From NCBI RefSeq assembly GCF_015864575.1, contig NZ_JADYWW010000001.1, positions 1,697,719 through 1,761,718 of the forward strand: a DNA stretch of 64,000 nucleotides, read 5' to 3'. This stretch comes from Salinibacterium sp. SWN248. Lineage in GTDB: Bacteria; Actinomycetota; Actinomycetes; Actinomycetales; Microbacteriaceae. Positions 1 to 64,000 of the stretch are shown here, in pieces. Under the pieces are notes generated by a model. It searched no databases. It saw only the letters and a program-made list of their open reading frames with translations, and was not told the origin of the DNA. Both the position numbers and the translations under genes were made by a program. Positions within the stretch are counted from its first letter, which is position 1, and each line of letters opens with the position of its first letter.

Positions 1-703
1 CGACGTGCTCCTCGCCGAGCATGTGGGGGCACGCCTCCATATCTGTCACCTGTCGACCGCTGGCTCGGTTGACGTCATCCGCTGGGCTAAGGCTCGCGGA
101 ATTGCTGTGACGGCAGAAGTGACGCCTCACCACCTGCTTCTCACTGAGGAACTTGTGCGCGGCTACGACGCTCGCTTCAAAGTGAACCCGCCTCTGCGTC
201 GTGACGAAGACGTTCACGCGCTTCGTGCCGCTCTCGCCGACGGAACCATTGACATCGTCGCTACCGACCACGCACCGCATCCGCCAGAGGCAAAAGAGTG
301 CTCGTGGGCAGAAGCTGCGTTTGGCATGGTCGGTCTTGAATCCGCTCTCAACGTTGTTCAGCAGGCTGTCGTCGATACTGGCCAGTTGAACTGGACGGAT
401 GTCGCCCGCGTTCTTTCGCAGAAGCCGGCCGAGATCGGTCGCCTCGACGGCTACGCGACCCCGTTCGCTCTCGGCTCGGCCGCGAATCTCGTGCTGCTCG
501 ACCCGAGCGCACGGTCTACGTTCTCGACCGAATCCCTGCGGGGCAAGAGCACGAACTCGCCCTACCTAGGCCGCGAACTCCCTGGCCGAGTGATGACCAC
601 CATCCACAACGGCTACGAAACCGTTCGCGATGGCGACGTCGTCGATGCGACTGAGGTCGCTCAGCAGGCCAGACTGGCTGAAAGCGAGGCAGCGAATGTC
701 TAA
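1..703 (+). CDS. pyrC: Dihydroorotase, 5' end cut by window
   Basis: Cytosolic zinc amidohydrolase that cyclises carbamoyl-aspartate to dihydroorotate, the third step of UMP synthesis. Only the last 233 codons are present; the gene starts before base 1, so the N-terminal metal-binding HxH is not visible. Still visible are a metal-ligand histidine in a CHLSTAGS motif, the HH pair in VTPHHLLL, the substrate-binding FKVNPPLR, and the catalytic/metal aspartate in ATDHAPH at about visible residues 86-92. The stop at 701-703 lies inside the next gene (8-base overlap), and carA, carB and pyrF follow, so this is one pyrimidine operon. Family assignment is firm; only the true start is unknown. Confidence 0.96.
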   Translation, partial: DVLLAEHVGARLHICHLSTAGSVDVIRWAKARGIAVTAEVTPHHLLLTEELVRGYDARFKVNPPLRRDEDVHALRAALADGTIDIVATDHAPHPPEAKECSWAEAAFGMVGLESALNVVQQAVVDTGQLNWTDVARVLSQKPAEIGRLDGYATPFALGSAANLVLLDPSARSTFSTESLRGKSTNSPYLGRELPGRVMTTIHNGYETVRDGDVVDATEVAQQARLAESEAANV

Positions 704-1190
704 AGACGTCTCACTGCTCATCGTGATCGGCATCCTGGTTATCTTGCTGGCACTCATGGTTGCTGGCTGGTATTCACGAAAGCGACGACAGGCTCACATC
801 GGGCTCCCGGTTGCACCGCCGGCTGACCTAGCCGACACTGACCTGCGGTTTAGCGGCAAGTACGTATCGACCACGGTTGCCGGCGATCAGCTCAACCGTG
901 TGAACGTGCACGGCCTGGGATTCCGGGCGAACTGTTTGCTCGAAGTGCATTCCGAAGGCATCGTCGTCTCGCGCGCGGGATCAGACGATCTCTGGCTTGC
1001 TCGTGACACAGTGCGCGGCATTTCCCGCGCTACCTGGACCATCGACCGTGTGGTCGAAAACAACGGATTGCAGGTGATCGAGTGGACGCTCGATGGCACT
1101 GCAGTCGATAGTTATTTCCGAATGGACGACCCCGAGACGTGTGAACGCGCTCTCGATACAGTCGTCGGCAATGAAAGGCAGTCCCTGTGA
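696..1190 (+). CDS. Membrane-anchored PH-like domain protein of the pyrimidine operon
   Basis: A 164-residue protein with one N-terminal hydrophobic segment (about residues 5-23) followed by basic residues and a soluble domain of about 110 residues. ATG 696 overlaps the pyrC stop, and its own TGA overlaps the GTG of carA, so translation is probably coupled. I chose this start because longer in-frame starts run deeper into pyrC. A gene of this size and topology sits between pyrC and carA in many Actinomycetota (for example the Rv1382 position in Mycobacterium) and is usually annotated as a PH-like or putative export/membrane protein. Its biochemical role is not known to me. Conserved placement suggests a link to pyrimidine synthesis, but that is inference. 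Confidence 0.85.
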
Positions 1191-2326
1191 CTTTTGAACC
1201 TGCAGTGCTCGTCCTTGAAGATGGCACACGCTATCTCGGTCAGGCCTACGGCGCCCGCGGTCAACGCCTCGGCGAGGTAGTCTTCGCCACCGGCATGACC
1301 GGCTACCAAGAGACGATCACCGACCCCAGCTATGCGGGCCAGATCGTTGTCATGACGGCACCGCACATCGGCAACACCGGTGTGAATGATGAAGACCCTG
1401 AATCCTCACGAATTTGGGTCTCCGGTTTCGTCGTGCGCGATGCGAGCCGCGTGGTGTCGAACTACCGTGCCGATGGATCGCTGGATGACGACCTCGTCAC
1501 CCAGAACATCGTCGGCATCAGCGGCGTCGATACCCGCGCGATCACCCGTCGCTTGCGCGACTCCGGCTCCATGCGCGGAGGAATCTTCTCCGGCGCGGAT
1601 GCTGAACTCAGCGACGCCGAGCAACTTGCCGCGGTCACCGCCGCAGCACAGATGAGCGGCCAAAGCCTGTCGTCTGAAGTGTCGACATCTGAGGCCTACG
1701 TTGTTGCCGCAGTGGGGGAGAGCATCGGCCGCTTGGCTGTTCTTGACCTCGGAGTGAAGACGTCAACGCTCAACTACCTCGCCGAGCGAGGCTTCGACGT
1801 TCATGTGCTGCCCCAGACCGTTACTTTCGACGAGCTGCTGTCGATCGAGCCGGTCGCCGTCTTCTACTCGAACGGACCAGGCGACCCGTCGGCATCCGAC
1901 GCTCACGTTGCACTCCTCACAGAGGTGCTCAAGAAAGGGCTTCCTTTCTTCGGTATCTGTTTCGGCAACCAGCTTCTCGGTCGCGCACTCGGCTACGGCA
2001 CCTACAAGCTGCCGTTTGGCCACCGCGGAATAAACCAGCCCGTCATCGATGTGCAGACGCAGCGCACCGAGATCACCGCCCACAATCACGGCTTTGCCGT
2101 TGATGCTCCGGTCGGCGAGATCAGCCAATCACCGGCAGGTTTTGGCCGCGTCGAGGTCAGTCACGTCAACCTCAACGACAACGTTGTTGAAGGACTTCGA
2201 GCCCTCGATATCCCCGCATTTTCTGTGCAGTACCACCCCGAGGCGGCCTCAGGCCCCCACGACGCCAATTACCTTTTCGACAGGTTCCGCGACCTTGTCC
2301 TCAAGAACGCAAAGGACAGCAAGTAA
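1187..2326 (+). CDS. carA: Carbamoyl-phosphate synthase small (glutaminase) subunit
   Basis: Hydrolyses glutamine and passes ammonia to CarB, which makes carbamoyl phosphate for pyrimidine and arginine synthesis. The 379-residue product has the CarA-specific N-terminal domain (about 1-180) and a class I glutamine amidotransferase domain. The nucleophile is Cys258 in FFGICFGNQ, and the triad is completed by His350 and Glu352 in QYHPEAA. Length is normal for the family. It starts with GTG at 1187, sharing bases with the TGA of the upstream membrane protein, and its stop overlaps the carB ATG by one base. Tight coupling should keep CarA and CarB near equal amounts. Confidence 0.98.
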
Positions 2327-5300
2327 TGCCCAAGAGAGAAGACATTTCCTCGGTACTGGTCATCGGCTCCGGCCCGATCGTTATCGGTCAGGCCGCAGAG
2401 TTCGACTACTCCGGAACGCAAGCCTGCCGCGTACTGCGGGAAGAGGGCATCCGAGTCATCCTGGTGAACTCGAACCCGGCCACAATCATGACTGACCCCG
2501 ATTTCGCCGATGCAACCTACATCGAACCGATCACGTGGGAAGTCATCGAGTCGATCATTGCCAAGGAGCGTCCGGATGCGCTGCTGCCGACATTGGGTGG
2601 CCAGACCGCTCTCAACGCAGCGATCGAGCTCGACGCTCACGGCATCCTCGAGAAGTACAACGTCGAACTGATCGGCGCCAACCTCGAAGCGATCAACCGT
2701 GGTGAAGATCGCCAGATCTTCAAGCAGCTCGTGATCGATTGTGGGGCCGAGGTCGCGAAGTCCTACATCGCGCACACGGTTCCTGAGGCGGTTGAGTTCG
2801 CCGAGGATCTCGGATACCCACTCGTGATCCGCCCCTCCTTCACGATGGGCGGCCTCGGCTCGGGCTTCGCGTATTCACGTGAGGAACTGATCCGGATGGT
2901 CACCGACGGCTTGCACCAGAGCCCCACGACCGAGGTGTTGCTCGAAGAGAGCATCCTGGGCTGGAAAGAGTACGAGCTCGAGCTCATGCGCGACACGTCA
3001 GACAACACCGTTGTCGTGTGTTCGATCGAGAATGTTGACCCGGTCGGTGTTCACACCGGCGACTCGATCACGGTGGCTCCGGCGCTCACGCTGACCGACC
3101 GCGAGTACCAGAACCTTCGCAATATCGGCATCGACATCATCCGAGCGGTTGGCGTCGACACCGGCGGCTGCAACGTTCAGTTCGCTATCGATCCCGCTAC
3201 CGGGCGAGTGATCGTCATCGAGATGAACCCCCGCGTTTCGCGGTCGAGCGCTCTGGCGTCGAAGGCAACGGGCTTCCCGATCGCCAAGATCGCGGCCAAG
3301 CTCGCCATCGGCTACCGTCTCGATGAGATCCCCAATGACATCACGAAGGTCACTCCGGCGAGCTTTGAACCGACCCTCGACTACGTCGTGGTCAAGGTTC
3401 CGCGGTTCGCGTTTGAGAAGTTCCCGGCGGCAGACACCCGCCTCACGACCACGATGAAATCGGTCGGTGAGGCCATGGCAATCGGTCGCAATTATTCGAC
3501 CGCTTTGCAAAAGGCTCTTCGTTCACTCGAAAAGCGCGATTCGAGCTTCCATTGGAAGGGCGAAGTCGGCGACAAGGCTGAACTATTGGCGCTGTCGTCC
3601 ATTGCGACCGATGGTCGTATCGTCACGGTGCAGCAGGCGATGCGCGCTGGCGCCACGACCGAAGAGGTCTTCGAGGCCACCAAGATTGACCCGTGGTTTG
3701 TCGATCAGATCGCTCTCATCAACGAAGTTGCGGTTGACATTGCGGATGCCGCAGAGCTGTCAGCCGCATTGCTCACGCACGCCAAGAACCACGGTTTTAG
3801 TGACGCGCAAATCGCTGAGCTTCGGGGGACCACTGAGGCAGAGGTTCGCGACCTGCGTTGGGGACTCGATGTGCGCCCCGTCTTCAAGACGGTCGACACG
3901 TGTGCCGGAGAGTTCCCGGCTCTCACCCCGTACCACTACTCAAGCTACGACTCCGAGACTGAAGTTGCCCCGAGCGATAAGACGAAGGTCATCATTCTTG
4001 GTTCCGGCCCGAACCGTATCGGTCAGGGAATTGAGTTTGACTACTCGTGTGTTCATGCCTCGTTCGCCCTCTCTGATGCGGGCTACGAGACCATCATGAT
4101 CAACTGCAACCCCGAGACGGTCTCGACTGACTACGATACGAGTGACCGTCTCTACTTTGAGCCGCTCACGCTCGAAGACGTGCTCGAGATCGTCCACGCG
4201 GAAAGCCAGAGTGGCGAACTCCTCGGAGTGATCGTGCAGCTTGGTGGCCAGACGGCACTTGGTCTTGCTCAGGGGCTCAAGGATGCCGGCATCCCGATTT
4301 TGGGAACAACGCCCGAGGCGATCGACCTTGCCGAGGAACGTGGTTTGTTCTCCACGATTCTCGACAACGCCGGGCTGCTCGCACCCAAGAACGGCACTGC
4401 CACGAACCAGACCGAAGCGATTGAAATCGCCGAACACATTGGGTTCCCGGTTCTCGTTCGTCCCTCGCACGTTCTTGGTGGGCGTGGCATGGAGATCATC
4501 TATGACTCCGAGGCTCTCGCCGACTACTTCGAACGGGTTCGCGATGTCGTCATCATTTCGCCGAGCTCACCGTTGCTCGTCGATCGGTTCCTCGATGACG
4601 CAATTGAGATCGATATCGACGCGATTTACGACGGCACTGAGCTCTACGTCGGCGGCATCATGGAACACATCGAAGAAGCTGGCATTCACTCCGGCGACTC
4701 TGCCTGCACCCTTCCTTCGGTCACTCTTGGCCGCGACGTGCTCAAGCGCGTGCGGGAAGCAACCCTCGCTATCGCGGAAGGCGTCGGCGTGCGCGGCTTG
4801 CTGAACGTGCAGTTCGCGATCGGTCAGGGCATCCTTTACGTGCTTGAAGCCAACCCGCGTGCCAGCCGCACGGTTCCCTTCGTCTCGAAGGCGCTCGGGA
4901 TTCCACTCGCGAAGGCTGCGGCTCTCGTCATGGCCGGTTCAAGCATCCGCCAACTCGTCGACAGCGGACTGCTGCCGATTCTTGACGGCTCGCAAGTACC
5001 GTCGACGTCACCGGTCTCGGTGAAAGAAGCGGTACTTCCGTTCCGACGCTTCCGCACCGTTGAGGGCCAAGTCGTTGACTCGGTGCTCGGCCCGGAGATG
5101 CGTTCCACCGGTGAGGTTATGGGTATCGACTCGAACTTCCCCAAGGCATTCGCCAAGAGCCAAGAGGCCGCGTACGGCGGGCTGCCCGACAGCGGGTCGG
5201 TATTCGTGTCGGTTGCTGACCGCGATAAGCGTGCCGTCATTCTGCCGGTTCTGCGCCTTAGCCAGCTGGGCTTCACGATTCTCGCCACCGAAGGCACCGC

Positions 5301-5640
5301 CGAGATTCTCGCGCGCAACGGCATCGAGGCTCAGGTCGTGCGCAAGTACTTCATGGGCCAGGAAGCAAATGCTGCTGAACCGTCGATCGTTGAAATGATC
5401 AACGACGGCAAGGTGGATGTCGTGATCAATACGCCAAGCGGACGCAGTGCGCGTGCCGATGGCTACGAGATCCGCACCGCGACAGTCGCCGCCGACAAGC
5501 CGATCTTCACGACCATGGCCCAGCTTGCGGCCGCTGTTGCGTCGTTTGAAGCTATTCGCGACGGCTTTGATGTGCGTTCGCTTCAGGACTACGCCTTGGA
5601 TCGTGCCGCCGAGCTCGAGAAGGTAGCCAACAATGCCTAG
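2326..5640 (+). CDS. carB: Carbamoyl-phosphate synthase large subunit
   Basis: Makes carbamoyl phosphate from bicarbonate, ammonia and two ATP. The 1104-residue protein shows the expected duplication: two carboxyphosphate/carbamate synthetase halves, each with a pre-ATP-grasp segment ([10 protein letters not shown] near residue 12 and [11 protein letters not shown] near residue 557) and an ATP-grasp domain. An oligomerisation segment lies between them, and a C-terminal MGS-like allosteric domain from about residue 950 carries [10 protein letters not shown]. That domain binds UMP/ornithine effectors in known homologues. It begins at the last base of carA and overlaps pyrF by 8 bases. Nothing is missing or unusual. 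Confidence 0.99.
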
Positions 5641-6475
5641 TTTCTCCTCACGGCTTGCGCAGACCTTCGAAGAGTTCGGGGGAGTGTGCATGGGAGTGGA
5701 CCCGCATCCGTTCCTTCTCGAAAGCTGGGGCCTCTCCAACGACGCCCACGGCGTGCGCGAATTCGCCCTCCGTGCGGTGGATGCTGCCGCCGGCAACGTG
5801 GGAATGATCAAGCCCCAAGTCGCTTTCTTCGAACGCTTCGGGTCTGCGGGTTACGCGATTCTCGAGGAGTCTTTTGCCCTGGCGCGCTCCGCCGGATTGC
5901 TTGTGATTGCCGATGTGAAGCGTGGCGACCTGTCGTCGTCCGTCGATGCTTATGGGCAAGCCTGGCTGACGCCGGGCTCACCCCTGGAGGCCGACGCAAT
6001 GACTGCCGTGGCCTATCAAGGAGTTTCGGAGCTGTCTGGGCCATTCGAACTTGCTCGCTCAGCGGGCAAAGGAATCTTCGTGCTGGCAGCAACCTCTAAC
6101 GCTTCGGCGCACAGCATCCAATCGGCGCGAATCGCTGAAGGTGAACACGCGGGCGCGACTGTCGCCGCTAGTGTCGTGCGCGATGTGGCGGCCCTCAATA
6201 CCGAAAGCGGGCTTGGATCGTTTGGTGTCGTAATCGGTGCCACCGTCGATGTTGCCGACTACGGCATCCGCAACGGTGAACTGGTTGACTTGCCCATTCT
6301 TGCTCCAGGGTTCGGCGCTCAAGGGGCGCAGGTCGAGCAGGCCCGCGAACTGTACGGCGATGCCGTCGCGAATACGATCGTGACCGTTTCCCGCAGTGTG
6401 CTGCAAGAGGGTGCCAGTCAGATTCCGGCAGAGCTTCGATCGCTGCGCTCGCAACTTCGTGAGCAGGTTCGCTAA
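5633..6475 (+). CDS. pyrF: Orotidine 5'-phosphate decarboxylase, long (type 2) form
   Basis: Decarboxylates OMP to UMP, the last step of the de novo pathway. The 280-residue protein has the catalytic DVKRGD motif with Lys96, and an early [12 protein letters not shown] segment that binds substrate. The length and motif style match the type 2 subfamily found in actinobacteria rather than the shorter E. coli form. The start overlaps carB by 8 bases and the stop overlaps the guanylate kinase ATG, so pyrimidine and purine monophosphate steps share a transcript. A GGGGGAG heptamer (5678-5684) lies in its early coding region. Confidence 0.97.
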
Positions 6476-7404
6476 TGGGACCTCGCCCGGAGCCACCCGC
6501 CGTTGACCGTGCAGCGGCATCGCGCGCGGCAATTGCAGCGCGACGCGCCCGGGCTTCTGTCAAACGTGAAGTTGCTGAGCGCGCTCGGACAGCGCTCAGT
6601 GTTGCCCGCACAGCGTGGGCTCAGCCCGACAGCGCAGAAGCTCGACTGCTCGTGCGCGAACTGCTGATGAGCGTTCCCTCTCTCGGGCCAACCCGGGTCG
6701 AATCGATCATGGCCGATCTGGCAATCGCCGATCGCAAACGGGTCGGTGGCCTCGGTCCGAAGCAGCGTGAACGCCTCACAAATTACTTGTCAGAGCGGCA
6801 GGGGCCCGAGCCAACACGACTCGTGGTCTTAGCTGGCCCGACCGCTGTCGGCAAAGGTACCGTCTCCAGTTTTATCCGCGACAACCACCCCGATGTGCTG
6901 CTGAGCGTGTCAGCGACTACTCGTAAGCCCCGTCCGGGCGAGGTCAACGGTGTTCACTACTATTTCGTGACCGACGACGAGTTTGACTCTATGATCGCGA
7001 ATAATGAGTTGCTGGAGTGGGCGGTAGTCCATAACTCCTACCGTTACGGCACTCCACGACCCCCGATCGATGTCGCCCTCTCTGAGGGAAAGCGCGTGAT
7101 GTTGGAGATTGATTTGCAGGGTGCACGATCGGTGCGCAAGGTTATGCCCGAGGCACTTTTGGTCTTTCTTTTGCCGCCAACCTGGGAAGAATTGGTGCGC
7201 CGCTTGATCGGTCGCGGCACCGAGGATGCCGCAGAACAGAGCCGTCGTTTGGAGACCGCCAAGGTCGAAATGGCGGCCCAAGAAGAGTTCGATGTGAGAG
7301 TCGTGAACACAGAAGTAAGCCAAGCGGCTCAAGAAGTCGTAGAATTGATGGATGCGCCCGCTGGCGCGACCACTTCCGACTCCAAGGAGCACCCTCATGG
7401 CTGA
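6475..7404 (+). CDS. gmk: Guanylate kinase with N-terminal mIHF (integration host factor) domain
   Basis: A 309-residue two-domain protein. Residues about 13-107 are rich in Arg and Ala and carry the helix-two-turn-helix segment [13 protein letters not shown] followed by [11 protein letters not shown]. This is typical of actinobacterial integration host factor (mIHF), a small nucleoid DNA-binding protein. Residues from about 115 are a complete guanylate kinase, with P-loop GPTAVGKGT (121-129), the GMP-binding [11 protein letters not shown] and HYYFV segments, and the lid [10 protein letters not shown]. The enzyme phosphorylates GMP to GDP. In Mycobacterium and Streptomyces, mihF is a separate gene directly upstream of gmk; here no stop or start separates them. 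It overlaps pyrF by one base and rpoZ by 8. Confidence 0.95.
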
Positions 7405-7657
7405 CAAGAACTCGGGCATCATTGATCCCCCCATCGACGAACTGCTGTCGAAGGTTGACTCCAAGTACCAGCTCGTTATCTTCGCTTCGAAGCGCGCTCG
7501 CCAGATCAACGACTACTACGCTGACCTCCACGAAGGCAGCCTGTTCGACAACGTCGGACCGCTCGTAGATTCCACGATCGACGACAAGCCGCTCTCCGTT
7601 GCTCTCCACGAGATCAACGAAAACAAGCTCGAGCTCAAGCGCCTCAGCAACGAATAG
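7397..7657 (+). CDS. rpoZ: RNA polymerase omega subunit
   Basis: An 86-residue protein that helps assemble RNA polymerase by latching the beta-prime C terminus. It has the family hallmarks [25 protein letters not shown] near residues 14-40 (described by its ends: DELL to ARQIN) and a C-terminal acidic helix. I start it at ATG 7397 because AAGGAG lies 7-12 bases upstream (7384-7389) and homologues begin MADKNSGI-like. A longer in-frame reading from 7352 would run inside gmk. It overlaps the gmk stop by 8 bases and is followed by coaBC after a 9-base gap, the usual gmk-rpoZ-coaBC-metK order. Confidence 0.96.
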
Positions 7658-7666
7658 AACCTTTCG

Positions 7667-8866
7667 GTGGCCGCGCTCAACATTGTCGTCGGGATATCCG
7701 GCGGAATAGCTGCCTATAAGGCGGTGTCCATTGTGCGTGAGCTGGTGCTCGCGGGCCACGACGTTCATGTCGTGGCCACGAGCAACGCTCTCAAATTCGT
7801 GGGTCTTCCCACCCTTGAGGCCATAAGCCGAAATCCGGTTCACACCGACCTCTATGAGGGTGTGGACGAAGTGCGGCATGTTTCTGTCGGCCAAGCCGCA
7901 GATGTCATCGTCGTCGCTCCCGCTACTGCGAATACGATCGCTAAGATCGCGACCGGTCAAGCGAGTGACTTTCTCGGCAACACCATCCTCGCGACCCGTG
8001 CGCCCGTCATTGTGGCGCCGGCGATGCACACCGAGATGTGGCAGAACCCGGCGACCGTCGCCAACATCGAGACGCTGCGTTCGCGTGGCATCCGCATTGT
8101 TGGTCCAGAGTCTGGCCAGCTGACTGGTTCCGATAGCGGGCCCGGTCGGATGTCTGAGCCCAGCGACATCGTCGCCGCGGTTCTCGAAACCGTGGTTTCG
8201 TCGCGCGACCTCGTCGGTCGCTCAGTGCTGGTTACGGCGGGTGGCACTCGGGAACCCCTAGATCCGGTGCGCTTCATCGGTAATCGTTCGAGCGGAAAAC
8301 AGGGCGTTGCTCTGGCAACGGCAGCCGCGGCGCGCGGCGCTGATGTCACCCTCATCGCCGCCAATCTTGAGGTTCCGCTTCCTGCCGGGGTTCGCTGCAT
8401 TCAGGTGTCTACGACCCTGGAGTTGCAATCAGCGGTGCAGGCTGAAGCGAAGTCGGCCGGTGCCATCGTTATGGCGGCGGCGGTTGCTGACTACCGCCCA
8501 GCCGAGACTGCTCAATCCAAGATCAAGAAGCGCAGCGATTCGAGCACGCTCGAGTTGCGTCTTGAAGAGAACCCCGACATTTTGCGTGGTCTCGCGGCAG
8601 AGAGCCCCGAGAGCCAAATCGTCGTTGGCTTCGCTGCGGAGACTGAGCCTCAAGACGCTGCGCTGCTTGAGTTGGGCCGCGCAAAGATCGCCCGTAAGGG
8701 CTGTGACTTCTTGGTCATCAACCGCGTCGGGTGGACTGAAGGTTTTGCCTCAGACCGTAACACCGTGATCGTCATCGATAAGGTCGGCGATAGAGTGGGT
8801 GAGGCAAGCGGAAGCAAGTTGTCGGTGGCTCACCGCATTCTGGATCTTGTGTTCGCAGCCCGCTGA
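7667..8866 (+). CDS. coaBC: Bifunctional phosphopantothenoylcysteine decarboxylase/synthetase
   Basis: Carries out two consecutive coenzyme A steps: CTP-dependent joining of cysteine to 4'-phosphopantothenate (CoaB, C-terminal half) and FMN-dependent decarboxylation to phosphopantetheine (CoaC, N-terminal half). In 399 residues I see the CoaC flavin motif [10 protein letters not shown] (9-18), catalytic His71, and the PATANT motif (85-90). The substrate-clamp region PAMHTEMW follows, then from about 185 the CoaB domain with [14 protein letters not shown] and NRSSGKQG. The GTG start at 7667 lies 9 bases after rpoZ. Length is typical of the fused bacterial enzyme. Confidence 0.97.
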
Positions 8867-8895
8867 CATCCATTCATCGCTACCGGAGACGGCTT

Positions 8896-10092
8896 ATGAC
8901 TTCGCCCCTGCGCACCTTCACCTCAGAGTCTGTTACCGAGGGACACCCCGACAAGATCTGTGATCAGATCAGTGACAGCATTCTTGACGCTTTGCTCGAG
9001 GAAGACCCGAATGCTCGGGTCGCTGTTGAGACTCTCGTGACAACGGGGCTCGTGCATGTCGCCGGTGAAGTGACCACAACCGGCTACGCCGACATCCCCG
9101 CGATTGTGCGTGATCGCATTTCCTCCATCGGTTACAACTCGTCTGATGTTGGCTTTGACGGTCGTTCGTGCGGCGTGTCCGTCTCGATTGGTGCACAGTC
9201 ACCCGACATCGCTCAGGGTGTTGACCGTGCGCTCGAAGCGCGTGAAGGCAATTCAACAGACTCGCTGGATGTCTTGGGCGCTGGAGACCAGGGCGTCATG
9301 TTCGGGTACGCCACTAATGAGACTCCGCAGCTCATGCCCGCCCCTGTCTGGTTCGCTCACCGCATGGCCGAGCGTCTCGCGGCTGTGCGCAAAGAGGGGC
9401 TTGTCGACTACCTGCGTCCCGACGGAAAGACTCAGGTCACCGTGGGCTACGAGGGATCGGTGCCGCGCAGCATTGAAACCGTCGTGTTATCGACACAGCA
9501 TTCGCCCTCGGTGTCAACCGCTCAGTTGCGCCGTGAGATCGAAGAACTCGTCGTGCGACCGATTGCGGAAAGCTCGGGCCTCGACCTGTCGAATCTGCAA
9601 TCAATCGTTAATCCCAGCGGCCGTTTTGAGATTGGCGGCCCTCAGGGCGACGCCGGTGTCACCGGTCGTAAAGTCATTGTTGATACTTACGGCGGAGCAT
9701 CCCGTCACGGTGGGGGAGCATTCAGCGGTAAAGACCCCTCGAAGGTAGACCGCTCGGCAACCTATGCCATGCGCTGGGTGGCGAAGAATGCGGTTGCCGC
9801 AGGTCTTGCTGATCGTCTCGAAGTGCAGATCGCGTATGCGATTGGCCGGGCAGCACCCGTCAGCTTGTACGTCGAAACCTTCGGCACCGGCCATGTTTCT
9901 GACGAGGCCATTCTGGGCGCGATCCATGATGTCTTCGATCTGCGCCCGGGCGCGATCATCCGCGATCTCGATCTCTTGCGTCCCATTTACGCGAAGACTG
10001 CAACCTACGGTCACTTCGGTCGTGAGCTTCCTGAGTTCACCTGGGAGCGCCTTGACCGCGTTGAGGCTCTTCGCGGGGCCGCCGGGCTGTAG
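8896..10092 (+). CDS. metK: S-adenosylmethionine synthetase
   Basis: Forms S-adenosylmethionine from methionine and ATP. The 398-residue protein begins with the signature [15 protein letters not shown] (His17 in GHPDK at 16-20). It contains [10 protein letters not shown], the central catalytic segments, and [16 protein letters not shown], the glycine-rich phosphate-binding loop of the family. The C-terminal domain with [17 protein letters not shown] is complete. The gap from coaBC is 29 bases and contains GGAGA upstream of the ATG. No SAM riboswitch-like structure is apparent in that short gap. The stop is two bases before the priA ATG. Confidence 0.98.
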
Positions 10093-10094
10093 AG

Positions 10095-12071
10095 ATGAGT
10101 GAAGCATCCATCGCTCGGGTGCTCATTGATTCGCCGCTGCCCCAACTCGACAGACTCTTTGACTACGCGGTTCCCGAGAAGTTTCGTGCCGAGGCGCGCG
10201 CTGGCGTTCGTGTCAAGGTGCCGCTGCGCACGCTCGGCCGGCTCGTGGAGGGCTGGATCGTCGAGCTCACCGACACCGTCGCCTACGCAGGCAAACTCAG
10301 CGAGCTTGAAGCAGTAATCTCCCCGTTCCCCGTGTTGTCGCCCGAGGTGTGGACACTAGCGCGCACGGCGGCGGATCGAGCGGCGGGCAACGCAGCCGAT
10401 GTGCTGCGGTTGGGCATCCCGAAACGTCATGCTCGGGCGGAGAAGTCACTTCTCGACCCCACGACGGTGACGTACGAACCGCTCCCTGAAGCACGTGCAG
10501 TGTCGTACTTCGACGCGGGTGCCATCGGCACTCTGATCGCCGAGCACAAGCGGGCCGCGCTGGCCGCACCGACCGGCGTAGCGGAGGTCGCTCCCGGCGT
10601 GTGGGTTGGCCGTTGGGCTGTCACGATGGCCGAACTCGCCTCGCAGGCTCTTGCTCGCGGCACGACCGCGATTCTGGCGACCCCCGACTTTCGTGATCAG
10701 GAACAACTTGAGGCAGCCGTCGCGGCTCTGCTGCCCGCTGAGCGCGTGTTGAGATTGGATGCTCGCCAGAGCGTTCAGAAGCGCTACAGCAACTTTCTGC
10801 GCACCCACGAAGACACCCCGTTCGTCATCATCGGCAATCGTTCCGCGGTGTATGCACCCGCGTCTAACCTCGGGCTGATCGTGGTGTGGGATGACGGCGA
10901 TCCGCTCTACAGCGAGAACCTCACGCCCTACATCCATACGCGGGATGCCGCGCTGCTCCGCCAAGAGCAACAACAGTGCTCGCTGGTGTTCATGAGCCAT
11001 TCGCGCAGCACCGAAGTGCAACGACTCGTTGAAGTCGGGTGGTTAGCGGCCATCAGTCCCGGCGGTATCCGACCGCCAAAGGTGATTCCCACCGCAAACC
11101 AGGAGAGCCAGGACCGCCTCGCAGCCCTTGCTCGTATTCCCTCATCAGCGTGGAAGGCGGCGCGCGCCGGGCTCGACGAAGGTCCCGTGCTCGTGCAGGT
11201 GGCGCGCCCCGGCTACGCACCCCGCTTGGCCTGCGCCGAGTGCTCGCAGTCTGCACGCTGCACCACGTGCGCCGGTCCGCTTGCGCAACACTCTGCCTCC
11301 GCCACTCCCAGCTGTGTCTGGTGTGGCGCGCTTGCCGTCAAGTGGCGCTGTCGCGAATGCGATGGCACCCGACTGCGCATGGTGGGGTCGGGCACCGGCC
11401 GTACCGCGGACGAACTGGGGCGCGCCTTTCCTGGCTATCGCGTGATCGTCGCCGACGGCGAGCATCAAATCCTCACGGTGGCGAACGAACCTTCGCTCAT
11501 CATTGCCACTCGCGGTGCAGAGCCGATCGCGGAGGGCGGCTACCGCGCCGTCATCCTGCTTGACGGTGCCGGAATGTTGGCGCGAGAGAGTCTGCGCGTC
11601 GCCGAGGACTGTCTGCGCGCGTGGTCAAATGCGATTGCTCTCGGCGCTGACGGCGTCCCCTCCGTCGTTGTCGGGGTCGGCGGCTCACTCGCGACGGCTC
11701 TTGTCACGTGGCGCCAAGAAGATTTCGCGCAAGCGGAACTCGCCGATCGCCGTGAGTTGCGGTTTCCGCCGGCAGTGCGGGTCGCGACTCTCACGGGAAA
11801 GATTCCGCTCGTTTCGGATGCGATTAGCCAGCTGCCGGTCGCTCCGCTCGATGTGCTCGGCCCCGTCGATCTGCCCGAAGGGCTGGTTCGCACCATCATC
11901 CGTTTCGACTACAAAGACGGAGCAGCCGTCGCTGAGCAACTCAAAGCACTCGTGGTGGCGGCCACGACGGTCTCCCGCAGCAGCCGCAAACCGGGGGCTC
12001 CACGCTCCAGCCAGCCGGCGCCAGGGCTACGCGTTCATCTCGACGATCTGGAGCCGTTTGTTGACCTGTAG
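10095..12071 (+). CDS. priA: PriA-like primosomal protein, helicase motifs degenerate
   Basis: The 658-residue protein keeps the PriA N-terminal DNA-binding region (about 1-110) and the cysteine-rich zinc insert (CxxC-type pairs between about residues 380 and 421). The ATPase core, however, is decayed. Where a Walker A loop of GxTGSGKT type is expected (about residue 155-170) there is APTGVAEVAPG, and the DEEH box is replaced by WDDGDPLY. Loss of helicase activity with retention of the fold is the accepted description of actinobacterial PriA homologues, so this is family-typical and not a pseudogene; the frame is open throughout. It probably acts as a structural replication-restart factor. 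Confidence 0.9.
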   Translation: MSEASIARVLIDSPLPQLDRLFDYAVPEKFRAEARAGVRVKVPLRTLGRLVEGWIVELTDTVAYAGKLSELEAVISPFPVLSPEVWTLARTAADRAAGNAADVLRLGIPKRHARAEKSLLDPTTVTYEPLPEARAVSYFDAGAIGTLIAEHKRAALAAPTGVAEVAPGVWVGRWAVTMAELASQALARGTTAILATPDFRDQEQLEAAVAALLPAERVLRLDARQSVQKRYSNFLRTHEDTPFVIIGNRSAVYAPASNLGLIVVWDDGDPLYSENLTPYIHTRDAALLRQEQQQCSLVFMSHSRSTEVQRLVEVGWLAAISPGGIRPPKVIPTANQESQDRLAALARIPSSAWKAARAGLDEGPVLVQVARPGYAPRLACAECSQSARCTTCAGPLAQHSASATPSCVWCGALAVKWRCRECDGTRLRMVGSGTGRTADELGRAFPGYRVIVADGEHQILTVANEPSLIIATRGAEPIAEGGYRAVILLDGAGMLARESLRVAEDCLRAWSNAIALGADGVPSVVVGVGGSLATALVTWRQEDFAQAELADRRELRFPPAVRVATLTGKIPLVSDAISQLPVAPLDVLGPVDLPEGLVRTIIRFDYKDGAAVAEQLKALVVAATTVSRSSRKPGAPRSSQPAPGLRVHLDDLEPFVDL

Positions 12072-12104
12072 CCCCAGCGTGCACCCGTTCGGGCCATTTC
12101 GCGA

Positions 12105-12110
12105 GACAAT
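12105..12110 (+). promoter_or_regulatory. Candidate -10 box for leaderless fmt
   Basis: GACAAT lies exactly 6 bases before the fmt ATG at 12117, so transcription should begin at or next to the A of the start codon. The intervening bases are TGGGGG, which could also act as a poor ribosome site if initiation is further upstream. No convincing -35 was seen. Confidence 0.45.
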
Positions 12111-12116
12111 TGGGGG

Positions 12117-13046
12117 ATGACTTCGTTGCGACTTCTTTTTGCCGGTAGCCCCGAGGTTGCTGTTCCCAGTCTCGACGCGCTCTTGAACTCCGAGCACGAG
12201 GTAGCTGGCGTCCTCACCCGCACCGACTCGCCGCAGGGCCGTCGACGCGTCATGACTCCGACGCCGGTGGCCGCGCGCGCTGAAGAAGCGGGGATCAGCG
12301 TGATTCGCGCCAATCGGCTCGACGCCGCTGCGGCATCCGCGATTACTGACCTCACCGTTGATCTGGGCGTCATTGTGGCCTATGGCGGGCTTGTTCCGGC
12401 CTCAGTTCTCACGATTCCGCGGCTCGGGTGGATCAACCTCCATTTCTCTCTCCTGCCTCAGTGGCGCGGAGCCGCCCCGGTGCAGCGCGCGATCATGGCG
12501 GGCGACACCATCTCAGGCGCAGCGGTCTTTCAACTCGTCGAACAGCTTGATGCTGGCGACGTTTTCGCGACGATGACTGAACCGATTGGCGCCCAGCAAA
12601 CAGCAGGGTCGCTCCTGCAACAGTTGTCCTTCTCGGGCGCTGAGCTGCTCGGCCGCGTGGTCGACTCCATCGGCGCAGGCACTGCCACCGCAGTTCCACA
12701 AACCGGCGACGTGACTCTCGCGCCCAAGCTGTCGCTCGAAGACGGCCGCATTGACTGGACAGAACCCGCGCACGCAGTGCACAACCGCATCCGCGGCGTG
12801 ACGCCAGAGCCCGGTGCCTCGACGACAATCGACGGAGCACGACTCAAGGTTCTCGAGGCCGCGATCGCTCGCGACGTCCCGACGCTCGCGCCGGGGCACT
12901 TCGATTTCGTCGGCAAGAAGGTGCTGGTCGGTACCGCAACCGAACCCCTCGAACTTCTCCGGGTCCATCCCGAGGGACGCAAAGCAATGGATGCCGCAGC
13001 CTGGTGGCGCGGCCTTAACTCAGAATCAGAGGTGGTGGCTTCGTGA
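12117..13046 (+). CDS. fmt: Methionyl-tRNA formyltransferase
   Basis: Formylates Met-tRNA(fMet) using 10-formyl-tetrahydrofolate for translation initiation. In 309 residues the catalytic centre is visible: Asn107 and His109 in INLHF, followed by the SLLPQWRGAAP loop (111-121). The C-terminal OB-fold-like tRNA-binding domain occupies roughly 205-309. There is a 45-base gap after priA, containing a -10-like hexamer 6 bases before the ATG. The stop overlaps the GTG of rsmB by four bases. A def gene (peptide deformylase), a frequent neighbour, is not in this window. Confidence 0.97.
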   Translation: MTSLRLLFAGSPEVAVPSLDALLNSEHEVAGVLTRTDSPQGRRRVMTPTPVAARAEEAGISVIRANRLDAAAASAITDLTVDLGVIVAYGGLVPASVLTIPRLGWINLHFSLLPQWRGAAPVQRAIMAGDTISGAAVFQLVEQLDAGDVFATMTEPIGAQQTAGSLLQQLSFSGAELLGRVVDSIGAGTATAVPQTGDVTLAPKLSLEDGRIDWTEPAHAVHNRIRGVTPEPGASTTIDGARLKVLEAAIARDVPTLAPGHFDFVGKKVLVGTATEPLELLRVHPEGRKAMDAAAWWRGLNSESEVVAS

Positions 13047-14407
13047 GCTACGCACAGTCAGCCCGTCGGGTCGCGCTCGACGTCATCATGGCGGTGCGCG
13101 AGTCGGATGCGTACGCGAACCTTCTTCTTCCCGTGCACCTGGAGCGCGCGAAACTCTCGAGCGCGGATGCCGGCCTTGCCACCGAACTCACCTACGGCAC
13201 CCTGCGCATGCAGGGCTACTACGACGCGGTGATCGCTCAGGCGGCCGGCCGCGACGTGTCCAAGATCGACCCGCCTGTGCTCGACGTGTTGCGCCTCGCC
13301 ACGCACCAGTTGCTGTCAATGCGCGTTCCCTCGCACGCGGCAGTGGATGAGTCGGTGCGCCTCGCTAAGACGATCGGCTCGCGTTCCGCGGTCGGCTTTG
13401 TCAACGCGGTGCTGCGTGCGATCACGAAGCACGATGCTGATACGTGGCGCGAGCGAGTGATTGGTGCTGCAAGCTCGGGGGAGCAAGCCCTTGCGGTGGC
13501 GTATTCCCATCCGTTATGGGTGACCCGGGCCTTCCGGCAGGTACTGGTCGCTGAGGGTCGCGAAGCTGAGCTCGAAGGTTTGCTCGCAGCAGACAATGTT
13601 CCTGCCCGCGTATCGGTCGCGGCGCTTCCTGGATTCTCGGAGGTCGCCGACATCGACGTCACGCCGGCACAATACTCGCCGGTGGGCGGAACTTTGCGTG
13701 AAGGAGACCCGTCGAAGAACTCGGCCATCGCCGCAGGGCGCGCTCGCGTGCAAGACGAAGGCTCGCAGATTGCGGCACTCGCGCTCAGCCGCGTCCGGCC
13801 CATTGTGGCGGGGGAGTCGTGGCTCGATATGTGTGCTGGCCCGGGTGGCAAAGCCGCTCTGTTGGCCGCGGAAGCTCTGGAGGGTGGTGCCGTGCTCACC
13901 GCCAACGAACTGATTCCGGCGCGCGCCAAGCTCGTTCGCAACGCCCTCGCGGTCTTCGACGCTCCGCCTGTGGTCTGGGAGAAAGACGGCATCGATATCG
14001 GCGAGGAGCATCCCGAGCAGTTTGATCGCATCCTTCTCGATGCGCCGTGCACCGGCCTCGGTGCGCTACGCCGTCGCCCTGAAGCTCGCTGGCGCAAACA
14101 ACCCGGCGATGTCGCTCAGCTGGGCGCGATTCAGACGGCGTTGCTGCAATCAGCATTGAAGGCACTCAAGCCGGGCGGAGTGTTGGCGTATGTGACCTGC
14201 TCGCCTCATGCCGCCGAGACAAAGGCGATTGTCGGTTCTGTGCTGCGCAAGGCTGAGGGCATCACCAAGATGGATACGCCCTCCGTGGTTCAGAGTTTCT
14301 CGAAAGCAGAACTCGACCTGCCGGAGGCAACTCATGTTCAGCTGTGGCCACACCGTCACGGAACAGACGCCATGTTCATCCAACTCCTTGTCAAAGCAGA
14401 CTCCTAG
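13043..14407 (+). CDS. rsmB: 16S rRNA (cytosine-C5)-methyltransferase, RsmB/Sun family
   Basis: Methylates cytosine 967 (E. coli numbering) of 16S rRNA using SAM. The 454-residue protein has an N-terminal NusB-like RNA-binding domain (about 5-140) and a C-terminal Rossmann methyltransferase. Two conserved cysteines are present: Cys336 in DAPCTGLG and the catalytic Cys386 in VTCSPHAAE. The SAM loop is DMCAGPGGKAALLA. GTG 13043 overlaps the fmt stop by four bases, so the two RNA-modification genes are likely translated together. Two GGGGGAG heptamers (13477 and 13810) lie in this gene, the closest pair in the window. Confidence 0.95.
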   Translation: MSYAQSARRVALDVIMAVRESDAYANLLLPVHLERAKLSSADAGLATELTYGTLRMQGYYDAVIAQAAGRDVSKIDPPVLDVLRLATHQLLSMRVPSHAAVDESVRLAKTIGSRSAVGFVNAVLRAITKHDADTWRERVIGAASSGEQALAVAYSHPLWVTRAFRQVLVAEGREAELEGLLAADNVPARVSVAALPGFSEVADIDVTPAQYSPVGGTLREGDPSKNSAIAAGRARVQDEGSQIAALALSRVRPIVAGESWLDMCAGPGGKAALLAAEALEGGAVLTANELIPARAKLVRNALAVFDAPPVVWEKDGIDIGEEHPEQFDRILLDAPCTGLGALRRRPEARWRKQPGDVAQLGAIQTALLQSALKALKPGGVLAYVTCSPHAAETKAIVGSVLRKAEGITKMDTPSVVQSFSKAELDLPEATHVQLWPHRHGTDAMFIQLLVKADS

Positions 14408-14408
14408 A

Positions 14409-14414
14409 TAGGCT
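14409..14414 (+). promoter_or_regulatory. -10 box TAGGCT for leaderless rpe
   Basis: TAGGCT lies 2 bases after the rsmB stop and 6 bases before the rpe ATG. TTGTCA at 14388-14393 could be a -35, with a short 15-base spacer. The predicted transcript starts at the rpe start codon. Confidence 0.6.
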
Positions 14415-14420
14415 CTCGGT

Positions 14421-15083
14421 ATGTCAGTGCGCATTAGCCCCAGTATTCTCGCCGCCGATTTCGTCAACCTTGAGCGAGATATCGCGAAGATTTCGAATGC
14501 GGATTTCGTCCACGTCGACATCATGGACAACCATTTCGTGCCCAACCTCACGTTCGGTCTCCAAATGACAGAGCGTATTCAACAGGTCTCGTCGATTCCG
14601 CTCGATGTGCACCTGATGATCACCGATCCCGACCGCTGGGCCCCCGACTACGCCGATCTCGGTGCCTATGGTGTTACTTTCCACGCCGAGGCGGCAGCGG
14701 ATGCGGTGGCTCTCGCCCGCACGCTGCGGGCGAAGGGTGCGCGAGCGGGCATCGCGGTCAAGCCGGGCACCGCTATCGAGCCGTACCTCGAGTTGCTCGA
14801 GGAATTCGACCAGGTGCTCGTGATGACGGTCGAACCGGGTTTTGGCGGCCAAAGCTTTATGGAAGAGACAATGCCGAAGCTGCGACAGCTGCGGGAGCTG
14901 GTCGACAAGCGCGGTCTCGACGTGTGGCTCGAAGTTGATGGCGGTGTCGATGAGCGCACGATTGAGATTGCCGCAGCTGCGGGTGCCGACACCTTTGTCG
15001 CGGGCTCCTCGGTGTATCGCGGAGATGATCCCTCGTTGCGTGTCTCAGAACTTCGTGAGCGCGCGAGCGCGCACCAGCACTGA
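14421..15083 (+). CDS. rpe: Ribulose-phosphate 3-epimerase
   Basis: Interconverts ribulose 5-phosphate and xylulose 5-phosphate, linking to the pentose-phosphate genes at the far end of the window. The 220-residue TIM barrel has the family signatures SPSILAADFVNL, VDIMDNHFVPNLTFG with metal-ligand histidine and catalytic aspartate, DVHLMI, VEPGFGGQSF, and the second catalytic aspartate in EVDGGV. Length is normal. No Shine-Dalgarno is visible; instead TAGGCT sits 6 bases before the ATG, predicting a leaderless mRNA. The gene is followed by 97 bases before the FKBP gene. Confidence 0.97.
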   Translation: MSVRISPSILAADFVNLERDIAKISNADFVHVDIMDNHFVPNLTFGLQMTERIQQVSSIPLDVHLMITDPDRWAPDYADLGAYGVTFHAEAAADAVALARTLRAKGARAGIAVKPGTAIEPYLELLEEFDQVLVMTVEPGFGGQSFMEETMPKLRQLRELVDKRGLDVWLEVDGGVDERTIEIAAAAGADTFVAGSSVYRGDDPSLRVSELRERASAHQH

Positions 15084-15121
15084 TCATCGCCGCCGCGTGA
15101 CCACGCCGCCGAGAGCGAACA

Positions 15122-15127
15122 TAGGCT
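15122..15127 (+). promoter_or_regulatory. Candidate -10 box upstream of the FKBP gene
   Basis: TAGGCT would place a start site near 15134, giving a leader of about 47 bases before ATG 15181. A second candidate, TAGTTT at 15154-15159, would start about 15 bases before the ATG. Neither is backed by a clear -35. Confidence 0.35.
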
Positions 15128-15180
15128 CACACGGCATCCACGAGCGCCGGTTTTAGTTTTGTTTCTGGTTGACTGGTCAT

Positions 15181-15555
15181 ATGACCGATTCAGGAAAAAC
15201 TAAGCCAGAGGTCGAGTTCTATGCGGGCGATGCCCCCACCGAACTCGTCATTATTGACATTGAAGAGGGAACCGGCGCTGAAGCAACTGCTGGTTCCACC
15301 GTTGACGTGCACTACTTGGGCGTCGACTTTGAGACTCTCGAAGAGTTCGACTCCTCGTGGAGCCGCGGCGAGTCCATCAACTTCCCGCTGATGGCGCTCA
15401 TCAGCGGTTGGCAAGAAGGAATCCCCGGCATGAAGGTGGGCGGACGTCGCCAGCTCATCTGCCCGCCGCACCTCGCTTACGGTCCCGCAGGCGGAGGGCA
15501 TCAGCTCTCCGGCCGCACGTTGACCTTCGTGATCGACCTGCTCGGCACGAACTAG
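15181..15555 (+). CDS. FKBP-type peptidyl-prolyl cis-trans isomerase
   Basis: A 124-residue cytosolic FKBP-fold protein that should accelerate proline isomerisation during folding. Visible family elements are the paired VDVHYLG strand, FDSSWSRGESINFPL, the GWQEGIPGMKVGGRRQLICPP core (GWQEG to ICPP) and the C-terminal LTFVIDL strand. I take ATG 15181. A TTG at 15169 would add four residues (MTGH), but homologues begin near MTDSGK-like and neither start has a good ribosome site. It stands between rpe and hisE and appears monocistronic, because a strong hairpin follows. Confidence 0.9.
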   Translation: MTDSGKTKPEVEFYAGDAPTELVIIDIEEGTGAEATAGSTVDVHYLGVDFETLEEFDSSWSRGESINFPLMALISGWQEGIPGMKVGGRRQLICPPHLAYGPAGGGHQLSGRTLTFVIDLLGTN

Positions 15556-15580
15556 TAACCCCACGTTCGAGTCATGCGGC

Positions 15581-15609
15581 AAGGGACCGCCCTCCGGGGC
15601 GGTACCCTT
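15581..15609 (+). terminator. Hairpin after the FKBP gene, overlapping the hisE -10
   Basis: AAGGGACCGCCC (15581-15592) pairs with GGGCGGTACCCTT (15597-15609), with one bulged T and a four-base loop. There is no run of U after it. The right arm contains TACCCT, the predicted hisE -10, so the same bases serve as terminator arm and promoter. Confidence 0.6.
15603..15608 (+). promoter_or_regulatory. -10 box TACCCT for leaderless hisE
   Basis: TACCCT ends 6 bases before the hisE GTG at 15615, the same spacing seen at rpe, polA, coaE and uvrB. It is buried in the right arm of the preceding hairpin. Confidence 0.5.
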
Positions 15610-15614
15610 GACGT

Positions 15615-15878
15615 GTGAAAGACTTCGACGCACTTTTTGCTGAACTCAGCCGCAAAGCGGTAGAACGCCCGGCCGACTCCGGTTCGGTTGCCCTATTGGA
15701 TGCCGGAGTGCATTCGATCGGCAAGAAGATTGTGGAAGAGGCTGCCGAAGTATGGATGGCAGCCGAGTACCAGTCGGATGAAGAAACCGCAGACGAAATC
15801 TCCCAACTCATTTATCACCTTCAGGTTCTGATGGTTGCTAAAGGGCTCAGCCCCGAGGACGTGTGGCGACATCTCTGA
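15615..15878 (+). CDS. hisE: Phosphoribosyl-ATP pyrophosphatase
   Basis: Removes pyrophosphate from PR-ATP, the second histidine step. The 87-residue all-helical protein of the MazG/HisE superfamily shows the metal-binding [12 protein letters not shown] and the downstream [14 protein letters not shown] helix. It starts with GTG 15615 and reads VKDFDALF. No ribosome site is visible, and the start lies 6 bases after TACCCT, so the mRNA is probably leaderless. The stop is 43 bases before hisG. HisE is separate from HisI here, as is usual in Actinomycetota, unlike the fused HisIE of enterobacteria. Confidence 0.95.
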
Positions 15879-15913
15879 TGTCCCTACGACCACTTTTCGC
15901 ACCAACTGACTGA
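15878..15913 (+). other. Short ORF between hisE and hisG
   Basis: An ATG sharing bases with the hisE TGA opens an 11-codon frame reading [11 protein letters not shown] that ends 8 bases before hisG. It contains no histidine, so it is not a classical his leader peptide. It may simply couple translation, or be chance. Confidence 0.2.
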
Positions 15914-15921
15914 GAGCTGAC

Positions 15922-16761
15922 ATGTTAAGAGTTGCAGTGCCCAACAAGGGTTCACTGAGTGAGATCGCCTCCGAAATGCTGTACGAAGCGGGCTACACGG
16001 GCCGTCGCGATCCACGCGCGTTGAATGTGCGTGACGACCGCAACGGCGTCGAGTTTTTCTATCTTCGCCCTCGCGACATCGCGACCTACGTGGGCTCGGG
16101 AGCGCTCGACGTAGGAATCACCGGCCGAGACCTCCTGCTGGATTCCGGATCCACCGCGACAGAGATCGCCAGCCTCAACTTTGGCGATTCCACGTTCCGT
16201 TTCGCCGGGGAGCCTGGCCGCTTCACTGAACTTTCCGATCTCAACGGTGTTCGCGTTGCCACGAGCTACGCCGGGCTCGTCGGTGCCTTCCTCGAACGCA
16301 ATGGCGTCACGGCAGAGCTCGTCAGCCTCGACGGTGCCGTTGAATCTGCGATCCGACTTGGTGTGGCGGATGCCGTGGCCGACGTCGTGTCGACAGGCTC
16401 AACCCTGCGCGCGCAGGGCCTCGAAATTTTCGGCCCCGTCATCCTCGATTCAACTGCTGTGTTGATCAGTTCAGGCAATGAGGTTGAGGGCAGCGCCACG
16501 CTCCAACGCCGCCTGCAGGGTGTGCTTGTCGCCCGCCAGTATGTGTTGATCGACTACGACGTGCCGGTAGCCCTCCTCGAGGCTGCGACGAAGGTGACTC
16601 CCGGTATCGAGAGTCCAACCGTTTCTCCGCTCCAAGACCCCGCGTGGGTTGCGGTGCGCTCAATGGTGCGTCGCGTCGATACCAATCAGGTGATGGACGA
16701 GCTTCACGCGGTTGGGGCGCGCGCGATCTTGGTCAGCGCGATTCACGCAGCGAGGATCTAA
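15922..16761 (+). CDS. hisG: ATP phosphoribosyltransferase, long form
   Basis: Catalyses the first and committed step of histidine synthesis, ATP plus PRPP to PR-ATP. The 279-residue protein is the long form: two periplasmic-binding-protein-like catalytic domains (about 1-205, with [10 protein letters not shown] at the start and the PRPP loop around [14 protein letters not shown]) and a C-terminal ACT-like regulatory domain (about 207-279) that mediates histidine feedback inhibition in homologues. It uses ATG 15922 with a weak GAGAG ribosome site. The TAA stop is separated from the hisF ATG by a single base. Confidence 0.97.
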
Positions 16762-16762
16762 A

Positions 16763-17515
16763 ATGGCGGTCGCAGTTCGGGTCATTCCGTGCCTCGATGT
16801 CGCCGACGGTCGTGTCGTCAAAGGCGTCAACTTCAAGGATCTCCGCGATGCGGGTGACCCGGTTTCCCTCGCGCGGCTGTATTACGAGCAGGGCGCTGAC
16901 GAAGTGACGTTTCTCGATGTCACGGCAACTGTCGAGGGACGCGCAACGATGTATGACGTCGTGCGGTCGGCAGCCGAGCAAATCTTTATCCCCTTGACGG
17001 TCGGTGGGGGAGTCCGCGAGCCAGATGATGTCTCCAAGCTTCTCGCCCACGGGGCAGACAAAGTCGGCGTCAATAGCGCCGCCCTTGCTCGCCCGCAGCT
17101 TATCGATGACATTGCCCACCGCTTTGGGGCACAGGTCCTCGTGCTGAGCCTCGACATCAAACGCCGCGGCGATGGCTGGATCGTCACTACTCACGGTGGT
17201 CGCACCGAGACAGACCGCGACGCGCTCGAGTGGGCTCGTGAAGCCATGGAGCGCGGCGCGGGCGAGTTGCTCGTCAATTCCATCGACGCGGATGGCACGA
17301 AGGAAGGCTTTGACCTCGAACTCGTGTCCGCGATCAGTGAGTTTGCGACAGTCCCCGTCATCGCCAGTGGCGGAGCGGGCAAAGTCGAACACTTTGCGCC
17401 GGCTATCGACGCCGGTGCCGATGCCCTGCTCGCGGCATCCGTTTTCCACAGTCGCCAGTTGACGGTGGGAGACGTTAAAGCTTCACTCAACAGTCATGGA
17501 TTGGTTACACGATGA
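16763..17515 (+). CDS. hisF: Imidazole glycerol phosphate synthase, cyclase subunit
   Basis: The cyclase half of the HisHF enzyme, which uses ammonia from HisH to form imidazole glycerol phosphate and AICAR. The 250-residue TIM barrel has the conserved catalytic aspartates, one in [10 protein letters not shown] (Asp12) and the other in VLSLDIKR near residue 130, plus phosphate loops at [11 protein letters not shown] and [12 protein letters not shown] use ATG 16763, since homologues begin with this segment; an upstream in-frame start at 16712 lies inside hisG. Its partner hisH, and hisA, hisB, hisC and hisD, are not in the window. Confidence 0.97.
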
Positions 17516-17889
17516 GCGATGAACTCACTCTTGAGACCGTCAGCGATGTGCTGGAACGCGCGCAGTTTGCTGCCGATGGTTTGTTGCCGGCAATTATTCA
17601 GCAGTGGGAAACCAAAGAGGTACTCATGCTTGGTTACATGAACGCTGAGGCGCTGACCCGCACGCTGACCGAGGGTCGCGTGACGTTTTATAGCCGTAGC
17701 CGCCAAGAGCTGTGGCGCAAGGGCGACACGAGTGGGCACCGTCAGTACGTCCGCACTGCGGCCCTTGACTGCGACCGCGATGCACTGTTGGTCGGAGTGG
17801 AGCAGGTTGGTCCTGCATGCCACACGGGCGCTCATTCCTGCTTCGAAGTAGACCCACTCGTACCTCATCAGGGGTTTTCCCATGAATAG
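17512..17889 (+). CDS. hisI: Phosphoribosyl-AMP cyclohydrolase
   Basis: A zinc enzyme that opens the adenine ring of PR-AMP, the third histidine step. The 125-residue protein has the signature [19 protein letters not shown] and metal/zinc cysteines: one in LDCDRDAL, and two more in [12 protein letters not shown]. It overlaps hisF by four bases (ATGA) and trpE by eight. Together with hisE, hisG and hisF it joins the histidine genes directly to the tryptophan genes. Confidence 0.96.
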
Positions 17890-19408
17890 CACGACGAGTC
17901 GCGAGGAATTCGAGGCGCTGGTTGCCGGCGGCAATCGCGTTGTCCCCGTTATCCGTCAGCTCTTCGCCGATGGTGAAACTCCCGTCGGGGTGTATCGCAA
18001 GCTCGCCAAGGCAAACCCGGGAACGTTTTTGCTTGAGTCGGCGGGCCAGGGCGGCATCTGGTCACGCTTCTCCTTCGTGGGCGTCGCCAGCTTCGGTGTT
18101 CTCACCCAACACGAGCACGGCGTCGAGTGGATTGACTACGGGATGCCGCGCGAGCGAATCCTCGGTGATGACTGCCCGACGGCGCCGCTGGAAGCCCTCG
18201 CTCATCTCAACGAGCGTTGGAAAACGCCGCGCGTCGAGGGGCATCCTCCGCTCACCGGCGGCCTTGTCGGGTTCATTGGTTGGGAGGCTGTTCGCGAGCT
18301 GGAGAACCTTCCCGATGCCCCGCCCGCCGACTTCGAGGTTCCGAGCCAGGCGCTAAGCTTTGTCTCCGACCTCGTGGTGCTCGACCACCGTTTCGGCACC
18401 GTCATGCTCATCTCGACTGCGCTGAACGACGGGCATCAGGATGTCGAGGAGATGTGGACCGAGACCCAGTCCCGCCTCGACGTGCTTCAGTCTGGCCTCG
18501 CTCAACCCACGGATGCTTTCCTCGCTGATGTGGATATCGAGATCGATCCCGAGCCAACGTCGCGCTCCACGCCGGCGGAGTATGCGAAGGCGATCGAGAA
18601 GTCGAAGGAGTTCATCCGCGACGGCGATGTCTTCCAGGTTGTCATTTCGCAGCGGTTTGACCATGAGGTTTCGGCGACTCCGCTTGATGTCTATCGCGTC
18701 TTGCGCACCCTCAACCCGTCGCCCTATATGTATTTGCTGTCGCTTGTTGACATGGATGGTCGTCCGTATTCGATCGTCGGCGCGAGTCCGGAAGCACTCG
18801 TGAAGGTCTCCCAAAAACGCGTGCACATGCATCCCATCGCCGGTTCACGACCTCGTGGCGCTGACACCGAGCGAGACCTTGAGCTCGCCGAGGAACTGCT
18901 CGCCGACACGAAAGAACGTGCCGAACACCTGATGCTCGTCGACCTCGCGCGTAATGACCTCCTGAAGGTTTGCACGCCGGGTACCGTCGCTGTCACCGAG
19001 TTCATGCAGGTCGAACGATTTAGCCACATCATGCACCTCGTCTCCTCGGTGGAAGGCGATCTCAGACCCGAAGCCTCCGCTGTCGATGTGTTCCGTGCGA
19101 CTTTTCCTGCAGGCACGCTCTCGGGCGCACCCAAGCCTCGCGCCCTCGAGATTATCGATGAGCTAGAACCAGCCCAGCGTGGCGTGTATGGGGGAGTCGT
19201 TGGCTACTTCGACTTCGCCGGCGATGCTGATCTCGCGATCGCCATTCGCACGGTCACGATCGTGGATGGCGTTGCTCGCGTTCAAGCCGGAGCCGGCCTT
19301 GTTGCCGATTCCGACCCTGCCGCCGAGCACCAAGAGGCTCAGAACAAGGCTGCGGCGCCCCTTCGCGCTGTCGCGGTCGCTAATGCGATGACTCACCTCA
19401 GCTCATGA
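17882..19408 (+). CDS. trpE: Anthranilate synthase component I
   Basis: Converts chorismate and ammonia (or glutamine with TrpG) to anthranilate. The 508-residue protein has the N-terminal regulatory domain, with the LLESA element near residue 46 that contributes to tryptophan feedback binding in homologues. The chorismate-binding domain has SPYMYLL, the HPIAGSRPRG motif, LVDLARNDL and the C-terminal GAGLVADSDP. It overlaps hisI by 8 bases and the next membrane protein by 4. The amidotransferase trpG and phosphoribosyltransferase trpD are not nearby. Confidence 0.97.
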   Translation: MNSTTSREEFEALVAGGNRVVPVIRQLFADGETPVGVYRKLAKANPGTFLLESAGQGGIWSRFSFVGVASFGVLTQHEHGVEWIDYGMPRERILGDDCPTAPLEALAHLNERWKTPRVEGHPPLTGGLVGFIGWEAVRELENLPDAPPADFEVPSQALSFVSDLVVLDHRFGTVMLISTALNDGHQDVEEMWTETQSRLDVLQSGLAQPTDAFLADVDIEIDPEPTSRSTPAEYAKAIEKSKEFIRDGDVFQVVISQRFDHEVSATPLDVYRVLRTLNPSPYMYLLSLVDMDGRPYSIVGASPEALVKVSQKRVHMHPIAGSRPRGADTERDLELAEELLADTKERAEHLMLVDLARNDLLKVCTPGTVAVTEFMQVERFSHIMHLVSSVEGDLRPEASAVDVFRATFPAGTLSGAPKPRALEIIDELEPAQRGVYGGVVGYFDFAGDADLAIAIRTVTIVDGVARVQAGAGLVADSDPAAEHQEAQNKAAAPLRAVAVANAMTHLSS

Positions 19409-19974
19409 TCTGGAAACGTTCACGTTCGATCGTGCTGAGCAGCCTGGTGCTGCTTGGTGCAGTAGTAATGCTGTCGTGGACGCAGCGCTGGTTCACGATC
19501 ACACTCCAGGATGAGGTGAGCGTCGAGGTGCTGGGCAGCGATGTTGCCGGGGCGCTTGCTGCGCTCGCGCTCTCGACTTTCGCGCTCGTCGCAGCCCTCG
19601 GCATCGCATCGGTCACTGTACGGCGCGTTCTCGGAATCATCGCCGCCATCGTAGGGGGAATCATCGTTGCGGTCAGCCAGGCGACGCTTGCCGACCCCAC
19701 CCGCGCAGCCTCGGAATTGATTACTGAGGCGACGGGAATCAGCGGCATCGACTCAATCCGTTCCCTAGTAGTCGCTGTTGACGGTAGTGCGTGGTCGTTC
19801 ACGGCACTGGTCGCCGGCGTCCTCATCATCGCTATCGGCATCGCTGCCGCAGTTTCCGCTCGGCACTGGCCGACCGCAACCAAGAAGTATGACCGAACGA
19901 CCACGGTTATCGCCGATGATCCGGCATCACAGTGGGATGCTCAAAGTCGAGGATTAGACCCGACAGAGGGCTGA
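19405..19974 (+). CDS. Tryptophan-operon conserved membrane protein
   Basis: A 189-residue protein with about four hydrophobic segments: residues 9-27, 46-70, 75-94 and 130-152. Its N terminus is short, and its C-terminal tail of about 35 residues is polar. A membrane protein of this size and topology follows trpE in many Actinomycetota (TIGR02234-like, trp-region conserved membrane protein). Its function is not established; a role in tryptophan or indole traffic is only a guess from position. The ATG overlaps the trpE TGA by four bases. Confidence 0.85.
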   Translation: MIWKRSRSIVLSSLVLLGAVVMLSWTQRWFTITLQDEVSVEVLGSDVAGALAALALSTFALVAALGIASVTVRRVLGIIAAIVGGIIVAVSQATLADPTRAASELITEATGISGIDSIRSLVVAVDGSAWSFTALVAGVLIIAIGIAAAVSARHWPTATKKYDRTTTVIADDPASQWDAQSRGLDPTEG

Positions 19975-19986
19975 TTGGCAACGCCA

Positions 19987-20003
19987 AGCGGGTTACTCCC
20001 GCT
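19987..20003 (+). terminator. Small hairpin between the two trp-operon membrane proteins
   Basis: AGCGGG (19987-19992) pairs perfectly with CCCGCT (19998-20003) around the loop TTACT, followed by ACAATTTA. It may attenuate readthrough from trpE. It touches the -10 box TACAAT, repeating the hairpin-then-promoter arrangement seen before hisE. Confidence 0.4.
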
Positions 20004-20008
20004 ACAAT
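20003..20008 (+). promoter_or_regulatory. Internal -10 box TACAAT for trpCBA-lgt
   Basis: TACAAT is a near-consensus -10 in the 60-base gap before the small membrane protein at 20035. The start site would be near 20015, leaving a leader of about 20 bases that includes GGAG. TTGGCA at 19975-19980 is a possible -35, but the 22-base spacer is too long to be convincing. Confidence 0.5.
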
Positions 20009-20034
20009 TTAGGATCAGCAAAGAATGGAGCCTG

Positions 20035-20265
20035 ATGAGTACTGATACTGACCCCGGCCACGGAAATTCCCCGGCGGCATGGACCGCTGTAGTGATCATG
20101 TTGGTCGCGTTCACGATCGGAACGCTCGCTTTTTGGTTCAACGTGGCATGGCTGGTGTACGCATCGGCTGGGCTGGTCGTCGTTGGTCTCCTTGTTGGCC
20201 AGGTGCTGAAGAAGCTTGGCTATGGCGTGGGTGGCGACAAGCTCACCCCCAAGCCGCACAGCTAG
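20035..20265 (+). CDS. Small two-helix membrane protein upstream of trpC
   Basis: A 76-residue protein with a short polar N terminus containing GHGNSPAAWTAV, two transmembrane helices (about residues 15-36 and 38-60) and a basic C-terminal tail ending TPKPHS. I use ATG 20035, which has GGAGC about 8 bases upstream; a TTG at 19975 would lie in the preceding hairpin region. Small proteins with the same HGxSPAAWT start occur beside trpC in related actinobacteria; the family name DUF6704 is from memory and should be checked. Function unknown. The stop is one base before the trpC GTG. Confidence 0.8.
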   Translation: MSTDTDPGHGNSPAAWTAVVIMLVAFTIGTLAFWFNVAWLVYASAGLVVVGLLVGQVLKKLGYGVGGDKLTPKPHS

Positions 20266-20266
20266 A

Positions 20267-21037
20267 GTGCTCTCCGATTTAGTTGACGGCGCGCTCGAAG
20301 ATGCCGCCGTCCGTCGTGAGTCCGTCAGCCTTGCTGATGTAGAGCGTGCTGCCGCTGATGCGCTTCCGGCGTTAGATGCGCTGGAGGCTTTGTCTCCTCG
20401 CGAGCGAGTTCACATCATTGCGGAGATCAAGCGGTCAAGCCCGTCTCGTGGTGCTTTGGCTGAGATCAGCGACCCGGCGTCGCTTGCGACGTCCTACCAA
20501 ACTGGTGGAGCAAGCGCGATCAGCGTTCTGACTGAACAGCGTCGTTTTGGTGGTTCTCTCGAGGACCTCATGACGGTGAAGTCGATCGTGCGCCTCCCGG
20601 TGCTTCGCAAGGATTTCATTGCTGAGCCGTATCAAGTGTTTGAGGCGCGAGCCGCTGGTGCTGACCTCGTTTTGCTGATCGTGGCGGCCCTGGAGCAAGA
20701 GAAACTTCGCACGCTCTACGACCTCATCGTCGAGCTAGGCATGACGCCGCTCGTCGAAACACACTCCGCAGACGAGGTCTCTCGTGCTCTCGATGTTGGC
20801 GCAAGCCTCGTCGGCGTTAACGCGCGCAACTTGAGCACTTTCGAACTCGATCAGAATCTGTTCGGTGAGCTTGCCGACCAGATTCCTAGTGGAGTCATCC
20901 GTATCGCAGAATCAGCGGTCAAAACGGCCGCTGATGTCGCGCACTATCGCAACGCCGGCGCCGATGTGGTTCTGGTTGGCGAGGCTCTCGTCACCGGTGA
21001 TCCGATCGCCACGTTGCAAGACTTTTTGGACTGCTAA
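20267..21037 (+). CDS. trpC: Indole-3-glycerol phosphate synthase
   Basis: Closes the indole ring of carboxyphenylamino-deoxyribulose phosphate. The 256-residue TIM barrel has the catalytic lysine Lys55 in [10 protein letters not shown], then VLRKDFI, the VGVNARNL segment, and the final [12 protein letters not shown] and VGEALV phosphate loops. The start is GTG 20267 ([10 protein letters not shown]), two bases after the stop of the small membrane protein; homologues begin at this segment. It overlaps the trpB ATG by one base. It is monofunctional, not fused to TrpF. Confidence 0.96.
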
Positions 21038-22311
21038 TGCTGAAAGATGAATTGGGCCCCTACTTTGGAGAGTTCGGTGGTCGATTCGTTCCTGAATCGC
21101 TCATCGCTGCTCTCGACGAGTTGGATGCCGCCTATAACGAAGCCAAGAATGATCCGGAGTTTGTCGCTGAGCTTGCCGAGCTTCACGCAAGCTACACCGG
21201 TCGGCCGTCGATTATCACCGAAGTACCGCGGTTTGCGGAGTACGCCGGTGGGGCTCGCATCATTCTGAAGCGCGAAGACCTCAACCACACGGGATCGCAC
21301 AAAATCAACAATGTGCTCGGTCAGGCGTTGCTTGCCCGTCGCCTGGGCAAGACCCGCCTCATTGCTGAAACCGGCGCCGGTCAACACGGCGTTGCAACGG
21401 CCACCGCTGCTGCGCTCTTCGGAATGTCATGCATCGTGTACATGGGGGAGGTCGACACCGAGCGTCAAGCGCTCAATGTTGCCCGCATGCGGCTTCTTGG
21501 CGCCGAGGTTATTCCGGTCACTGCAGGGTCGCGCACTCTCAAGGACGCGATCAACGAGGGTTTGCGCGATTGGGTAGCCAACGTCGATGACAGCCACTAC
21601 CTCATGGGAACCGTTGCTGGCCCGCATCCCTTCCCCGTCATGGTTCGCGACTTCCACCGTGTCATCGGTGACGAAGCTCGTGAGCAAGTCATCAAGCTGA
21701 CGGGCGCACTGCCGGATGCCGTCGTGGCGTGCGTCGGTGGTGGCAGCAATGCCATGGGTATTTTCCACGCTTTCCTCGACGACGCCGATGTTGCGCTCTA
21801 CGGCTACGAGGCCGCTGGAGAGGGCCACCTGACGGAACGTCACGCCGCTACGCTCACTCGCGGTCGTCCGGGTGTTCTCCACGGGGCGCGCAGCTACATG
21901 CTGCAAGACGCTGAGGGCCAAACTATCGAGTCGCACTCCATCTCTGCCGGTCTCGACTACCCCGGAGTTGGCCCTGAGCATTCGTGGTTGAAAGACATCG
22001 GTCGAGCCAACTATGAGCCCATTACCGATGCTGAAGCCATGGATGCGCTGCGCCTGCTCAGCCGCACCGAGGGCATCATTCCCGCAATCGAGTCGGCACA
22101 CGCCCTCGCCGGAGCGATCAAGCTCGGCAAGGAACTTGGTCCGGATTCGGTGATCCTCGTGAACCTCAGCGGCCGCGGTGACAAAGATATGGAAACTGCG
22201 GCGGAATACTTCGATCTGATCGATTCGGCTGAGAAAGCGTCAGCGGAGGACAGGAAGGCGTCCGACAAGAAGGCCGCCGACGAGCAGAACGCTGCGGGGA
22301 ATAAGTCATGA
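21037..22311 (+). CDS. trpB: Tryptophan synthase beta subunit
   Basis: Condenses indole and serine to tryptophan with PLP. In 424 residues I see the PLP lysine Lys89 in [11 protein letters not shown], the [11 protein letters not shown] substrate loop, and the PLP-phosphate loop [11 protein letters not shown] normal core ends near residue 397. The remaining tail of about 27 residues is very rich in Ala, Lys, Glu and Asp and looks disordered. It ends four bases into trpA. The one-base junction with trpC and the 4-base overlap with trpA suggest coupled synthesis of the alpha2-beta2 complex. Confidence 0.98.
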
Positions 22312-23090
22312 GCGCTGTAGAAGTAGCAATCGCTCAGGCCAATCGTGACCGTGCGGGTGCCCTCATCGGCTACTTGCCTGTCGGTTTTCCCACTGTTGCT
22401 GAGAGCATCGAAGCTGCTGTGGCCCTCGCAGAGAATGGCGTCGACGTCATTGAGCTCGGCCTGCCGTACTCAGACCCCGTCATGGACGGCCCTGCTATTC
22501 AGAAGGCTACCCAGCTCGCTCTCACGAACGGTTTTCGCCTCCAGGACGGCTTCGACGCGGTCGCCGAGATCACGTCTCGCGTGTCGACGCCTGTCGTTCT
22601 CATGAGTTACTGGAATCCGATCATGCAGTATGGCGTCGATCGTTTTGCAGACGAGCTGAAGGCTGCTGGCGGAGCGGGAATCATCACGCCAGACCTCGTG
22701 AGCGATGAGGCCGCTGACTGGATTGCCGCCTCCGAGCGCACCGGTCTTGACCGCATTTTCTTGGCGGCTCCGTCCTCCAGCGATGAACGGCTCGTGCGCG
22801 CTGTTGAGGCCAGCACCGGCTTTGTCTATGCCGTATCGACCATGGGTATCACTGGTGCTCGTTCCGACGTAGATATCGCGGCCAAAACCCTCGTGGCACG
22901 CTTGCGTGAGGCAGGCTCCACGAGTGCGTGTGTCGGTCTGGGTATCTCCACTGCTGAGCAGGTTCGCGAAGTTCTTACCTACGCGGATGGCGCCATTGTG
23001 GGGTCCGTTTTCGTTAGTGCGTTGTCTTCCGGTGGGGTGGATGCTGTCGCTAAAACGGCCGCGTCGCTTTCGACCGGTACTCTTGCTTAG
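22308..23090 (+). CDS. trpA: Tryptophan synthase alpha subunit
   Basis: Cleaves indole-3-glycerol phosphate and channels indole to TrpB. The 260-residue TIM barrel has the catalytic Glu49 and Asp60 in [14 protein letters not shown], the [12 protein letters not shown] loop, and the phosphate-binding VGLGIST and GAIVGSVFV segments. It overlaps trpB by 4 bases. A 24-base gap with GAAAGG separates it from lgt, the conserved trpA-lgt neighbour pair of actinobacteria. Confidence 0.98.
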
Positions 23091-23114
23091 TCGCAGTTCA
23101 GAAAGGTCACCGTT

Positions 23115-24173
23115 TTGTCACTAATGCCGTTGAGCATTCCCAGCCCGCCTGATTCATGGGCGACGCTTGTTACCCTTCCGTTTGGCCAGTGGTTCAGCAA
23201 CCTGGGCCTCAATTTCGGCGGTACGGTCGTGATTCACACGTACGCGATCTGCATCCTGATCGGCATTATTGCGGCAACATGGCTGACGTCACGTCGGCTG
23301 ACTCGTCACGGTGCTGAGCCCGGGATTGTCATCGACATCATCATTTGGGCTGTCCCCCTTGGCCTTGTGGGTGCACGTTTGTATCACGTGTTTACTCACC
23401 CGGGCGATTACTTCTACGACGGCGCAGACCCCTGGGAGATCATTCGCATCTGGAATGGTGGAAACGCCATCTTCGGATCGCTGATTGGTGGTGCTGTCGG
23501 TGCCTACATCGGTGCTCGCCTGACGGGCATCCGTTTCTGGAGCTTTGCGGATGCACTGGCGCCCGCAATTCTGCTCGCTCAGGCCATTGGCCGCCTCGGT
23601 AACTACTTCAATCACGAACTCTTCGGTCAGCCGACGGCTTTGCCCTGGGGCCTCGAGATTGAGGCGGGCAACTCGGCTATTCCCGTTGGCCTGCCGGTTG
23701 ACACTCTCTTCCACCCGACCTTCCTGTACGAAATGGTCTGGAACGTCGTCGGAATCGTCTTCTTGCTCACGATGGAGCGCCAGTACGGCTTCGTCAAGAA
23801 GCACGTTCTTGGTCTCTCCGTTCCTGTTTTCGCTGCGGTCGGTCCCGTCCGGTTGCAGTGGGGCAAGGTCTGGGCCTTGTACATGATTTGGTACGGAGTC
23901 GGCCGCTCGTGGTTCGAATCGATCCGTATTGATCCCAGCGAGGTCTACTTCGGTTTGCGCGTGAACGTGTGGGGAGCCATCCTTACTGTTGCGCTCGGTA
24001 TCCTGCTCTATGTCATTCAGTCTCGCCGTCACGTTGGTCGCGAAAAGAGCGCCTACGTCGACGGTCACGTCTGGAGTGCCGATGGTGTTGTAAACTCCGA
24101 TGAAAGATATTCCGAGCATGACATTGTCGTCAGCGCTGCGGAGGAGTCCGCTCCTGTCGTAGATTCGAAGTAG
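23115..24173 (+). CDS. lgt: Prolipoprotein diacylglyceryl transferase
   Basis: An integral membrane enzyme that attaches diacylglycerol to the lipobox cysteine of prolipoproteins. The 352-residue protein has about seven hydrophobic segments and the Lgt signature GRLGNYFNHELFGQPT, with GGNAIFGSLIGG before it. A cytosolic C-terminal tail of about 50 residues is acidic and variable. I chose TTG 23115 because GAAAGG (23101-23106) is 8 bases upstream; ATG 23124 would be 17 bases away. It is the last gene of the trp transcript. Confidence 0.95.
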   Translation: MSLMPLSIPSPPDSWATLVTLPFGQWFSNLGLNFGGTVVIHTYAICILIGIIAATWLTSRRLTRHGAEPGIVIDIIIWAVPLGLVGARLYHVFTHPGDYFYDGADPWEIIRIWNGGNAIFGSLIGGAVGAYIGARLTGIRFWSFADALAPAILLAQAIGRLGNYFNHELFGQPTALPWGLEIEAGNSAIPVGLPVDTLFHPTFLYEMVWNVVGIVFLLTMERQYGFVKKHVLGLSVPVFAAVGPVRLQWGKVWALYMIWYGVGRSWFESIRIDPSEVYFGLRVNVWGAILTVALGILLYVIQSRRHVGREKSAYVDGHVWSADGVVNSDERYSEHDIVVSAAEESAPVVDSK

Positions 24174-24202
24174 TCCGCCACAAGCGGCCACACCCCCTCA
24201 GG

Positions 24203-24213
24203 CCTGAATCAGG
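24203..24213 (+). promoter_or_regulatory. Inverted repeat upstream of gltB
   Basis: CCTGA-A-TCAGG is a perfect 5+1+5 inverted repeat in the 104-base gap between lgt and gltB, 65 bases before the gltB ATG. It could be a regulator site for glutamate synthase, but a match this short can occur by chance. Confidence 0.25.
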
Positions 24214-24277
24214 TACTGATTTTCTTTGGGCCATAGAAGTCCCTCTCCGCACCAGTAATACGTGAGGACGGTACGGC

Positions 24278-27200
24278 ATGGCTGTTACCCCACCCTTTGA
24301 ACGCTTTGGTTCTATTCCCGCAGCACAGGGAATGTACGACCCATCCAATGAGAAAGATGCCTGTGGCCTTGCCATGGTGGCGACGCTTCGCGGCACGCCG
24401 GGGCATGACATTATTGCGACGGCTCTAGAGGCGCTGCGCAACCTTGAACACCGCGGGGCCGTAGGGTCCGACGCGGGCACCGGTGACGGTGCTGGCATCA
24501 TGACGCAGATCCCGGATGCCTTCTTCCGCGATGTTGTCGACTTTGAGTTGCCTTCTGTTGGCCGCTACGCCGTCGGCATTGCGTTCTTGCCGCTCGACAG
24601 TGTTGCTCGTGATGACGTCAAGCGCGGCATTGAGAAGCTAGCGGAAGAGGAAGACCTCACTGTCCTCGGGTGGCGCACTGTGCCGATCCAGCCGGGGGAG
24701 CTCGGTTCGCTCGCACGCGGAGCGATGCCCGCATTTGAGCAGCTATTTCTGCAGTCGAAGCGCGTTGACCTCAAGGGCACGCTTCGCGGCATCCACCTCG
24801 ATCGCCAGACCTACCGCTTGCGCAAGCGGGCTGAGCGGGATCTGCACGTCTACTTCCCGTCGCTGTCGTGCCGCACCATTACCTACAAGGGAATGGTCAC
24901 GACCCTGCAGCTCGAGCCGTTCTACCCTGACCTGTCAGATGAACGCTTTGCCTCGAAGCTTGCTCTCGTGCACTCGCGGTACTCCACCAACACGTTCCCC
25001 TCATGGCCGCTCGCACAGCCGTTCCGTATGGTCGCGCACAACGGTGAGATCAACACGGTGCAGGGAAACCGCAACTGGATGCGCGCACGCCAGTCGCAGC
25101 TTGAATCTGCCGTTTTCGGCGACATCAAGGACATTCTGCCGGTCAACACGCCTGGCGCTAGCGACTCGGCGTCGTTCGATGAGGTTGTTGAGCTTCTCAA
25201 CCTCGCTGGGCGTCCGCTGCCGCACGCCATGATGATGATGGTTCCGGAAGCGTATGAGAACCAGACAGACACCGATCCTCGTCGCCGTGCATTCTACGAG
25301 TACCACTCGATGCTCATGGAGCCGTGGGATGGTCCAGCCGCCCTGGTCTTCACCGACGGTTCGCTCGTAGGCGCGACTCTCGACCGCAATGGGCTTCGCC
25401 CCGGTCGCTACCTTGTCACCGACGATGGTCTTGTCGTGTTGGCGAGTGAGATTGGCGTCTTCGATATTGAGCCGACGAAGGTCGTGCGCAAGGGGCGGCT
25501 TCGTCCGGGCAAGATGTTCCTTGTCGACACGGCTGCCGGTCGTCTTATTGAAGATGATGAGATCAAGGCTGAGCTTGCCGCGTCGCGTCCCTGGGCTGAG
25601 TGGCTCGAGAGCGGCCGCATTGCTCTCGAAGAACTTCCCGAGCGCGAACACATCGTGCACACGCCGGCGTCAGTTACGCGCCGCCAACGTACCTTCGGTT
25701 ACACCGAGGAAGAAGTTCGCATTCTCATCGAGCCAATGTCGCGGCTCGGTGCGGAACCGCTGGGCGCCATGGGCTCTGACACTCCCATTGCCGTGTTGTC
25801 TCAGCGACCCCGTTTGCTATTCGATTACTTCACGCAGCAGTTTGCTCAGGTCACGAACCCGCCGCTTGACTCGATCCGAGAGGCCGTCGTCACGTCGATG
25901 CGCCTCGGGGTTGGCCCTCAGCGCAACTTGCTCAGCGCAACTCAGGACCACGCTAGGCAAGTAGCGCTAGCGTTCCCGGTGATTGACAACGATGAGCTAG
26001 CGAAGATCCAACACATCGAGCCTCATCCTGGCAGCCGCTTAGCTACCACGATCAAGGGTCTCTATCGTGTGGATGCTGGTCCGTCCGCGATGCAAAAGCG
26101 TCTTGACGAAATGTGCGCGGAAGCTGACGCAGCAATCGCCGACGGCGCAGAATTCATCGTGCTCTCCGACCGCGATTCCAACAAGGATTTGGCACCGATT
26201 CCGTCGTTGCTCATGTTGGCAACGGTTCACCACCACCTCATCCGCCAAGAAGAGCGCATGAAGGTCGGCATGATCGTCGAAGCTGGCGACGTGCGTGAAG
26301 TTCACCATGTTGCACTGCTTGTGGGTTATGGCGCTTCCGCCATCAACCCGTACCTCGCTATGGAGTCAGCTGAAGAGCTCGTGCGTAACGGCACGATCAC
26401 CGACATCACTCCCGAGAAGGCTGTTCGCAACCTGATTACCGCGCTCGGTAAGGGCGTTCTGAAGATCATGTCCAAGATGGGCATCTCTGTGGTCAGTTCC
26501 TATGCTGGCGCTCAGGCTTTCGAAGCTGTTGGTTTGTCGCAGGCGTTCGTTGACCAGTACTTCACGGGAACCACGAGCATCTTGGGGGGAGTCGGTCTCG
26601 ACGCGATTGCACGCGAGAACGCTGCCCGCCACGTAGCGGCGTACCCCGAAGACCGCGCACCCACGGTTCACGAACGACTCAACACGGGTGGCGAGTACCA
26701 GTGGCGTCGCGAGGGTCCGCCCCACCTCTTCAACCCGGAGACCGTATTCAAGCTGCAGCACTCTACTCGCACGCGCCGCTACGACATCTTCCGCGAGTAC
26801 ACCTCGAAGGTCGATGAGCAGGCCGAAGCGCTGATGACCCTTCGCGGGCTCTTTAAATTCAACATGACGGATCGCACGCCGGTTCCGATTGATGAGGTTG
26901 AACCGATCTCGAGCATCGTTAAGCGCTTTAGTACCGGTGCGATGAGCTATGGATCGATTAGCAAGGAAGCGCACGAAACGCTTGCTATTGCGATGAACCA
27001 GCTCGGCGCGCGCTCGAACACTGGTGAGGGCGGCGAGGATGTCGATCGACTTCTTGACCCCACTCGCCGCAGCGCCATCAAGCAGGTGGCATCTGGTCGC
27101 TTTGGCGTCACGAGCATGTACTTAACGCACGCTGACGACATTCAGATCAAAATGGCTCAGGGAGCGAAGCCCGGTGAGGGTGGCCAGCTTCCCGCAGGCA

Positions 27201-28852
27201 AGGTTTATCCCTGGATTGCGCGCACTCGACACGGCACGCCCGGCGTCGGCCTCATTTCGCCGCCTCCGCATCACGACATCTATTCGATCGAAGACCTCAA
27301 GCAATTGATCTTCGATCTCAAGCGCTCGAACCCTTCGGCGCGGGTGCACGTCAAGCTCGTGAGCCAAAAGGGCATTGGTGCTGTGGCTGCCGGCGTCACC
27401 AAGGCGAAGGCTGATGTCGTGCTGGTGTCTGGCCACGACGGCGGAACGGGTGCTAGCCCGCTCAACTCGCTCAAGCACGCCGGAACGCCGTGGGAAATCG
27501 GTCTTGCGGAAACGCAGCAGACCCTCATGCTCAATGGCATGCGCGATCGTGTTGTGGTGCAGGTAGATGGCCAAATGAAGACCGGTCGCGACGTCATTAT
27601 TGGCGCGCTTCTCGGTGCCGAAGAGTACGGTTTCGCCACCGCTCCTCTCGTTGTCTCTGGTTGCATCCTCATGCGTGTGTGTCATCTCGACACATGCCCG
27701 GTCGGTGTTGCCACGCAAAACCCCGTGCTTCGGGAGCGCTTCACCGGCAAGCCAGAGTTCGTCGTCAACTTCTTCGAGTTCTTGGCTCAAGAAGTTCGCG
27801 AATACCTCGCTGAGCTCGGTTTCCGCACTCTTGAGGAAGCCATTGGCCACAGCGAGATTCTCGACGTCAACCGCGCTATTTCACACTGGAAGACTGACGG
27901 TCTCGACCTGTCGCCCGTGTTCAATGGTCCGGAGTTCAGCGACACTGAGCCTCGCACGCACGCTGTCGAACAGGACCACGAGCTTGCTGAGCACTTTGAC
28001 CAGCAGCTGATCGCCCTGAGCGAGGCTGCTCTTGAACGCAAAGAGCCTGTCTCGATCGATCTCCGCGTTCGCAACACCGACCGCGCGGTCGGCACGATGC
28101 TCGGTCACAATGTCACGTTGCGCCACGGGGAGCACGGCTTGCCCACCGACACGATTTCGATCACGCTGCACGGTTCTGCCGGTCAGTCGTTGGCCGCGTT
28201 CGTTCCGGCCGGTATTTCGATCAAACTGTATGGCGATAGCAATGACTACGTCGGAAAGGGATTGTCTGGCGGTTCCGTCGTAGTACGCCCTGATCTGACG
28301 AGCACGTTTGCGGCGGAGACCAACGTCATCGCCGGAAACGTCATTGGTTATGGCGCTACGAGCGGCAGCATCTTCATTCGCGGCAAGGTTGGCGAACGAT
28401 TCATGGTGCGCAACTCGGGAGCCACTGCCGTCGCGGAGGGAGTGGGAGACCATGCCCTGGAGTACATGACCGGTGGCCTCGTTCTCATTCTGGGAGCCAC
28501 AGGCCGCAACCTCGGCGCTGGTATGTCGGGCGGCACCGCCTACATCCACCAGCTTCGCGAGGAGCGCGTCAACGGTGACTCACTGAGTTCCGGCGAGCTT
28601 CAGCTGAGCGGACTCGGTGGCGCCGACGTTGAGATCGTCAAGGATCTTCTCGAACGCCACCTCGAAGAAACCGGCTCGGTCGTTGCCGAAGGCATGCTGG
28701 CCGACATGGATGCCACGGCAGCCCAGTTCACGAAGGTTACTCCTCGTGATTACGCGGCTGTCATCCAGACTCGAGAGACTGCAATAGCCGAGGGACTCGA
28801 CCCCGACGGGGACGTTACCTGGGCTCGAATTAGGGAGGTAACCGGTGGCTGA
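24278..28852 (+). CDS. gltB: Glutamate synthase large subunit
   Basis: Transfers the glutamine amide to 2-oxoglutarate, giving two glutamates, with GltD and NADPH. The 1524-residue protein starts with a 28-residue pro-segment before the expected nucleophile Cys29 in [10 protein letters not shown], which is N-terminal after processing in known homologues. Next come the Ntn amidotransferase domain (to about 430), the central domain, the FMN-binding synthase domain with the 3Fe-4S cysteines [12 protein letters not shown] near residue 1129, and the C-terminal beta-helix with glycine-rich repeats. It overlaps gltD by 8 bases. Confidence 0.98.
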
Positions 28853-30302
28853 TCCCAAGGGATTCCTCAAGGTTCAAGAGCGTGAATTGCCGAAGCGGCG
28901 GCCTGTCAGCCTTCGGTTGATGGATTACAAAGAGGTCTACGAGCAGCAAGAATCGGGTGAACTGGCCCGTCAAGCTGGTCGCTGCATGGATTGCGGTGTG
29001 CCGTTCTGCCATCAGGGATGCCCGTTGGGCAACCTGATTCCCGAGTGGAACGACCTTATGCGTCGCGGCGAGAGCGCTGAAGCAATTGAGCGCCTCCATG
29101 CGACAAACAACTTCCCGGAGTTCACCGGACGTTTGTGTCCAGCACCGTGTGAGAGCTCGTGTGTTCTGGGAATCAACCAGCCTGCCGTCACGATCAAGCA
29201 GATCGAAGTCTCGATCATTGATCAGGCGTTCGCCGACGGTAATGTCACTCCGCATCCTCCGGGACGTTTGACGGGTAAAACTGTTGCTGTTGTCGGTTCG
29301 GGGCCTGCCGGCCTTGCTGCTGCTCAGCAGTTGACGCGCGCTGGCCACACGGTCGCTGTTTTCGAGCGTGAAGATCGCATCGGTGGATTGCTGCGCTACG
29401 GCATCCCCGATTTCAAGATGGAAAAGCGCCACATCGAGCTGCGTTTGGCTCAAATGCAGGCCGAGGGAACTCGTTTCCGTGCCGGCGTGAACATCGGCGT
29501 CGATATTTCGTGGAGCGATCTTCGCACCCGCTACGACGCTGTCGTGGTTGCTACTGGATCTACAGTGCCGCGCGATCTGCCCATCCCCGGCCGCGATGCG
29601 CTCGGCGTTCACTTCGCTATGGAGTATCTTGTCCAGTCGAACCGCGCCGTTGCCGGCGACACGGTGAGCGAGCAGGTCACCGCAGAGGGCAAGCACGTCG
29701 TTGTTCTCGGTGGTGGCGACACCGGTGCTGACTGCATCGGCACAGCTCACCGTCAGGGTGCACTGTCGGTCACAAATCTGGCCATTGGTGTTCAGCCTCC
29801 CTCGGAGCGCCCGGAACACCAGCCGTGGCCATTGACGCCGACCCTGTTTGAGATGTCGAGCGCCCACGAAGAGGGCGGCGAGCGCGAATACCTTGCATCG
29901 ACGGTGGAGTTCTTGACGAACTCGGTCGGCGAAGTTCGAGCGATTCGTGTCGCTGAGACTGAGTTCCTCGACGGCCGTCGTGTTCCCAAGGCTGGAACCG
30001 AGCGGGAGATTCCTGCCGACCTGGTTCTTCTTGCGCTCGGCTTCACCGGGCCTGAGACCGAAACACTCTCCACACAGCTTCCTCTCGAAGCGGATGCGCG
30101 GGGAAACCTCTCGCGCGACGAAAGCTACGAGACCGCAACCCCCGGCGTGTACGTTGTCGGGGATGCTGGCCGTGGGCAGTCGCTCATCGTGTGGGCTATC
30201 GCTGAGGGAAGGGCTGCGGCATCCGCTGTAGATCGCTACCTTGAAGGGGAGACGCAATTGCCATTCCCTGTTCGCCCAGACGATCGCGGCATGTCTCTCT
30301 AG
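28845..30302 (+). CDS. gltD: Glutamate synthase small subunit
   Basis: The NADPH:acceptor flavoprotein that feeds electrons to GltB. The 485-residue protein has an N-terminal cysteine-rich region for two 4Fe-4S clusters ([15 protein letters not shown] and [10 protein letters not shown], about residues 44-110). The FAD-binding motif [15 protein letters not shown] starts near 147, the NADPH motif [13 protein letters not shown] near 285, and the C-terminal FAD segment is [12 protein letters not shown]. Start GTG 28845, 8 bases inside gltB. Its stop is directly followed by the CCA repeat. Confidence 0.97.
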
Positions 30303-30307
30303 AAGTT

Positions 30308-30340
30308 CCACCACCACCACTACCACCACCACCACCACTA
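30308..30340 (+). repeat. CCA trinucleotide microsatellite before pyk
   Basis: The gltD-pyk gap (55 bases) is filled by (CCA)4 CTA (CCA)5 CTA, an 11-unit trinucleotide array ending 7 bases before the AAAGGA ribosome site of pyk. On RNA it is an unstructured C/A-rich leader. Such arrays are prone to slippage, so copy number may vary between strains. Confidence 0.95.
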
Positions 30341-30357
30341 ACCCGTCAAAGGAAGTT

Positions 30358-31803
30358 ATGAGACGCGCAAAAATCGTCGCGACACTCGGCCCGGCTACGT
30401 CGAGCTACGAGAACATCAGAGCAATCATCGATGCAGGTGTCGATGTTGCCCGGATGAACCTCAGCCATGGAAGCTATGCCGTCCACGAAGAGGTGTACGC
30501 GAACGTTCGTCGCGCCGCTGAGGATGCCGGCAAGCCGGTAGCGGTGATGGTTGACCTTCAGGGCCCCAAGATTCGTCTCGGAAAGTTCGAGGACGGCCCC
30601 TACGACCTCGCGGTCGGCGACATCTTCAAGATCACTATCGACGACATCGTGGGTAACCGCGAGATTTGCGGCACCACGTTCAAGGGTCTTCCTCAGGACG
30701 TTGCTCCCGGTGACTTCTTGCTCATTGACGACGGCAAGGTCAAAGTTAAGGTCGTGAGCGCGACTGACACGGTTGTCACAACTGAGGTCATCGTCGCCGG
30801 CGCGGTTTCTAACAACAAGGGCATCAACCTTCCCGGAGTTGCGGTCAATGTTCCTGCTCTGTCAGAGAAGGATGAAGACGACCTGCGCTGGGGCCTCAAG
30901 CTCGGCGCAGACCTCATTGCTCTTTCTTTCGTGCGCAACGCAGAAGACATTGTTCGCGTCCACGAGATTATGGACGAAGAGGGCCGTCGGGTTCCCGTCA
31001 TCGCAAAGATCGAGAAGCCTCAGGCCGTCGACCACCTCGAAGCGATCATCGATGCGTTCGACGCCATCATGGTTGCCCGTGGTGACCTGGGCGTAGAGCT
31101 TCCTCTCGAGGCTGTTCCGATTGTGCAGAAGCGCACCGTTGAACTCGCGCGTCGCATGGCGAAGCCGGTAATTGTCGCGACTCAGATGCTTGAGTCGATG
31201 ATTTCCAGCCCCGTGCCGACCCGTGCTGAAACATCTGACGTCGCGAACGCAATCCTCGATGGTGCTGATGCCGTCATGCTCAGCGGTGAGACGAGCGTGG
31301 GGGAGTACCCCGTGATTACCGTTCAGACCATGGCGAAAATCGTTGAGTCCACGGAAGAGCACGGTCTCGACCGCATCGCAAAGCTGGGCACCAAGCCCAA
31401 GACTCAGAGTGGTGCGATTACTCTTGCGGCAGCCGAGGTCGCTTCATTCGTTGAGGCGAAGTTCGTCTGTGTCTTCACGGAGTCGGGAGACTCTGCGCGT
31501 CGTATGTCGCGTTTGCGCTTCCGTATCCCTATGAAGGCGTTCACTCCGAGTCCAGAAATCCAGCGTCGCATGTCGCTGATTTGGGGCATTGAGTCGTTCA
31601 TCGTTGACCGCGTTACGCACACCGATGAAATGTATCGCCAGGTAGACGAACTTCTGCTTGGCCAAGAACTCGCTGAGGTTGGCGACAAGGTCGTCGTGAT
31701 TTCGGGATCCCCTCCCGGAATTTCGGGTTCCACTAACGACCTGCGAGTGCACGTGATCGGCGATGCCGTGAACGCCAAGGCACCCGCGTGGGCTACGAAG
31801 TAG
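30358..31803 (+). CDS. pyk: Pyruvate kinase
   Basis: Transfers phosphate from phosphoenolpyruvate to ADP. The 481-residue protein starts MRRAKIVATLGPATSS at ATG 30358, with AAAGGA 5 bases upstream; a longer in-frame reading through the CCA repeat from 30241 is rejected. Family motifs are MNLSHGS, DLQGPKIRLG, the catalytic VIAKIEKPQA lysine, ARGDLGVELPL, ATQMLESMI with PTRAETSDVANA, and a C-terminal allosteric domain from about residue 350. Two hairpins follow, so transcription probably stops here. Confidence 0.97.
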   Translation: MRRAKIVATLGPATSSYENIRAIIDAGVDVARMNLSHGSYAVHEEVYANVRRAAEDAGKPVAVMVDLQGPKIRLGKFEDGPYDLAVGDIFKITIDDIVGNREICGTTFKGLPQDVAPGDFLLIDDGKVKVKVVSATDTVVTTEVIVAGAVSNNKGINLPGVAVNVPALSEKDEDDLRWGLKLGADLIALSFVRNAEDIVRVHEIMDEEGRRVPVIAKIEKPQAVDHLEAIIDAFDAIMVARGDLGVELPLEAVPIVQKRTVELARRMAKPVIVATQMLESMISSPVPTRAETSDVANAILDGADAVMLSGETSVGEYPVITVQTMAKIVESTEEHGLDRIAKLGTKPKTQSGAITLAAAEVASFVEAKFVCVFTESGDSARRMSRLRFRIPMKAFTPSPEIQRRMSLIWGIESFIVDRVTHTDEMYRQVDELLLGQELAEVGDKVVVISGSPPGISGSTNDLRVHVIGDAVNAKAPAWATK

Positions 31804-31826
31804 CGTCAGCGCACTAATAAACGCCC

Positions 31827-31862
31827 AGCAGCGGCGCGAACTCTCGGGTTCGTGCCGCTGCT
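31827..31862 (+). terminator. Hairpin after pyk
   Basis: AGCAGCGGC (31827-31835) pairs with GCCGCTGCT (31854-31862). The stem continues inward through CGAAC/GTTCG, across one G-T mismatch, with a six-base loop. There is little T after it, so it may act together with the next hairpin. Confidence 0.75.
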
Positions 31863-31874
31863 GTCGTTAACAAG

Positions 31875-31907
31875 AAAAACCGGGAGCACGTGCTGCTCCC
31901 GGTTTTT
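31875..31907. terminator. Bidirectional intrinsic terminator between pyk and tRNA-Leu
   Basis: AAAAACCGGGAGCA and TGCTCCCGGTTTTT form a perfect 14-base stem around CGTGC. The flanking A and T runs make it a standard terminator on both strands, ending pyk from the left and the tRNA-Leu transcript from the right (tRNA 3' end at 31921). Confidence 0.95.
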
Positions 31908-31920
31908 CGTGTAAATGTTG

Positions 31921-32003
31921 TGCCGAATGTGGGACTCGAACCCACACGTCCTTTCGAACAAAGCATTTTGAGTGCTCCGCGTCTACCATTCCGCCAATTC
32001 GGC
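31921..32003 (-). tRNA. tRNA-Leu (anticodon CAA)
   Basis: Read on the minus strand, an 83-base cloverleaf starts GCCGAAT and ends ATTCGGC plus discriminator A, giving a perfect 7-pair acceptor. The anticodon stem GAGCA/TGCTT encloses the loop CTCAAAA, so the anticodon is CAA, which decodes UUG. A long variable arm (TTGTTCGAAAGGAC region) makes it class II, as expected for leucine. The T arm has GTTCGAGTC. The 3' CCA is not encoded. Confidence 0.97.
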
Positions 32004-32020
32004 TGACTACAACGCTGAAT

Positions 32021-32026
32021 AGAATA
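32021..32026 (-). promoter_or_regulatory. Candidate -10 box for tRNA-Leu
   Basis: On the minus strand TATTCT lies about 18 bases upstream of the mature tRNA 5' end, compatible with a short 5' leader removed by RNase P. It overlaps the region of the divergent pdtaR promoter. Confidence 0.4.
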
Positions 32027-32029
32027 CCG

Positions 32030-32035
32030 TAGGCT
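32030..32035 (+). promoter_or_regulatory. -10 box TAGGCT for leaderless pdtaR
   Basis: TAGGCT ends 7 bases before GTG 32043, and there is no ribosome site. The predicted transcript begins at the start codon. Confidence 0.6.
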
Positions 32036-32042
32036 TGCACTT

Positions 32043-32648
32043 GTGACTGACCAAAACACCAATCAAACTGCTCCCCGCCGCGTTGTCGTTGCCGAAGATG
32101 AGTCGCTCATCCGCATGGACATTGTCGAAATCCTGCGGGATGCCGGCTACGAGGTTGTCGGAGAAGCGGGTGACGGCGAGACTGCTGTTGCGCTCGCTAC
32201 CGAGCTTCGCCCCGACCTGGTCATCATGGATGTCAAGATGCCTCAGCTCGACGGAATCTCCGCTGCGGAGCGCCTCAGCGCCAACCACATCGCCCCTGTC
32301 GTACTGCTGACTGCCTTTAGCCAGAAAGAACTCGTAGAGCGGGCTTCTGAGGCCGGAGCGCTGGCCTACGTGGTCAAGCCCTTCACCCCGAACGATCTTC
32401 TTCCGGCAATCGAGATCGCTCTCAGCCGTTACACACAGATCCTCACCCTCGAGGCTGAAGTGAGCGACCTGGTTGAGCGTTTCGAGACCCGCAAGCTCGT
32501 CGACCGCGCTAAGGGACTGCTGAACGAGAAGATGGGGCTCAGCGAGCCTGACGCTTTCCGTTGGATTCAGAAGGCATCCATGGATCGCCGCCTGACGATG
32601 CACGATGTGTCTCAGGCCATCATCGACCAGCTCAGCGCCAAAAAGTAG
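32043..32648 (+). CDS. pdtaR: ANTAR-domain response regulator, PdtaR type
   Basis: The 201-residue protein has a receiver domain (about 14-128) with the acidic pocket at EDE (18-20), phosphoacceptor Asp63 in VIMDVKMP, conserved Thr in LLTAFS and Lys in VVKPF. A C-terminal ANTAR RNA-binding domain (about 140-196) carries DRAKGLLNEKMGL and the downstream AFRWIQKASM helix. ANTAR regulators bind paired hexaloop RNA hairpins and prevent termination; homologues (Rv1626) pair with a PdtaS histidine kinase, which is not in this window. GTG start, apparently leaderless. Confidence 0.95.
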   Translation: MTDQNTNQTAPRRVVVAEDESLIRMDIVEILRDAGYEVVGEAGDGETAVALATELRPDLVIMDVKMPQLDGISAAERLSANHIAPVVLLTAFSQKELVERASEAGALAYVVKPFTPNDLLPAIEIALSRYTQILTLEAEVSDLVERFETRKLVDRAKGLLNEKMGLSEPDAFRWIQKASMDRRLTMHDVSQAIIDQLSAKK

Positions 32649-32653
32649 CAGGC

Positions 32654-32688
32654 GCCCGCACCTTCTCCTCTGGGGTTCAGTTGCGGGC
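32654..32688. terminator. Weak hairpin between convergent pdtaR and thioesterase genes
   Basis: GCCCGCA (32654-32660) pairs with TGCGGGC (32682-32688) across a 21-base loop. The long loop and lack of a T run make it a poor terminator, but it sits in the right place, in an 87-base convergent gap. Confidence 0.35.
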
Positions 32689-32735
32689 TCTCAACGCCGC
32701 TGAGAACTCCTAGCGGGGTTTCGACACGCCCGCCG

Positions 32736-33167
32736 CTACGCGGTTGGGCGATCTTTCAGGATGTTCGTAATCCGGATGGTGGAGAGCCGACGTTCTTCCT
32801 CATCGCGGATAACGATTTCATGTGTCGCTAGAGTGCGCCCGAGGGCGATCGCGGTGCAGGTAGCGGTGACGATGCCTGAGCGCACAGAGCGGCTGTGGGT
32901 CGCGTTGATTTCGATTCCCATCGCGACACGACCAGGGCCGGCGTGGATCGCCGACGAAATTGATCCGAGGGACTCGCCGAGCACGACGTGAGCGCCTCCG
33001 TGCAGGATGCCGATCACTTGAGTGTTGCCTTCAACGGGCATCGTTGCGACGGATCGCTCTGCGCCAAGTTCGAGAAACTCAATTCCCATTTTTCGCGTGA
33101 GAGAGCCGCCCCCTGACTCGACAAGTCGCGCAAATAGTTCGGGATCGAGGTCATCGGGGTACTTCAC
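32736..33167 (-). CDS. Hotdog-fold thioesterase (PaaI-like)
   Basis: A 143-residue acyl-CoA thioesterase-like protein. Visible elements are the first strand with GIEFLELGAERSVATMPV, the HGGAHVVLGESLGSI helix typical of the PaaI/hotdog family (with the catalytic-position acidic residue), and GIEINATHSRSV. The substrate cannot be told from sequence; the family includes menaquinone (DHNA-CoA) and phenylacetate-type thioesterases. I use GTG 33167, because AAGGA lies about 8 bases upstream; ATG 33185 would add six residues with a poorer site. It is divergent from polA across 60 bases. Confidence 0.85.
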   Translation of the reverse strand: MKYPDDLDPELFARLVESGGGSLTRKMGIEFLELGAERSVATMPVEGNTQVIGILHGGAHVVLGESLGSISSAIHAGPGRVAMGIEINATHSRSVRSGIVTATCTAIALGRTLATHEIVIRDEEERRLSTIRITNILKDRPTA

Positions 33168-33215
33168 AGAGGGTGTCCTTCGCATTCGGCCGTTTCCGCT
33201 GTCGGCAGCCGCAGC

Positions 33216-33221
33216 TAGGCT
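33216..33221 (+). promoter_or_regulatory. -10 box TAGGCT for leaderless polA
   Basis: TAGGCT is 6 bases before GTG 33228, in the divergent gap with the thioesterase gene. No Shine-Dalgarno is present. Confidence 0.6.
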
Positions 33222-33227
33222 GGCTCC

Positions 33228-35903
33228 GTGTCGGATTCCCAAAAGCCTACTCTTATGATCATTGATGGCCACTCGTTGGCCTTCCGAGCCTTTTATGCGC
33301 TCCCCGTCGACAGTTTTCAGAACCGCGAGGGGCAGCACACCAATGCCATCCACGGTTTCTTGTCGATGCTGATTTCTCTCTTGCAGAACGAGAAACCTAC
33401 GCATTTGGCCGTTGCCTTCGATATTTCACGGTACTCATTCCGTACGCGGGAGTATCCCGAGTACAAGGGAACCCGTGGCGAAACGCCGGTGGAGTTCGTG
33501 GGGCAGATTCCCTTGCTCGAAGAGGCCCTCAAGGCGATGGGCATCCAAACCCTGAGCAAAGAGGACTACGAGGCTGACGACATCCTCGCCACCTTGGCGC
33601 ACGAGGGCTCAGAGAACGGCTTCCGTGTTCTCGTGGTCTCCGGTGACCGCGATGCCATTCAGATGGTCAACGACAACGTCACCCTGCTGTATCCGAATGC
33701 TCGCGGTGTTTCTGAACTCAAGCGTTACGACCGTGACGCGGTTTTCGAGCGGTACGGCATCGAGCCTCACCAGTATCCGGATGTCGCAGCGCTTGTCGGA
33801 GAAACCAGCGACAACCTGATCGGCGTCGACAAGGTGGGGGAGAAGACTGCAGTCAAGTGGATCAACCTCTACGGCTCTCTCGATGAGGTGTTGGCTCACG
33901 CCGAGGAGATCAAGGGCGTTGTAGGCCAGAACCTTCGTGATCAGATTGATCGCCCCGTTCGCAACCGCAAGCTCAACCACTTGCTCACCGATGTTGAGCT
34001 TCCGGTCAATGTCGGCGATCTCGATCGCCGTGCGATCGACGAGGCTGCTGTACGTGAGGTGTTCGATCGCCTGCAGTTCAAGACGCTCCTGCAGCGCGTG
34101 ATGAAGATTTCTGCGGTCGAAGGCGGCGGTGATGCGCAATCGTCGTCAGCAGCGAGCGCTCCTGACGATGCTGCAGCTATTCCTGCCGTGCGCACCATGG
34201 TTGACGAAGAGTTGGCCAAGTGGATTGCGACCAATAGCAACGGCAGTACGTCACCGCTGGGGCTCACCATCGCGAGTGTTGATGGCGTTGTCACCGGGCT
34301 TGGTCTTGCGACGGTCTCGGAGACTGCCTTTGTGCCGTGGGCGGCGGATCGCCCAGACTATGACGTGCTCACGCAGTGGCTCGCAAGTGACGCCCCCAAG
34401 TACATGCACTCCGCTAAGTCCCAGCTCAAAATTGCCGCCAACTGCGGCCTAACGATCGCGGGCGTGGCGTTCGACACAACGCTCGCGTCGTGGCTCTTGA
34501 AGCCGGGCGGCAAGCCTGAAGAGCTTGAGTCTCAGGTGTACAACTACCTCGGCGAAACAATCGAGCAGGGCGACCCCAACCAGTTGGTTCCGGAGACTGA
34601 AGAACTGAGTCCCGCCACCAAGTCGTGGTACGTCGTTCGCTTGGCTGCTTACCTTGCTGGGCGCCTCGACGAGGGCTCTCTTGCTGTGCTCACCGATATT
34701 GAGATGCCGCTCGTGCCTGTCTTTGCTCAGATGGAACGCACGGGCATTGCGGTCAACCGCCAGTTGCTTGACGACCTCAGTAGCTCCCTCAGCACGACCG
34801 CGGCCGATGTCGCCCGCAATGCGTTCGAGGTCATCGGTCGCGAGATCAATCTCGGCAGCCCCAAGCAATTGCAAGAGGTTCTCTTCACGCAGCTTGAGAT
34901 GCCCAAGACCCGCGCGAACAAGACGGGCTTCTCGACGGATGCCGCGAGCTTGGCTGACCTCCAGGAACAAGCACCGCATCCGTTCCTCGACTTGCTCCTG
35001 CAGCACCGTGACGCCACCAAGCTCGTGCAGATCATTACCGGCATCGAGAAAGCCATCGATGCCTCGGGCCGGGTGCACACCACGTACGAGCAGGCGGGGT
35101 CGAGCACTGGCCGAATCGCTTCGAACGATCCGAACTTGCAGAATGTTCCCGTCAAAACGGCGACGGGGCGCCAGATCCGTGCCGCTTTCGAGGCGGGAGA
35201 GGGGTACGACACTCTTCTCACCGCTGACTATTCACAGATCGAAATGCGCATCATGGCGCATCTCTCGGGCGATGAGGGGCTTATTCAGGCTTTCAACGAG
35301 GGCGAAGATCTTCACCGCTTCGTTGGCTCTCGCATCTTCGGCGTCGAGCCGGCCGATGTCACTCCCGAAATGCGTACCAAGGTGAAGGCAATGTCCTACG
35401 GCTTGGCATACGGGCTGAGCGCGTTTGGCCTGAGCAAACAGCTTCGTATCGAGACGAGCGAAGCCAAAGCACTCATGACGGATTACTTCGCGCGGTTTGG
35501 CGCGGTGCGGGACTACCTGCGCAACGTTGTCGAGCAGGCCCGAGTTGATGGGTACACCACAACGATTTTCGGCCGCCGTCGGCCTTTCGGAGATCTCACG
35601 TCAAAGAACCGAGTGTTGCGCGATAACGCGGAACGTCAGGCACTCAATTCGCCCATCCAGGGCTCGGCAGCAGACATCCTCAAGCGCGCCATGCTTCAGA
35701 TCGATGGCGATATCCGTGAGGAGGGCCTGAAGTCACGAATGTTGCTTCAGGTGCATGACGAATTGGTGTTCGAAATCGCTGGAGGTGAGCTCGAGCGAAT
35801 GACTACTATTGTTCATGAGCGAATGTCAGGGGCTGCAACCCTGTCGGTTCCGCTTGATGTGCAGATCGGCACCGGTCACAACTGGGATTCGGCGGCACAT
35901 TAG
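33228..35903 (+). CDS. polA: DNA polymerase I, proofreading site lost
   Basis: Fills gaps in excision repair and removes Okazaki primers. The 891-residue protein has an N-terminal 5' nuclease (about 1-290; IIDGHSLAFRAFYALP, YEADDILATLA, SGDRDAIQM) and a middle 3'-5' exonuclease-like domain. The polymerase domain has motif A DYSQIEMRI, motif B KAMSYGLAYG and motif C VHDELVFE near residue 844. The exonuclease DxE metal site is not found, because the first strand reads LGLTIASVDG; this is usual in actinobacteria. GTG start, apparently leaderless. Confidence 0.97.
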   Translation: MSDSQKPTLMIIDGHSLAFRAFYALPVDSFQNREGQHTNAIHGFLSMLISLLQNEKPTHLAVAFDISRYSFRTREYPEYKGTRGETPVEFVGQIPLLEEALKAMGIQTLSKEDYEADDILATLAHEGSENGFRVLVVSGDRDAIQMVNDNVTLLYPNARGVSELKRYDRDAVFERYGIEPHQYPDVAALVGETSDNLIGVDKVGEKTAVKWINLYGSLDEVLAHAEEIKGVVGQNLRDQIDRPVRNRKLNHLLTDVELPVNVGDLDRRAIDEAAVREVFDRLQFKTLLQRVMKISAVEGGGDAQSSSAASAPDDAAAIPAVRTMVDEELAKWIATNSNGSTSPLGLTIASVDGVVTGLGLATVSETAFVPWAADRPDYDVLTQWLASDAPKYMHSAKSQLKIAANCGLTIAGVAFDTTLASWLLKPGGKPEELESQVYNYLGETIEQGDPNQLVPETEELSPATKSWYVVRLAAYLAGRLDEGSLAVLTDIEMPLVPVFAQMERTGIAVNRQLLDDLSSSLSTTAADVARNAFEVIGREINLGSPKQLQEVLFTQLEMPKTRANKTGFSTDAASLADLQEQAPHPFLDLLLQHRDATKLVQIITGIEKAIDASGRVHTTYEQAGSSTGRIASNDPNLQNVPVKTATGRQIRAAFEAGEGYDTLLTADYSQIEMRIMAHLSGDEGLIQAFNEGEDLHRFVGSRIFGVEPADVTPEMRTKVKAMSYGLAYGLSAFGLSKQLRIETSEAKALMTDYFARFGAVRDYLRNVVEQARVDGYTTTIFGRRRPFGDLTSKNRVLRDNAERQALNSPIQGSAADILKRAMLQIDGDIREEGLKSRMLLQVHDELVFEIAGGELERMTTIVHERMSGAATLSVPLDVQIGTGHNWDSAAH

Positions 35904-35906
35904 GCT
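35901..35906 (+). promoter_or_regulatory. -10 box TAGGCT overlapping the polA stop
   Basis: The TAG of TAGGCT is the polA stop codon itself. A start near 35913 would give the HPr gene a leader of about 41 bases containing AAAGGAGC. Confidence 0.45.
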
Positions 35907-35953
35907 CGCGCCGTGCGGCATTCATTCTCAGAGCACCCCACAAAGGAGCAGCG

Positions 35954-36223
35954 GTGAGTAGCACGACAGTAGTGATCGGTTCACGGGTTGGCCTGCACGC
36001 GCGTCCCGCTTCTGTCTTCGCGCATGCCGTTGCGCAGTGCGGAATCACCGTGATGCTGGCGGATGCTGCGGGCTCCACGATCAACGCTGGCAGCATCCTC
36101 AGCGTGCTCGCGATGGGCATCGGCTATGGCGATGTCATCACTCTCAGCTCAGACGACGAGGGGGCGGAGCCCGTCTTGGCCTCCCTCGCCGAGCTGCTCG
36201 AACGCGAACTCGATAGGCCTTAG
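35954..36223 (+). CDS. ptsH: HPr family phosphocarrier protein
   Basis: An 89-residue phosphocarrier that accepts phosphate from PEP via enzyme I on His15 of GLHARPAS and passes it to sugar-specific enzyme II components. The regulatory serine position is Ser47 in NAGSILSVLAMG. The start is GTG 35954 with a strong AAAGGAGC ribosome site 8 bases upstream. No enzyme I or enzyme II genes are in the window, so it stands alone between polA and the DUF885 gene. A short perfect hairpin follows, so it is probably monocistronic. Confidence 0.92.
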   Translation: MSSTTVVIGSRVGLHARPASVFAHAVAQCGITVMLADAAGSTINAGSILSVLAMGIGYGDVITLSSDDEGAEPVLASLAELLERELDRP

Positions 36224-36233
36224 CGTGACCTCG

Positions 36234-36250
36234 GGGCGGATTGTCCGCCC
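36234..36250 (+). terminator. Hairpin after ptsH
   Basis: GGGCGGA and TCCGCCC form a perfect 7-base stem around TTG, 10 bases after the stop codon. The T run is poor (GTTC). Confidence 0.6.
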
Positions 36251-36287
36251 GTTCAACGCCGACGATTAACCAAGGAGCCAGACAACG

Positions 36288-38000
36288 ATGTCCGATTTGA
36301 CGCCCTCTACTTCAGATGCTGCACCCTCGGGTCGGCAGGCTACTCCGCTCGATGCGATTGCTGAGGAATGGGTCTCCACTCTGGTCGAACTAGACCCAAC
36401 CATCGGAACGTACATCGGTTCGCCGGGACGCCACTCGGGGTATGCCGACTATTCGCCCGAGGGGCATGCTCACGTGGTGGCGTCGACTAGGGACATTCTT
36501 GCTCGACTGGAAGCCGCTCCTGTCATGGATGACGTTGATCTCGTCACAAAGTCCGACATGGTCTCGACTCTGAAGCTCGATCTAGAGTCCGATGCCGCGC
36601 AATTGTGGAAGCGCGATCTTAATAATCTGGCGAGTCCCGCCCAAGAGATCCGTGGCGTTCTCGATCTGATGCCGACCGCATCGAGCGAAGATTGGTCCGT
36701 GATTGCGGAGCGCCTGCACAATATTCCGGAGGCGATCAATGGCTACATCGCCACTCTTCGTCACGGTATGGATGGGGCAGTGGTTCCTGCGCAGCGTCAG
36801 GTTGCCGAAGTTGTGGCGCAAGCCCGCCAGATCTCAGCCCCCGGAGGATTCTTCGAGTCGTTCATTGCGCAGGCTGAGGCTGTGGGCGGCGACAGCGCTC
36901 TCCAAGCAGCGCTGGCTGATGGCGCTGCCGTTGCGGCATCCAGTTATCAGCAACTTGAGCGTTTTTTGAGTGACGAGCTTGCTCCGCGGGCGACACCTCA
37001 GGACGCTTTTGGACGCGAGCTTTACGCGTTGCAGTCTCAACGCTTCCTCGGTGCCACGGTCGACCTCGATGAAACCTATGAGTGGGGGATTGAGGAACTG
37101 GCGCGCATGACTGCTGAGCAAAAGCAGATCGCGCACGAGATCAAGCCGGGAGCATCCATCGCCGAAGCAATCGAGCTTCTTGACTCTGACCCTTCGCGAA
37201 CGCTGCACGGCACCGATGCCCTGCAGAGGTGGATGCAGCAGCTCAGCGATGAAGCCATCGAAGCGTTGGCAGGCACCCACTTCGATATCGCAGAGCCCAT
37301 GCGCGCGTTGGAGTGCATGATTGCGCCGACTCACGACGGAATCATCTATTACACGGGGCCGAGCGATGACTTTTCGAGGCCGGGTCGCATGTGGTGGTCT
37401 GTGCCGGAATCGGTCACTGAGTTCACCACGTGGCGCGAGGCGACAACCGTCTATCACGAGGGCGTTCCCGGGCATCACCTCCAGATCGCCCAAGCCGTCT
37501 ATAACCGCGATCAGCTGAATACCTACCGTCGGCAGCTGTCGGGAACCTCTGGCCATGCCGAGGGATGGGCGCTCTATGCTGAGCGGCTGATGGCGGACCT
37601 CGGTTTCCTCGACGACCCTGCCAATCGACTCGGGATGCTCGATGGTCAGCGGATGCGTGCTGCCCGCGTCGTTCTCGACATCGGTGTCCATCTCGGCAAG
37701 CCCAAGCTCACTGGTTCGGGCGTCTGGGATTGGGATTATGCTCTCGATTTCATGACGAACAACGTCACGCTAGATCCCGCCAATGTTCGCTTCGAAGTGA
37801 ACCGTTATTTCGGTTGGCCAGGACAGGCACCGTCATACAAGGTGGGGCAGCGCATCTGGGAGCAGCTGCGCGATGAGTGCAGTGCCATTGAGGGCGCTGA
37901 TTTCTCACTTCGTGAGTTCCACCGTCGTGCCCTCAATGTGGGTGGCGTTGGGCTGGATACCCTTCGGGCCGCGCTTCTGGCCCCCTACACAGCACGCTGA
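36288..38000 (+). CDS. DUF885 family protein, putative metallopeptidase
   Basis: A 570-residue soluble protein with no signal peptide. The diagnostic motif is HEGVPGHHLQ at about 390-399, an HE...HH metal-binding pattern that defines DUF885. SGHAEGWALYAERLM follows about 25 residues later and supplies a further acidic ligand in family models. Members are often annotated as uncharacterised metallopeptidases; the substrate is unknown. The ATG has AAGGAG 12 bases upstream. A genuine terminator was not seen after it; the next 224 bases are the rpsA leader region. Confidence 0.88.
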   Translation: MSDLTPSTSDAAPSGRQATPLDAIAEEWVSTLVELDPTIGTYIGSPGRHSGYADYSPEGHAHVVASTRDILARLEAAPVMDDVDLVTKSDMVSTLKLDLESDAAQLWKRDLNNLASPAQEIRGVLDLMPTASSEDWSVIAERLHNIPEAINGYIATLRHGMDGAVVPAQRQVAEVVAQARQISAPGGFFESFIAQAEAVGGDSALQAALADGAAVAASSYQQLERFLSDELAPRATPQDAFGRELYALQSQRFLGATVDLDETYEWGIEELARMTAEQKQIAHEIKPGASIAEAIELLDSDPSRTLHGTDALQRWMQQLSDEAIEALAGTHFDIAEPMRALECMIAPTHDGIIYYTGPSDDFSRPGRMWWSVPESVTEFTTWREATTVYHEGVPGHHLQIAQAVYNRDQLNTYRRQLSGTSGHAEGWALYAERLMADLGFLDDPANRLGMLDGQRMRAARVVLDIGVHLGKPKLTGSGVWDWDYALDFMTNNVTLDPANVRFEVNRYFGWPGQAPSYKVGQRIWEQLRDECSAIEGADFSLREFHRRALNVGGVGLDTLRAALLAPYTAR

Positions 38001-38077
38001 TCTTCGGCAGGATTTTCGCTCGAGAGGTCTGAGGGATCCAGCAGCACGAGATACCTCGAAACACGGCTGTTAAGTGG

Positions 38078-38107
38078 TTGGTTTTACCGCCGTCGAAGCG
38101 CTAGGCT
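38078..38107 (+). promoter_or_regulatory. rpsA promoter
   Basis: TTGGTT (38078-38083) and TAGGCT (38102-38107) are separated by 18 bases. A start near 38114 gives an rpsA leader of about 110 bases, long enough for S1 autoregulation as known in E. coli. The leader holds a small CGCC/GGCG hairpin near 38145-38160. Confidence 0.6.
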
Positions 38108-38224
38108 GGAGTGTCGCATTTGTGACTTCTTATTCGCCTGCCTACGGCGAGCACACAGATTCATTTCGCCGTCGGCCCAATTATGCGCTTTTCGAAGCGT
38201 GACCCATACCGGAGCAACTACTAC

Positions 38225-39691
38225 ATGACAAACGCAACGACTGACAAGGCACCCAAGCAGGTCGCCATCAATGACATCGGATCTGCTGAAGATTTCCTCG
38301 CCGCAGTCGAAAAGACGCTGAAGTTCTTCAACGATGGTGACCTTATCGAAGGTACCGTCGTCAAGATCGACCGTGACGAGGTTCTCCTCGACGTCGGTTA
38401 CAAGACTGAGGGTGTTATCCCCTCTCGTGAACTTTCCATCAAGCACGACGTTGACCCCACTGAGGTTGTCAACGTCGGTGACACCGTTGAGGCCCTCGTT
38501 CTTCAGAAAGAAGACAAAGAAGGCCGCCTCATCCTCTCCAAGAAGCGCGCACAGTACGAGCGTGCATGGGGCGACGTCGAGAAGATCAAGGAATCGGATG
38601 GCGTTGTCACCGGTTCGGTCATCGAGGTTGTCAAGGGTGGACTCATCGTCGACATCGGACTTCGTGGATTCCTCCCCGCATCGCTCATCGAGCTTCGCCG
38701 CGTTCGTGACCTCACGCCGTACCTCGGCCAGGAGATCGAAGCCAAGATCCTCGAGCTCGACAAGAACCGCAACAACGTTGTTCTGTCGCGCCGTGCACTC
38801 CTCGAAGAGACGCAGTCGGCAAGCCGCACTTCGTTCCTCAACAACCTCGCCAAGGGCCAGGTTCGCAAGGGTGTCGTGTCGTCGATCGTCAACTTCGGTG
38901 CATTCGTTGACCTCGGTGGCGTAGACGGCCTCGTCCACGTTTCTGAGCTCTCGTGGAAGCACATCGAGCACGCTTCAGAAGTTGTTGAAGTTGGCCAGGA
39001 AGTTACGGTTGAGATCCTTGAGGTTGACCTCGAGCGCGAGCGCGTGTCGCTGTCGCTCAAGGCAACCCAGGAAGACCCGTGGCAGGTATTCGCCCGCACC
39101 CACGCAATCGGACAGGTTGCTCCCGGTAAGGTCACCAAGCTCGTTCCGTTCGGTGCGTTCGTTCGCGTCGCAGACGGCATCGAGGGCCTCGTGCACATCT
39201 CCGAGCTTTCGGGTAAGCACGTTGAACTCGCCGAGCAGGTTGTTTCGGTTGGCGACGAAGTATTCGTCAAGGTCATCGACATCGACCTCGAGCGTCGTCG
39301 CATCTCGCTTAGCCTCAAGCAGGCTAACGAGGGTGTTGACCCCGAGGGTACCGAGTTCGACCCGGCACTCTACGGAATGCTCACCGAGTACGACGACCAG
39401 GGCAACTACAAGTACCCCGATGGTTTCGACCCCGAGACCAACGAGTGGAAAGACGGCTTCGAGTCACAGCGCGAGAAGTGGGAGCAGGACTATGCTGCAG
39501 CCCAGGCGCGTTGGGAACAGCACAAGAAGCAGGTTGCCGCCGCAGCGATTCAGGAAGAGTCGATCAGCAGTGCACCCGCCGGAGCATCGTCGTTCTCCAA
39601 CGACGACGCTGCAACGAGTGCAGGCGCGGGCACGCTCGCAGACGACGAGACTCTCGCCGCTCTGCGCGAGAAGCTCTCGAGCAACAACTAG
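38225..39691 (+). CDS. rpsA: 30S ribosomal protein S1
   Basis: An RNA-binding ribosomal protein that aids mRNA recruitment. The 488-residue protein has four S1 domains at roughly 32-105, 120-190, 205-275 and 290-362, each with the GxVxxIxxxGAFV-type core (KVTKLVPFGAFV and GVVSSIVNFGAFVDLGG are clear). An acidic/alanine-rich tail of about 110 residues follows. Four rather than six domains is usual in Actinomycetota. I use ATG 38225, with GGAGC 9 bases upstream; ATG-like starts at 38183 lack a ribosome site. Codon use is strongly biased to C-ending codons, as for highly expressed genes. Confidence 0.97.
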   Translation: MTNATTDKAPKQVAINDIGSAEDFLAAVEKTLKFFNDGDLIEGTVVKIDRDEVLLDVGYKTEGVIPSRELSIKHDVDPTEVVNVGDTVEALVLQKEDKEGRLILSKKRAQYERAWGDVEKIKESDGVVTGSVIEVVKGGLIVDIGLRGFLPASLIELRRVRDLTPYLGQEIEAKILELDKNRNNVVLSRRALLEETQSASRTSFLNNLAKGQVRKGVVSSIVNFGAFVDLGGVDGLVHVSELSWKHIEHASEVVEVGQEVTVEILEVDLERERVSLSLKATQEDPWQVFARTHAIGQVAPGKVTKLVPFGAFVRVADGIEGLVHISELSGKHVELAEQVVSVGDEVFVKVIDIDLERRRISLSLKQANEGVDPEGTEFDPALYGMLTEYDDQGNYKYPDGFDPETNEWKDGFESQREKWEQDYAAAQARWEQHKKQVAAAAIQEESISSAPAGASSFSNDDAATSAGAGTLADDETLAALREKLSSNN

Positions 39692-39707
39692 TAACACTTA
39701 GCTGAAC

Positions 39708-39743
39708 AGTGTGGCCAGTCTCCTTCGGGAGGCTGGCCACACT
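39708..39743. terminator. Strong terminator after rpsA, shared with the convergent gene
   Basis: AGTGTGGCCAGTCTCC and GGAGGCTGGCCACACT form a 16-base stem with one wobble and a stable TTCG tetraloop. It lies between rpsA and the convergent DUF4126 gene. Confidence 0.85.
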
Positions 39744-39833
39744 CAGTTAACGAGCCACGGCTATCCGCTGAATGGTCGGCGGAAATCGGGCGGGGGAGCG
39801 CTCTGCTCAGCTGGCGAGCCTGAGCGGGGGTGC

Positions 39834-40424
39834 CTAGGTTGTGCGCTTTGTGGCGCGTCGCGCTCGTCGAACTCGTGCAACCAGCCACGCCATGAGCCCG
39901 ATGAGGGCAAGCGTTCCGATAACAGGAACAATGAGCGCCATCAGACTGAGCAGTACGCTACTGATGTCCTCTGCGGCGCTGACCACTGGTGCAGCCGCTC
40001 CGGCAGTAGCGGCGTTGAGCACAGGGCGTGCAGCCATCTTGGTGGCGTGCGTGCCGAACGCAAGAATGATTCCGATGACGACGGGCACCCACGCCTCTGA
40101 CGTGAAAAATGATGCTGGATCGGTGACCACTGCTGTCTCAGAAGCGGCACCCGTGCCGAAGGCGATACCGCCTGCTGCGGGACGCACGATGGTCTGAATC
40201 CAATCGTTCACGGAATCCACGATGGGCACTTTGTCGGCGATTACTTCCACGACGAGCAGCACCCCGAGAACGGCGATCACCCAGGGGTTTTCGAGCCACG
40301 ACCATGCGGCGGGCAGCTCTACAAAGTCAAAGACTCGGCCGGCGATGCCCAATATGAGAAGCGGAATATAAGCGTTGAGGCCAGCCGCAACGGCGAGGCC
40401 GCTGCCGGTGAGTATTTCGAACAT
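39834..40424 (-). CDS. DUF4126 family membrane protein
   Basis: A 196-residue integral membrane protein. The N terminus has the family pattern GSGLAVAAGLNAYIPLL. About five hydrophobic segments follow, with VEVIADKVPIVDSVND between them, and a very basic C-terminal tail (RRARRATKRTT). Function is unknown. AAGGGAG lies upstream of the start. It is convergent to rpsA and divergent from coaE. Confidence 0.85.
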   Translation of the reverse strand: MFEILTGSGLAVAAGLNAYIPLLILGIAGRVFDFVELPAAWSWLENPWVIAVLGVLLVVEVIADKVPIVDSVNDWIQTIVRPAAGGIAFGTGAASETAVVTDPASFFTSEAWVPVVIGIILAFGTHATKMAARPVLNAATAGAAAPVVSAAEDISSVLLSLMALIVPVIGTLALIGLMAWLVARVRRARRATKRTT

Positions 40425-40451
40425 CCGCTCTCCCTTTCAACAGGCTGAGGT

Positions 40452-40457
40452 TAGCAT
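40452..40457 (+). promoter_or_regulatory. -10 box TAGCAT for leaderless coaE
   Basis: TAGCAT is 6 bases before ATG 40464, in the 39-base divergent gap with the DUF4126 gene. Confidence 0.55.
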
Positions 40458-40463
40458 TGAGGA

Positions 40464-41081
40464 ATGCACTTGATAGCGCTCACCGGTGGGATTGCTTCGG
40501 GAAAGTCGACTGTCGCTAAGCGGTGGGCCGGACACGGAGCTGTCGTCGTCGACGCGGATGCTCTCGCCCGCGAAGTGGTTGAGCCAGACTCCCTGGCGCT
40601 GGCCGCGATCGTTGATCATTTTGGCGCAGACGTCCTGAACGACGATGGATCTCTCAACCGCCAGGCTCTCGGCAGTATCGTTTTTGGTGACTCGGATGCC
40701 CGTCAGGCTCTTAACAGCATCACCCATCCGGCGATCAGTCGGCTCGCCCAGCAACGTTTCGCGGCCGCCTTCGATCGCGACCCTGAGGCGCTGATTGTGT
40801 ACGACATCCCCTTACTGGTGGAGTCGGGTCAACCCGTCGATAAGTTCTCGGCAGTAGTGACGGTTGAGGCTGATCCAGAAACTCGCATTCAGCGTTTGAT
40901 CGAGCACCGCAACATGCCGCGCAGTGAGGCAGAGGGGCGCGTCGCGTCTCAAGCGTCGAGCGCCAATCGCAGAGCGGTGGCCGACTTCGTCGTGGATTCC
41001 GGAGCCGATTTGGCGGATACAGAACGTCACGCTGACGAAGTGTGGCAGTTGCTTCGCGACCAATTAGTGAGTTCGCGCTAA
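40464..41081 (+). CDS. coaE: Dephospho-CoA kinase
   Basis: Phosphorylates the ribose 3'-OH of dephospho-CoA, the last CoA step; the earlier CoaBC is at 7667. The 205-residue P-loop kinase has LTGGIASGKST at the N terminus (6-16), DADALAREVV, and the lid region RNMPRSEAEGRVASQ. The length is that of the single-domain enzyme, without the C-terminal GrpB-like extension seen in mycobacteria. rpsA-coaE-uvrB is a conserved actinobacterial order; here DUF4126 intervenes on the opposite strand. Confidence 0.95.
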   Translation: MHLIALTGGIASGKSTVAKRWAGHGAVVVDADALAREVVEPDSLALAAIVDHFGADVLNDDGSLNRQALGSIVFGDSDARQALNSITHPAISRLAQQRFAAAFDRDPEALIVYDIPLLVESGQPVDKFSAVVTVEADPETRIQRLIEHRNMPRSEAEGRVASQASSANRRAVADFVVDSGADLADTERHADEVWQLLRDQLVSSR

Positions 41082-41129
41082 GCGTTCGCTTGGCGACTCC
41101 GTTTTCGGGTCGTTGTCAGTGCCGGTGCC

Positions 41130-41135
41130 TACACT
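41130..41135 (+). promoter_or_regulatory. -10 box TACACT for leaderless uvrB
   Basis: TACACT is 6 bases before ATG 41142. I saw no LexA-type palindrome in the 60-base gap after coaE. Confidence 0.55.
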
Positions 41136-41141
41136 TGAGGT

Positions 41142-43214
41142 ATGGAACCAACTCGCTCAGTACGTCCTTTTGAGGTAATTAGCGAGTACTCACCTTCCGG
41201 AGATCAGCCTCAGGCGATCCGCGAGCTTGCTCAGCGCATCAATGCCGGCGAAACCGATATTGTGCTGCTCGGCGCCACCGGCACGGGAAAGTCGGCAACA
41301 ACCGCGTGGCTTATCGAACAGGTGCAGCGACCAACGCTCATCATGTCCCACAACAAGACTCTTGCCGCTCAACTGGCCAACGAGTTCCGGGATTTGATGC
41401 CCAACAACGCGGTGGAGTATTTCGTTTCGTACTACGACTACTACCAGCCCGAGGCCTACATTCCGCAGACAGATACCTTTATCGAGAAGGACTCGTCGGT
41501 CAACGCCGAAGTCGAGCGACTGCGACATTCCACTACCAACTCTTTGCTCAGCCGCCGCGACACGGTCGTGGTCTCCACAGTGTCGAGCATTTACGGGCTT
41601 GGCGCTGCTGAGTCCTATCTTGAAGCGATGATCGCCCTGCAGGTGGGAATGCGCATCGATCGCGAAACGCTCATCCGCAAGTTTGTGGGAATGCAGTATC
41701 AGCGCAACGACTACGACTTCTCGCGGGGAAACTTCCGCGTGCGCGGCGACACCATTGAGATCATTCCAGTGTATGAAGAGCTTGCTATCCGAATCGAGAT
41801 GTTCGGAGACGAAATCGAGGCGCTCTACTCCCTGCATCCGTTGACCGGCGACATCGTCAAGAAGATGGATTCGGTGTCGGTGTTCCCTGGCACCCACTAT
41901 TCGGCAAGCCCCGAAACGATCAAAACCGCAATCGTATCCATTCAGGCGGAGCTCGCCGACCGGCTTGCCGTGCTGGAGCGTCAAGGAAAGCTTCTCGAAG
42001 CTCAACGCTTGCGTATGCGCACGACCTTCGACATCGAAATGATGGAGCAGATCGGTTTTTGTAACGGCATTGAGAACTATTCTCTCCACATGGACGGGCG
42101 CCAACCCGGCGAACCACCAAGCTGTTTGCTCGACTACTTCCCGGATGATTTTCTCGTGGTGCTCGATGAGTCGCACGTCACGGTGCCTCAGATCGGCGCC
42201 ATGTACGAGGGCGATGCCTCACGAAAGCGCACTCTTGTGGAACACGGGTTCCGCCTCCCGAGCGCGCTCGACAATCGCCCGTTGAAATGGGAAGAGTTTC
42301 TTGAGCGTGCCGGCCAGAAGGTCTACCTTTCTGCGACACCGGGCAAATACGAGATGGGTATCACTGACTCCGTTGTCGAGCAGGTGATCCGCCCGACAGG
42401 ACTCATCGATCCGCAAATCGTCGTTAAGCCGTCGAAGGGTCAAATTGACGACCTTCTCGAACAAATCAGGCTTCGCGTCGAGAAGAACGAGCGTGTGCTC
42501 GTCACCACGCTCACAAAGAAGATGGCTGAAGAACTCACCGAATTCCTTTCGGAGAATGGTGTTCGGGTGCGCTACTTGCACTCTGACGTCGACACGCTAC
42601 GCCGCGTGGAGCTACTCACCGAGCTCCGACAGGGCATCTATGACGTGCTCGTGGGCATCAACCTCCTGCGGGAAGGGCTTGACCTTCCCGAAGTGTCGCT
42701 CGTCGCGATTCTGGATGCAGACAAGGAAGGCTTCTTGCGGTCGTCCACATCACTCATTCAAACCATCGGGCGTGCCGCTCGAAACGTCTCCGGCGAGGTT
42801 CACATGTACGCCGACGTCATTACGCGATCGATGGCGTTTGCGATCGAGGAGACTGATCGTCGCCGCGAAAAGCAGGTGGCATACAACACCGAGCACGGTA
42901 TTGACCCCCAGCCGCTACGCAAGAAAATTGCTGACATCACTGATGCCCTTCTCCGTGAGGGCGCTGACACCGCAGAGCTGCTTGCCACCCGCAATCGCGA
43001 CGGCAAGAAACGCACTCCGACGCCCAAACTGGCGCGGGAAGGAATCGCTGCCGCCGGCGGAAATGATCTTGAAAATATCATCGGCGATCTCAACGAACAG
43101 ATGCTGCAAGCGGCATCCGAGTTGAAGTTTGAGCTTGCTGCTCGATTACGAGATGAAGTTCAGGAACTCAAGAAGGAACTGCGCCAGATGGAGCAGGCTG
43201 GTCATTTAAAGTAG
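41142..43214 (+). CDS. uvrB: Excinuclease ABC subunit B
   Basis: The damage-verifying helicase of nucleotide excision repair, loaded by UvrA and recruiting UvrC. The 690-residue protein has Walker A GATGTGKS (44-51) and the beta-hairpin region [17 protein letters not shown]. Further motifs are the DESH box in VVLDESHVT, helicase motifs V-VI ([26 protein letters not shown]) and a C-terminal UVR domain (about 650-690) that contacts UvrC. The last 47 bases overlap the end of the convergent glycosyltransferase gene. Confidence 0.99.
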
Positions 43215-44313
43215 TGGCCAGCGTTTCGTGCATCGCAATCATGCGGCGCTCCTGAGCGAAGGAGTCGTGGGGGAGTGCGGTAGTTCGCGCAGCCCCACGT
43301 CGTTCCTCTACCGGGATATCGGCAAGAACTCTGAGCGCGTGAGCGATATGAGTATGATCCGGAGCCACCGTGAGTCCACCGCCATCGGCGAATGCAATGT
43401 GCTCCTTGCACGCGGTAGTGATAATCGTGGGAGTGCCCGTAGCGAGGGATTCCAGAGCTATGGCCTGAGCGCACGATCCGTTTGTTGTGACGATCGCAAG
43501 GTCTGCGGTCGCAAAGACTTCTGCTCGCTCCACCAGCGTGAGGTCGTGCGCGCTCAGAAATTGAACTGAAATCCCCACCGCACTTCGTTCGAGCCGGGCA
43601 CGCAGCGGGCCATCGCCCAAGATCACCAAATGGAGGTCCTCGCCCTGAGAAGCTCGGTGCCGCACTGCGTCAATCGCGACTGAGACCGCTCCCGCGGAGG
43701 TGAGCGGCGCCGCACATACGACGACCAATTCGGCGCCGCTTGAGTCGCGGAGAGGGCTGTTGTGGCGCAGCGGAGAGAACGCTTCGACGTTTACCCCTGA
43801 CGGGATGCTCACAACGCGATTGTCGGGAGCGGACGTCGTTGCAGGGTCGGTCGCCGTGCGCGAGTTTTCGTGGGTCGCAGAATCGGAACCCTGCGCGCCG
43901 ACTACCCCCATGTGAATGACCTGGTCGAACCCCAGTGGGGTGTGTGCCGTAGCCCACTCGGCTTCGCCATCGTCCGTGAGGAGCACGGCCGGCACACGGT
44001 TGTCGCGCGCCCACGCGCCCAGTTCGCGAGCACTGAGGCGGTCGGCGACTTCGATCTGATCGGGCACAAGTTTTTCGAGAGCACGGCGCACAGCTTTGGC
44101 GATAGGAACGAATCCGCGGGATAATGCTCGGCCACGAGCGGGCACCGTGACCACCGTGCCGTATTCGGTCCAGGTCACCGATGACTCGGCTCCGGGGATG
44201 ATGATGGAAAACTCGTGCCCGGCTGCCTGATACGCCAGACCACGAGAACGCACAGCGCTTGAAGGCAATAAGGCTGGTGCCGAGTAAAAGCTCGTAACGT
44301 GCGCAATGTGCAT
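43168..44313 (-). CDS. Glycosyltransferase, GT4-like
   Basis: A 381-residue GT-B fold protein without signal peptide. The N-terminal domain starts [10 protein letters not shown]. The C-terminal nucleotide-sugar domain has [14 protein letters not shown] and [14 protein letters not shown], the second half of the EX7E motif. The first glutamate of EX7E is replaced by Ser (SCAQAIALE), and the usual N-terminal GG acceptor loop is not obvious. Donor and acceptor are unknown. The start region has GATAAT 6 bases upstream, predicting a leaderless mRNA. Its 3' end overlaps uvrB by 47 bases. Confidence 0.85.
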
Positions 44314-44319
44314 TCACCC

Positions 44320-44325
44320 ATTATC
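44320..44325 (-). promoter_or_regulatory. -10 box GATAAT for the leaderless glycosyltransferase gene
   Basis: On the minus strand GATAAT is followed by six bases and the ATG. It lies in the 80-base divergent gap shared with uvrA. Confidence 0.5.
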
Positions 44326-44380
44326 GCGGGGATGAGCACTCTGTGCTGGGCGAACGTCCAGACAATGTCAGTGGTTTCCG

Positions 44381-44386
44381 TAGAAT
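44381..44386 (+). promoter_or_regulatory. -10 box TAGAAT for leaderless uvrA
   Basis: TAGAAT ends 7 bases before GTG 44394. AGGA in between is too close to the GTG to be a normal ribosome site. Confidence 0.6.
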
Positions 44387-44393
44387 AGGAAGA

Positions 44394-47267
44394 GTGACTA
44401 CAGCACAGTCGATTCCTAATTCTCACCTCAGCGTCCGTGGCGCTCGGGTTCACAATCTCAAGAACGTTGACCTCGAGATTCCGCGCGACTCTCTCGTCGT
44501 CTTCACTGGTCTTTCAGGGTCAGGCAAATCGAGCCTCGCGTTCGACACTATTTTCGCAGAGGGCCAGCGACGCTACGTCGAATCGCTTTCGGCCTATGCG
44601 CGTCAATTCCTAGGCCAGGTCGATCGGCCAGACGTCGATTTCATTGAGGGACTCAGCCCGGCGGTCTCGATTGACCAGAAATCCACGAACCGAAACCCAC
44701 GGTCAACCGTCGGAACGATCACAGAGATCTACGACTACATGCGACTGTTGTGGGCGCGCATCGGAGTTCCGCACTGCGCCGTGTGCGGCGAAAAGATTGA
44801 GCGCCAATCGGTGCAACAAATTGCCGACCAACTGATGAAGCTTGAGAGCGGCACACGCTATCAAATTGTCAGTCCCGTCGTTTCTCAGAAAAAGGGCGAG
44901 TTCGTTGATCTCTTCGCGGAGCTCGCCTCGAGCGGTTACTCCCGCGCCATCGTGGATGGCGATGTCATCCAGCTCAGCGAGCCTCCCAAGCTGAAGAAGC
45001 AGTACAAACACGATATTTCTGTCGTCGTTGACCGGTTGGTGGCAAGCGACGACATCCTTACGCGCCTTACCGATTCACTCGAGACCGCACTGCGACTCAC
45101 CGACGGAACTGTCGCGATCAACTTTGTTGACGAGGAGGGGGATGCCGCGTGGCGTTCGTTCTCCGAGAAGCTGTCCTGCCCCAATAATCACCCCATCCAG
45201 CTCACCGAAATCGAGCCACGCACCTTCTCATTCAACGCCCCTTTCGGCGCGTGCCCGGAGTGTTCGGGGCTCGGTACCCGCATGTCGATCGACGCAGAGC
45301 TCCTCATCGCCGATGATTCAGTCAGTCTCTCTGAGGGCGCAATCTTGCCCTGGACGAACTCGGGCAAGGGTCTCTATAACTACTTCGAAAAGTTGCTCGG
45401 CGGCCTAGCCCTCGACCTTGACTTCTCGCTCGACACTCCGTGGGGCGATCTCCCCGAAGATGTTCGCGAAGCAGTTTTGCGAGGCAACGATTTCAAGGTG
45501 TCCGTTAAGTGGAAAAACCGCTACGGGCGCGAGATGAAGTACTCCACGGGGTTTGAGGGAGTGATTCCCTACATCGAGCGCAAATACCTCGAGGCGGAGA
45601 CAGATGTTCAGCGCCAGCGCTATGCGGCGTACCTCCGCGAGATTCCCTGCCCCGTATGCGATGGCAAGCGTTTGAAGCCAGAGGTCTTGGCCGTCACTGT
45701 CGCTGACAACAGCATTTCTGACATCTGCGAGCTCAGCCTCATCGATGCCTATGGCTTCATGAATGAACTGGTTCTCTCTGAGCGGGATGCCCACATTGCT
45801 GCTCAAGTGCTTCGCGAAATCCGATTGCGCCTAGAATTCTTGGTCGAGGTCGGCCTGAGTTATCTGAACCTCGCACGTGCGGCCGCAACATTGAGCGGTG
45901 GCGAGGCGCAACGCATTCGTCTGGCGACCCAAATTGGCTCCGGTCTCACTGGCGTGCTCTATGTGCTCGACGAGCCCAGCATCGGACTTCACCAGCGTGA
46001 CAACCGACGATTGATCGAAACTCTCGTCAAGCTCAAGAACCTCGGCAACACCCTCATCGTGGTTGAGCACGATGAAGATACGATTCGCACCGCCGATTGG
46101 GTTGTCGATATTGGGCCTGGCGCCGGCGAACACGGTGGAGAAGTCGTTCACTCCGGTTCCTACGAAGAGCTACTCACCAATACACGGTCGATAACCGCTG
46201 ACTACCTGTCGGGGCGTAAGGCCATCGAAACGCCGAAGAAGCGTCGCCCGATTGACAAGGCGCGCCAGATTACCGTCGAGGGAGCGAAGGCGAACAACCT
46301 CAAGAACCTCACCGTCAAATTCCCGCTTGGCACGTTCACCGCGGTCACGGGCGTCAGTGGTTCTGGAAAATCAAGCCTCGTCAACGACATCCTCTACAAG
46401 GTCCTTGCCAACGAACTCAACGGTGCGCGCCAGATTCCAGGCAAGCACACGCGAGTCACGGGCCTCGAGAACCTCGACAAGGTAGTTCATGTCGACCAGA
46501 ACCCGATCGGACGCACTCCACGATCCAATCCCGCCACATACACGGGCGTCTTCGACAAGATCCGCACGTTGTTCTCCGAGACCGCGGATGCGAAAGCTCG
46601 AGGATACTTGCCCGGTCGCTTCAGCTTTAACGTCAAGGGCGGTCGCTGCGAGAACTGTTCGGGTGACGGCACTATCAAGATCGAGATGAACTTCTTGCCC
46701 GACGTGTACGTCGCGTGTGAAGTGTGCGGGGGAGCTCGCTATAACCGCGACACCCTCGCCGTAAAGTACAAGGCCAAGAACATCGCTGAAGTGCTCGACA
46801 TGCCGATCAGTGAGGCCGCGGACTTCTTCGAGGCAATCACGAGCATTCACCGTTACTTGAAGACGCTCGAAGAGGTCGGGCTTGGCTATGTGCGTCTCGG
46901 CCAGAGCGCGACAACTCTCTCGGGCGGTGAGGCACAACGAGTCAAGCTTGCTACTGAGCTCCAGCGCCGATCGATGGGGCGCAGCGTCTATGTGCTCGAT
47001 GAGCCAACGACAGGTCTCCACTTCGAAGACGTGCGCAAGCTCTTGTTGGTGCTCAACGGTCTCGTTGATAAGGGAAACACTGTCATCGTGATCGAGCACA
47101 ACCTTGATGTCATCAAGTCTGCTGACTGGCTCATTGATCTCGGCCCCGAAGGCGGGTCTGGCGGCGGAGAGCTGCTATCCGTCGGAGCTCCCGAGAAGGT
47201 CGCCAAGGTCGCGGGAAGCCACACTGGCCAGTTCTTGGCTGAAGTATTGAGTGGCAATCGTGTCTAG
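44394..47267 (+). CDS. uvrA: Excinuclease ABC subunit A
   Basis: The damage-sensing ATPase of nucleotide excision repair. The 957-residue protein has two ABC modules, with Walker [10 protein letters not shown] near residue 41 and GVSGSGKSS near 652 and two signature motifs ([18 protein letters not shown]). Zinc-binding cysteine pairs lie in [22 protein letters not shown] and CENCSGDG...[10 protein letters not shown] start at GTG 44394 ([17 protein letters not shown]); ATG-like 44343 would extend into the promoter. uvrC follows after 17 bases. Confidence 0.98.
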
Positions 47268-47284
47268 GCCGCTGGGAGTCAACG

Positions 47285-49237
47285 GTGGCTAACACTGTTC
47301 CTTGGCGCCCGCGTGCAGGAGACATCCCTAACCAGCCAGGCGTCTATCGGTTTACCGACGATAAGAAGCGCGTGCTCTACGTGGGAAAAGCGAAGAACTT
47401 GCGAGCACGTCTCAGCAACTACTTTGCACCGCTGACCACTCTTCACGAGCGCACTCGACGGATGGTGCTCACCGCAACAAACGTTGAGTGGACGATCGTC
47501 GGCAATGACTTTGAAGCGCTGCAGCTGGAATACACCTGGATCAAAGAATTCGATCCGCCGTTTAACGTTCAGTACAAAGACGACAAGTCCTACCCGTACC
47601 TTGCGATCACGATGGGTGATCCTGTTCCACGGGTGCTTGTCACGCGCAATCGTAACCTGCCCAATGCGCGATACTTCGGCCCCTATTCGCGCGCGTGGGC
47701 CATCCGCGACACGGTCGATGTGATGCTCAAAGCTTTCCCGATGCGCAGCTGCTCGACGTCGGTCTACAAGCGCGCCCAACAAACTGGTCGCCCCTGCTTG
47801 CTCGGCGATATCGGTAAGTGTGCGGCGCCCTGTGTCGGACGAGTGACGCTCGAAGAGCATAAATCGATTGCACTAGATTTTGCGTCGTTCATGGGAGGCA
47901 ACGACTCTCGAATGCTCAACTCAATCAAAGCCAAAATGGCAGAGTCCGCAGCGACTCAAGAGTATGAGGCGGCCGCGCGCTATCGAGACCAAATTGGGGC
48001 GATGGAGACAGCGCTCGCTAAAAACCAGATCGTGTTGTCCGAGGATGTGGATGCCGATTTCTTCGGAATTGCGCACGATGAACTCGCAGCCGCCGTGCAA
48101 CAGTTCATTGTTCGAGGCGGCCGAATTCGCGGTGTTCGTGGATGGGTCGTCGATAAAGAACTGGATGTCGAACTCGGCGGACTGGTCGAATCTGTGTTGC
48201 AGAACGCCTACGACGACACCGTCCCACCGCGCGATGTCCTCGTGCCAGCGCTGCCAGAGGACGGCACTGCGCTGGAAGAGTGGCTAGCGCAGCGCCGTGG
48301 GCCGGGCGCGCGCGTCCGTTTGAGGGTCGCGCAGCGGGGCGAAAAGGCGTCACTGGCACAGACCGTGGAGACAAACGCTCAGAACGCGCTCATGCTCTAT
48401 AAGTCGAAACGGAGCGGCGACTTCGTTGCTCGTTCGCAGGCGCTGGCAGATATCCAGGAAGCATTGGGAATGACCGAGGCTCCGCTTCGGATGGAATGTT
48501 TCGACGTTTCGCACCTCTCAGGCACGAATGTGGTTGCATCCATGGTCGTCTTCGAAGATGGACTGCCCAAGAAGCAGCACTACCGGCGTTTTAATATCCC
48601 CGAGACCACCGACGACACTGATTCCATCTACCAGGTCCTCACGCGTCGGCTTGCCTATCTTGCCGCCGGGAATGCGGTCCCTACTGCTGCTGAAGCGCAG
48701 GCGACGTCGCCCGACAAGATACTCAGCGCGGGGGAGCCGGATGGGGATGCCGCAGCTTCTGCGAAGCTCGCGACCGATGTTGTGGTGCCTTCTCCCAAGT
48801 TTGCTTATCCGCCCCAATTGCTGATCGTTGATGGTGGGCAACCGCAGGTTTCAGCGGCACAGCGCGCTCTCGAGGAGTCCGGCGTTTCCGGTATCCAACT
48901 CGCTGGAATTGCTAAGCGACTAGAAGAGATCTGGCTGCCCGACTCTGATTATCCGGTTATTCTTCCCCGCAATAGTGATGCGCTTTTTTTGATTCAACGC
49001 ATCCGCGATGAGGCGCACCGCTCCGCAATTACTCATCAGCGTCAGCGAAGGTCAAAGGACATTTCCTCGATCCTCTCCACTGTTCCGGGCCTCGGCCCGT
49101 CCCGCATCAAGGCGCTGTTGCAGCACTTTGGTTCCGTCGCTCGGCTCAAGGCGGCGACGCCCGAACAGATCACAGAAGTCCCGGGAGTCGGAGAGGCGAC
49201 TGCTGCCGCGATCATCGAGAAGCTCGGTCAGCGCTAG
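47285..49237 (+). CDS. uvrC: Excinuclease ABC subunit C
   Basis: Makes both incisions around a lesion. The 650-residue protein has an N-terminal GIY-YIG nuclease (about 13-95, [24 protein letters not shown] split over the motif QPGVYRF...[11 protein letters not shown]), a UVR domain near 215-250 for UvrB contact, and an RNase H-like second nuclease (about 385-560, [13 protein letters not shown] and [10 protein letters not shown]). Two C-terminal helix-hairpin-helix motifs ([29 protein letters not shown]) complete it. GTG start with GGGAG 6 bases upstream. A short low-complexity insert (about 455-500) splits the RNase H-like domain. Confidence 0.98.
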
Positions 49238-49243
49238 CTCAGG

Positions 49244-49249
49244 TAGTCT
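49244..49249 (+). promoter_or_regulatory. Candidate -10 box for rapZ
   Basis: TAGTCT is 9 bases before ATG 49259; there is no clear ribosome site, so transcription probably starts at or very near the start codon. Confidence 0.4.
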
Positions 49250-49258
49250 GAAGCCACC

Positions 49259-50134
49259 ATGAAACCCGTGACAGAGCAGCAAGAAGTTCTTATTGTGACT
49301 GGCATGTCGGGCGCCGGTCGTTCGACCGTCGGCAACGCGCTGGAGGATCTCGGCTGGTATGTCGTAGACAACTTGCCACCTCAGATGCTTCTGCCTCTTG
49401 TGGACCTCGCTCACCGCGCCGGAGATTCCCTCCCACGCGTGGCTGCGGTTATCGACGTGCGTGGTGGCAAACTCTTCTCGGATGCCCAGCATGCAATTGA
49501 GGCCCTCCGTGCTTCCACTTCTCTTCGGGTTCTTTTTCTTGATGCCGAAGATGCCGCGCTGGTTCGCCGTTTTGAGCAGGTCCGCCGGCCGCACCCTCTC
49601 CAAGATGAGGGAACCCCGCTCGATGGAATTGCTGCCGAACGAACCCGTATGGCAGAGATTCGCTCCAGTAGCGACATCATCATCGACACTACAGACCTCA
49701 ACATCCACCAGTTGGCGATGACCATCATCGAAAAGTTCTCTGCGGAGAGCGATGCTGGATTGCGTATTACTATTGAGAGCTTCGGATTTAAGTACGGACT
49801 TCCAGCAGACGCCGACATGGTTGCTGACTGCAGATTCTTACCTAATCCCTTTTGGGTGCCCGAGCTCAAAGCATTAGACGGACTCGATGAACGCGTCCGT
49901 GCCTATGTCGTTGGGGCGCCAGGAGCACAGGAGTTCGTTGCAGATTATGCGCGAGCCCTCGAACCTGTATTCGCCGGGTATCAGCGCGAGAATAAAAGAC
50001 ACGCAACGATCGCGATCGGCTGTACTGGTGGCAAACACCGTTCGGTTGCGATTGCCGAAGAGCTGTCAGCTATTCTTAGCGGCCTGCCCGGTGTAGCCGT
50101 AAGTATTAAGCATCGGGACCGTGGACGAGAGTAG
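49259..50134 (+). CDS. rapZ: RapZ/YvcJ family nucleotide-binding protein
   Basis: A 291-residue P-loop protein. In E. coli RapZ controls glmS through small RNAs; B. subtilis YvcJ hydrolyses GTP. Here the P-loop reads GMSGAGRST (15-23), with Arg21 where most kinases have Lys; other elements are DNLPPQMLLPL, the Walker B-like AVIDVRG, and the C-terminal domain with FGFKYG, VADCRFLPNPFW and IGCTGGKHRSVAIAE. It sits between uvrC and whiA, the usual actinobacterial place, but the yvcK gene normally found between rapZ and whiA is missing. The RNA target in actinobacteria is unknown. Confidence 0.94.
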   Translation: MKPVTEQQEVLIVTGMSGAGRSTVGNALEDLGWYVVDNLPPQMLLPLVDLAHRAGDSLPRVAAVIDVRGGKLFSDAQHAIEALRASTSLRVLFLDAEDAALVRRFEQVRRPHPLQDEGTPLDGIAAERTRMAEIRSSSDIIIDTTDLNIHQLAMTIIEKFSAESDAGLRITIESFGFKYGLPADADMVADCRFLPNPFWVPELKALDGLDERVRAYVVGAPGAQEFVADYARALEPVFAGYQRENKRHATIAIGCTGGKHRSVAIAEELSAILSGLPGVAVSIKHRDRGRE

Positions 50135-50179
50135 ATTGCTCATCCAACAGAACCGCCATCTTGGAAGGAAGGCCAGTTA

Positions 50180-51160
50180 GTGGCATTAACTGCTGAAGTC
50201 AAAGACGAACTGGCACGAATTCAGTTGGGCAAGACGACTGAGCGCGCTGCAGAGCTCGCAACAATTTTGCGGTTCTCGGGTGGTCTCCATCTGATTTCCG
50301 GACGTATCGCCGTCGAATCTGAGCTGGAAAGCGAATTGCTCGCTCGCCGTGTGCGGCGCGACATTGCTGAGCTGTACGGCGTTCGCTCTGAGATTTCGCG
50401 CGTTGCGTCTTCCGGTGGCCGGCGTACGAACAATCTTCTGGTGCGCGTTCTCGACGGGGGAGAGACCCTCGCTCGCCAGACTGGACTTTTGGATGCCCGC
50501 CGCCGCCCCATCCGCGGCCTCCCGAACCGCGTGACTACTGGCGGCCGCGGTGAACTCGCTGCTGTCTGGCGTGGGGCGTTTCTTGCGGCAGGCTCGCTCA
50601 CAGACCCGGGTCGCTCGGCCGCTCTCGAAGTAACCTGCCCTGGCAACGAGGCCGCAATGGCGCTCGTTGGCGCTGCAGGTCGACTCCGCGTCGCCGCAAA
50701 GGCACGCGAGGTTCGCGGTGTTCACCGTGTCGTTGTTCGCGATGGCGAAGCCATTAGCGCCATGCTCACGATCATGGGCGCCGAGACGACTGTGGTGAGC
50801 TGGAACGAATTGCGTCAACGTCGCGAAGTTCGCGCCACCGCCAACCGCCTAGTGAACTTTGACGATGCGAACCTTCGCCGTTCGGCGCAAGCTGCTGTTG
50901 CCGCGTGCGCCCGCGTCGAACGCGCTCTTGAGATCTTGGGGGATGACGTGCCGCAGCACCTGCGTTACGCCGGCGAACTTCGCCTCAGCCACCGAGACTC
51001 AAGCCTGGACGAATTAGGCCACCATGCTGATCCGCCGATGACGAAGGATGCTGTTGCTGGCCGCATCCGTCGGCTACTGGCAATGGCGGACAAGCGCGCA
51101 AGCGACCTCGGTGTAGCCGGTACTGAAGCAAACCTTCCCGCTGAGTTGGACGAGGCTTAG
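50180..51160 (+). CDS. whiA: WhiA sporulation/cell-division regulator homologue
   Basis: A 326-residue DNA-binding regulator. The N-terminal half resembles a degenerate LAGLIDADG homing endonuclease (about 20-220, with [20 protein letters not shown]), and the C-terminal helix-turn-helix is at about 265-310 ([18 protein letters not shown]). WhiA works with WhiB to switch on sporulation septation genes in Streptomyces; non-sporulating actinobacteria and firmicutes also keep it. GTG start with GGAAGGA upstream. The last residues are acidic. Confidence 0.95.
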
Positions 51161-51199
51161 CGTTCCCTCCATACGACACGTGCGTCGGATGGACGTGGT

Positions 51200-51205
51200 T
51201 AGACT
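51200..51205 (+). promoter_or_regulatory. sodA -10 box
   Basis: TAGACT would start transcription near 51212, giving a leader of about 59 bases ending in the strong AGGAGG (51259-51264) ribosome site. Unlike its neighbours, this gene has a leader. Confidence 0.5.
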
Positions 51206-51270
51206 GGATGTATCTCACCTGACCGTGCTCGCCAGCCGGCGCAGGAATCACGATCCTAGGAGGACTTCCG

Positions 51271-51897
51271 ATGGCTGATTACACGCTTCCAGAACTTTCG
51301 TACGACTACTCCGCGCTTGAGCCAAGCATCAGCGCCATGATCATGGAGTTGCACCACAGCAAACACCACCAGGCATATGTCACTGGTGCGAATGCTGCGA
51401 TCGCCGGGCTTGCTGAAGCTCGCGATTCCGGAAACCTCGCCAATGTGAACAAGCTCGAGAAGGACCTCGCGTTCAACTTGGGTGGACACATCAACCACTC
51501 CATTTTCTGGACCAACATGTCGCCCAACGGTGGCGACAAGCCCACCGGCGACCTTGAGAGCGCCATCGACGACCACTTCGGCTCGTTCGATAAGTTCACG
51601 GCACACTTCACAGCGACCGCTATGGGTGTGCAGGGTTCGGGCTGGGCAGTGTTGGCTTGGGACTCCATCGGTGAGCGCCTCATCATCGTTCAGTTCTTCG
51701 ACCAGCAGGGCAACTTGCCTGCGGGCATCGTTCCTCTCCTCATGCTTGATGTGTGGGAGCACGCCTACTACCTCGACTACAAGAACGTGCGTGCTGACTA
51801 CGTCAAGGCGTTCTGGAACATCGTTGACTGGGCCAACGTTCAGGACCGCTTCAGCGCAGCGCGCTCGAAGACAAACGGTCTGCTGCTACTCTCGTAG
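51271..51897 (+). CDS. sodA: Superoxide dismutase, Mn/Fe family
   Basis: Disproportionates superoxide in the cytoplasm. The 208-residue protein has the four metal ligands: His28 (LHHSKHH), His76 ([10 protein letters not shown]), Asp160 and His164 ([11 protein letters not shown]). The second-sphere residue around 145-146 is Gln in FFDQQGN, as in manganese enzymes, where mycobacterial iron enzymes have His; metal use remains uncertain. There is no signal peptide. AGGAGG precedes the ATG by 6 bases. A GC hairpin follows the stop. Confidence 0.96.
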
Positions 51898-51907
51898 CGG
51901 CATCGTG

Positions 51908-51925
51908 GCCGGGTTAGGCCCCGGC
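51908..51925 (+). terminator. Hairpin after sodA
   Basis: GCCGGG and CCCGGC pair around TTAGGC and are followed by TTT. It separates sodA from gap. Confidence 0.5.
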
Positions 51926-51990
51926 TTTAGCCCAGTCTCCACCCAAGCAACACCCCCACCACTACAGCACGACGCGTCCTAGACGCCTGA

Positions 51991-53013
<1,023 letters not shown>

Positions 53014-53025
53014 CATCCAACGACT

Positions 53026-54243
53026 ATGAGCCTCAGAACTCTTTCAACGCTTCCCGACTTGCGCGGTAAGCGCGTGATCGTCCGTTGCGACCTGAACGTA
53101 CCCCTCAAGGACGGCCAGATCACGGATGACGGTCGCATCCGTGCATCGTTGCCCACGCTCAACGCACTCATCAATGAGGGCGCTCGCGTCGTCATCGTGT
53201 CTCACCTGGGTCGCCCCGGTGGTGAGCCCGATGCTCAGTACAGCCTCGAGCCGGTCGCACAGCGGCTCTCGGAGCTGTTGGGCAAAGCCGTTGTGTTCGC
53301 TAAGGACACCGTCGGGCACGCCGCTGAACAAGCGGTTGCCGAGCTCGACGATTGCGGTGTAGCGCTGTTGGAGAATCTGCGGTTCAACTCCGGCGAAACC
53401 TCAAAGTCAGAGACGGAACGTGAAGAGTTTGCCGCCAAGCTCGCTCGCTTCGGCGACGCGTTCGTCTCTGACGGTTTCGGAGTAGTTCATCGCAAGCAAG
53501 CAAGCGTGTTCGAGTTGGCTAAGGCCCTCCCGAGTGCTGCTGGGCTGCTTATCGAGACTGAACTTGGCGTTCTCGAGCGCCTCACGGTAACCCCAGAGCG
53601 TCCTTACACGGTCGTGTTGGGCGGTTCTAAAGTTTCTGACAAGCTCGACGTCATCGGCGCGCTTCTTCCGCGCGTTGATTCGTTGCTCGTTGGTGGCGGA
53701 ATGCTCTTCACCTTCCTTGCCGCGCAGGGCTACAAGGTTGGAGCTAGCCTCCTTGAGAACGATCAGCTCGATACAGTCAGGGGCTATATCGCCCAGGCTG
53801 AAGAGCTGGGTGTCGAGATTGTTCTTCCGACAGACATTGCAGTGGCCGCTTCGTTCGGGCCGGATGCCGCTCACACAGTAACGTCGGCTCAGGCGATTGA
53901 AGACACCGAGTTCGGTGCTGCTGGCATCGGACTCGACATCGGGCCGGACACTGCAGCTCGATTCGCCGAAGTAATTCGGGCCTCCAAGACTGTTTTCTGG
54001 AACGGGCCTATGGGCGTGTTCGAATTCCCAGCATTTGCGGCAGGAACGAAGGCAGTCGCGCAAGCGCTCACGGAGACAGATGGATTCGGCGTTGTCGGCG
54101 GTGGCGATTCTGCCGCGGCCGTTCGCGCATTAGGTTTTGACGACGACCAGTTTGGTCACATTTCTACGGGTGGCGGTGCGAGCCTCGAGTTTCTCGAAGG
54201 CAAGCAGCTCCCCGGACTGGAGGTACTTGGATGGCAAAGGTAA
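53026..54243 (+). CDS. pgk: Phosphoglycerate kinase
   Basis: Produces ATP from 1,3-bisphosphoglycerate. The 405-residue two-domain protein shows VIVRCDLNVPL, SHLGRPGG, LLENLRFNSGE, the VLGGSKVSDK hinge, EIVLPTD, the WNGPMGVFE catalytic loop and the glycine-rich GGGDSAAAV near the C terminus. The start ATG 53026 is 12 bases after gap, and the last 13 bases overlap tpiA. Confidence 0.98.
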   Translation: MSLRTLSTLPDLRGKRVIVRCDLNVPLKDGQITDDGRIRASLPTLNALINEGARVVIVSHLGRPGGEPDAQYSLEPVAQRLSELLGKAVVFAKDTVGHAAEQAVAELDDCGVALLENLRFNSGETSKSETEREEFAAKLARFGDAFVSDGFGVVHRKQASVFELAKALPSAAGLLIETELGVLERLTVTPERPYTVVLGGSKVSDKLDVIGALLPRVDSLLVGGGMLFTFLAAQGYKVGASLLENDQLDTVRGYIAQAEELGVEIVLPTDIAVAASFGPDAAHTVTSAQAIEDTEFGAAGIGLDIGPDTAARFAEVIRASKTVFWNGPMGVFEFPAFAAGTKAVAQALTETDGFGVVGGGDSAAAVRALGFDDDQFGHISTGGGASLEFLEGKQLPGLEVLGWQR

Positions 54244-55046
54244 AGCGCGTCCCGTTTATTGCGGGCAATTGGAAGATGAATCTTGACCATCTTCAGTCAA
54301 TCGCGTTTGTGCAGAAGTTGGCATGGACGTTGAAAGATGCAAATCACGACTTCGGTGTCGACGGTGCAGAGGTTGCGGTGTTTCCCCCGTTCACCGATCT
54401 GCGTTCGGTGCAAACCCTCGTCGCAGCGGACAAGCTTGACGTACGCTTCGGCGGCCAAGATCTTTCCGAACATGATTCGGGTGCATACACGGGAGAAATC
54501 TCCGGTGCGTTCCTGTCATCGCTTGACTGCCGCTATGTGCTGGTCGGTCACTCCGAGCGTCGCACGATGCACGGAGAAACCGATGAGCAGCTTGCTCGCA
54601 AGGTTGCCGCAGCGCTGAAGCACGGCCTCGTGCCGGTTCTGTGCGTCGGCGAGACCGCGGATGACCTCGAAGCTCACGGTCCTAGCGCTGTCCCCGTCGC
54701 TCAGCTGAAGGCTGGACTCGCTGGACTCGCTGGACTCGCTGGACTCTCTGGCACGCCAGAGCTCGTAGTTGCTTACGAGCCCGTCTGGGCTATCGGCTCG
54801 GGCAAGGCCGCGACGCCTGAACAGGCCGAGCAAGTTGCGGCACGACTGCGCGAGACCCTCGCCGAGGTGCTCGGCGATGATGTCGCTGCGGCCACACGAA
54901 TCCTCTATGGCGGTTCCGTGAAGTCAAGCAACATTGCGAGCCTCATGCGCGAACCCAACATTGACGGCGCTCTTGTGGGCGGTGCAAGCCTTGATGTGGC
55001 GGAATTTGCCAGCATCTCGCGCTTCTCCAAGCACGTCGGCACCTAG
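54231..55046 (+). CDS. tpiA: Triose-phosphate isomerase with an internal AGL codon repeat
   Basis: Interconverts dihydroxyacetone phosphate and glyceraldehyde 3-phosphate. The 271-residue protein is slightly long for the family. Catalytic residues are present: Asn13/Lys15 in AGNWKMN, His near 103 in LVGHSERR, and Glu in VAYEPVWAIG; the phosphate loops are YGGSVK and VGGASL. Residues about 161-172 are (Ala-Gly-Leu)x4, encoded by four tandem 9-base units, in the helix before the catalytic glutamate. It overlaps pgk by 13 bases, with GGAGG 6 bases before the ATG. Confidence 0.97.
   Translation: MAKVKRVPFIAGNWKMNLDHLQSIAFVQKLAWTLKDANHDFGVDGAEVAVFPPFTDLRSVQTLVAADKLDVRFGGQDLSEHDSGAYTGEISGAFLSSLDCRYVLVGHSERRTMHGETDEQLARKVAAALKHGLVPVLCVGETADDLEAHGPSAVPVAQLKAGLAGLAGLAGLSGTPELVVAYEPVWAIGSGKAATPEQAEQVAARLRETLAEVLGDDVAAATRILYGGSVKSSNIASLMREPNIDGALVGGASLDVAEFASISRFSKHVGT
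54711..54746 (+). repeat. Four tandem copies of a 9-base unit inside tpiA
   Basis: GCTGGACTC is repeated four times without a change and in frame (Ala-Gly-Leu each). Identical codons in every copy point to recent slippage expansion, not to selection for the peptide alone. Confidence 0.95.
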
Positions 55047-55050
55047 CCGT

Positions 55051-55056
55051 TATACT
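55051..55056 (+). promoter_or_regulatory. -10 box TATACT before secG
   Basis: TATACT directly after the tpiA stop is the closest to consensus in the window. A start near 55063 would give secG-rbpA its own transcript with a leader of about 30 bases containing GAAAGG. Confidence 0.55.
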
Positions 55057-55092
55057 GTTCGAGGCCGGAACGGCCTGTTCGAAAGGTTCTTT

Positions 55093-55341
55093 GTGGAAAT
55101 TCTCCAAGTTGTGCTGCAGGTATTGCTCGGCATTACGAGCTTGCTGCTCACACTTCTCATCCTTCTTCACCGCGGACGCGGTGGAGGTCTCTCCGACATG
55201 TTCGGCGGGGGAACCACGTCCAATCTGGGTGCTTCCGGTGTTGCAGAACGCAACCTGAACCGCATCACTGTGATCCTGGGCGTCGTATGGATCAGTTGCA
55301 TCGTCGTACTCGGTCTCATCACCAAATACAACGGCGCTTAA
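55093..55341 (+). CDS. secG: Preprotein translocase subunit SecG
   Basis: A small membrane component of the SecYEG export channel. The 82-residue protein has two hydrophobic helices (about 2-24 and 54-76) around the conserved loop HRGRGGGLSDMFGG, the SecG signature. I use GTG 55093, with GAAAGG 6 bases upstream. Upstream in-frame sequence reads through tpiA and is rejected. rbpA follows after 32 bases. The ppc gene, which I recall beside tpiA-secG in other actinobacteria, is absent here. Confidence 0.94.
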   Translation: MEILQVVLQVLLGITSLLLTLLILLHRGRGGGLSDMFGGGTTSNLGASGVAERNLNRITVILGVVWISCIVVLGLITKYNGA

Positions 55342-55373
55342 GAACCTCCAGTTTTAGCAAACGAAGGAACACA

Positions 55374-55739
55374 GTGGCAGCAGGCGGAAGTGCAATTCGT
55401 GGGTCGCGCGTTGGCTCGGGCCCCATGGGGGAACAAGATCGTGGTTTTCACGCTGAACGCGTGCAGATCTCGTACTGGGACGCTCTCGGGAACGAAACCG
55501 TAAGGTCGTTCTCGGCGAACGTTCCCGACGACGAAATCCCCGCGACGATTGATTGCCCGTCGTCCGGTCTTCCCGCGGGCCGCGACCAGGAGAACCCGCC
55601 GTCGGCTTCGAAACTGGAGCCCTACAAAACCCATCTTGCCTACGTCAAAGAGCGTCGCAGCGATGACGAAGCGACTGAGCTCCTCGATGAGGCTCTTCTG
55701 CAGCTTCGAACCCGTCGTGGCACGGCTACCGCGGAATAG
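55374..55739 (+). CDS. rbpA: RNA polymerase-binding protein RbpA
   Basis: Actinobacteria-specific transcription factor that binds the beta-prime subunit and principal sigma factor and stabilises open promoter complexes. The 121-residue protein has the N-terminal tail (GSAIRGSRVGSGPMGE), a central barrel that in homologues contacts the beta-prime zipper, and the basic linker. The C-terminal sigma-interaction domain is rich in Leu and Glu (about 90-115). GTG start with GAAGGAA upstream. Its presence fixes the host as an actinobacterium. An 18-base-stem terminator follows. Confidence 0.95.
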   Translation: MAAGGSAIRGSRVGSGPMGEQDRGFHAERVQISYWDALGNETVRSFSANVPDDEIPATIDCPSSGLPAGRDQENPPSASKLEPYKTHLAYVKERRSDDEATELLDEALLQLRTRRGTATAE

Positions 55740-55797
55740 CACGATCGCTGTCAGCGTGGTCTTTTAACATCGCATAGTGCGGTCGACACAAGCCTAA

Positions 55798-55836
55798 GAA
55801 CAGAGGCCCCAACCGAATCGGTTGGGGCCTCTGTTC
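55798..55836. terminator. Very strong bidirectional terminator between rbpA and pgl
   Basis: GAACAGAGGCCCCAACCG (55798-55815) is the exact complement of 55819-55836, with a three-base loop AAT. It separates the plus-strand genes from the minus-strand pentose-phosphate block and should stop both. Confidence 0.9.
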
Positions 55837-55856
55837 GTTAAAACCGCATCTGAGGT

Positions 55857-56660
55857 TTAGTGCTCGTCCGTGGAGTCTGCGCTGGTCCAGAACTGCCCAG
55901 GATCGATCAACGATGCCGGAACTTGGGCTGCGGCGTCGGAATCGACAAAGAACAAGGTTTTGCGACGGCCTTCAAGGCCCGCTGCGGGAACCTCGTTGTA
56001 GCTGGCACCGGCCAGAGTGAGTCCCAAAGCGGAAGCTTTATCGCTTCCGGCAACGACTGCCCAGATTCGAACTGAAGAGTTGATCACCGGCAGCGTGAGG
56101 CTCACTCGTTCGTCAGGGGGCTTGGGGGAGTTGCGCACAGCAATAACGGTTCGCTCGGTTTCACGGATGCCTTCGCGCTCCGGAAAGAGCGAAGCAATGT
56201 GACCGTCCGGGCCGACCCCGAGGAAGACGATGTCGAAGTTCGGGTACTTGCCGTTACGTGCGGAGTGAGCTGCGAGGTCGTTGGCATAAGCCTGAGCCGC
56301 GTCATCCAGAGTGAGACCCGAGTCGGATGCCGCGACGGCGTGGACACGGCTGGGGTCGACGGGGATGTGATCGAGCAGAGCAGCGCGCGCCTGAACATCG
56401 TTGCGCTCGGGATCGCCGGCAGGCAGCCAACGCTCATCGCCCCACCAGAAGTTAACGCGTGACCAGTCAACGCCGTCGCGTTTGGACGACTTATTGATGG
56501 CTTCGAGAACTGCTATCCCCATGCTTCCACCGGTAAGAGCCACGGTTGCTTCATCGAACTCGGCGATGAAGTGGGGGACTTTCGAGAGAAAGCGCGCAGC
56601 AACAGCTTTCGCCAGCTTCGCTTTATCGGTGTGGACTATCGCACGACGTTCGTTACTCAT
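55857..56660 (-). CDS. pgl: 6-phosphogluconolactonase
   Basis: Hydrolyses 6-phosphoglucono-lactone, the second oxidative pentose-phosphate step. The 267-residue protein belongs to the NagB/DevB-like family: VALTGGSMGIAVLEAI, WWGDERWLPAGDPERN and FLGVGPDGHIASLFP are the family motifs. It overlaps the opcA stop by four bases and is the last gene of the tkt-tal-pgi-zwf-opcA-pgl block. Confidence 0.97.
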   Translation of the reverse strand: MSNERRAIVHTDKAKLAKAVAARFLSKVPHFIAEFDEATVALTGGSMGIAVLEAINKSSKRDGVDWSRVNFWWGDERWLPAGDPERNDVQARAALLDHIPVDPSRVHAVAASDSGLTLDDAAQAYANDLAAHSARNGKYPNFDIVFLGVGPDGHIASLFPEREGIRETERTVIAVRNSPKPPDERVSLTLPVINSSVRIWAVVAGSDKASALGLTLAGASYNEVPAAGLEGRRKTLFFVDSDAAAQVPASLIDPGQFWTSADSTDEH

Positions 56661-57631
56661 TCGCTCTTCGCCTTCGTAGAGTTGTTGATCTGAACCCCAG
56701 TGATCTCGCTGACACCGTGACGAACCACGTCACCAAAGAGGCTGTCAGGGTCGAGGCGGCGGAGTTCTTCCGCCAGGCAGTCCCGAAGACTGCGCCGTGG
56801 CAGCGAAATGTCGTGCACGGGCTGGTCTGGCTGTGTCAACGTTGCGATGTTGGCCATGTTGCGCTCGAGCGTGATCGTGCCCGATGCTCGCTCAAGGATG
56901 ACGGCGTGGATGCCGGTGGGAACAGGCGAGCCCTCAGCGACGTGCAGCGTGACCTTCACTTTGAGCTGCATCTGCAACCAGGCTGCGAGCAGCATCGTGG
57001 AGGCGGAATCGGCGGCGCCACTGACGGTGACGGCGGTGATGGCCTCGTACGGAGGCTGATCCAGCACAGCGGCAAGCTGCGCGCGCCACAGCGTAAGTCT
57101 GGTCCACGCGAAGTCTGTGTCACCAGGTACGTAGGTCTTGCACATGCGGTGCATTGCATCCAGCGGGTTGGTACTGGCAGCCGCATCGGTGATGCGGCGC
57201 TGTGCAATACGACCGATTGGTGACTGTGAAGCACTAGCGGGGCCTTCACCGGGCCACCACGCGACGACGGGAGCATCGGGCAGGAGCAATCCAGTTACGA
57301 GGCTCTCCTGGTCGAGTGCGGCATCTCCGTGGGCGGTGACAACGATTACCTCGCTCGCACCGGCGTCTCCGCCAACACGAATCTGAGCATCAACGCGAGC
57401 GTCGTCGTCACGAGCGGATGACGCGCTGCTCGTTGACACAACCAGTACACGCATCGGGTGTTCACGCGAGGCGTCGTTTGCCGCTTCAATCGCTTCTTCT
57501 TCGTTGCCGAACTCGGTCGCAATGATGAGCGTGAGCACGCGACCTAACGCGACCGCACCGCCATCCTCTCGAATGCGCACGAGCGCTTTCGAGATTTTCG
57601 CGGTTGTGGTGTTGGGCAGATCAACAATCAT
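56657..57631 (-). CDS. opcA: Glucose-6-phosphate dehydrogenase assembly protein OpcA
   Basis: An auxiliary protein required for active glucose-6-phosphate dehydrogenase in cyanobacteria and actinobacteria. The 324-residue product begins MIVDLPNTTTAKISKAL at ATG 57631, within the last codons of zwf, and ends 4 bases inside pgl. The N-terminal domain has LTLIIATEF; the middle has WWPGEGPASASQSPIG and a C-terminal winged segment. No catalytic residues are recognisable. An upstream reading from 57691 would lie in zwf and is rejected. Confidence 0.93.
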   Translation of the reverse strand: MIVDLPNTTTAKISKALVRIREDGGAVALGRVLTLIIATEFGNEEEAIEAANDASREHPMRVLVVSTSSASSARDDDARVDAQIRVGGDAGASEVIVVTAHGDAALDQESLVTGLLLPDAPVVAWWPGEGPASASQSPIGRIAQRRITDAAASTNPLDAMHRMCKTYVPGDTDFAWTRLTLWRAQLAAVLDQPPYEAITAVTVSGAADSASTMLLAAWLQMQLKVKVTLHVAEGSPVPTGIHAVILERASGTITLERNMANIATLTQPDQPVHDISLPRRSLRDCLAEELRRLDPDSLFGDVVRHGVSEITGVQINNSTKAKSE

Positions 57632-59169
57632 GGTCGTCTCCAGACTCGTCCATCGCGTTCCATGAGGTCGTCGGCAGATTTGGGACCCCACGTGCCTGGA
57701 CGGTATTGCTCCGGTGCGCCTTGCGTTGCCCAGAACTCTTCAATGGGATCGAGAATCTTCCAGCTAAGCTCGACCTCTTCGTGACGGGGGAACAGCGGCG
57801 GATCGCCAAGCAATACATCGAGGATGAGTCGTTCGTAAGCTTCGGGGCTGGCCTCGGTGAACGCGTGGCCGTAGCCGAAGTCCATTGTGACGTCGCGCAC
57901 ATGCATTTCGGCGCCGGGAACTTTCGACCCGAAGCGAATCGTGACGCCCTCATCGGGCTGTACGCGGATTACGAGAGCGTTTTGCCCCAGCGCCGAAGTG
58001 CGGCTCTCTTCAAAGAGATACTGCGGAGCGCGCTTGAAGACGACGGCAATTTCGGTGACCCGTCTTCCGAGACGCTTTCCAGCACGGAGGTAGAACGGAA
58101 CGCCTGACCATCGACGCGTGCCAATGTCGAGGCGAATCGCTGCGTAGGTTTCTGTCTCGGATTCGGGATTCATCCCGTCTTCTTCGAGGAAACCGGTGAT
58201 CTTTTCGCCACCTTGCCAACCGCCGGCATACTGTCCGCGAGCGGTGTGCTCGCCAAGATTGTCAGGAAGGCGAACCGCCGAAAGTACCTTCTCCTTTTCG
58301 GCGCGCAGATCCGCGGCGTCAAAAGAGACAGGTTCTTCCATTGCCGTGAGAGCGAGAAGCTGAAGGAGGTGGTTCTGGATGACGTCGCGAGCTGCGCCGA
58401 TTCCGTCGTAGTACCCGGCGCGGCCCCCAACTCCGATGTCCTCTGCCATCGTGATCTGAACATGATCGACGTGGTTGGAGTTCCAAATCGGCTCAAAGAG
58501 CTGATTGGCAAAGCGCAACGCGAGGATGTTCTGAACGGTCTCTTTGCCCAGATAGTGATCGATGCGAAACACACTGTCGGGAGGGAATACCGATTCAACG
58601 ACGTCATTGAGCTCGCGAGCCGTCGTGAGATCGCTACCGAATGGCTTCTCGATGACAACGCGACTCCACTGCCCGTCGCGCTGTTCTGCGAGCCCGGAGT
58701 TACGGAGCTGCTCCGTTACCTGCGGGAATGACTTCGGAGGGATCGAAAGATAGAACGCGTGGTTGCCCATCGTGCCTCGCTCACTATCCAAGTCGGAGAG
58801 TGTGTCCTTCAGGCGTTCGAAGGCAGCGGCATCATCAAACTCACCCTGCACGAAGCGAATGCCTTGAGCCAGCTGCTTCCACACATCCTCGTCAAAAGGC
58901 GTGCGAGCGTACTGTTTGACAGCGTCGTGAACGACTTTCTCGAAGTCTTGGTCTTCCCAGTCTCGTCGAGCAAAGCCGACGAGTGCGAAGCCTGGGGGAA
59001 GTAGCCCCCGGTTGGCGAGGTCATAGACGGCCGGCATGAGCTTCTTGCGCGACAAGTCGCCGGTTACGCCAAAAATGACCAGAGCGCTCGGACCAGCAAT
59101 ACGGTTAAGCCTGCGGTCAGAACTCAACCGCAGGGGATTGAATTCAGCACTGATGTCAACGGGGGACAT
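57628..59169 (-). CDS. zwf: Glucose-6-phosphate 1-dehydrogenase
   Basis: Oxidises glucose 6-phosphate with NADP (possibly also NAD). The 513-residue protein has the dinucleotide motif VIFGVTGDLSRKK (31-43), EKPFGSD (174-180) and the active-site RIDHYLGK (202-209). The C-terminal tail is normal. It overlaps opcA by four bases and is preceded by pgi with a 35-base gap containing GGAG-type bases, so partner proteins are made together. Confidence 0.98.
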   Translation of the reverse strand: MSPVDISAEFNPLRLSSDRRLNRIAGPSALVIFGVTGDLSRKKLMPAVYDLANRGLLPPGFALVGFARRDWEDQDFEKVVHDAVKQYARTPFDEDVWKQLAQGIRFVQGEFDDAAAFERLKDTLSDLDSERGTMGNHAFYLSIPPKSFPQVTEQLRNSGLAEQRDGQWSRVVIEKPFGSDLTTARELNDVVESVFPPDSVFRIDHYLGKETVQNILALRFANQLFEPIWNSNHVDHVQITMAEDIGVGGRAGYYDGIGAARDVIQNHLLQLLALTAMEEPVSFDAADLRAEKEKVLSAVRLPDNLGEHTARGQYAGGWQGGEKITGFLEEDGMNPESETETYAAIRLDIGTRRWSGVPFYLRAGKRLGRRVTEIAVVFKRAPQYLFEESRTSALGQNALVIRVQPDEGVTIRFGSKVPGAEMHVRDVTMDFGYGHAFTEASPEAYERLILDVLLGDPPLFPRHEEVELSWKILDPIEEFWATQGAPEQYRPGTWGPKSADDLMERDGRVWRRP

Positions 59170-59204
59170 ACTTCTCCTCTACGTGCGGCACGTACGTGCT
59201 GCAG

Positions 59205-60803
59205 CTATCCGATCGCGTCGAGAACCTGCGGCAACGACACCTTCGGGTTCGATACCGTGAGGCTTAAGACGGGGCGGCCGTGTTCAGCAAGCACGCTAGC
59301 GTCACCGGCAGCTTGAGCGCGGATGAGCTGTCCAAACGTGAATGGACGGTCGGGAATCTGCAGATCAGATTCTTCGACCACAATGATTTGAAGGAACACA
59401 CCAATTGCAGGCCCGCCCTTGTGGAACTGACCAGTGGAGTGCAGGAACCGGGGTCCCCAACCGAAAGTGACTGGGCGCTTGGCGCGCGCCGCAGTCTTCT
59501 CTCGAAGTTCCGAAAGTTCCGGGTAGCCAGTGCGGTCGGCGTAGACCTGAATGGCGACGTAACCGTCGTCATCGAGGTAGGACAGAAGCGAAGACACAAC
59601 TCCGGCGAGGTCGCTGCTATCAGCCACCACGCCCTCGGTGCCCCGAACCTCGATGTCGCCAACCGAGAAGGCAGGCGCCTGCTGAGGAGTCGGGTTATCA
59701 ATGAGTTCCCGCGCTGCGTTCTTTGCAGCCTCAACATCGGGCTGATCAAAGGGGTTGATGCCGAGAAGGCGACCAGCGACGACAGTGGCGTACTCCCAGA
59801 GCAGCAACTGTCCACCGAGCGAACCAGCGATTTCAATCTCGCCCTCTGCTACCTCTTTGGTGTCGTCCCAGTCTCCGACGAGTCGAACGATTTGGAGGTC
59901 ATCCAAACCTTCCATGACCTCGGGGGAGTCAGTGCGCAGGACAACGGGAAGAAGTCCCTTGCCGAGCTTTCCCGTCGACTCAGCGATGAGCTGCTCAGCC
60001 CAATCTCCAAAGCCGAGGATGTGGGTTCCGTCGGTCACGATGCCGAGCTTGTCTTTCAGTGGGTCAGTTCCTGCAATCGCAGCGCCAAGCACGAGGCCAG
60101 GGTTGCTCTCGTTGTCGACAGCAAGCTCAACCATGACGGCTTCGGCCTCGTCGAGAAGCTCGGTCAGATCGACACCAGCCAGTCCAGACGGAACGAGTCC
60201 GAAGGCGGTGAGCGCCGAGTAACGGCCGCCGACGTTGGGATCAGCGTTGAACACGCGGTATCCCGCAGCGCGAGCCGCGATATCCATCGGCGAACCGGGA
60301 TCGGTGACGATTACGATGCGCTCCCGCGGGTCGATTCCGGCATCCGTGAAAAACTTTTCGTAGATGCGTTTCTGGGAATCAGTCTCGAGCGTAGAGCCCG
60401 ACTTGGACGAGATGACGACGGCCGTCGACTGAAGACGATCCGCGAGGGCAGCCTGCACCTGTGCGGGGTCTGTCGAGTCGAGAACTGTGAGTTCAACTCC
60501 GTACGTGCGAGTGATGACCTCAGGGGCAAGCGATGAACCGCCCATACCGCCGAGGACAAAGTGATCCACGCCGTCGGCGCGCAGTTTGTCGCGCAGAGCG
60601 TAGATGTCCTCGATCATCGGCCGACCGACAGAAACAGCTTCGACCCAGCCCAGGCGCTTCGCCGACTCTTCTTCGGCCGCAGGGCCCCAGAGAGTTGCGT
60701 CGCCGCCAGTGATGCGGCTTGCAACTAGATCATTGACGAGCTGCGGAACGATGCGGTCGACGGCTTCTGCCGCCGCACCGGATACTGCAAGCTTCACACT
60801 CAT
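59205..60803 (-). CDS. pgi: Glucose-6-phosphate isomerase, actinobacterial type
   Basis: Interconverts glucose 6-phosphate and fructose 6-phosphate. The 532-residue protein has two sugar-isomerase (SIS) domains with [12 protein letters not shown] (85-96) and SKSGSTLET (133-141), and later [14 protein letters not shown], the PGI signature segment. It lacks the longer insertions of E. coli Pgi. It overlaps tal by four bases and is followed by zwf. A pgi between tal and zwf is the arrangement I associate with Microbacteriaceae and Micrococcales; mycobacterial clusters lack it. Confidence 0.95.
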
Positions 60804-61912
60804 TTTGCGGCCTCAAGAGCAGCTGACACGGTGTCGAGCAGCTCGTTCCAGGACACGATGAACTTCTCAACGCCCTCCTTTTCGAGCAGCGCGGTCACCT
60901 CGTCATACGAGATTCCGAGTGCGGAGAGTGCGTCGAGAGTGAAGTTTGCCGCGTCGTAGTGAGCCGTGACCTGCTCGCCCTCGATTACACCGTGGTCGAA
61001 GGTCGCTTCAAGCGTCTTCTCCGGCATCGTGTTCACCGTCTCGCCAACGGCAAGCTCCGTGACGTAGAGCGTGTCGGGCAGGCTCGGGTCCTTCACACCG
61101 GTGGAAGCCCACAGCGGACGCTGCTTGTTTGCGCCAGCGGCAATGAGAGCCTGAGCGCGCTCCGTAGCGAAGGCGTTCTCGTAGACCTGGTACGCAAGAC
61201 GAGCGTTTGCAATACCGGCCTTGCTCTTGAGAGCCTTGGCGTTATCGGTACCGATCGCGTCAAGACGCTTGTCGATCTCGGTGTCGACGCGGGAGACGAA
61301 GAACGACGCGACCGAGTGAATCTTCGAAAGGTCGTGGCCGGCAGCCTTCGCCTTCTCCAAACCAGTGAGGTAAGCCTCGATAACTTCGCGGTGACGCGCC
61401 AAGCTAAAGATCAAGGTGACGTTGACGCTGATTCCGGCTGCGATCGTTGCAGTGATGGCCTCAAGGCCCTCAACGGTCGCGGGAATCTTGATCATTGCGT
61501 TCTCGCGGGCAACCTTCGCCCAGAGCTGCTGAGCCTGAGCAATCGTGCCAGCGGCATCATGAGCCAGTCCAGGTTCAACCTCGATCGAGACTCGACCATC
61601 GCGGCCGTCAGTTGCGTCATATACGGCGCGGAAAATGTCGCTGGCGGCAGCAACATCATCGGTCGTGATCTCGAACACAGCATCAGTGACGCTCGTACCC
61701 TTGGCCGCCAGAGCAGCGACCTGCTCGTCGTAGGCCTCGCCCTTTGCCAACGCCGTGGCAAAGATCGTGGGGTTAGTCGTGACGCCAACAACGTTGCGTG
61801 AAGCAATGAGCGACTGGAGTCCACCCGAGTTGATTCGCTCACGCGAGAGGTCGTCGAGCCAGATGCTTACGCCGACGCCCGAGAGCGCTGCGGTGGGTGT
61901 TTCGTTAGTCAT
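60800..61912 (-). CDS. tal: Transaldolase
   Basis: Transfers dihydroxyacetone units between sedoheptulose 7-phosphate and glyceraldehyde 3-phosphate. The 370-residue actinobacterial long form has GVTTNPTIF (43-51), Schiff-base Lys142 in [15 protein letters not shown], the [14 protein letters not shown] signature, and [17 protein letters not shown] precedes the ATG. It overlaps pgi by four bases; tkt is 24 bases upstream. Confidence 0.97.
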
Positions 61913-61936
61913 TTCTTGTCTCCTTATCTGGGGCGC

Positions 61937-64000
61937 CTAGACGGCGTCCAGAGAATCGCGTGCAGCGGCCACAACGGCCTCGGTGGTGATTCCAAACTCA
62001 CGGAAAAGAGTCTTGTAGTCGGCGGATGCTCCAAAGTGATCGATCGAGATGCTGCGACCTGCGTCGCCAACGTACTCGCGCCATCCAGTGGATACTCCTG
62101 CTTCAACCGATACGCGTGCACGCACAGTAGAAGGCAAAACGGACTCGCGGTATTCCGCGGTCTGCTCGGCGAACCACTCAAGGCTAGGAGCGGATACGAC
62201 GCGCGCATTGATTCCGTCAGCCTTGAGCGTCTCGCGCGCTTCCACAGCGAGCTGCACTTCAGAACCGGTGGCAATCAGGATTACGTCCGGAGTTCCGTTC
62301 GGCGCTTCAGCGAGCACGTAAGCTCCCTTGGCTACGTTCGCAGCGGAAGCGAAGGTCTCGCCAGACGCGTCGGCATCCCCACGATCGAATGTGGGCACGT
62401 TTTGACGGGTGAGGGCGATACCCGCTGGGCCGTTACGACGCTCAAGGATGGTCTTCCATGCCCAGGCGGTCTCGTTGGCGTCGGCTGGGCGAACTACGTC
62501 CATGCCAGGAATCATGCGCAAGCTAGCAAGCTGCTCGATCGGCTGGTGAGTAGGACCGTCTTCGCCGAGGGCGATCGAGTCGTGAGTCCAGACAAAGATC
62601 GACGGCACACCCATGAGAGCGGCCAGTCGAACAGCAGGACGCATGTAGTCGCTGAAGATCAGGAACGTTCCGCCGAAAGCACGAGTGTTTCCGTGAAGAA
62701 CGATGCCGTTGATAATCGCGCCCATGGCGTGCTCGCGGATACCGAAGTGGAGTACGCGGCCGTACTCGTTTCCGCTCCACTCGCCGGTGGAGTGCTCGCT
62801 CGGCACGAAGGACTTCGCCCCGGCGATGGTGGTGAGGTTCGATTCGGCGAGGTCGGCAGAGCCACCCCACAGCTCGGGCATGATCGCACCAATGGCGCCG
62901 AGTACCTTGCCGCTTGCCGCACGAGTCGAAACGTCTTTGCCTGCTTCGAACTGGGGGAGTGCTTCTTCGACGCCCTCAGGCAATGTACCAGACAGAACAC
63001 GGTCGAGCAGAGTCTTGCGCTCGGGGTTTGCCGCAGCCCACTTGTCGAAGGATTCTGTCCACTCAGCGCGCTGTTGCTTGCCGCGGTCAATTGCTTGACG
63101 CGTGTGAGAGATAACGTCGTCGTCGACGACAAAGCTCTGCTCGGGGTCAAAGCCGAGAGCCTTCTTAGTGCCAGCAAGTTCTTCAGCGCCCAGAGCAGAT
63201 CCGTGGATCTTTCCGGTGTTCTGCTTACTGGGGGCTGGCCAACCGATAATGGTGCGCAGGATAATGAGCGAAGGCTGGTCGGTGACGGCCTTGGCGTCTT
63301 CGATCGCGGCGTTGAGCGCCTCGACGTCTTCGACGTATTCGCCGGTCTTCTTCCAGTCAACGACCTGTACGTGCCAGTTGTAGGCCTCGTAGCGCATCTT
63401 CACGTCTTCGGTGAAGGCGATGTTGGTGTCGTCTTCAATAGAGATCTGGTTGCTGTCGTAGATCGCAATGAGGTTGCCGAGCTTCTGGTGACCCGCGAGG
63501 GACGAAGCTTCTGCTGATACGCCTTCTTGAAGGTCGCCATCACCGGCAATGACATAGACGAAGTGATCGAAGGGGCTCGTGCCTGCTTCAGCCTCAGGGT
63601 CAAACAGTCCACGCTCGTACCGTGCTGCGTAAGCGAAGCCGACAGACGATGCGATTCCTTGCCCGAGAGGGCCCGTGGTGATTTCTACACCCTTGGTGTG
63701 GCCGTACTCTGGGTGCCCCGGAGTGAGCGAGCCCCACGTGCGCAGAGCCTTGAGGTCGTCGAGCTCCAGCCCGTAACCGGCAAGGTACAACTGAACGTAC
63801 TGAGTCAATGAGCTGTGGCCCACCGAGAGAATGAAACGGTCGCGACCAATCCACTGATCGTCGCTTGGATCACGACGCATCACCTTCTGAAAGAGCAAGT
63901 ACGCTGCAGGCGCCAAACTCATCGCGGTACCGGGGTGACCGTTACCTACCTTCTCAACAGCATCTGCCGCCAGAATTCGAGCGGTGTCTACCGCTTTGTT
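61937..64000 (-). CDS. tkt: Transketolase, 5' end cut by window
   Basis: Thiamine-diphosphate enzyme transferring two-carbon units in the non-oxidative pentose-phosphate pathway. 687 codons are present; the start lies beyond base 64000, with about 13-20 residues missing. The first visible residues are [20 protein letters not shown], followed by the [12 protein letters not shown] active-site segment. The TPP fold has [23 protein letters not shown] lies in the pyrimidine-binding domain, and the C-terminal domain contains [13 protein letters not shown]. It heads the minus-strand block that ends at pgl. Confidence 0.97.

Follow-up and report, generated by a model that had tools for sequence, protein, structure and literature searches.

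How FtsK is directed along DNA has been worked out in depth for E. coli and B. subtilis. The KOPS of E. coli (GGGNAGGG) are G-rich and polar, converge on dif and, in their usual layout, diverge at the replication origin, and the SRS of B. subtilis (GAGAAGGG) are the polar guide of SpoIIIE, a pump of the FtsK family. According to passages of a review, KOPS are >90% polar near dif, three gamma domains recognise GGG, NA and GGG, and the KOPS of Lactococcus lactis is an A-rich heptamer (PMC5357621). Strand-biased octamers that increase toward the terminus are described as AIMS in parts of another paper (PMC5993296). Recent papers on corynebacterial and mycobacterial FtsK treat KOPS in general terms only, in the portions of their text that were available (PMC11898615, PMC13277299).

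Here we describe the heptamer GGGGGAG in Salinibacterium sp. SWN248, starting from the window, i.e., the whole stretch of 64,000 nucleotides that was analysed (C1:1,697,719-1,761,718). As expected for KOPS, GGGGGAG shows a strand bias along the arms, a switch of polarity at the predicted dif and a rise in density, in a genome coding for an FtsK with a gamma domain. Like the E. coli motif, it is G-rich, polar and converging on dif. It differs from it in having a heptamer core of five G followed by AG, in diverging about 50 kb from oriC instead of at the replication origin, and in a polarity that is near absolute in every sampled arm tenth, as compared with the review figure given above for the vicinity of dif. 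The E. coli and B. subtilis signals themselves were tried and rejected, as GGGNAGGG counts 52 to 27 in this genome and GAGAAGGG, although a polar guide of the kind proposed here, shows no skew (11 to 12). As in L. lactis, we propose a lineage-specific heptamer for a divergent FtsK gamma domain; GAAGAAG, which we take to be the L. lactis KOPS, is however A-rich, unlike GGGGGAG, and counts 174 to 151. GGGGGAG also shares with AIMS both strand bias and increasing abundance toward the terminus, but AIMS are a statistical class whose reader is mostly unnamed, whereas the convergence of GGGGGAG on dif indicates FtsK.

Within the open-licence PMC literature (titles and beginnings of abstracts, with subscription papers and supplements outside the scope), GGGGGAG was not found as KOPS or AIMS, and neither of the two listed papers that contain both GGGGGAG and FtsK deals with this subject, judging by title; nor does any of the 30 titles listed among 3,195 papers with the bare heptamer. 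No word beginning with GGGG occurs in the main text of PMC5993296. An earlier mention may exist in subscription papers or supplements, and supplementary AIMS tables may hold octamers of this kind.

Results

On the right arm, the window sits some 74 to 138 kb ahead of dif, in the arm tenth with the highest GGGGGAG density. The UvrA encoded there has its closest match in Salinibacterium metalliresistens (86% identity), followed by other Microbacteriaceae. The first-pass annotation had reported 20 copies of GGGGGAG on the plus strand and none on the minus strand, and the recount returned the same numbers at the same coordinates, given below with the ORF in which each copy falls, ORFs being hand-picked from the open reading frame list.

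GGGGGAG copies in the window (coordinates, strand, location)
1714..1720, plus, within the carbamoyl-phosphate synthase small subunit gene (plus)
5678..5684, plus, within plus-strand ORF 5633-6475
9712..9718, plus, within plus-strand ORF 8896-10092
13477..13483, plus, within plus-strand ORF 13043-14407
13810..13816, plus, within plus-strand ORF 13043-14407
17006..17012, plus, within plus-strand ORF 16712-17515
19190..19196, plus, within plus-strand ORF 17882-19408
21444..21450, plus, within plus-strand ORF 21037-22311
24694..24700, plus, within the glutamate synthase large subunit gene (plus)
26585..26591, plus, within the glutamate synthase large subunit gene (plus), preceded by G
31299..31305, plus, within plus-strand ORF 30241-31803
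33836..33842, plus, within the DNA polymerase I gene (plus)
39792..39798, plus, outside every picked ORF
43269..43275, plus, template strand of minus-strand ORF 43168-44313
46728..46734, plus, within uvrA (plus)
48730..48736, plus, within plus-strand ORF 47285-49237
50456..50462, plus, within plus-strand ORF 50180-51160
56124..56130, plus, template strand of minus-strand ORF 55857-56660
59922..59928, plus, template strand of the glucose-6-phosphate-isomerase-like gene (minus)
62953..62959, plus, template strand of the transketolase gene (minus)

Dinucleotide shuffling of the window gave an expectation of 6.89 copies on both strands together (sd 2.43, maximum 14), and none of the 100 shuffles attained 20. 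The extended form YGGGGGAG was likewise recovered as proposed, C or T preceding 19 of the 20 copies with the sole exception of that at 26585, and the four copies said to lie inside minus-strand genes (43269, 56124, 59922 and 62953) do so. Two further claims stood in the window only. The 15 copies in plus-strand ORFs use two codon phases (start mod 3 = 0 or 2), as originally noticed, but the third phase is present in the larger genome sample (2 of 91 coding-strand copies). The spacing of about one copy per 3 kb is fairly even in the window (mean gap 3.2 kb, CV 0.43), but this evenness is mostly local, since the gap CV rises to 0.82 over the whole sample.

The genome (3.05 Mb) comprises five contigs, of which C1 to C4 are named here and one short contig of N was dropped. 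Besides the window, 58 stretches (1.13 Mb) were sampled; counts of strand bias, density gradient and codon shuffling omit C1:250,001-320,000 (four stretches, 70 kb) as well as C2, C3 and C4. Over the whole genome GGGGGAG occurs 395 times forward and 270 times in reverse, as compared with 98 and 108 for the same heptamer read backwards. In the 924 kb sampled on the main contig it was the most strand-biased heptamer, with 199 leading and two lagging copies, and was again so in each half of the sample (98/0 and 101/2). The next listed non-overlapping heptamer, GGTGCTG, reached 262 to 132 over both halves, and the octamer CGGGGGAG was found 103 times on the leading strand and never on the lagging one.

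Along the sampled part of C1, copies stand in reverse orientation as far as 304,837, those between 309,128 and 1,835,032 are forward, and the orientation is reverse again from 1,836,580. This map, whose origin-side switch was set at 307 kb post hoc, after the data had been seen, accounts for 217 of 220 sampled copies, the three in disagreement being at 318,253 and 353,193 in the forward block and at 2,014,881 in the terminal reverse block; a further wrong-way copy, at 40,407, falls outside the sampled stretches. When oriC is taken instead as the origin-side boundary, 14 additional copies run the wrong way. Sampled copies on C2 were reverse in 27 of 28 cases and those on C3 forward in 22 of 22, contig orientations not being independently fixed.

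The terminus switch is confined to a gap of 1.5 kb (C1:1,835,032-1,836,580) that encloses the predicted dif. The query was the dif sequence that has been put forward for Frankia alni, as quoted in PMC3025954. The only strong match, at C1:1,835,553, agrees with it in 22 of 28 letters (runner-up in the sample, 19 of 28), and the 21-letter core with up to two mismatches has exactly one match in the genome; we refer to this site, assigned by sequence similarity only, as the predicted dif. Thus, of the two flips of polarity that the first-pass annotation anticipated, that at dif was found as such, whereas the one at ori is displaced by about 50 kb to one side.

The climb of copy density toward dif that had been proposed as a sign of KOPS or AIMS was also observed: leading-strand copies increase from 1.4 to 3.1 per 10 kb from ori to dif (Spearman -0.67, p 4e-7, n = 45, ten arm tenths), and the trend holds in the right arm alone (Spearman -0.66, p 5e-5), distances being measured with the origin side at 307 kb. 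The backwards-read control heptamer had no evident trend along the arm. The strand bias is so close to 100% that a rise toward dif cannot be seen, lagging copies amounting to 0 or 1 per arm tenth.

Composition, codon usage and transcription were then considered as sources of the skew. GC skew was rejected, being about zero in the window (-0.042 to +0.030 in 4-kb steps), and GGGG is only 57% leading as against 99% for GGGGGAG. All single-letter substitutions of GGGGGAG are weaker in strand bias, most of them far weaker; the strongest, leading to lagging, are AGGGGAG (49 to 8), GGGGGAT (43 to 11) and GGGGGAC (33 to 10), and GGGAGAG reaches 65 to 22, in part because it overlaps GGGGGAG copies followed by AG. 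Synonymous codons were shuffled over 641 genes called by a simple gene caller (77% of bases coding; dicodons not preserved). Leading copies numbered 90 on coding strands and 63 on template strands, where 26.4 and 35.8 were expected, and lagging copies one on coding and none on template strands, where 10.8 and 36.4 were expected. GGGGGAG is thus both accumulated on one strand and purged from the other, whichever strand the gene occupies, and the codon-shuffled control called for at the outset does not reproduce the skew on either strand. Transcription was rejected as its cause, in agreement with the earlier reading of the window, since the called genes hold 153 leading-strand copies, and 63 of these lie on template strands.

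To place these observations in the family and phylum, other genomes were searched. GGGGGAG is present in all 60 family genomes searched, with a median ratio of 1.70 between its total and that of the backwards control (<1.2 in seven genomes and <1 in two). It is rarer than this control in G015 and G051, both outside the set examined at dif. The dif core was matched in 51 genomes of the family (60 searched) and 21 of the phylum (148 searched), our genome being counted in both. This left 50 other family genomes and 20 other phylum genomes with a match, and 20-kb dif-centred stretches were taken from 40 and 16 of them, respectively. In the stretches from the 40 other genera of the family, 468 of 469 copies point to dif, as do 93 of 96 in those from the 16 other Actinomycetota; at least four converging copies together with a 5-fold excess were found in 39/40 family and 9/16 non-family stretches. 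Convergence on dif was seen in 55 of the 56 stretches, the remaining one, the low-GC stretch L194, having no copies and a weak dif call; a de novo motif search in this stretch brought out no motif. When converging heptamers were counted de novo, GGGGGAG ranked first in four of five pools (family, same order, same class, other families), the fifth consisting of L194 alone, where it is absent. AGGGGAG (17 to 1) was as common as GGGGGAG (15 to 0) in the pool of the same class.

Four further stretches were excluded from the totals: dif was searched in L201-L203 with no good match, and in L200 (Leucobacter), which has a dif-like site with four mismatches, 15 of 15 copies converge. As positive control, GGGNAGGG in E. 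coli converges 8/8 within 20 kb of dif in the same test, and E. coli Chi, with one converging and one diverging copy in that interval, was too rare for comparison.

The FtsK-gamma domain has one match in the genome (77.7 bits), in an FtsK of 919 aa, and two full-length XerC/D-like recombinases were found, each scoring under the curated cut-off of the XerD model. The gamma segment reads QRKLRVGFAKAGR and was aligned with chains 2j5o and 2ve8/2ve9, which we take to be Pseudomonas-type gamma chains, in complex with KOPS. Residues of the gamma domain in contact with KOPS are given as S766, Q769 and N777 in the relevant part of PMC9764985. As mapped by alignment, the equivalents of S766 and Q769 are retained in all 16 gamma domains of the genome set, and the position of N777 is occupied by A in 15 of them and by T in the other. 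Judging from these alignments, the change at N777 would fit a motif differing from that of E. coli, and may be linked to it causally.

At the origin side, oriC was located at 258.0-258.4 kb of C1 by the DnaA boxes next to dnaA. To one side of this gene are dnaN and recF, close to its opposite side are yidC, a ParA-like gene and parB, and parS-like sites lie at 260.5-263.8 kb. Five GGGGGAG copies occur within 4.3 kb in this oriC/parS neighbourhood, and from oriC to 304.8 kb all of the 14 copies point at the origin. Direction of replication was scored by a classifier that draws on the choice of synonymous codons and controls for gene strand, correct for 43 of 45 leave-one-out stretches, which was adopted because a k-mer strand classifier (40 of 45 right) was confounded by gene strand and had to be dropped. 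The adopted classifier indicates rightward replication for 258-307 kb (+67.5; halves +32.7 and +36.6) and leftward replication for 230-257 kb (-55.1). Hence the start of replication seems to be at dnaA, with the motif polarity diverging about 50 kb off, and the 14 copies at 258-305 kb would occupy the lagging strand, against the direction of replication so scored.

The parAB side of dnaA was inspected in eleven genomes, ten of them from different genera. Over the first 10 kb, copies are origin-pointing in seven genomes (41 toward, 1 away); two others have them directed away (9 to 0), and the last two show a mixture (6 away, 2 toward). The 41 origin-pointing copies correspond to 30 distinct positions, and 18 of these copies are at positions common to several genomes, so that the genomes are not fully independent. 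When followed over 80 kb, the polarity turns between 50 and 72 kb in G065 and first at 57-60 kb in G006, with two later copies reversed again; in G021 it is mixed beyond 20 kb and mostly away past 50 kb, in G048 still mostly origin-pointing at 76 kb, and in G034 away throughout (21/21). On the dnaN side, inspected in three genomes, copies point away in our genome (3/3), in G034 (6/6) and in G006 (1/1), and with both sides inspected the polarity of G034 diverges near oriC. In the usual chromosomal order, dnaA separates recF and dnaN from yidC, parA and parB. A simple inversion beside oriC was rejected, since our genome has this usual order and the polarity is common to seven of the eleven genomes.

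Discussion

Taken together, these data indicate, with a probability of roughly 90%, that GGGGGAG (in its fuller form YGGGGGAG and, given the weaker AGGGGAG, RGGGGAG) is the KOPS here and in many more Actinomycetota. Among the Chi, KOPS-like and AIMS motifs to which the first-pass annotation had likened it, KOPS are indeed favoured by the switch at dif, the density rise and the codon shuffle. The gamma domain of FtsK would bind GGGGGAG and load the hexameric motor toward dif, DNA trapped in the closing septum would be pumped in the correct way, and the two dif sites would thereby meet for XerCD. The polarity of the motif is probably set by the reading of FtsK rather than by replication, as the motif runs counter to the inferred replication strand over some 47 kb beside the origin.

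FtsK is thought to act at the terminus, and the dense copies by oriC and parS, remote from it, might thus point to another reader of a polar motif (another translocase, SMC or a nucleoid protein) acting without FtsK. We consider this very unlikely, as 55 of the 56 stretches converge on dif, the site of FtsK-XerCD, and only one gamma domain was found in the genome. The chances are similarly slim that GGGGGAG is a Chi site, at which a double-strand-break nuclease stops degrading when it meets the motif from one side. GGGGGAG is polar and G-rich as would be expected of Chi, and at C2:119,762-123,744 two adjacent large ORFs carry PDDEXK-nuclease domains and may represent an AdnAB-like pair; but the polarity of Chi should follow replication on both sides of oriC and flip there, 14/14 GGGGGAG copies in the 47 kb to one side of oriC are opposed to the inferred leading strand, and the density of GGGGGAG doubles toward dif. 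A passive skew, whether it arose from mutation bias between the replication strands, from GC skew or from the usage of codons and dicodons, is the least credible explanation, since a G-rich, mostly leading-strand motif and a GC3 skew that differs between leading (-0.15) and lagging (-0.26) genes are outweighed by the near-zero GC skew, the modest bias of GGGG, the weakness of each single substitution, the failure of synonymous shuffles (dicodons not preserved) on both strands and the polarity near oriC.

The preferred reading is then a lineage-specific KOPS, very probably spanning many Actinomycetota, and the displaced origin-side switch is its surprising part. The centromere may be held inside one pumping domain. 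More tentatively, at somewhat under even odds, we propose a polarity map of the FtsK-guiding motif that is uncoupled from replication, as would be suggested by the origin-pointing parAB side in seven of eleven Microbacteriaceae (over about 47 kb in our genome and 50 to 70 kb in G065), with parS lying wholly in one pumping domain from which motors would return across oriC and continue along the opposite arm.

If this decoupling is true, selection would spare the centromere region opposite pumping orders, and FtsK or another reader would act near the origin too, beyond the terminus. Motif selection and replication-strand bias normally coincide, and the displaced origin-side switch separates the two. 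A candidate motif common to many Actinomycetota provides a substrate for work on gamma-domain binding, translocation and dimer resolution, and the A at the position of N777 offers a possible specificity switch. With GGGGGAG, the arms and dif can also be located in draft genomes whose GC skew is weak.

Exceptions to the polarity within the genome

Wrong-way copies of GGGGGAG were met at five positions of the Salinibacterium sp. SWN248 genome, these being the few encountered either in the sampled stretches or in the genome listing of copies:
C1:40,407, wrong-way GGGGGAG (from the genome listing)
C1:318,253, wrong-way GGGGGAG
C1:353,193, wrong-way GGGGGAG
C1:2,014,881, wrong-way GGGGGAG
C2:219,034, wrong-way GGGGGAG
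These copies possibly derive from recent insertions or inversions. The stretch C1:1–20,000, perhaps an island, has a GC content of 0.48 vs about 0.61; despite this low GC, all three of its heptamers keep the polarity of their arm. Adjoining oriC and the parS-like sites, five copies are clustered within 4.3 kb (C1:259,664–263,986), a density higher than the mean near dif.

Other biased oligomers and nuclease genes

Strand bias weaker than that of GGGGGAG was also detected, in the sampled stretches of C1, for GGTGCTG (262 vs 132), GCGCTCGC (166 vs 79) and GCTGGTGC (63 vs 23), each of which could reflect codon effects or be a Chi candidate. A gene pair resembling AdnAB was found on the second contig:
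C2:119,762–123,744, PDDEXK nuclease domains encoded by two large adjacent ORFs, 1126 and 1034 aa long

Variation in relatives

Among the 56 dif-centred stretches, more than one wrong-way copy was observed only in L196, from a genome (G086) of another family of the phylum, where GGGGGAG counts 13 to 3. In two genomes of the same family, G015 and G051, the heptamer is less frequent than its reversed control and the dif search of family genomes did not retrieve any match, thus the motif, its reader or dif may have changed. Near dif in stretches L188–L192 (same class, family f6), AGGGGAG (17 to 1) is as common as GGGGGAG (15 to 0), and this matching frequency suggests that the motif has there drifted to RGGGGAG.
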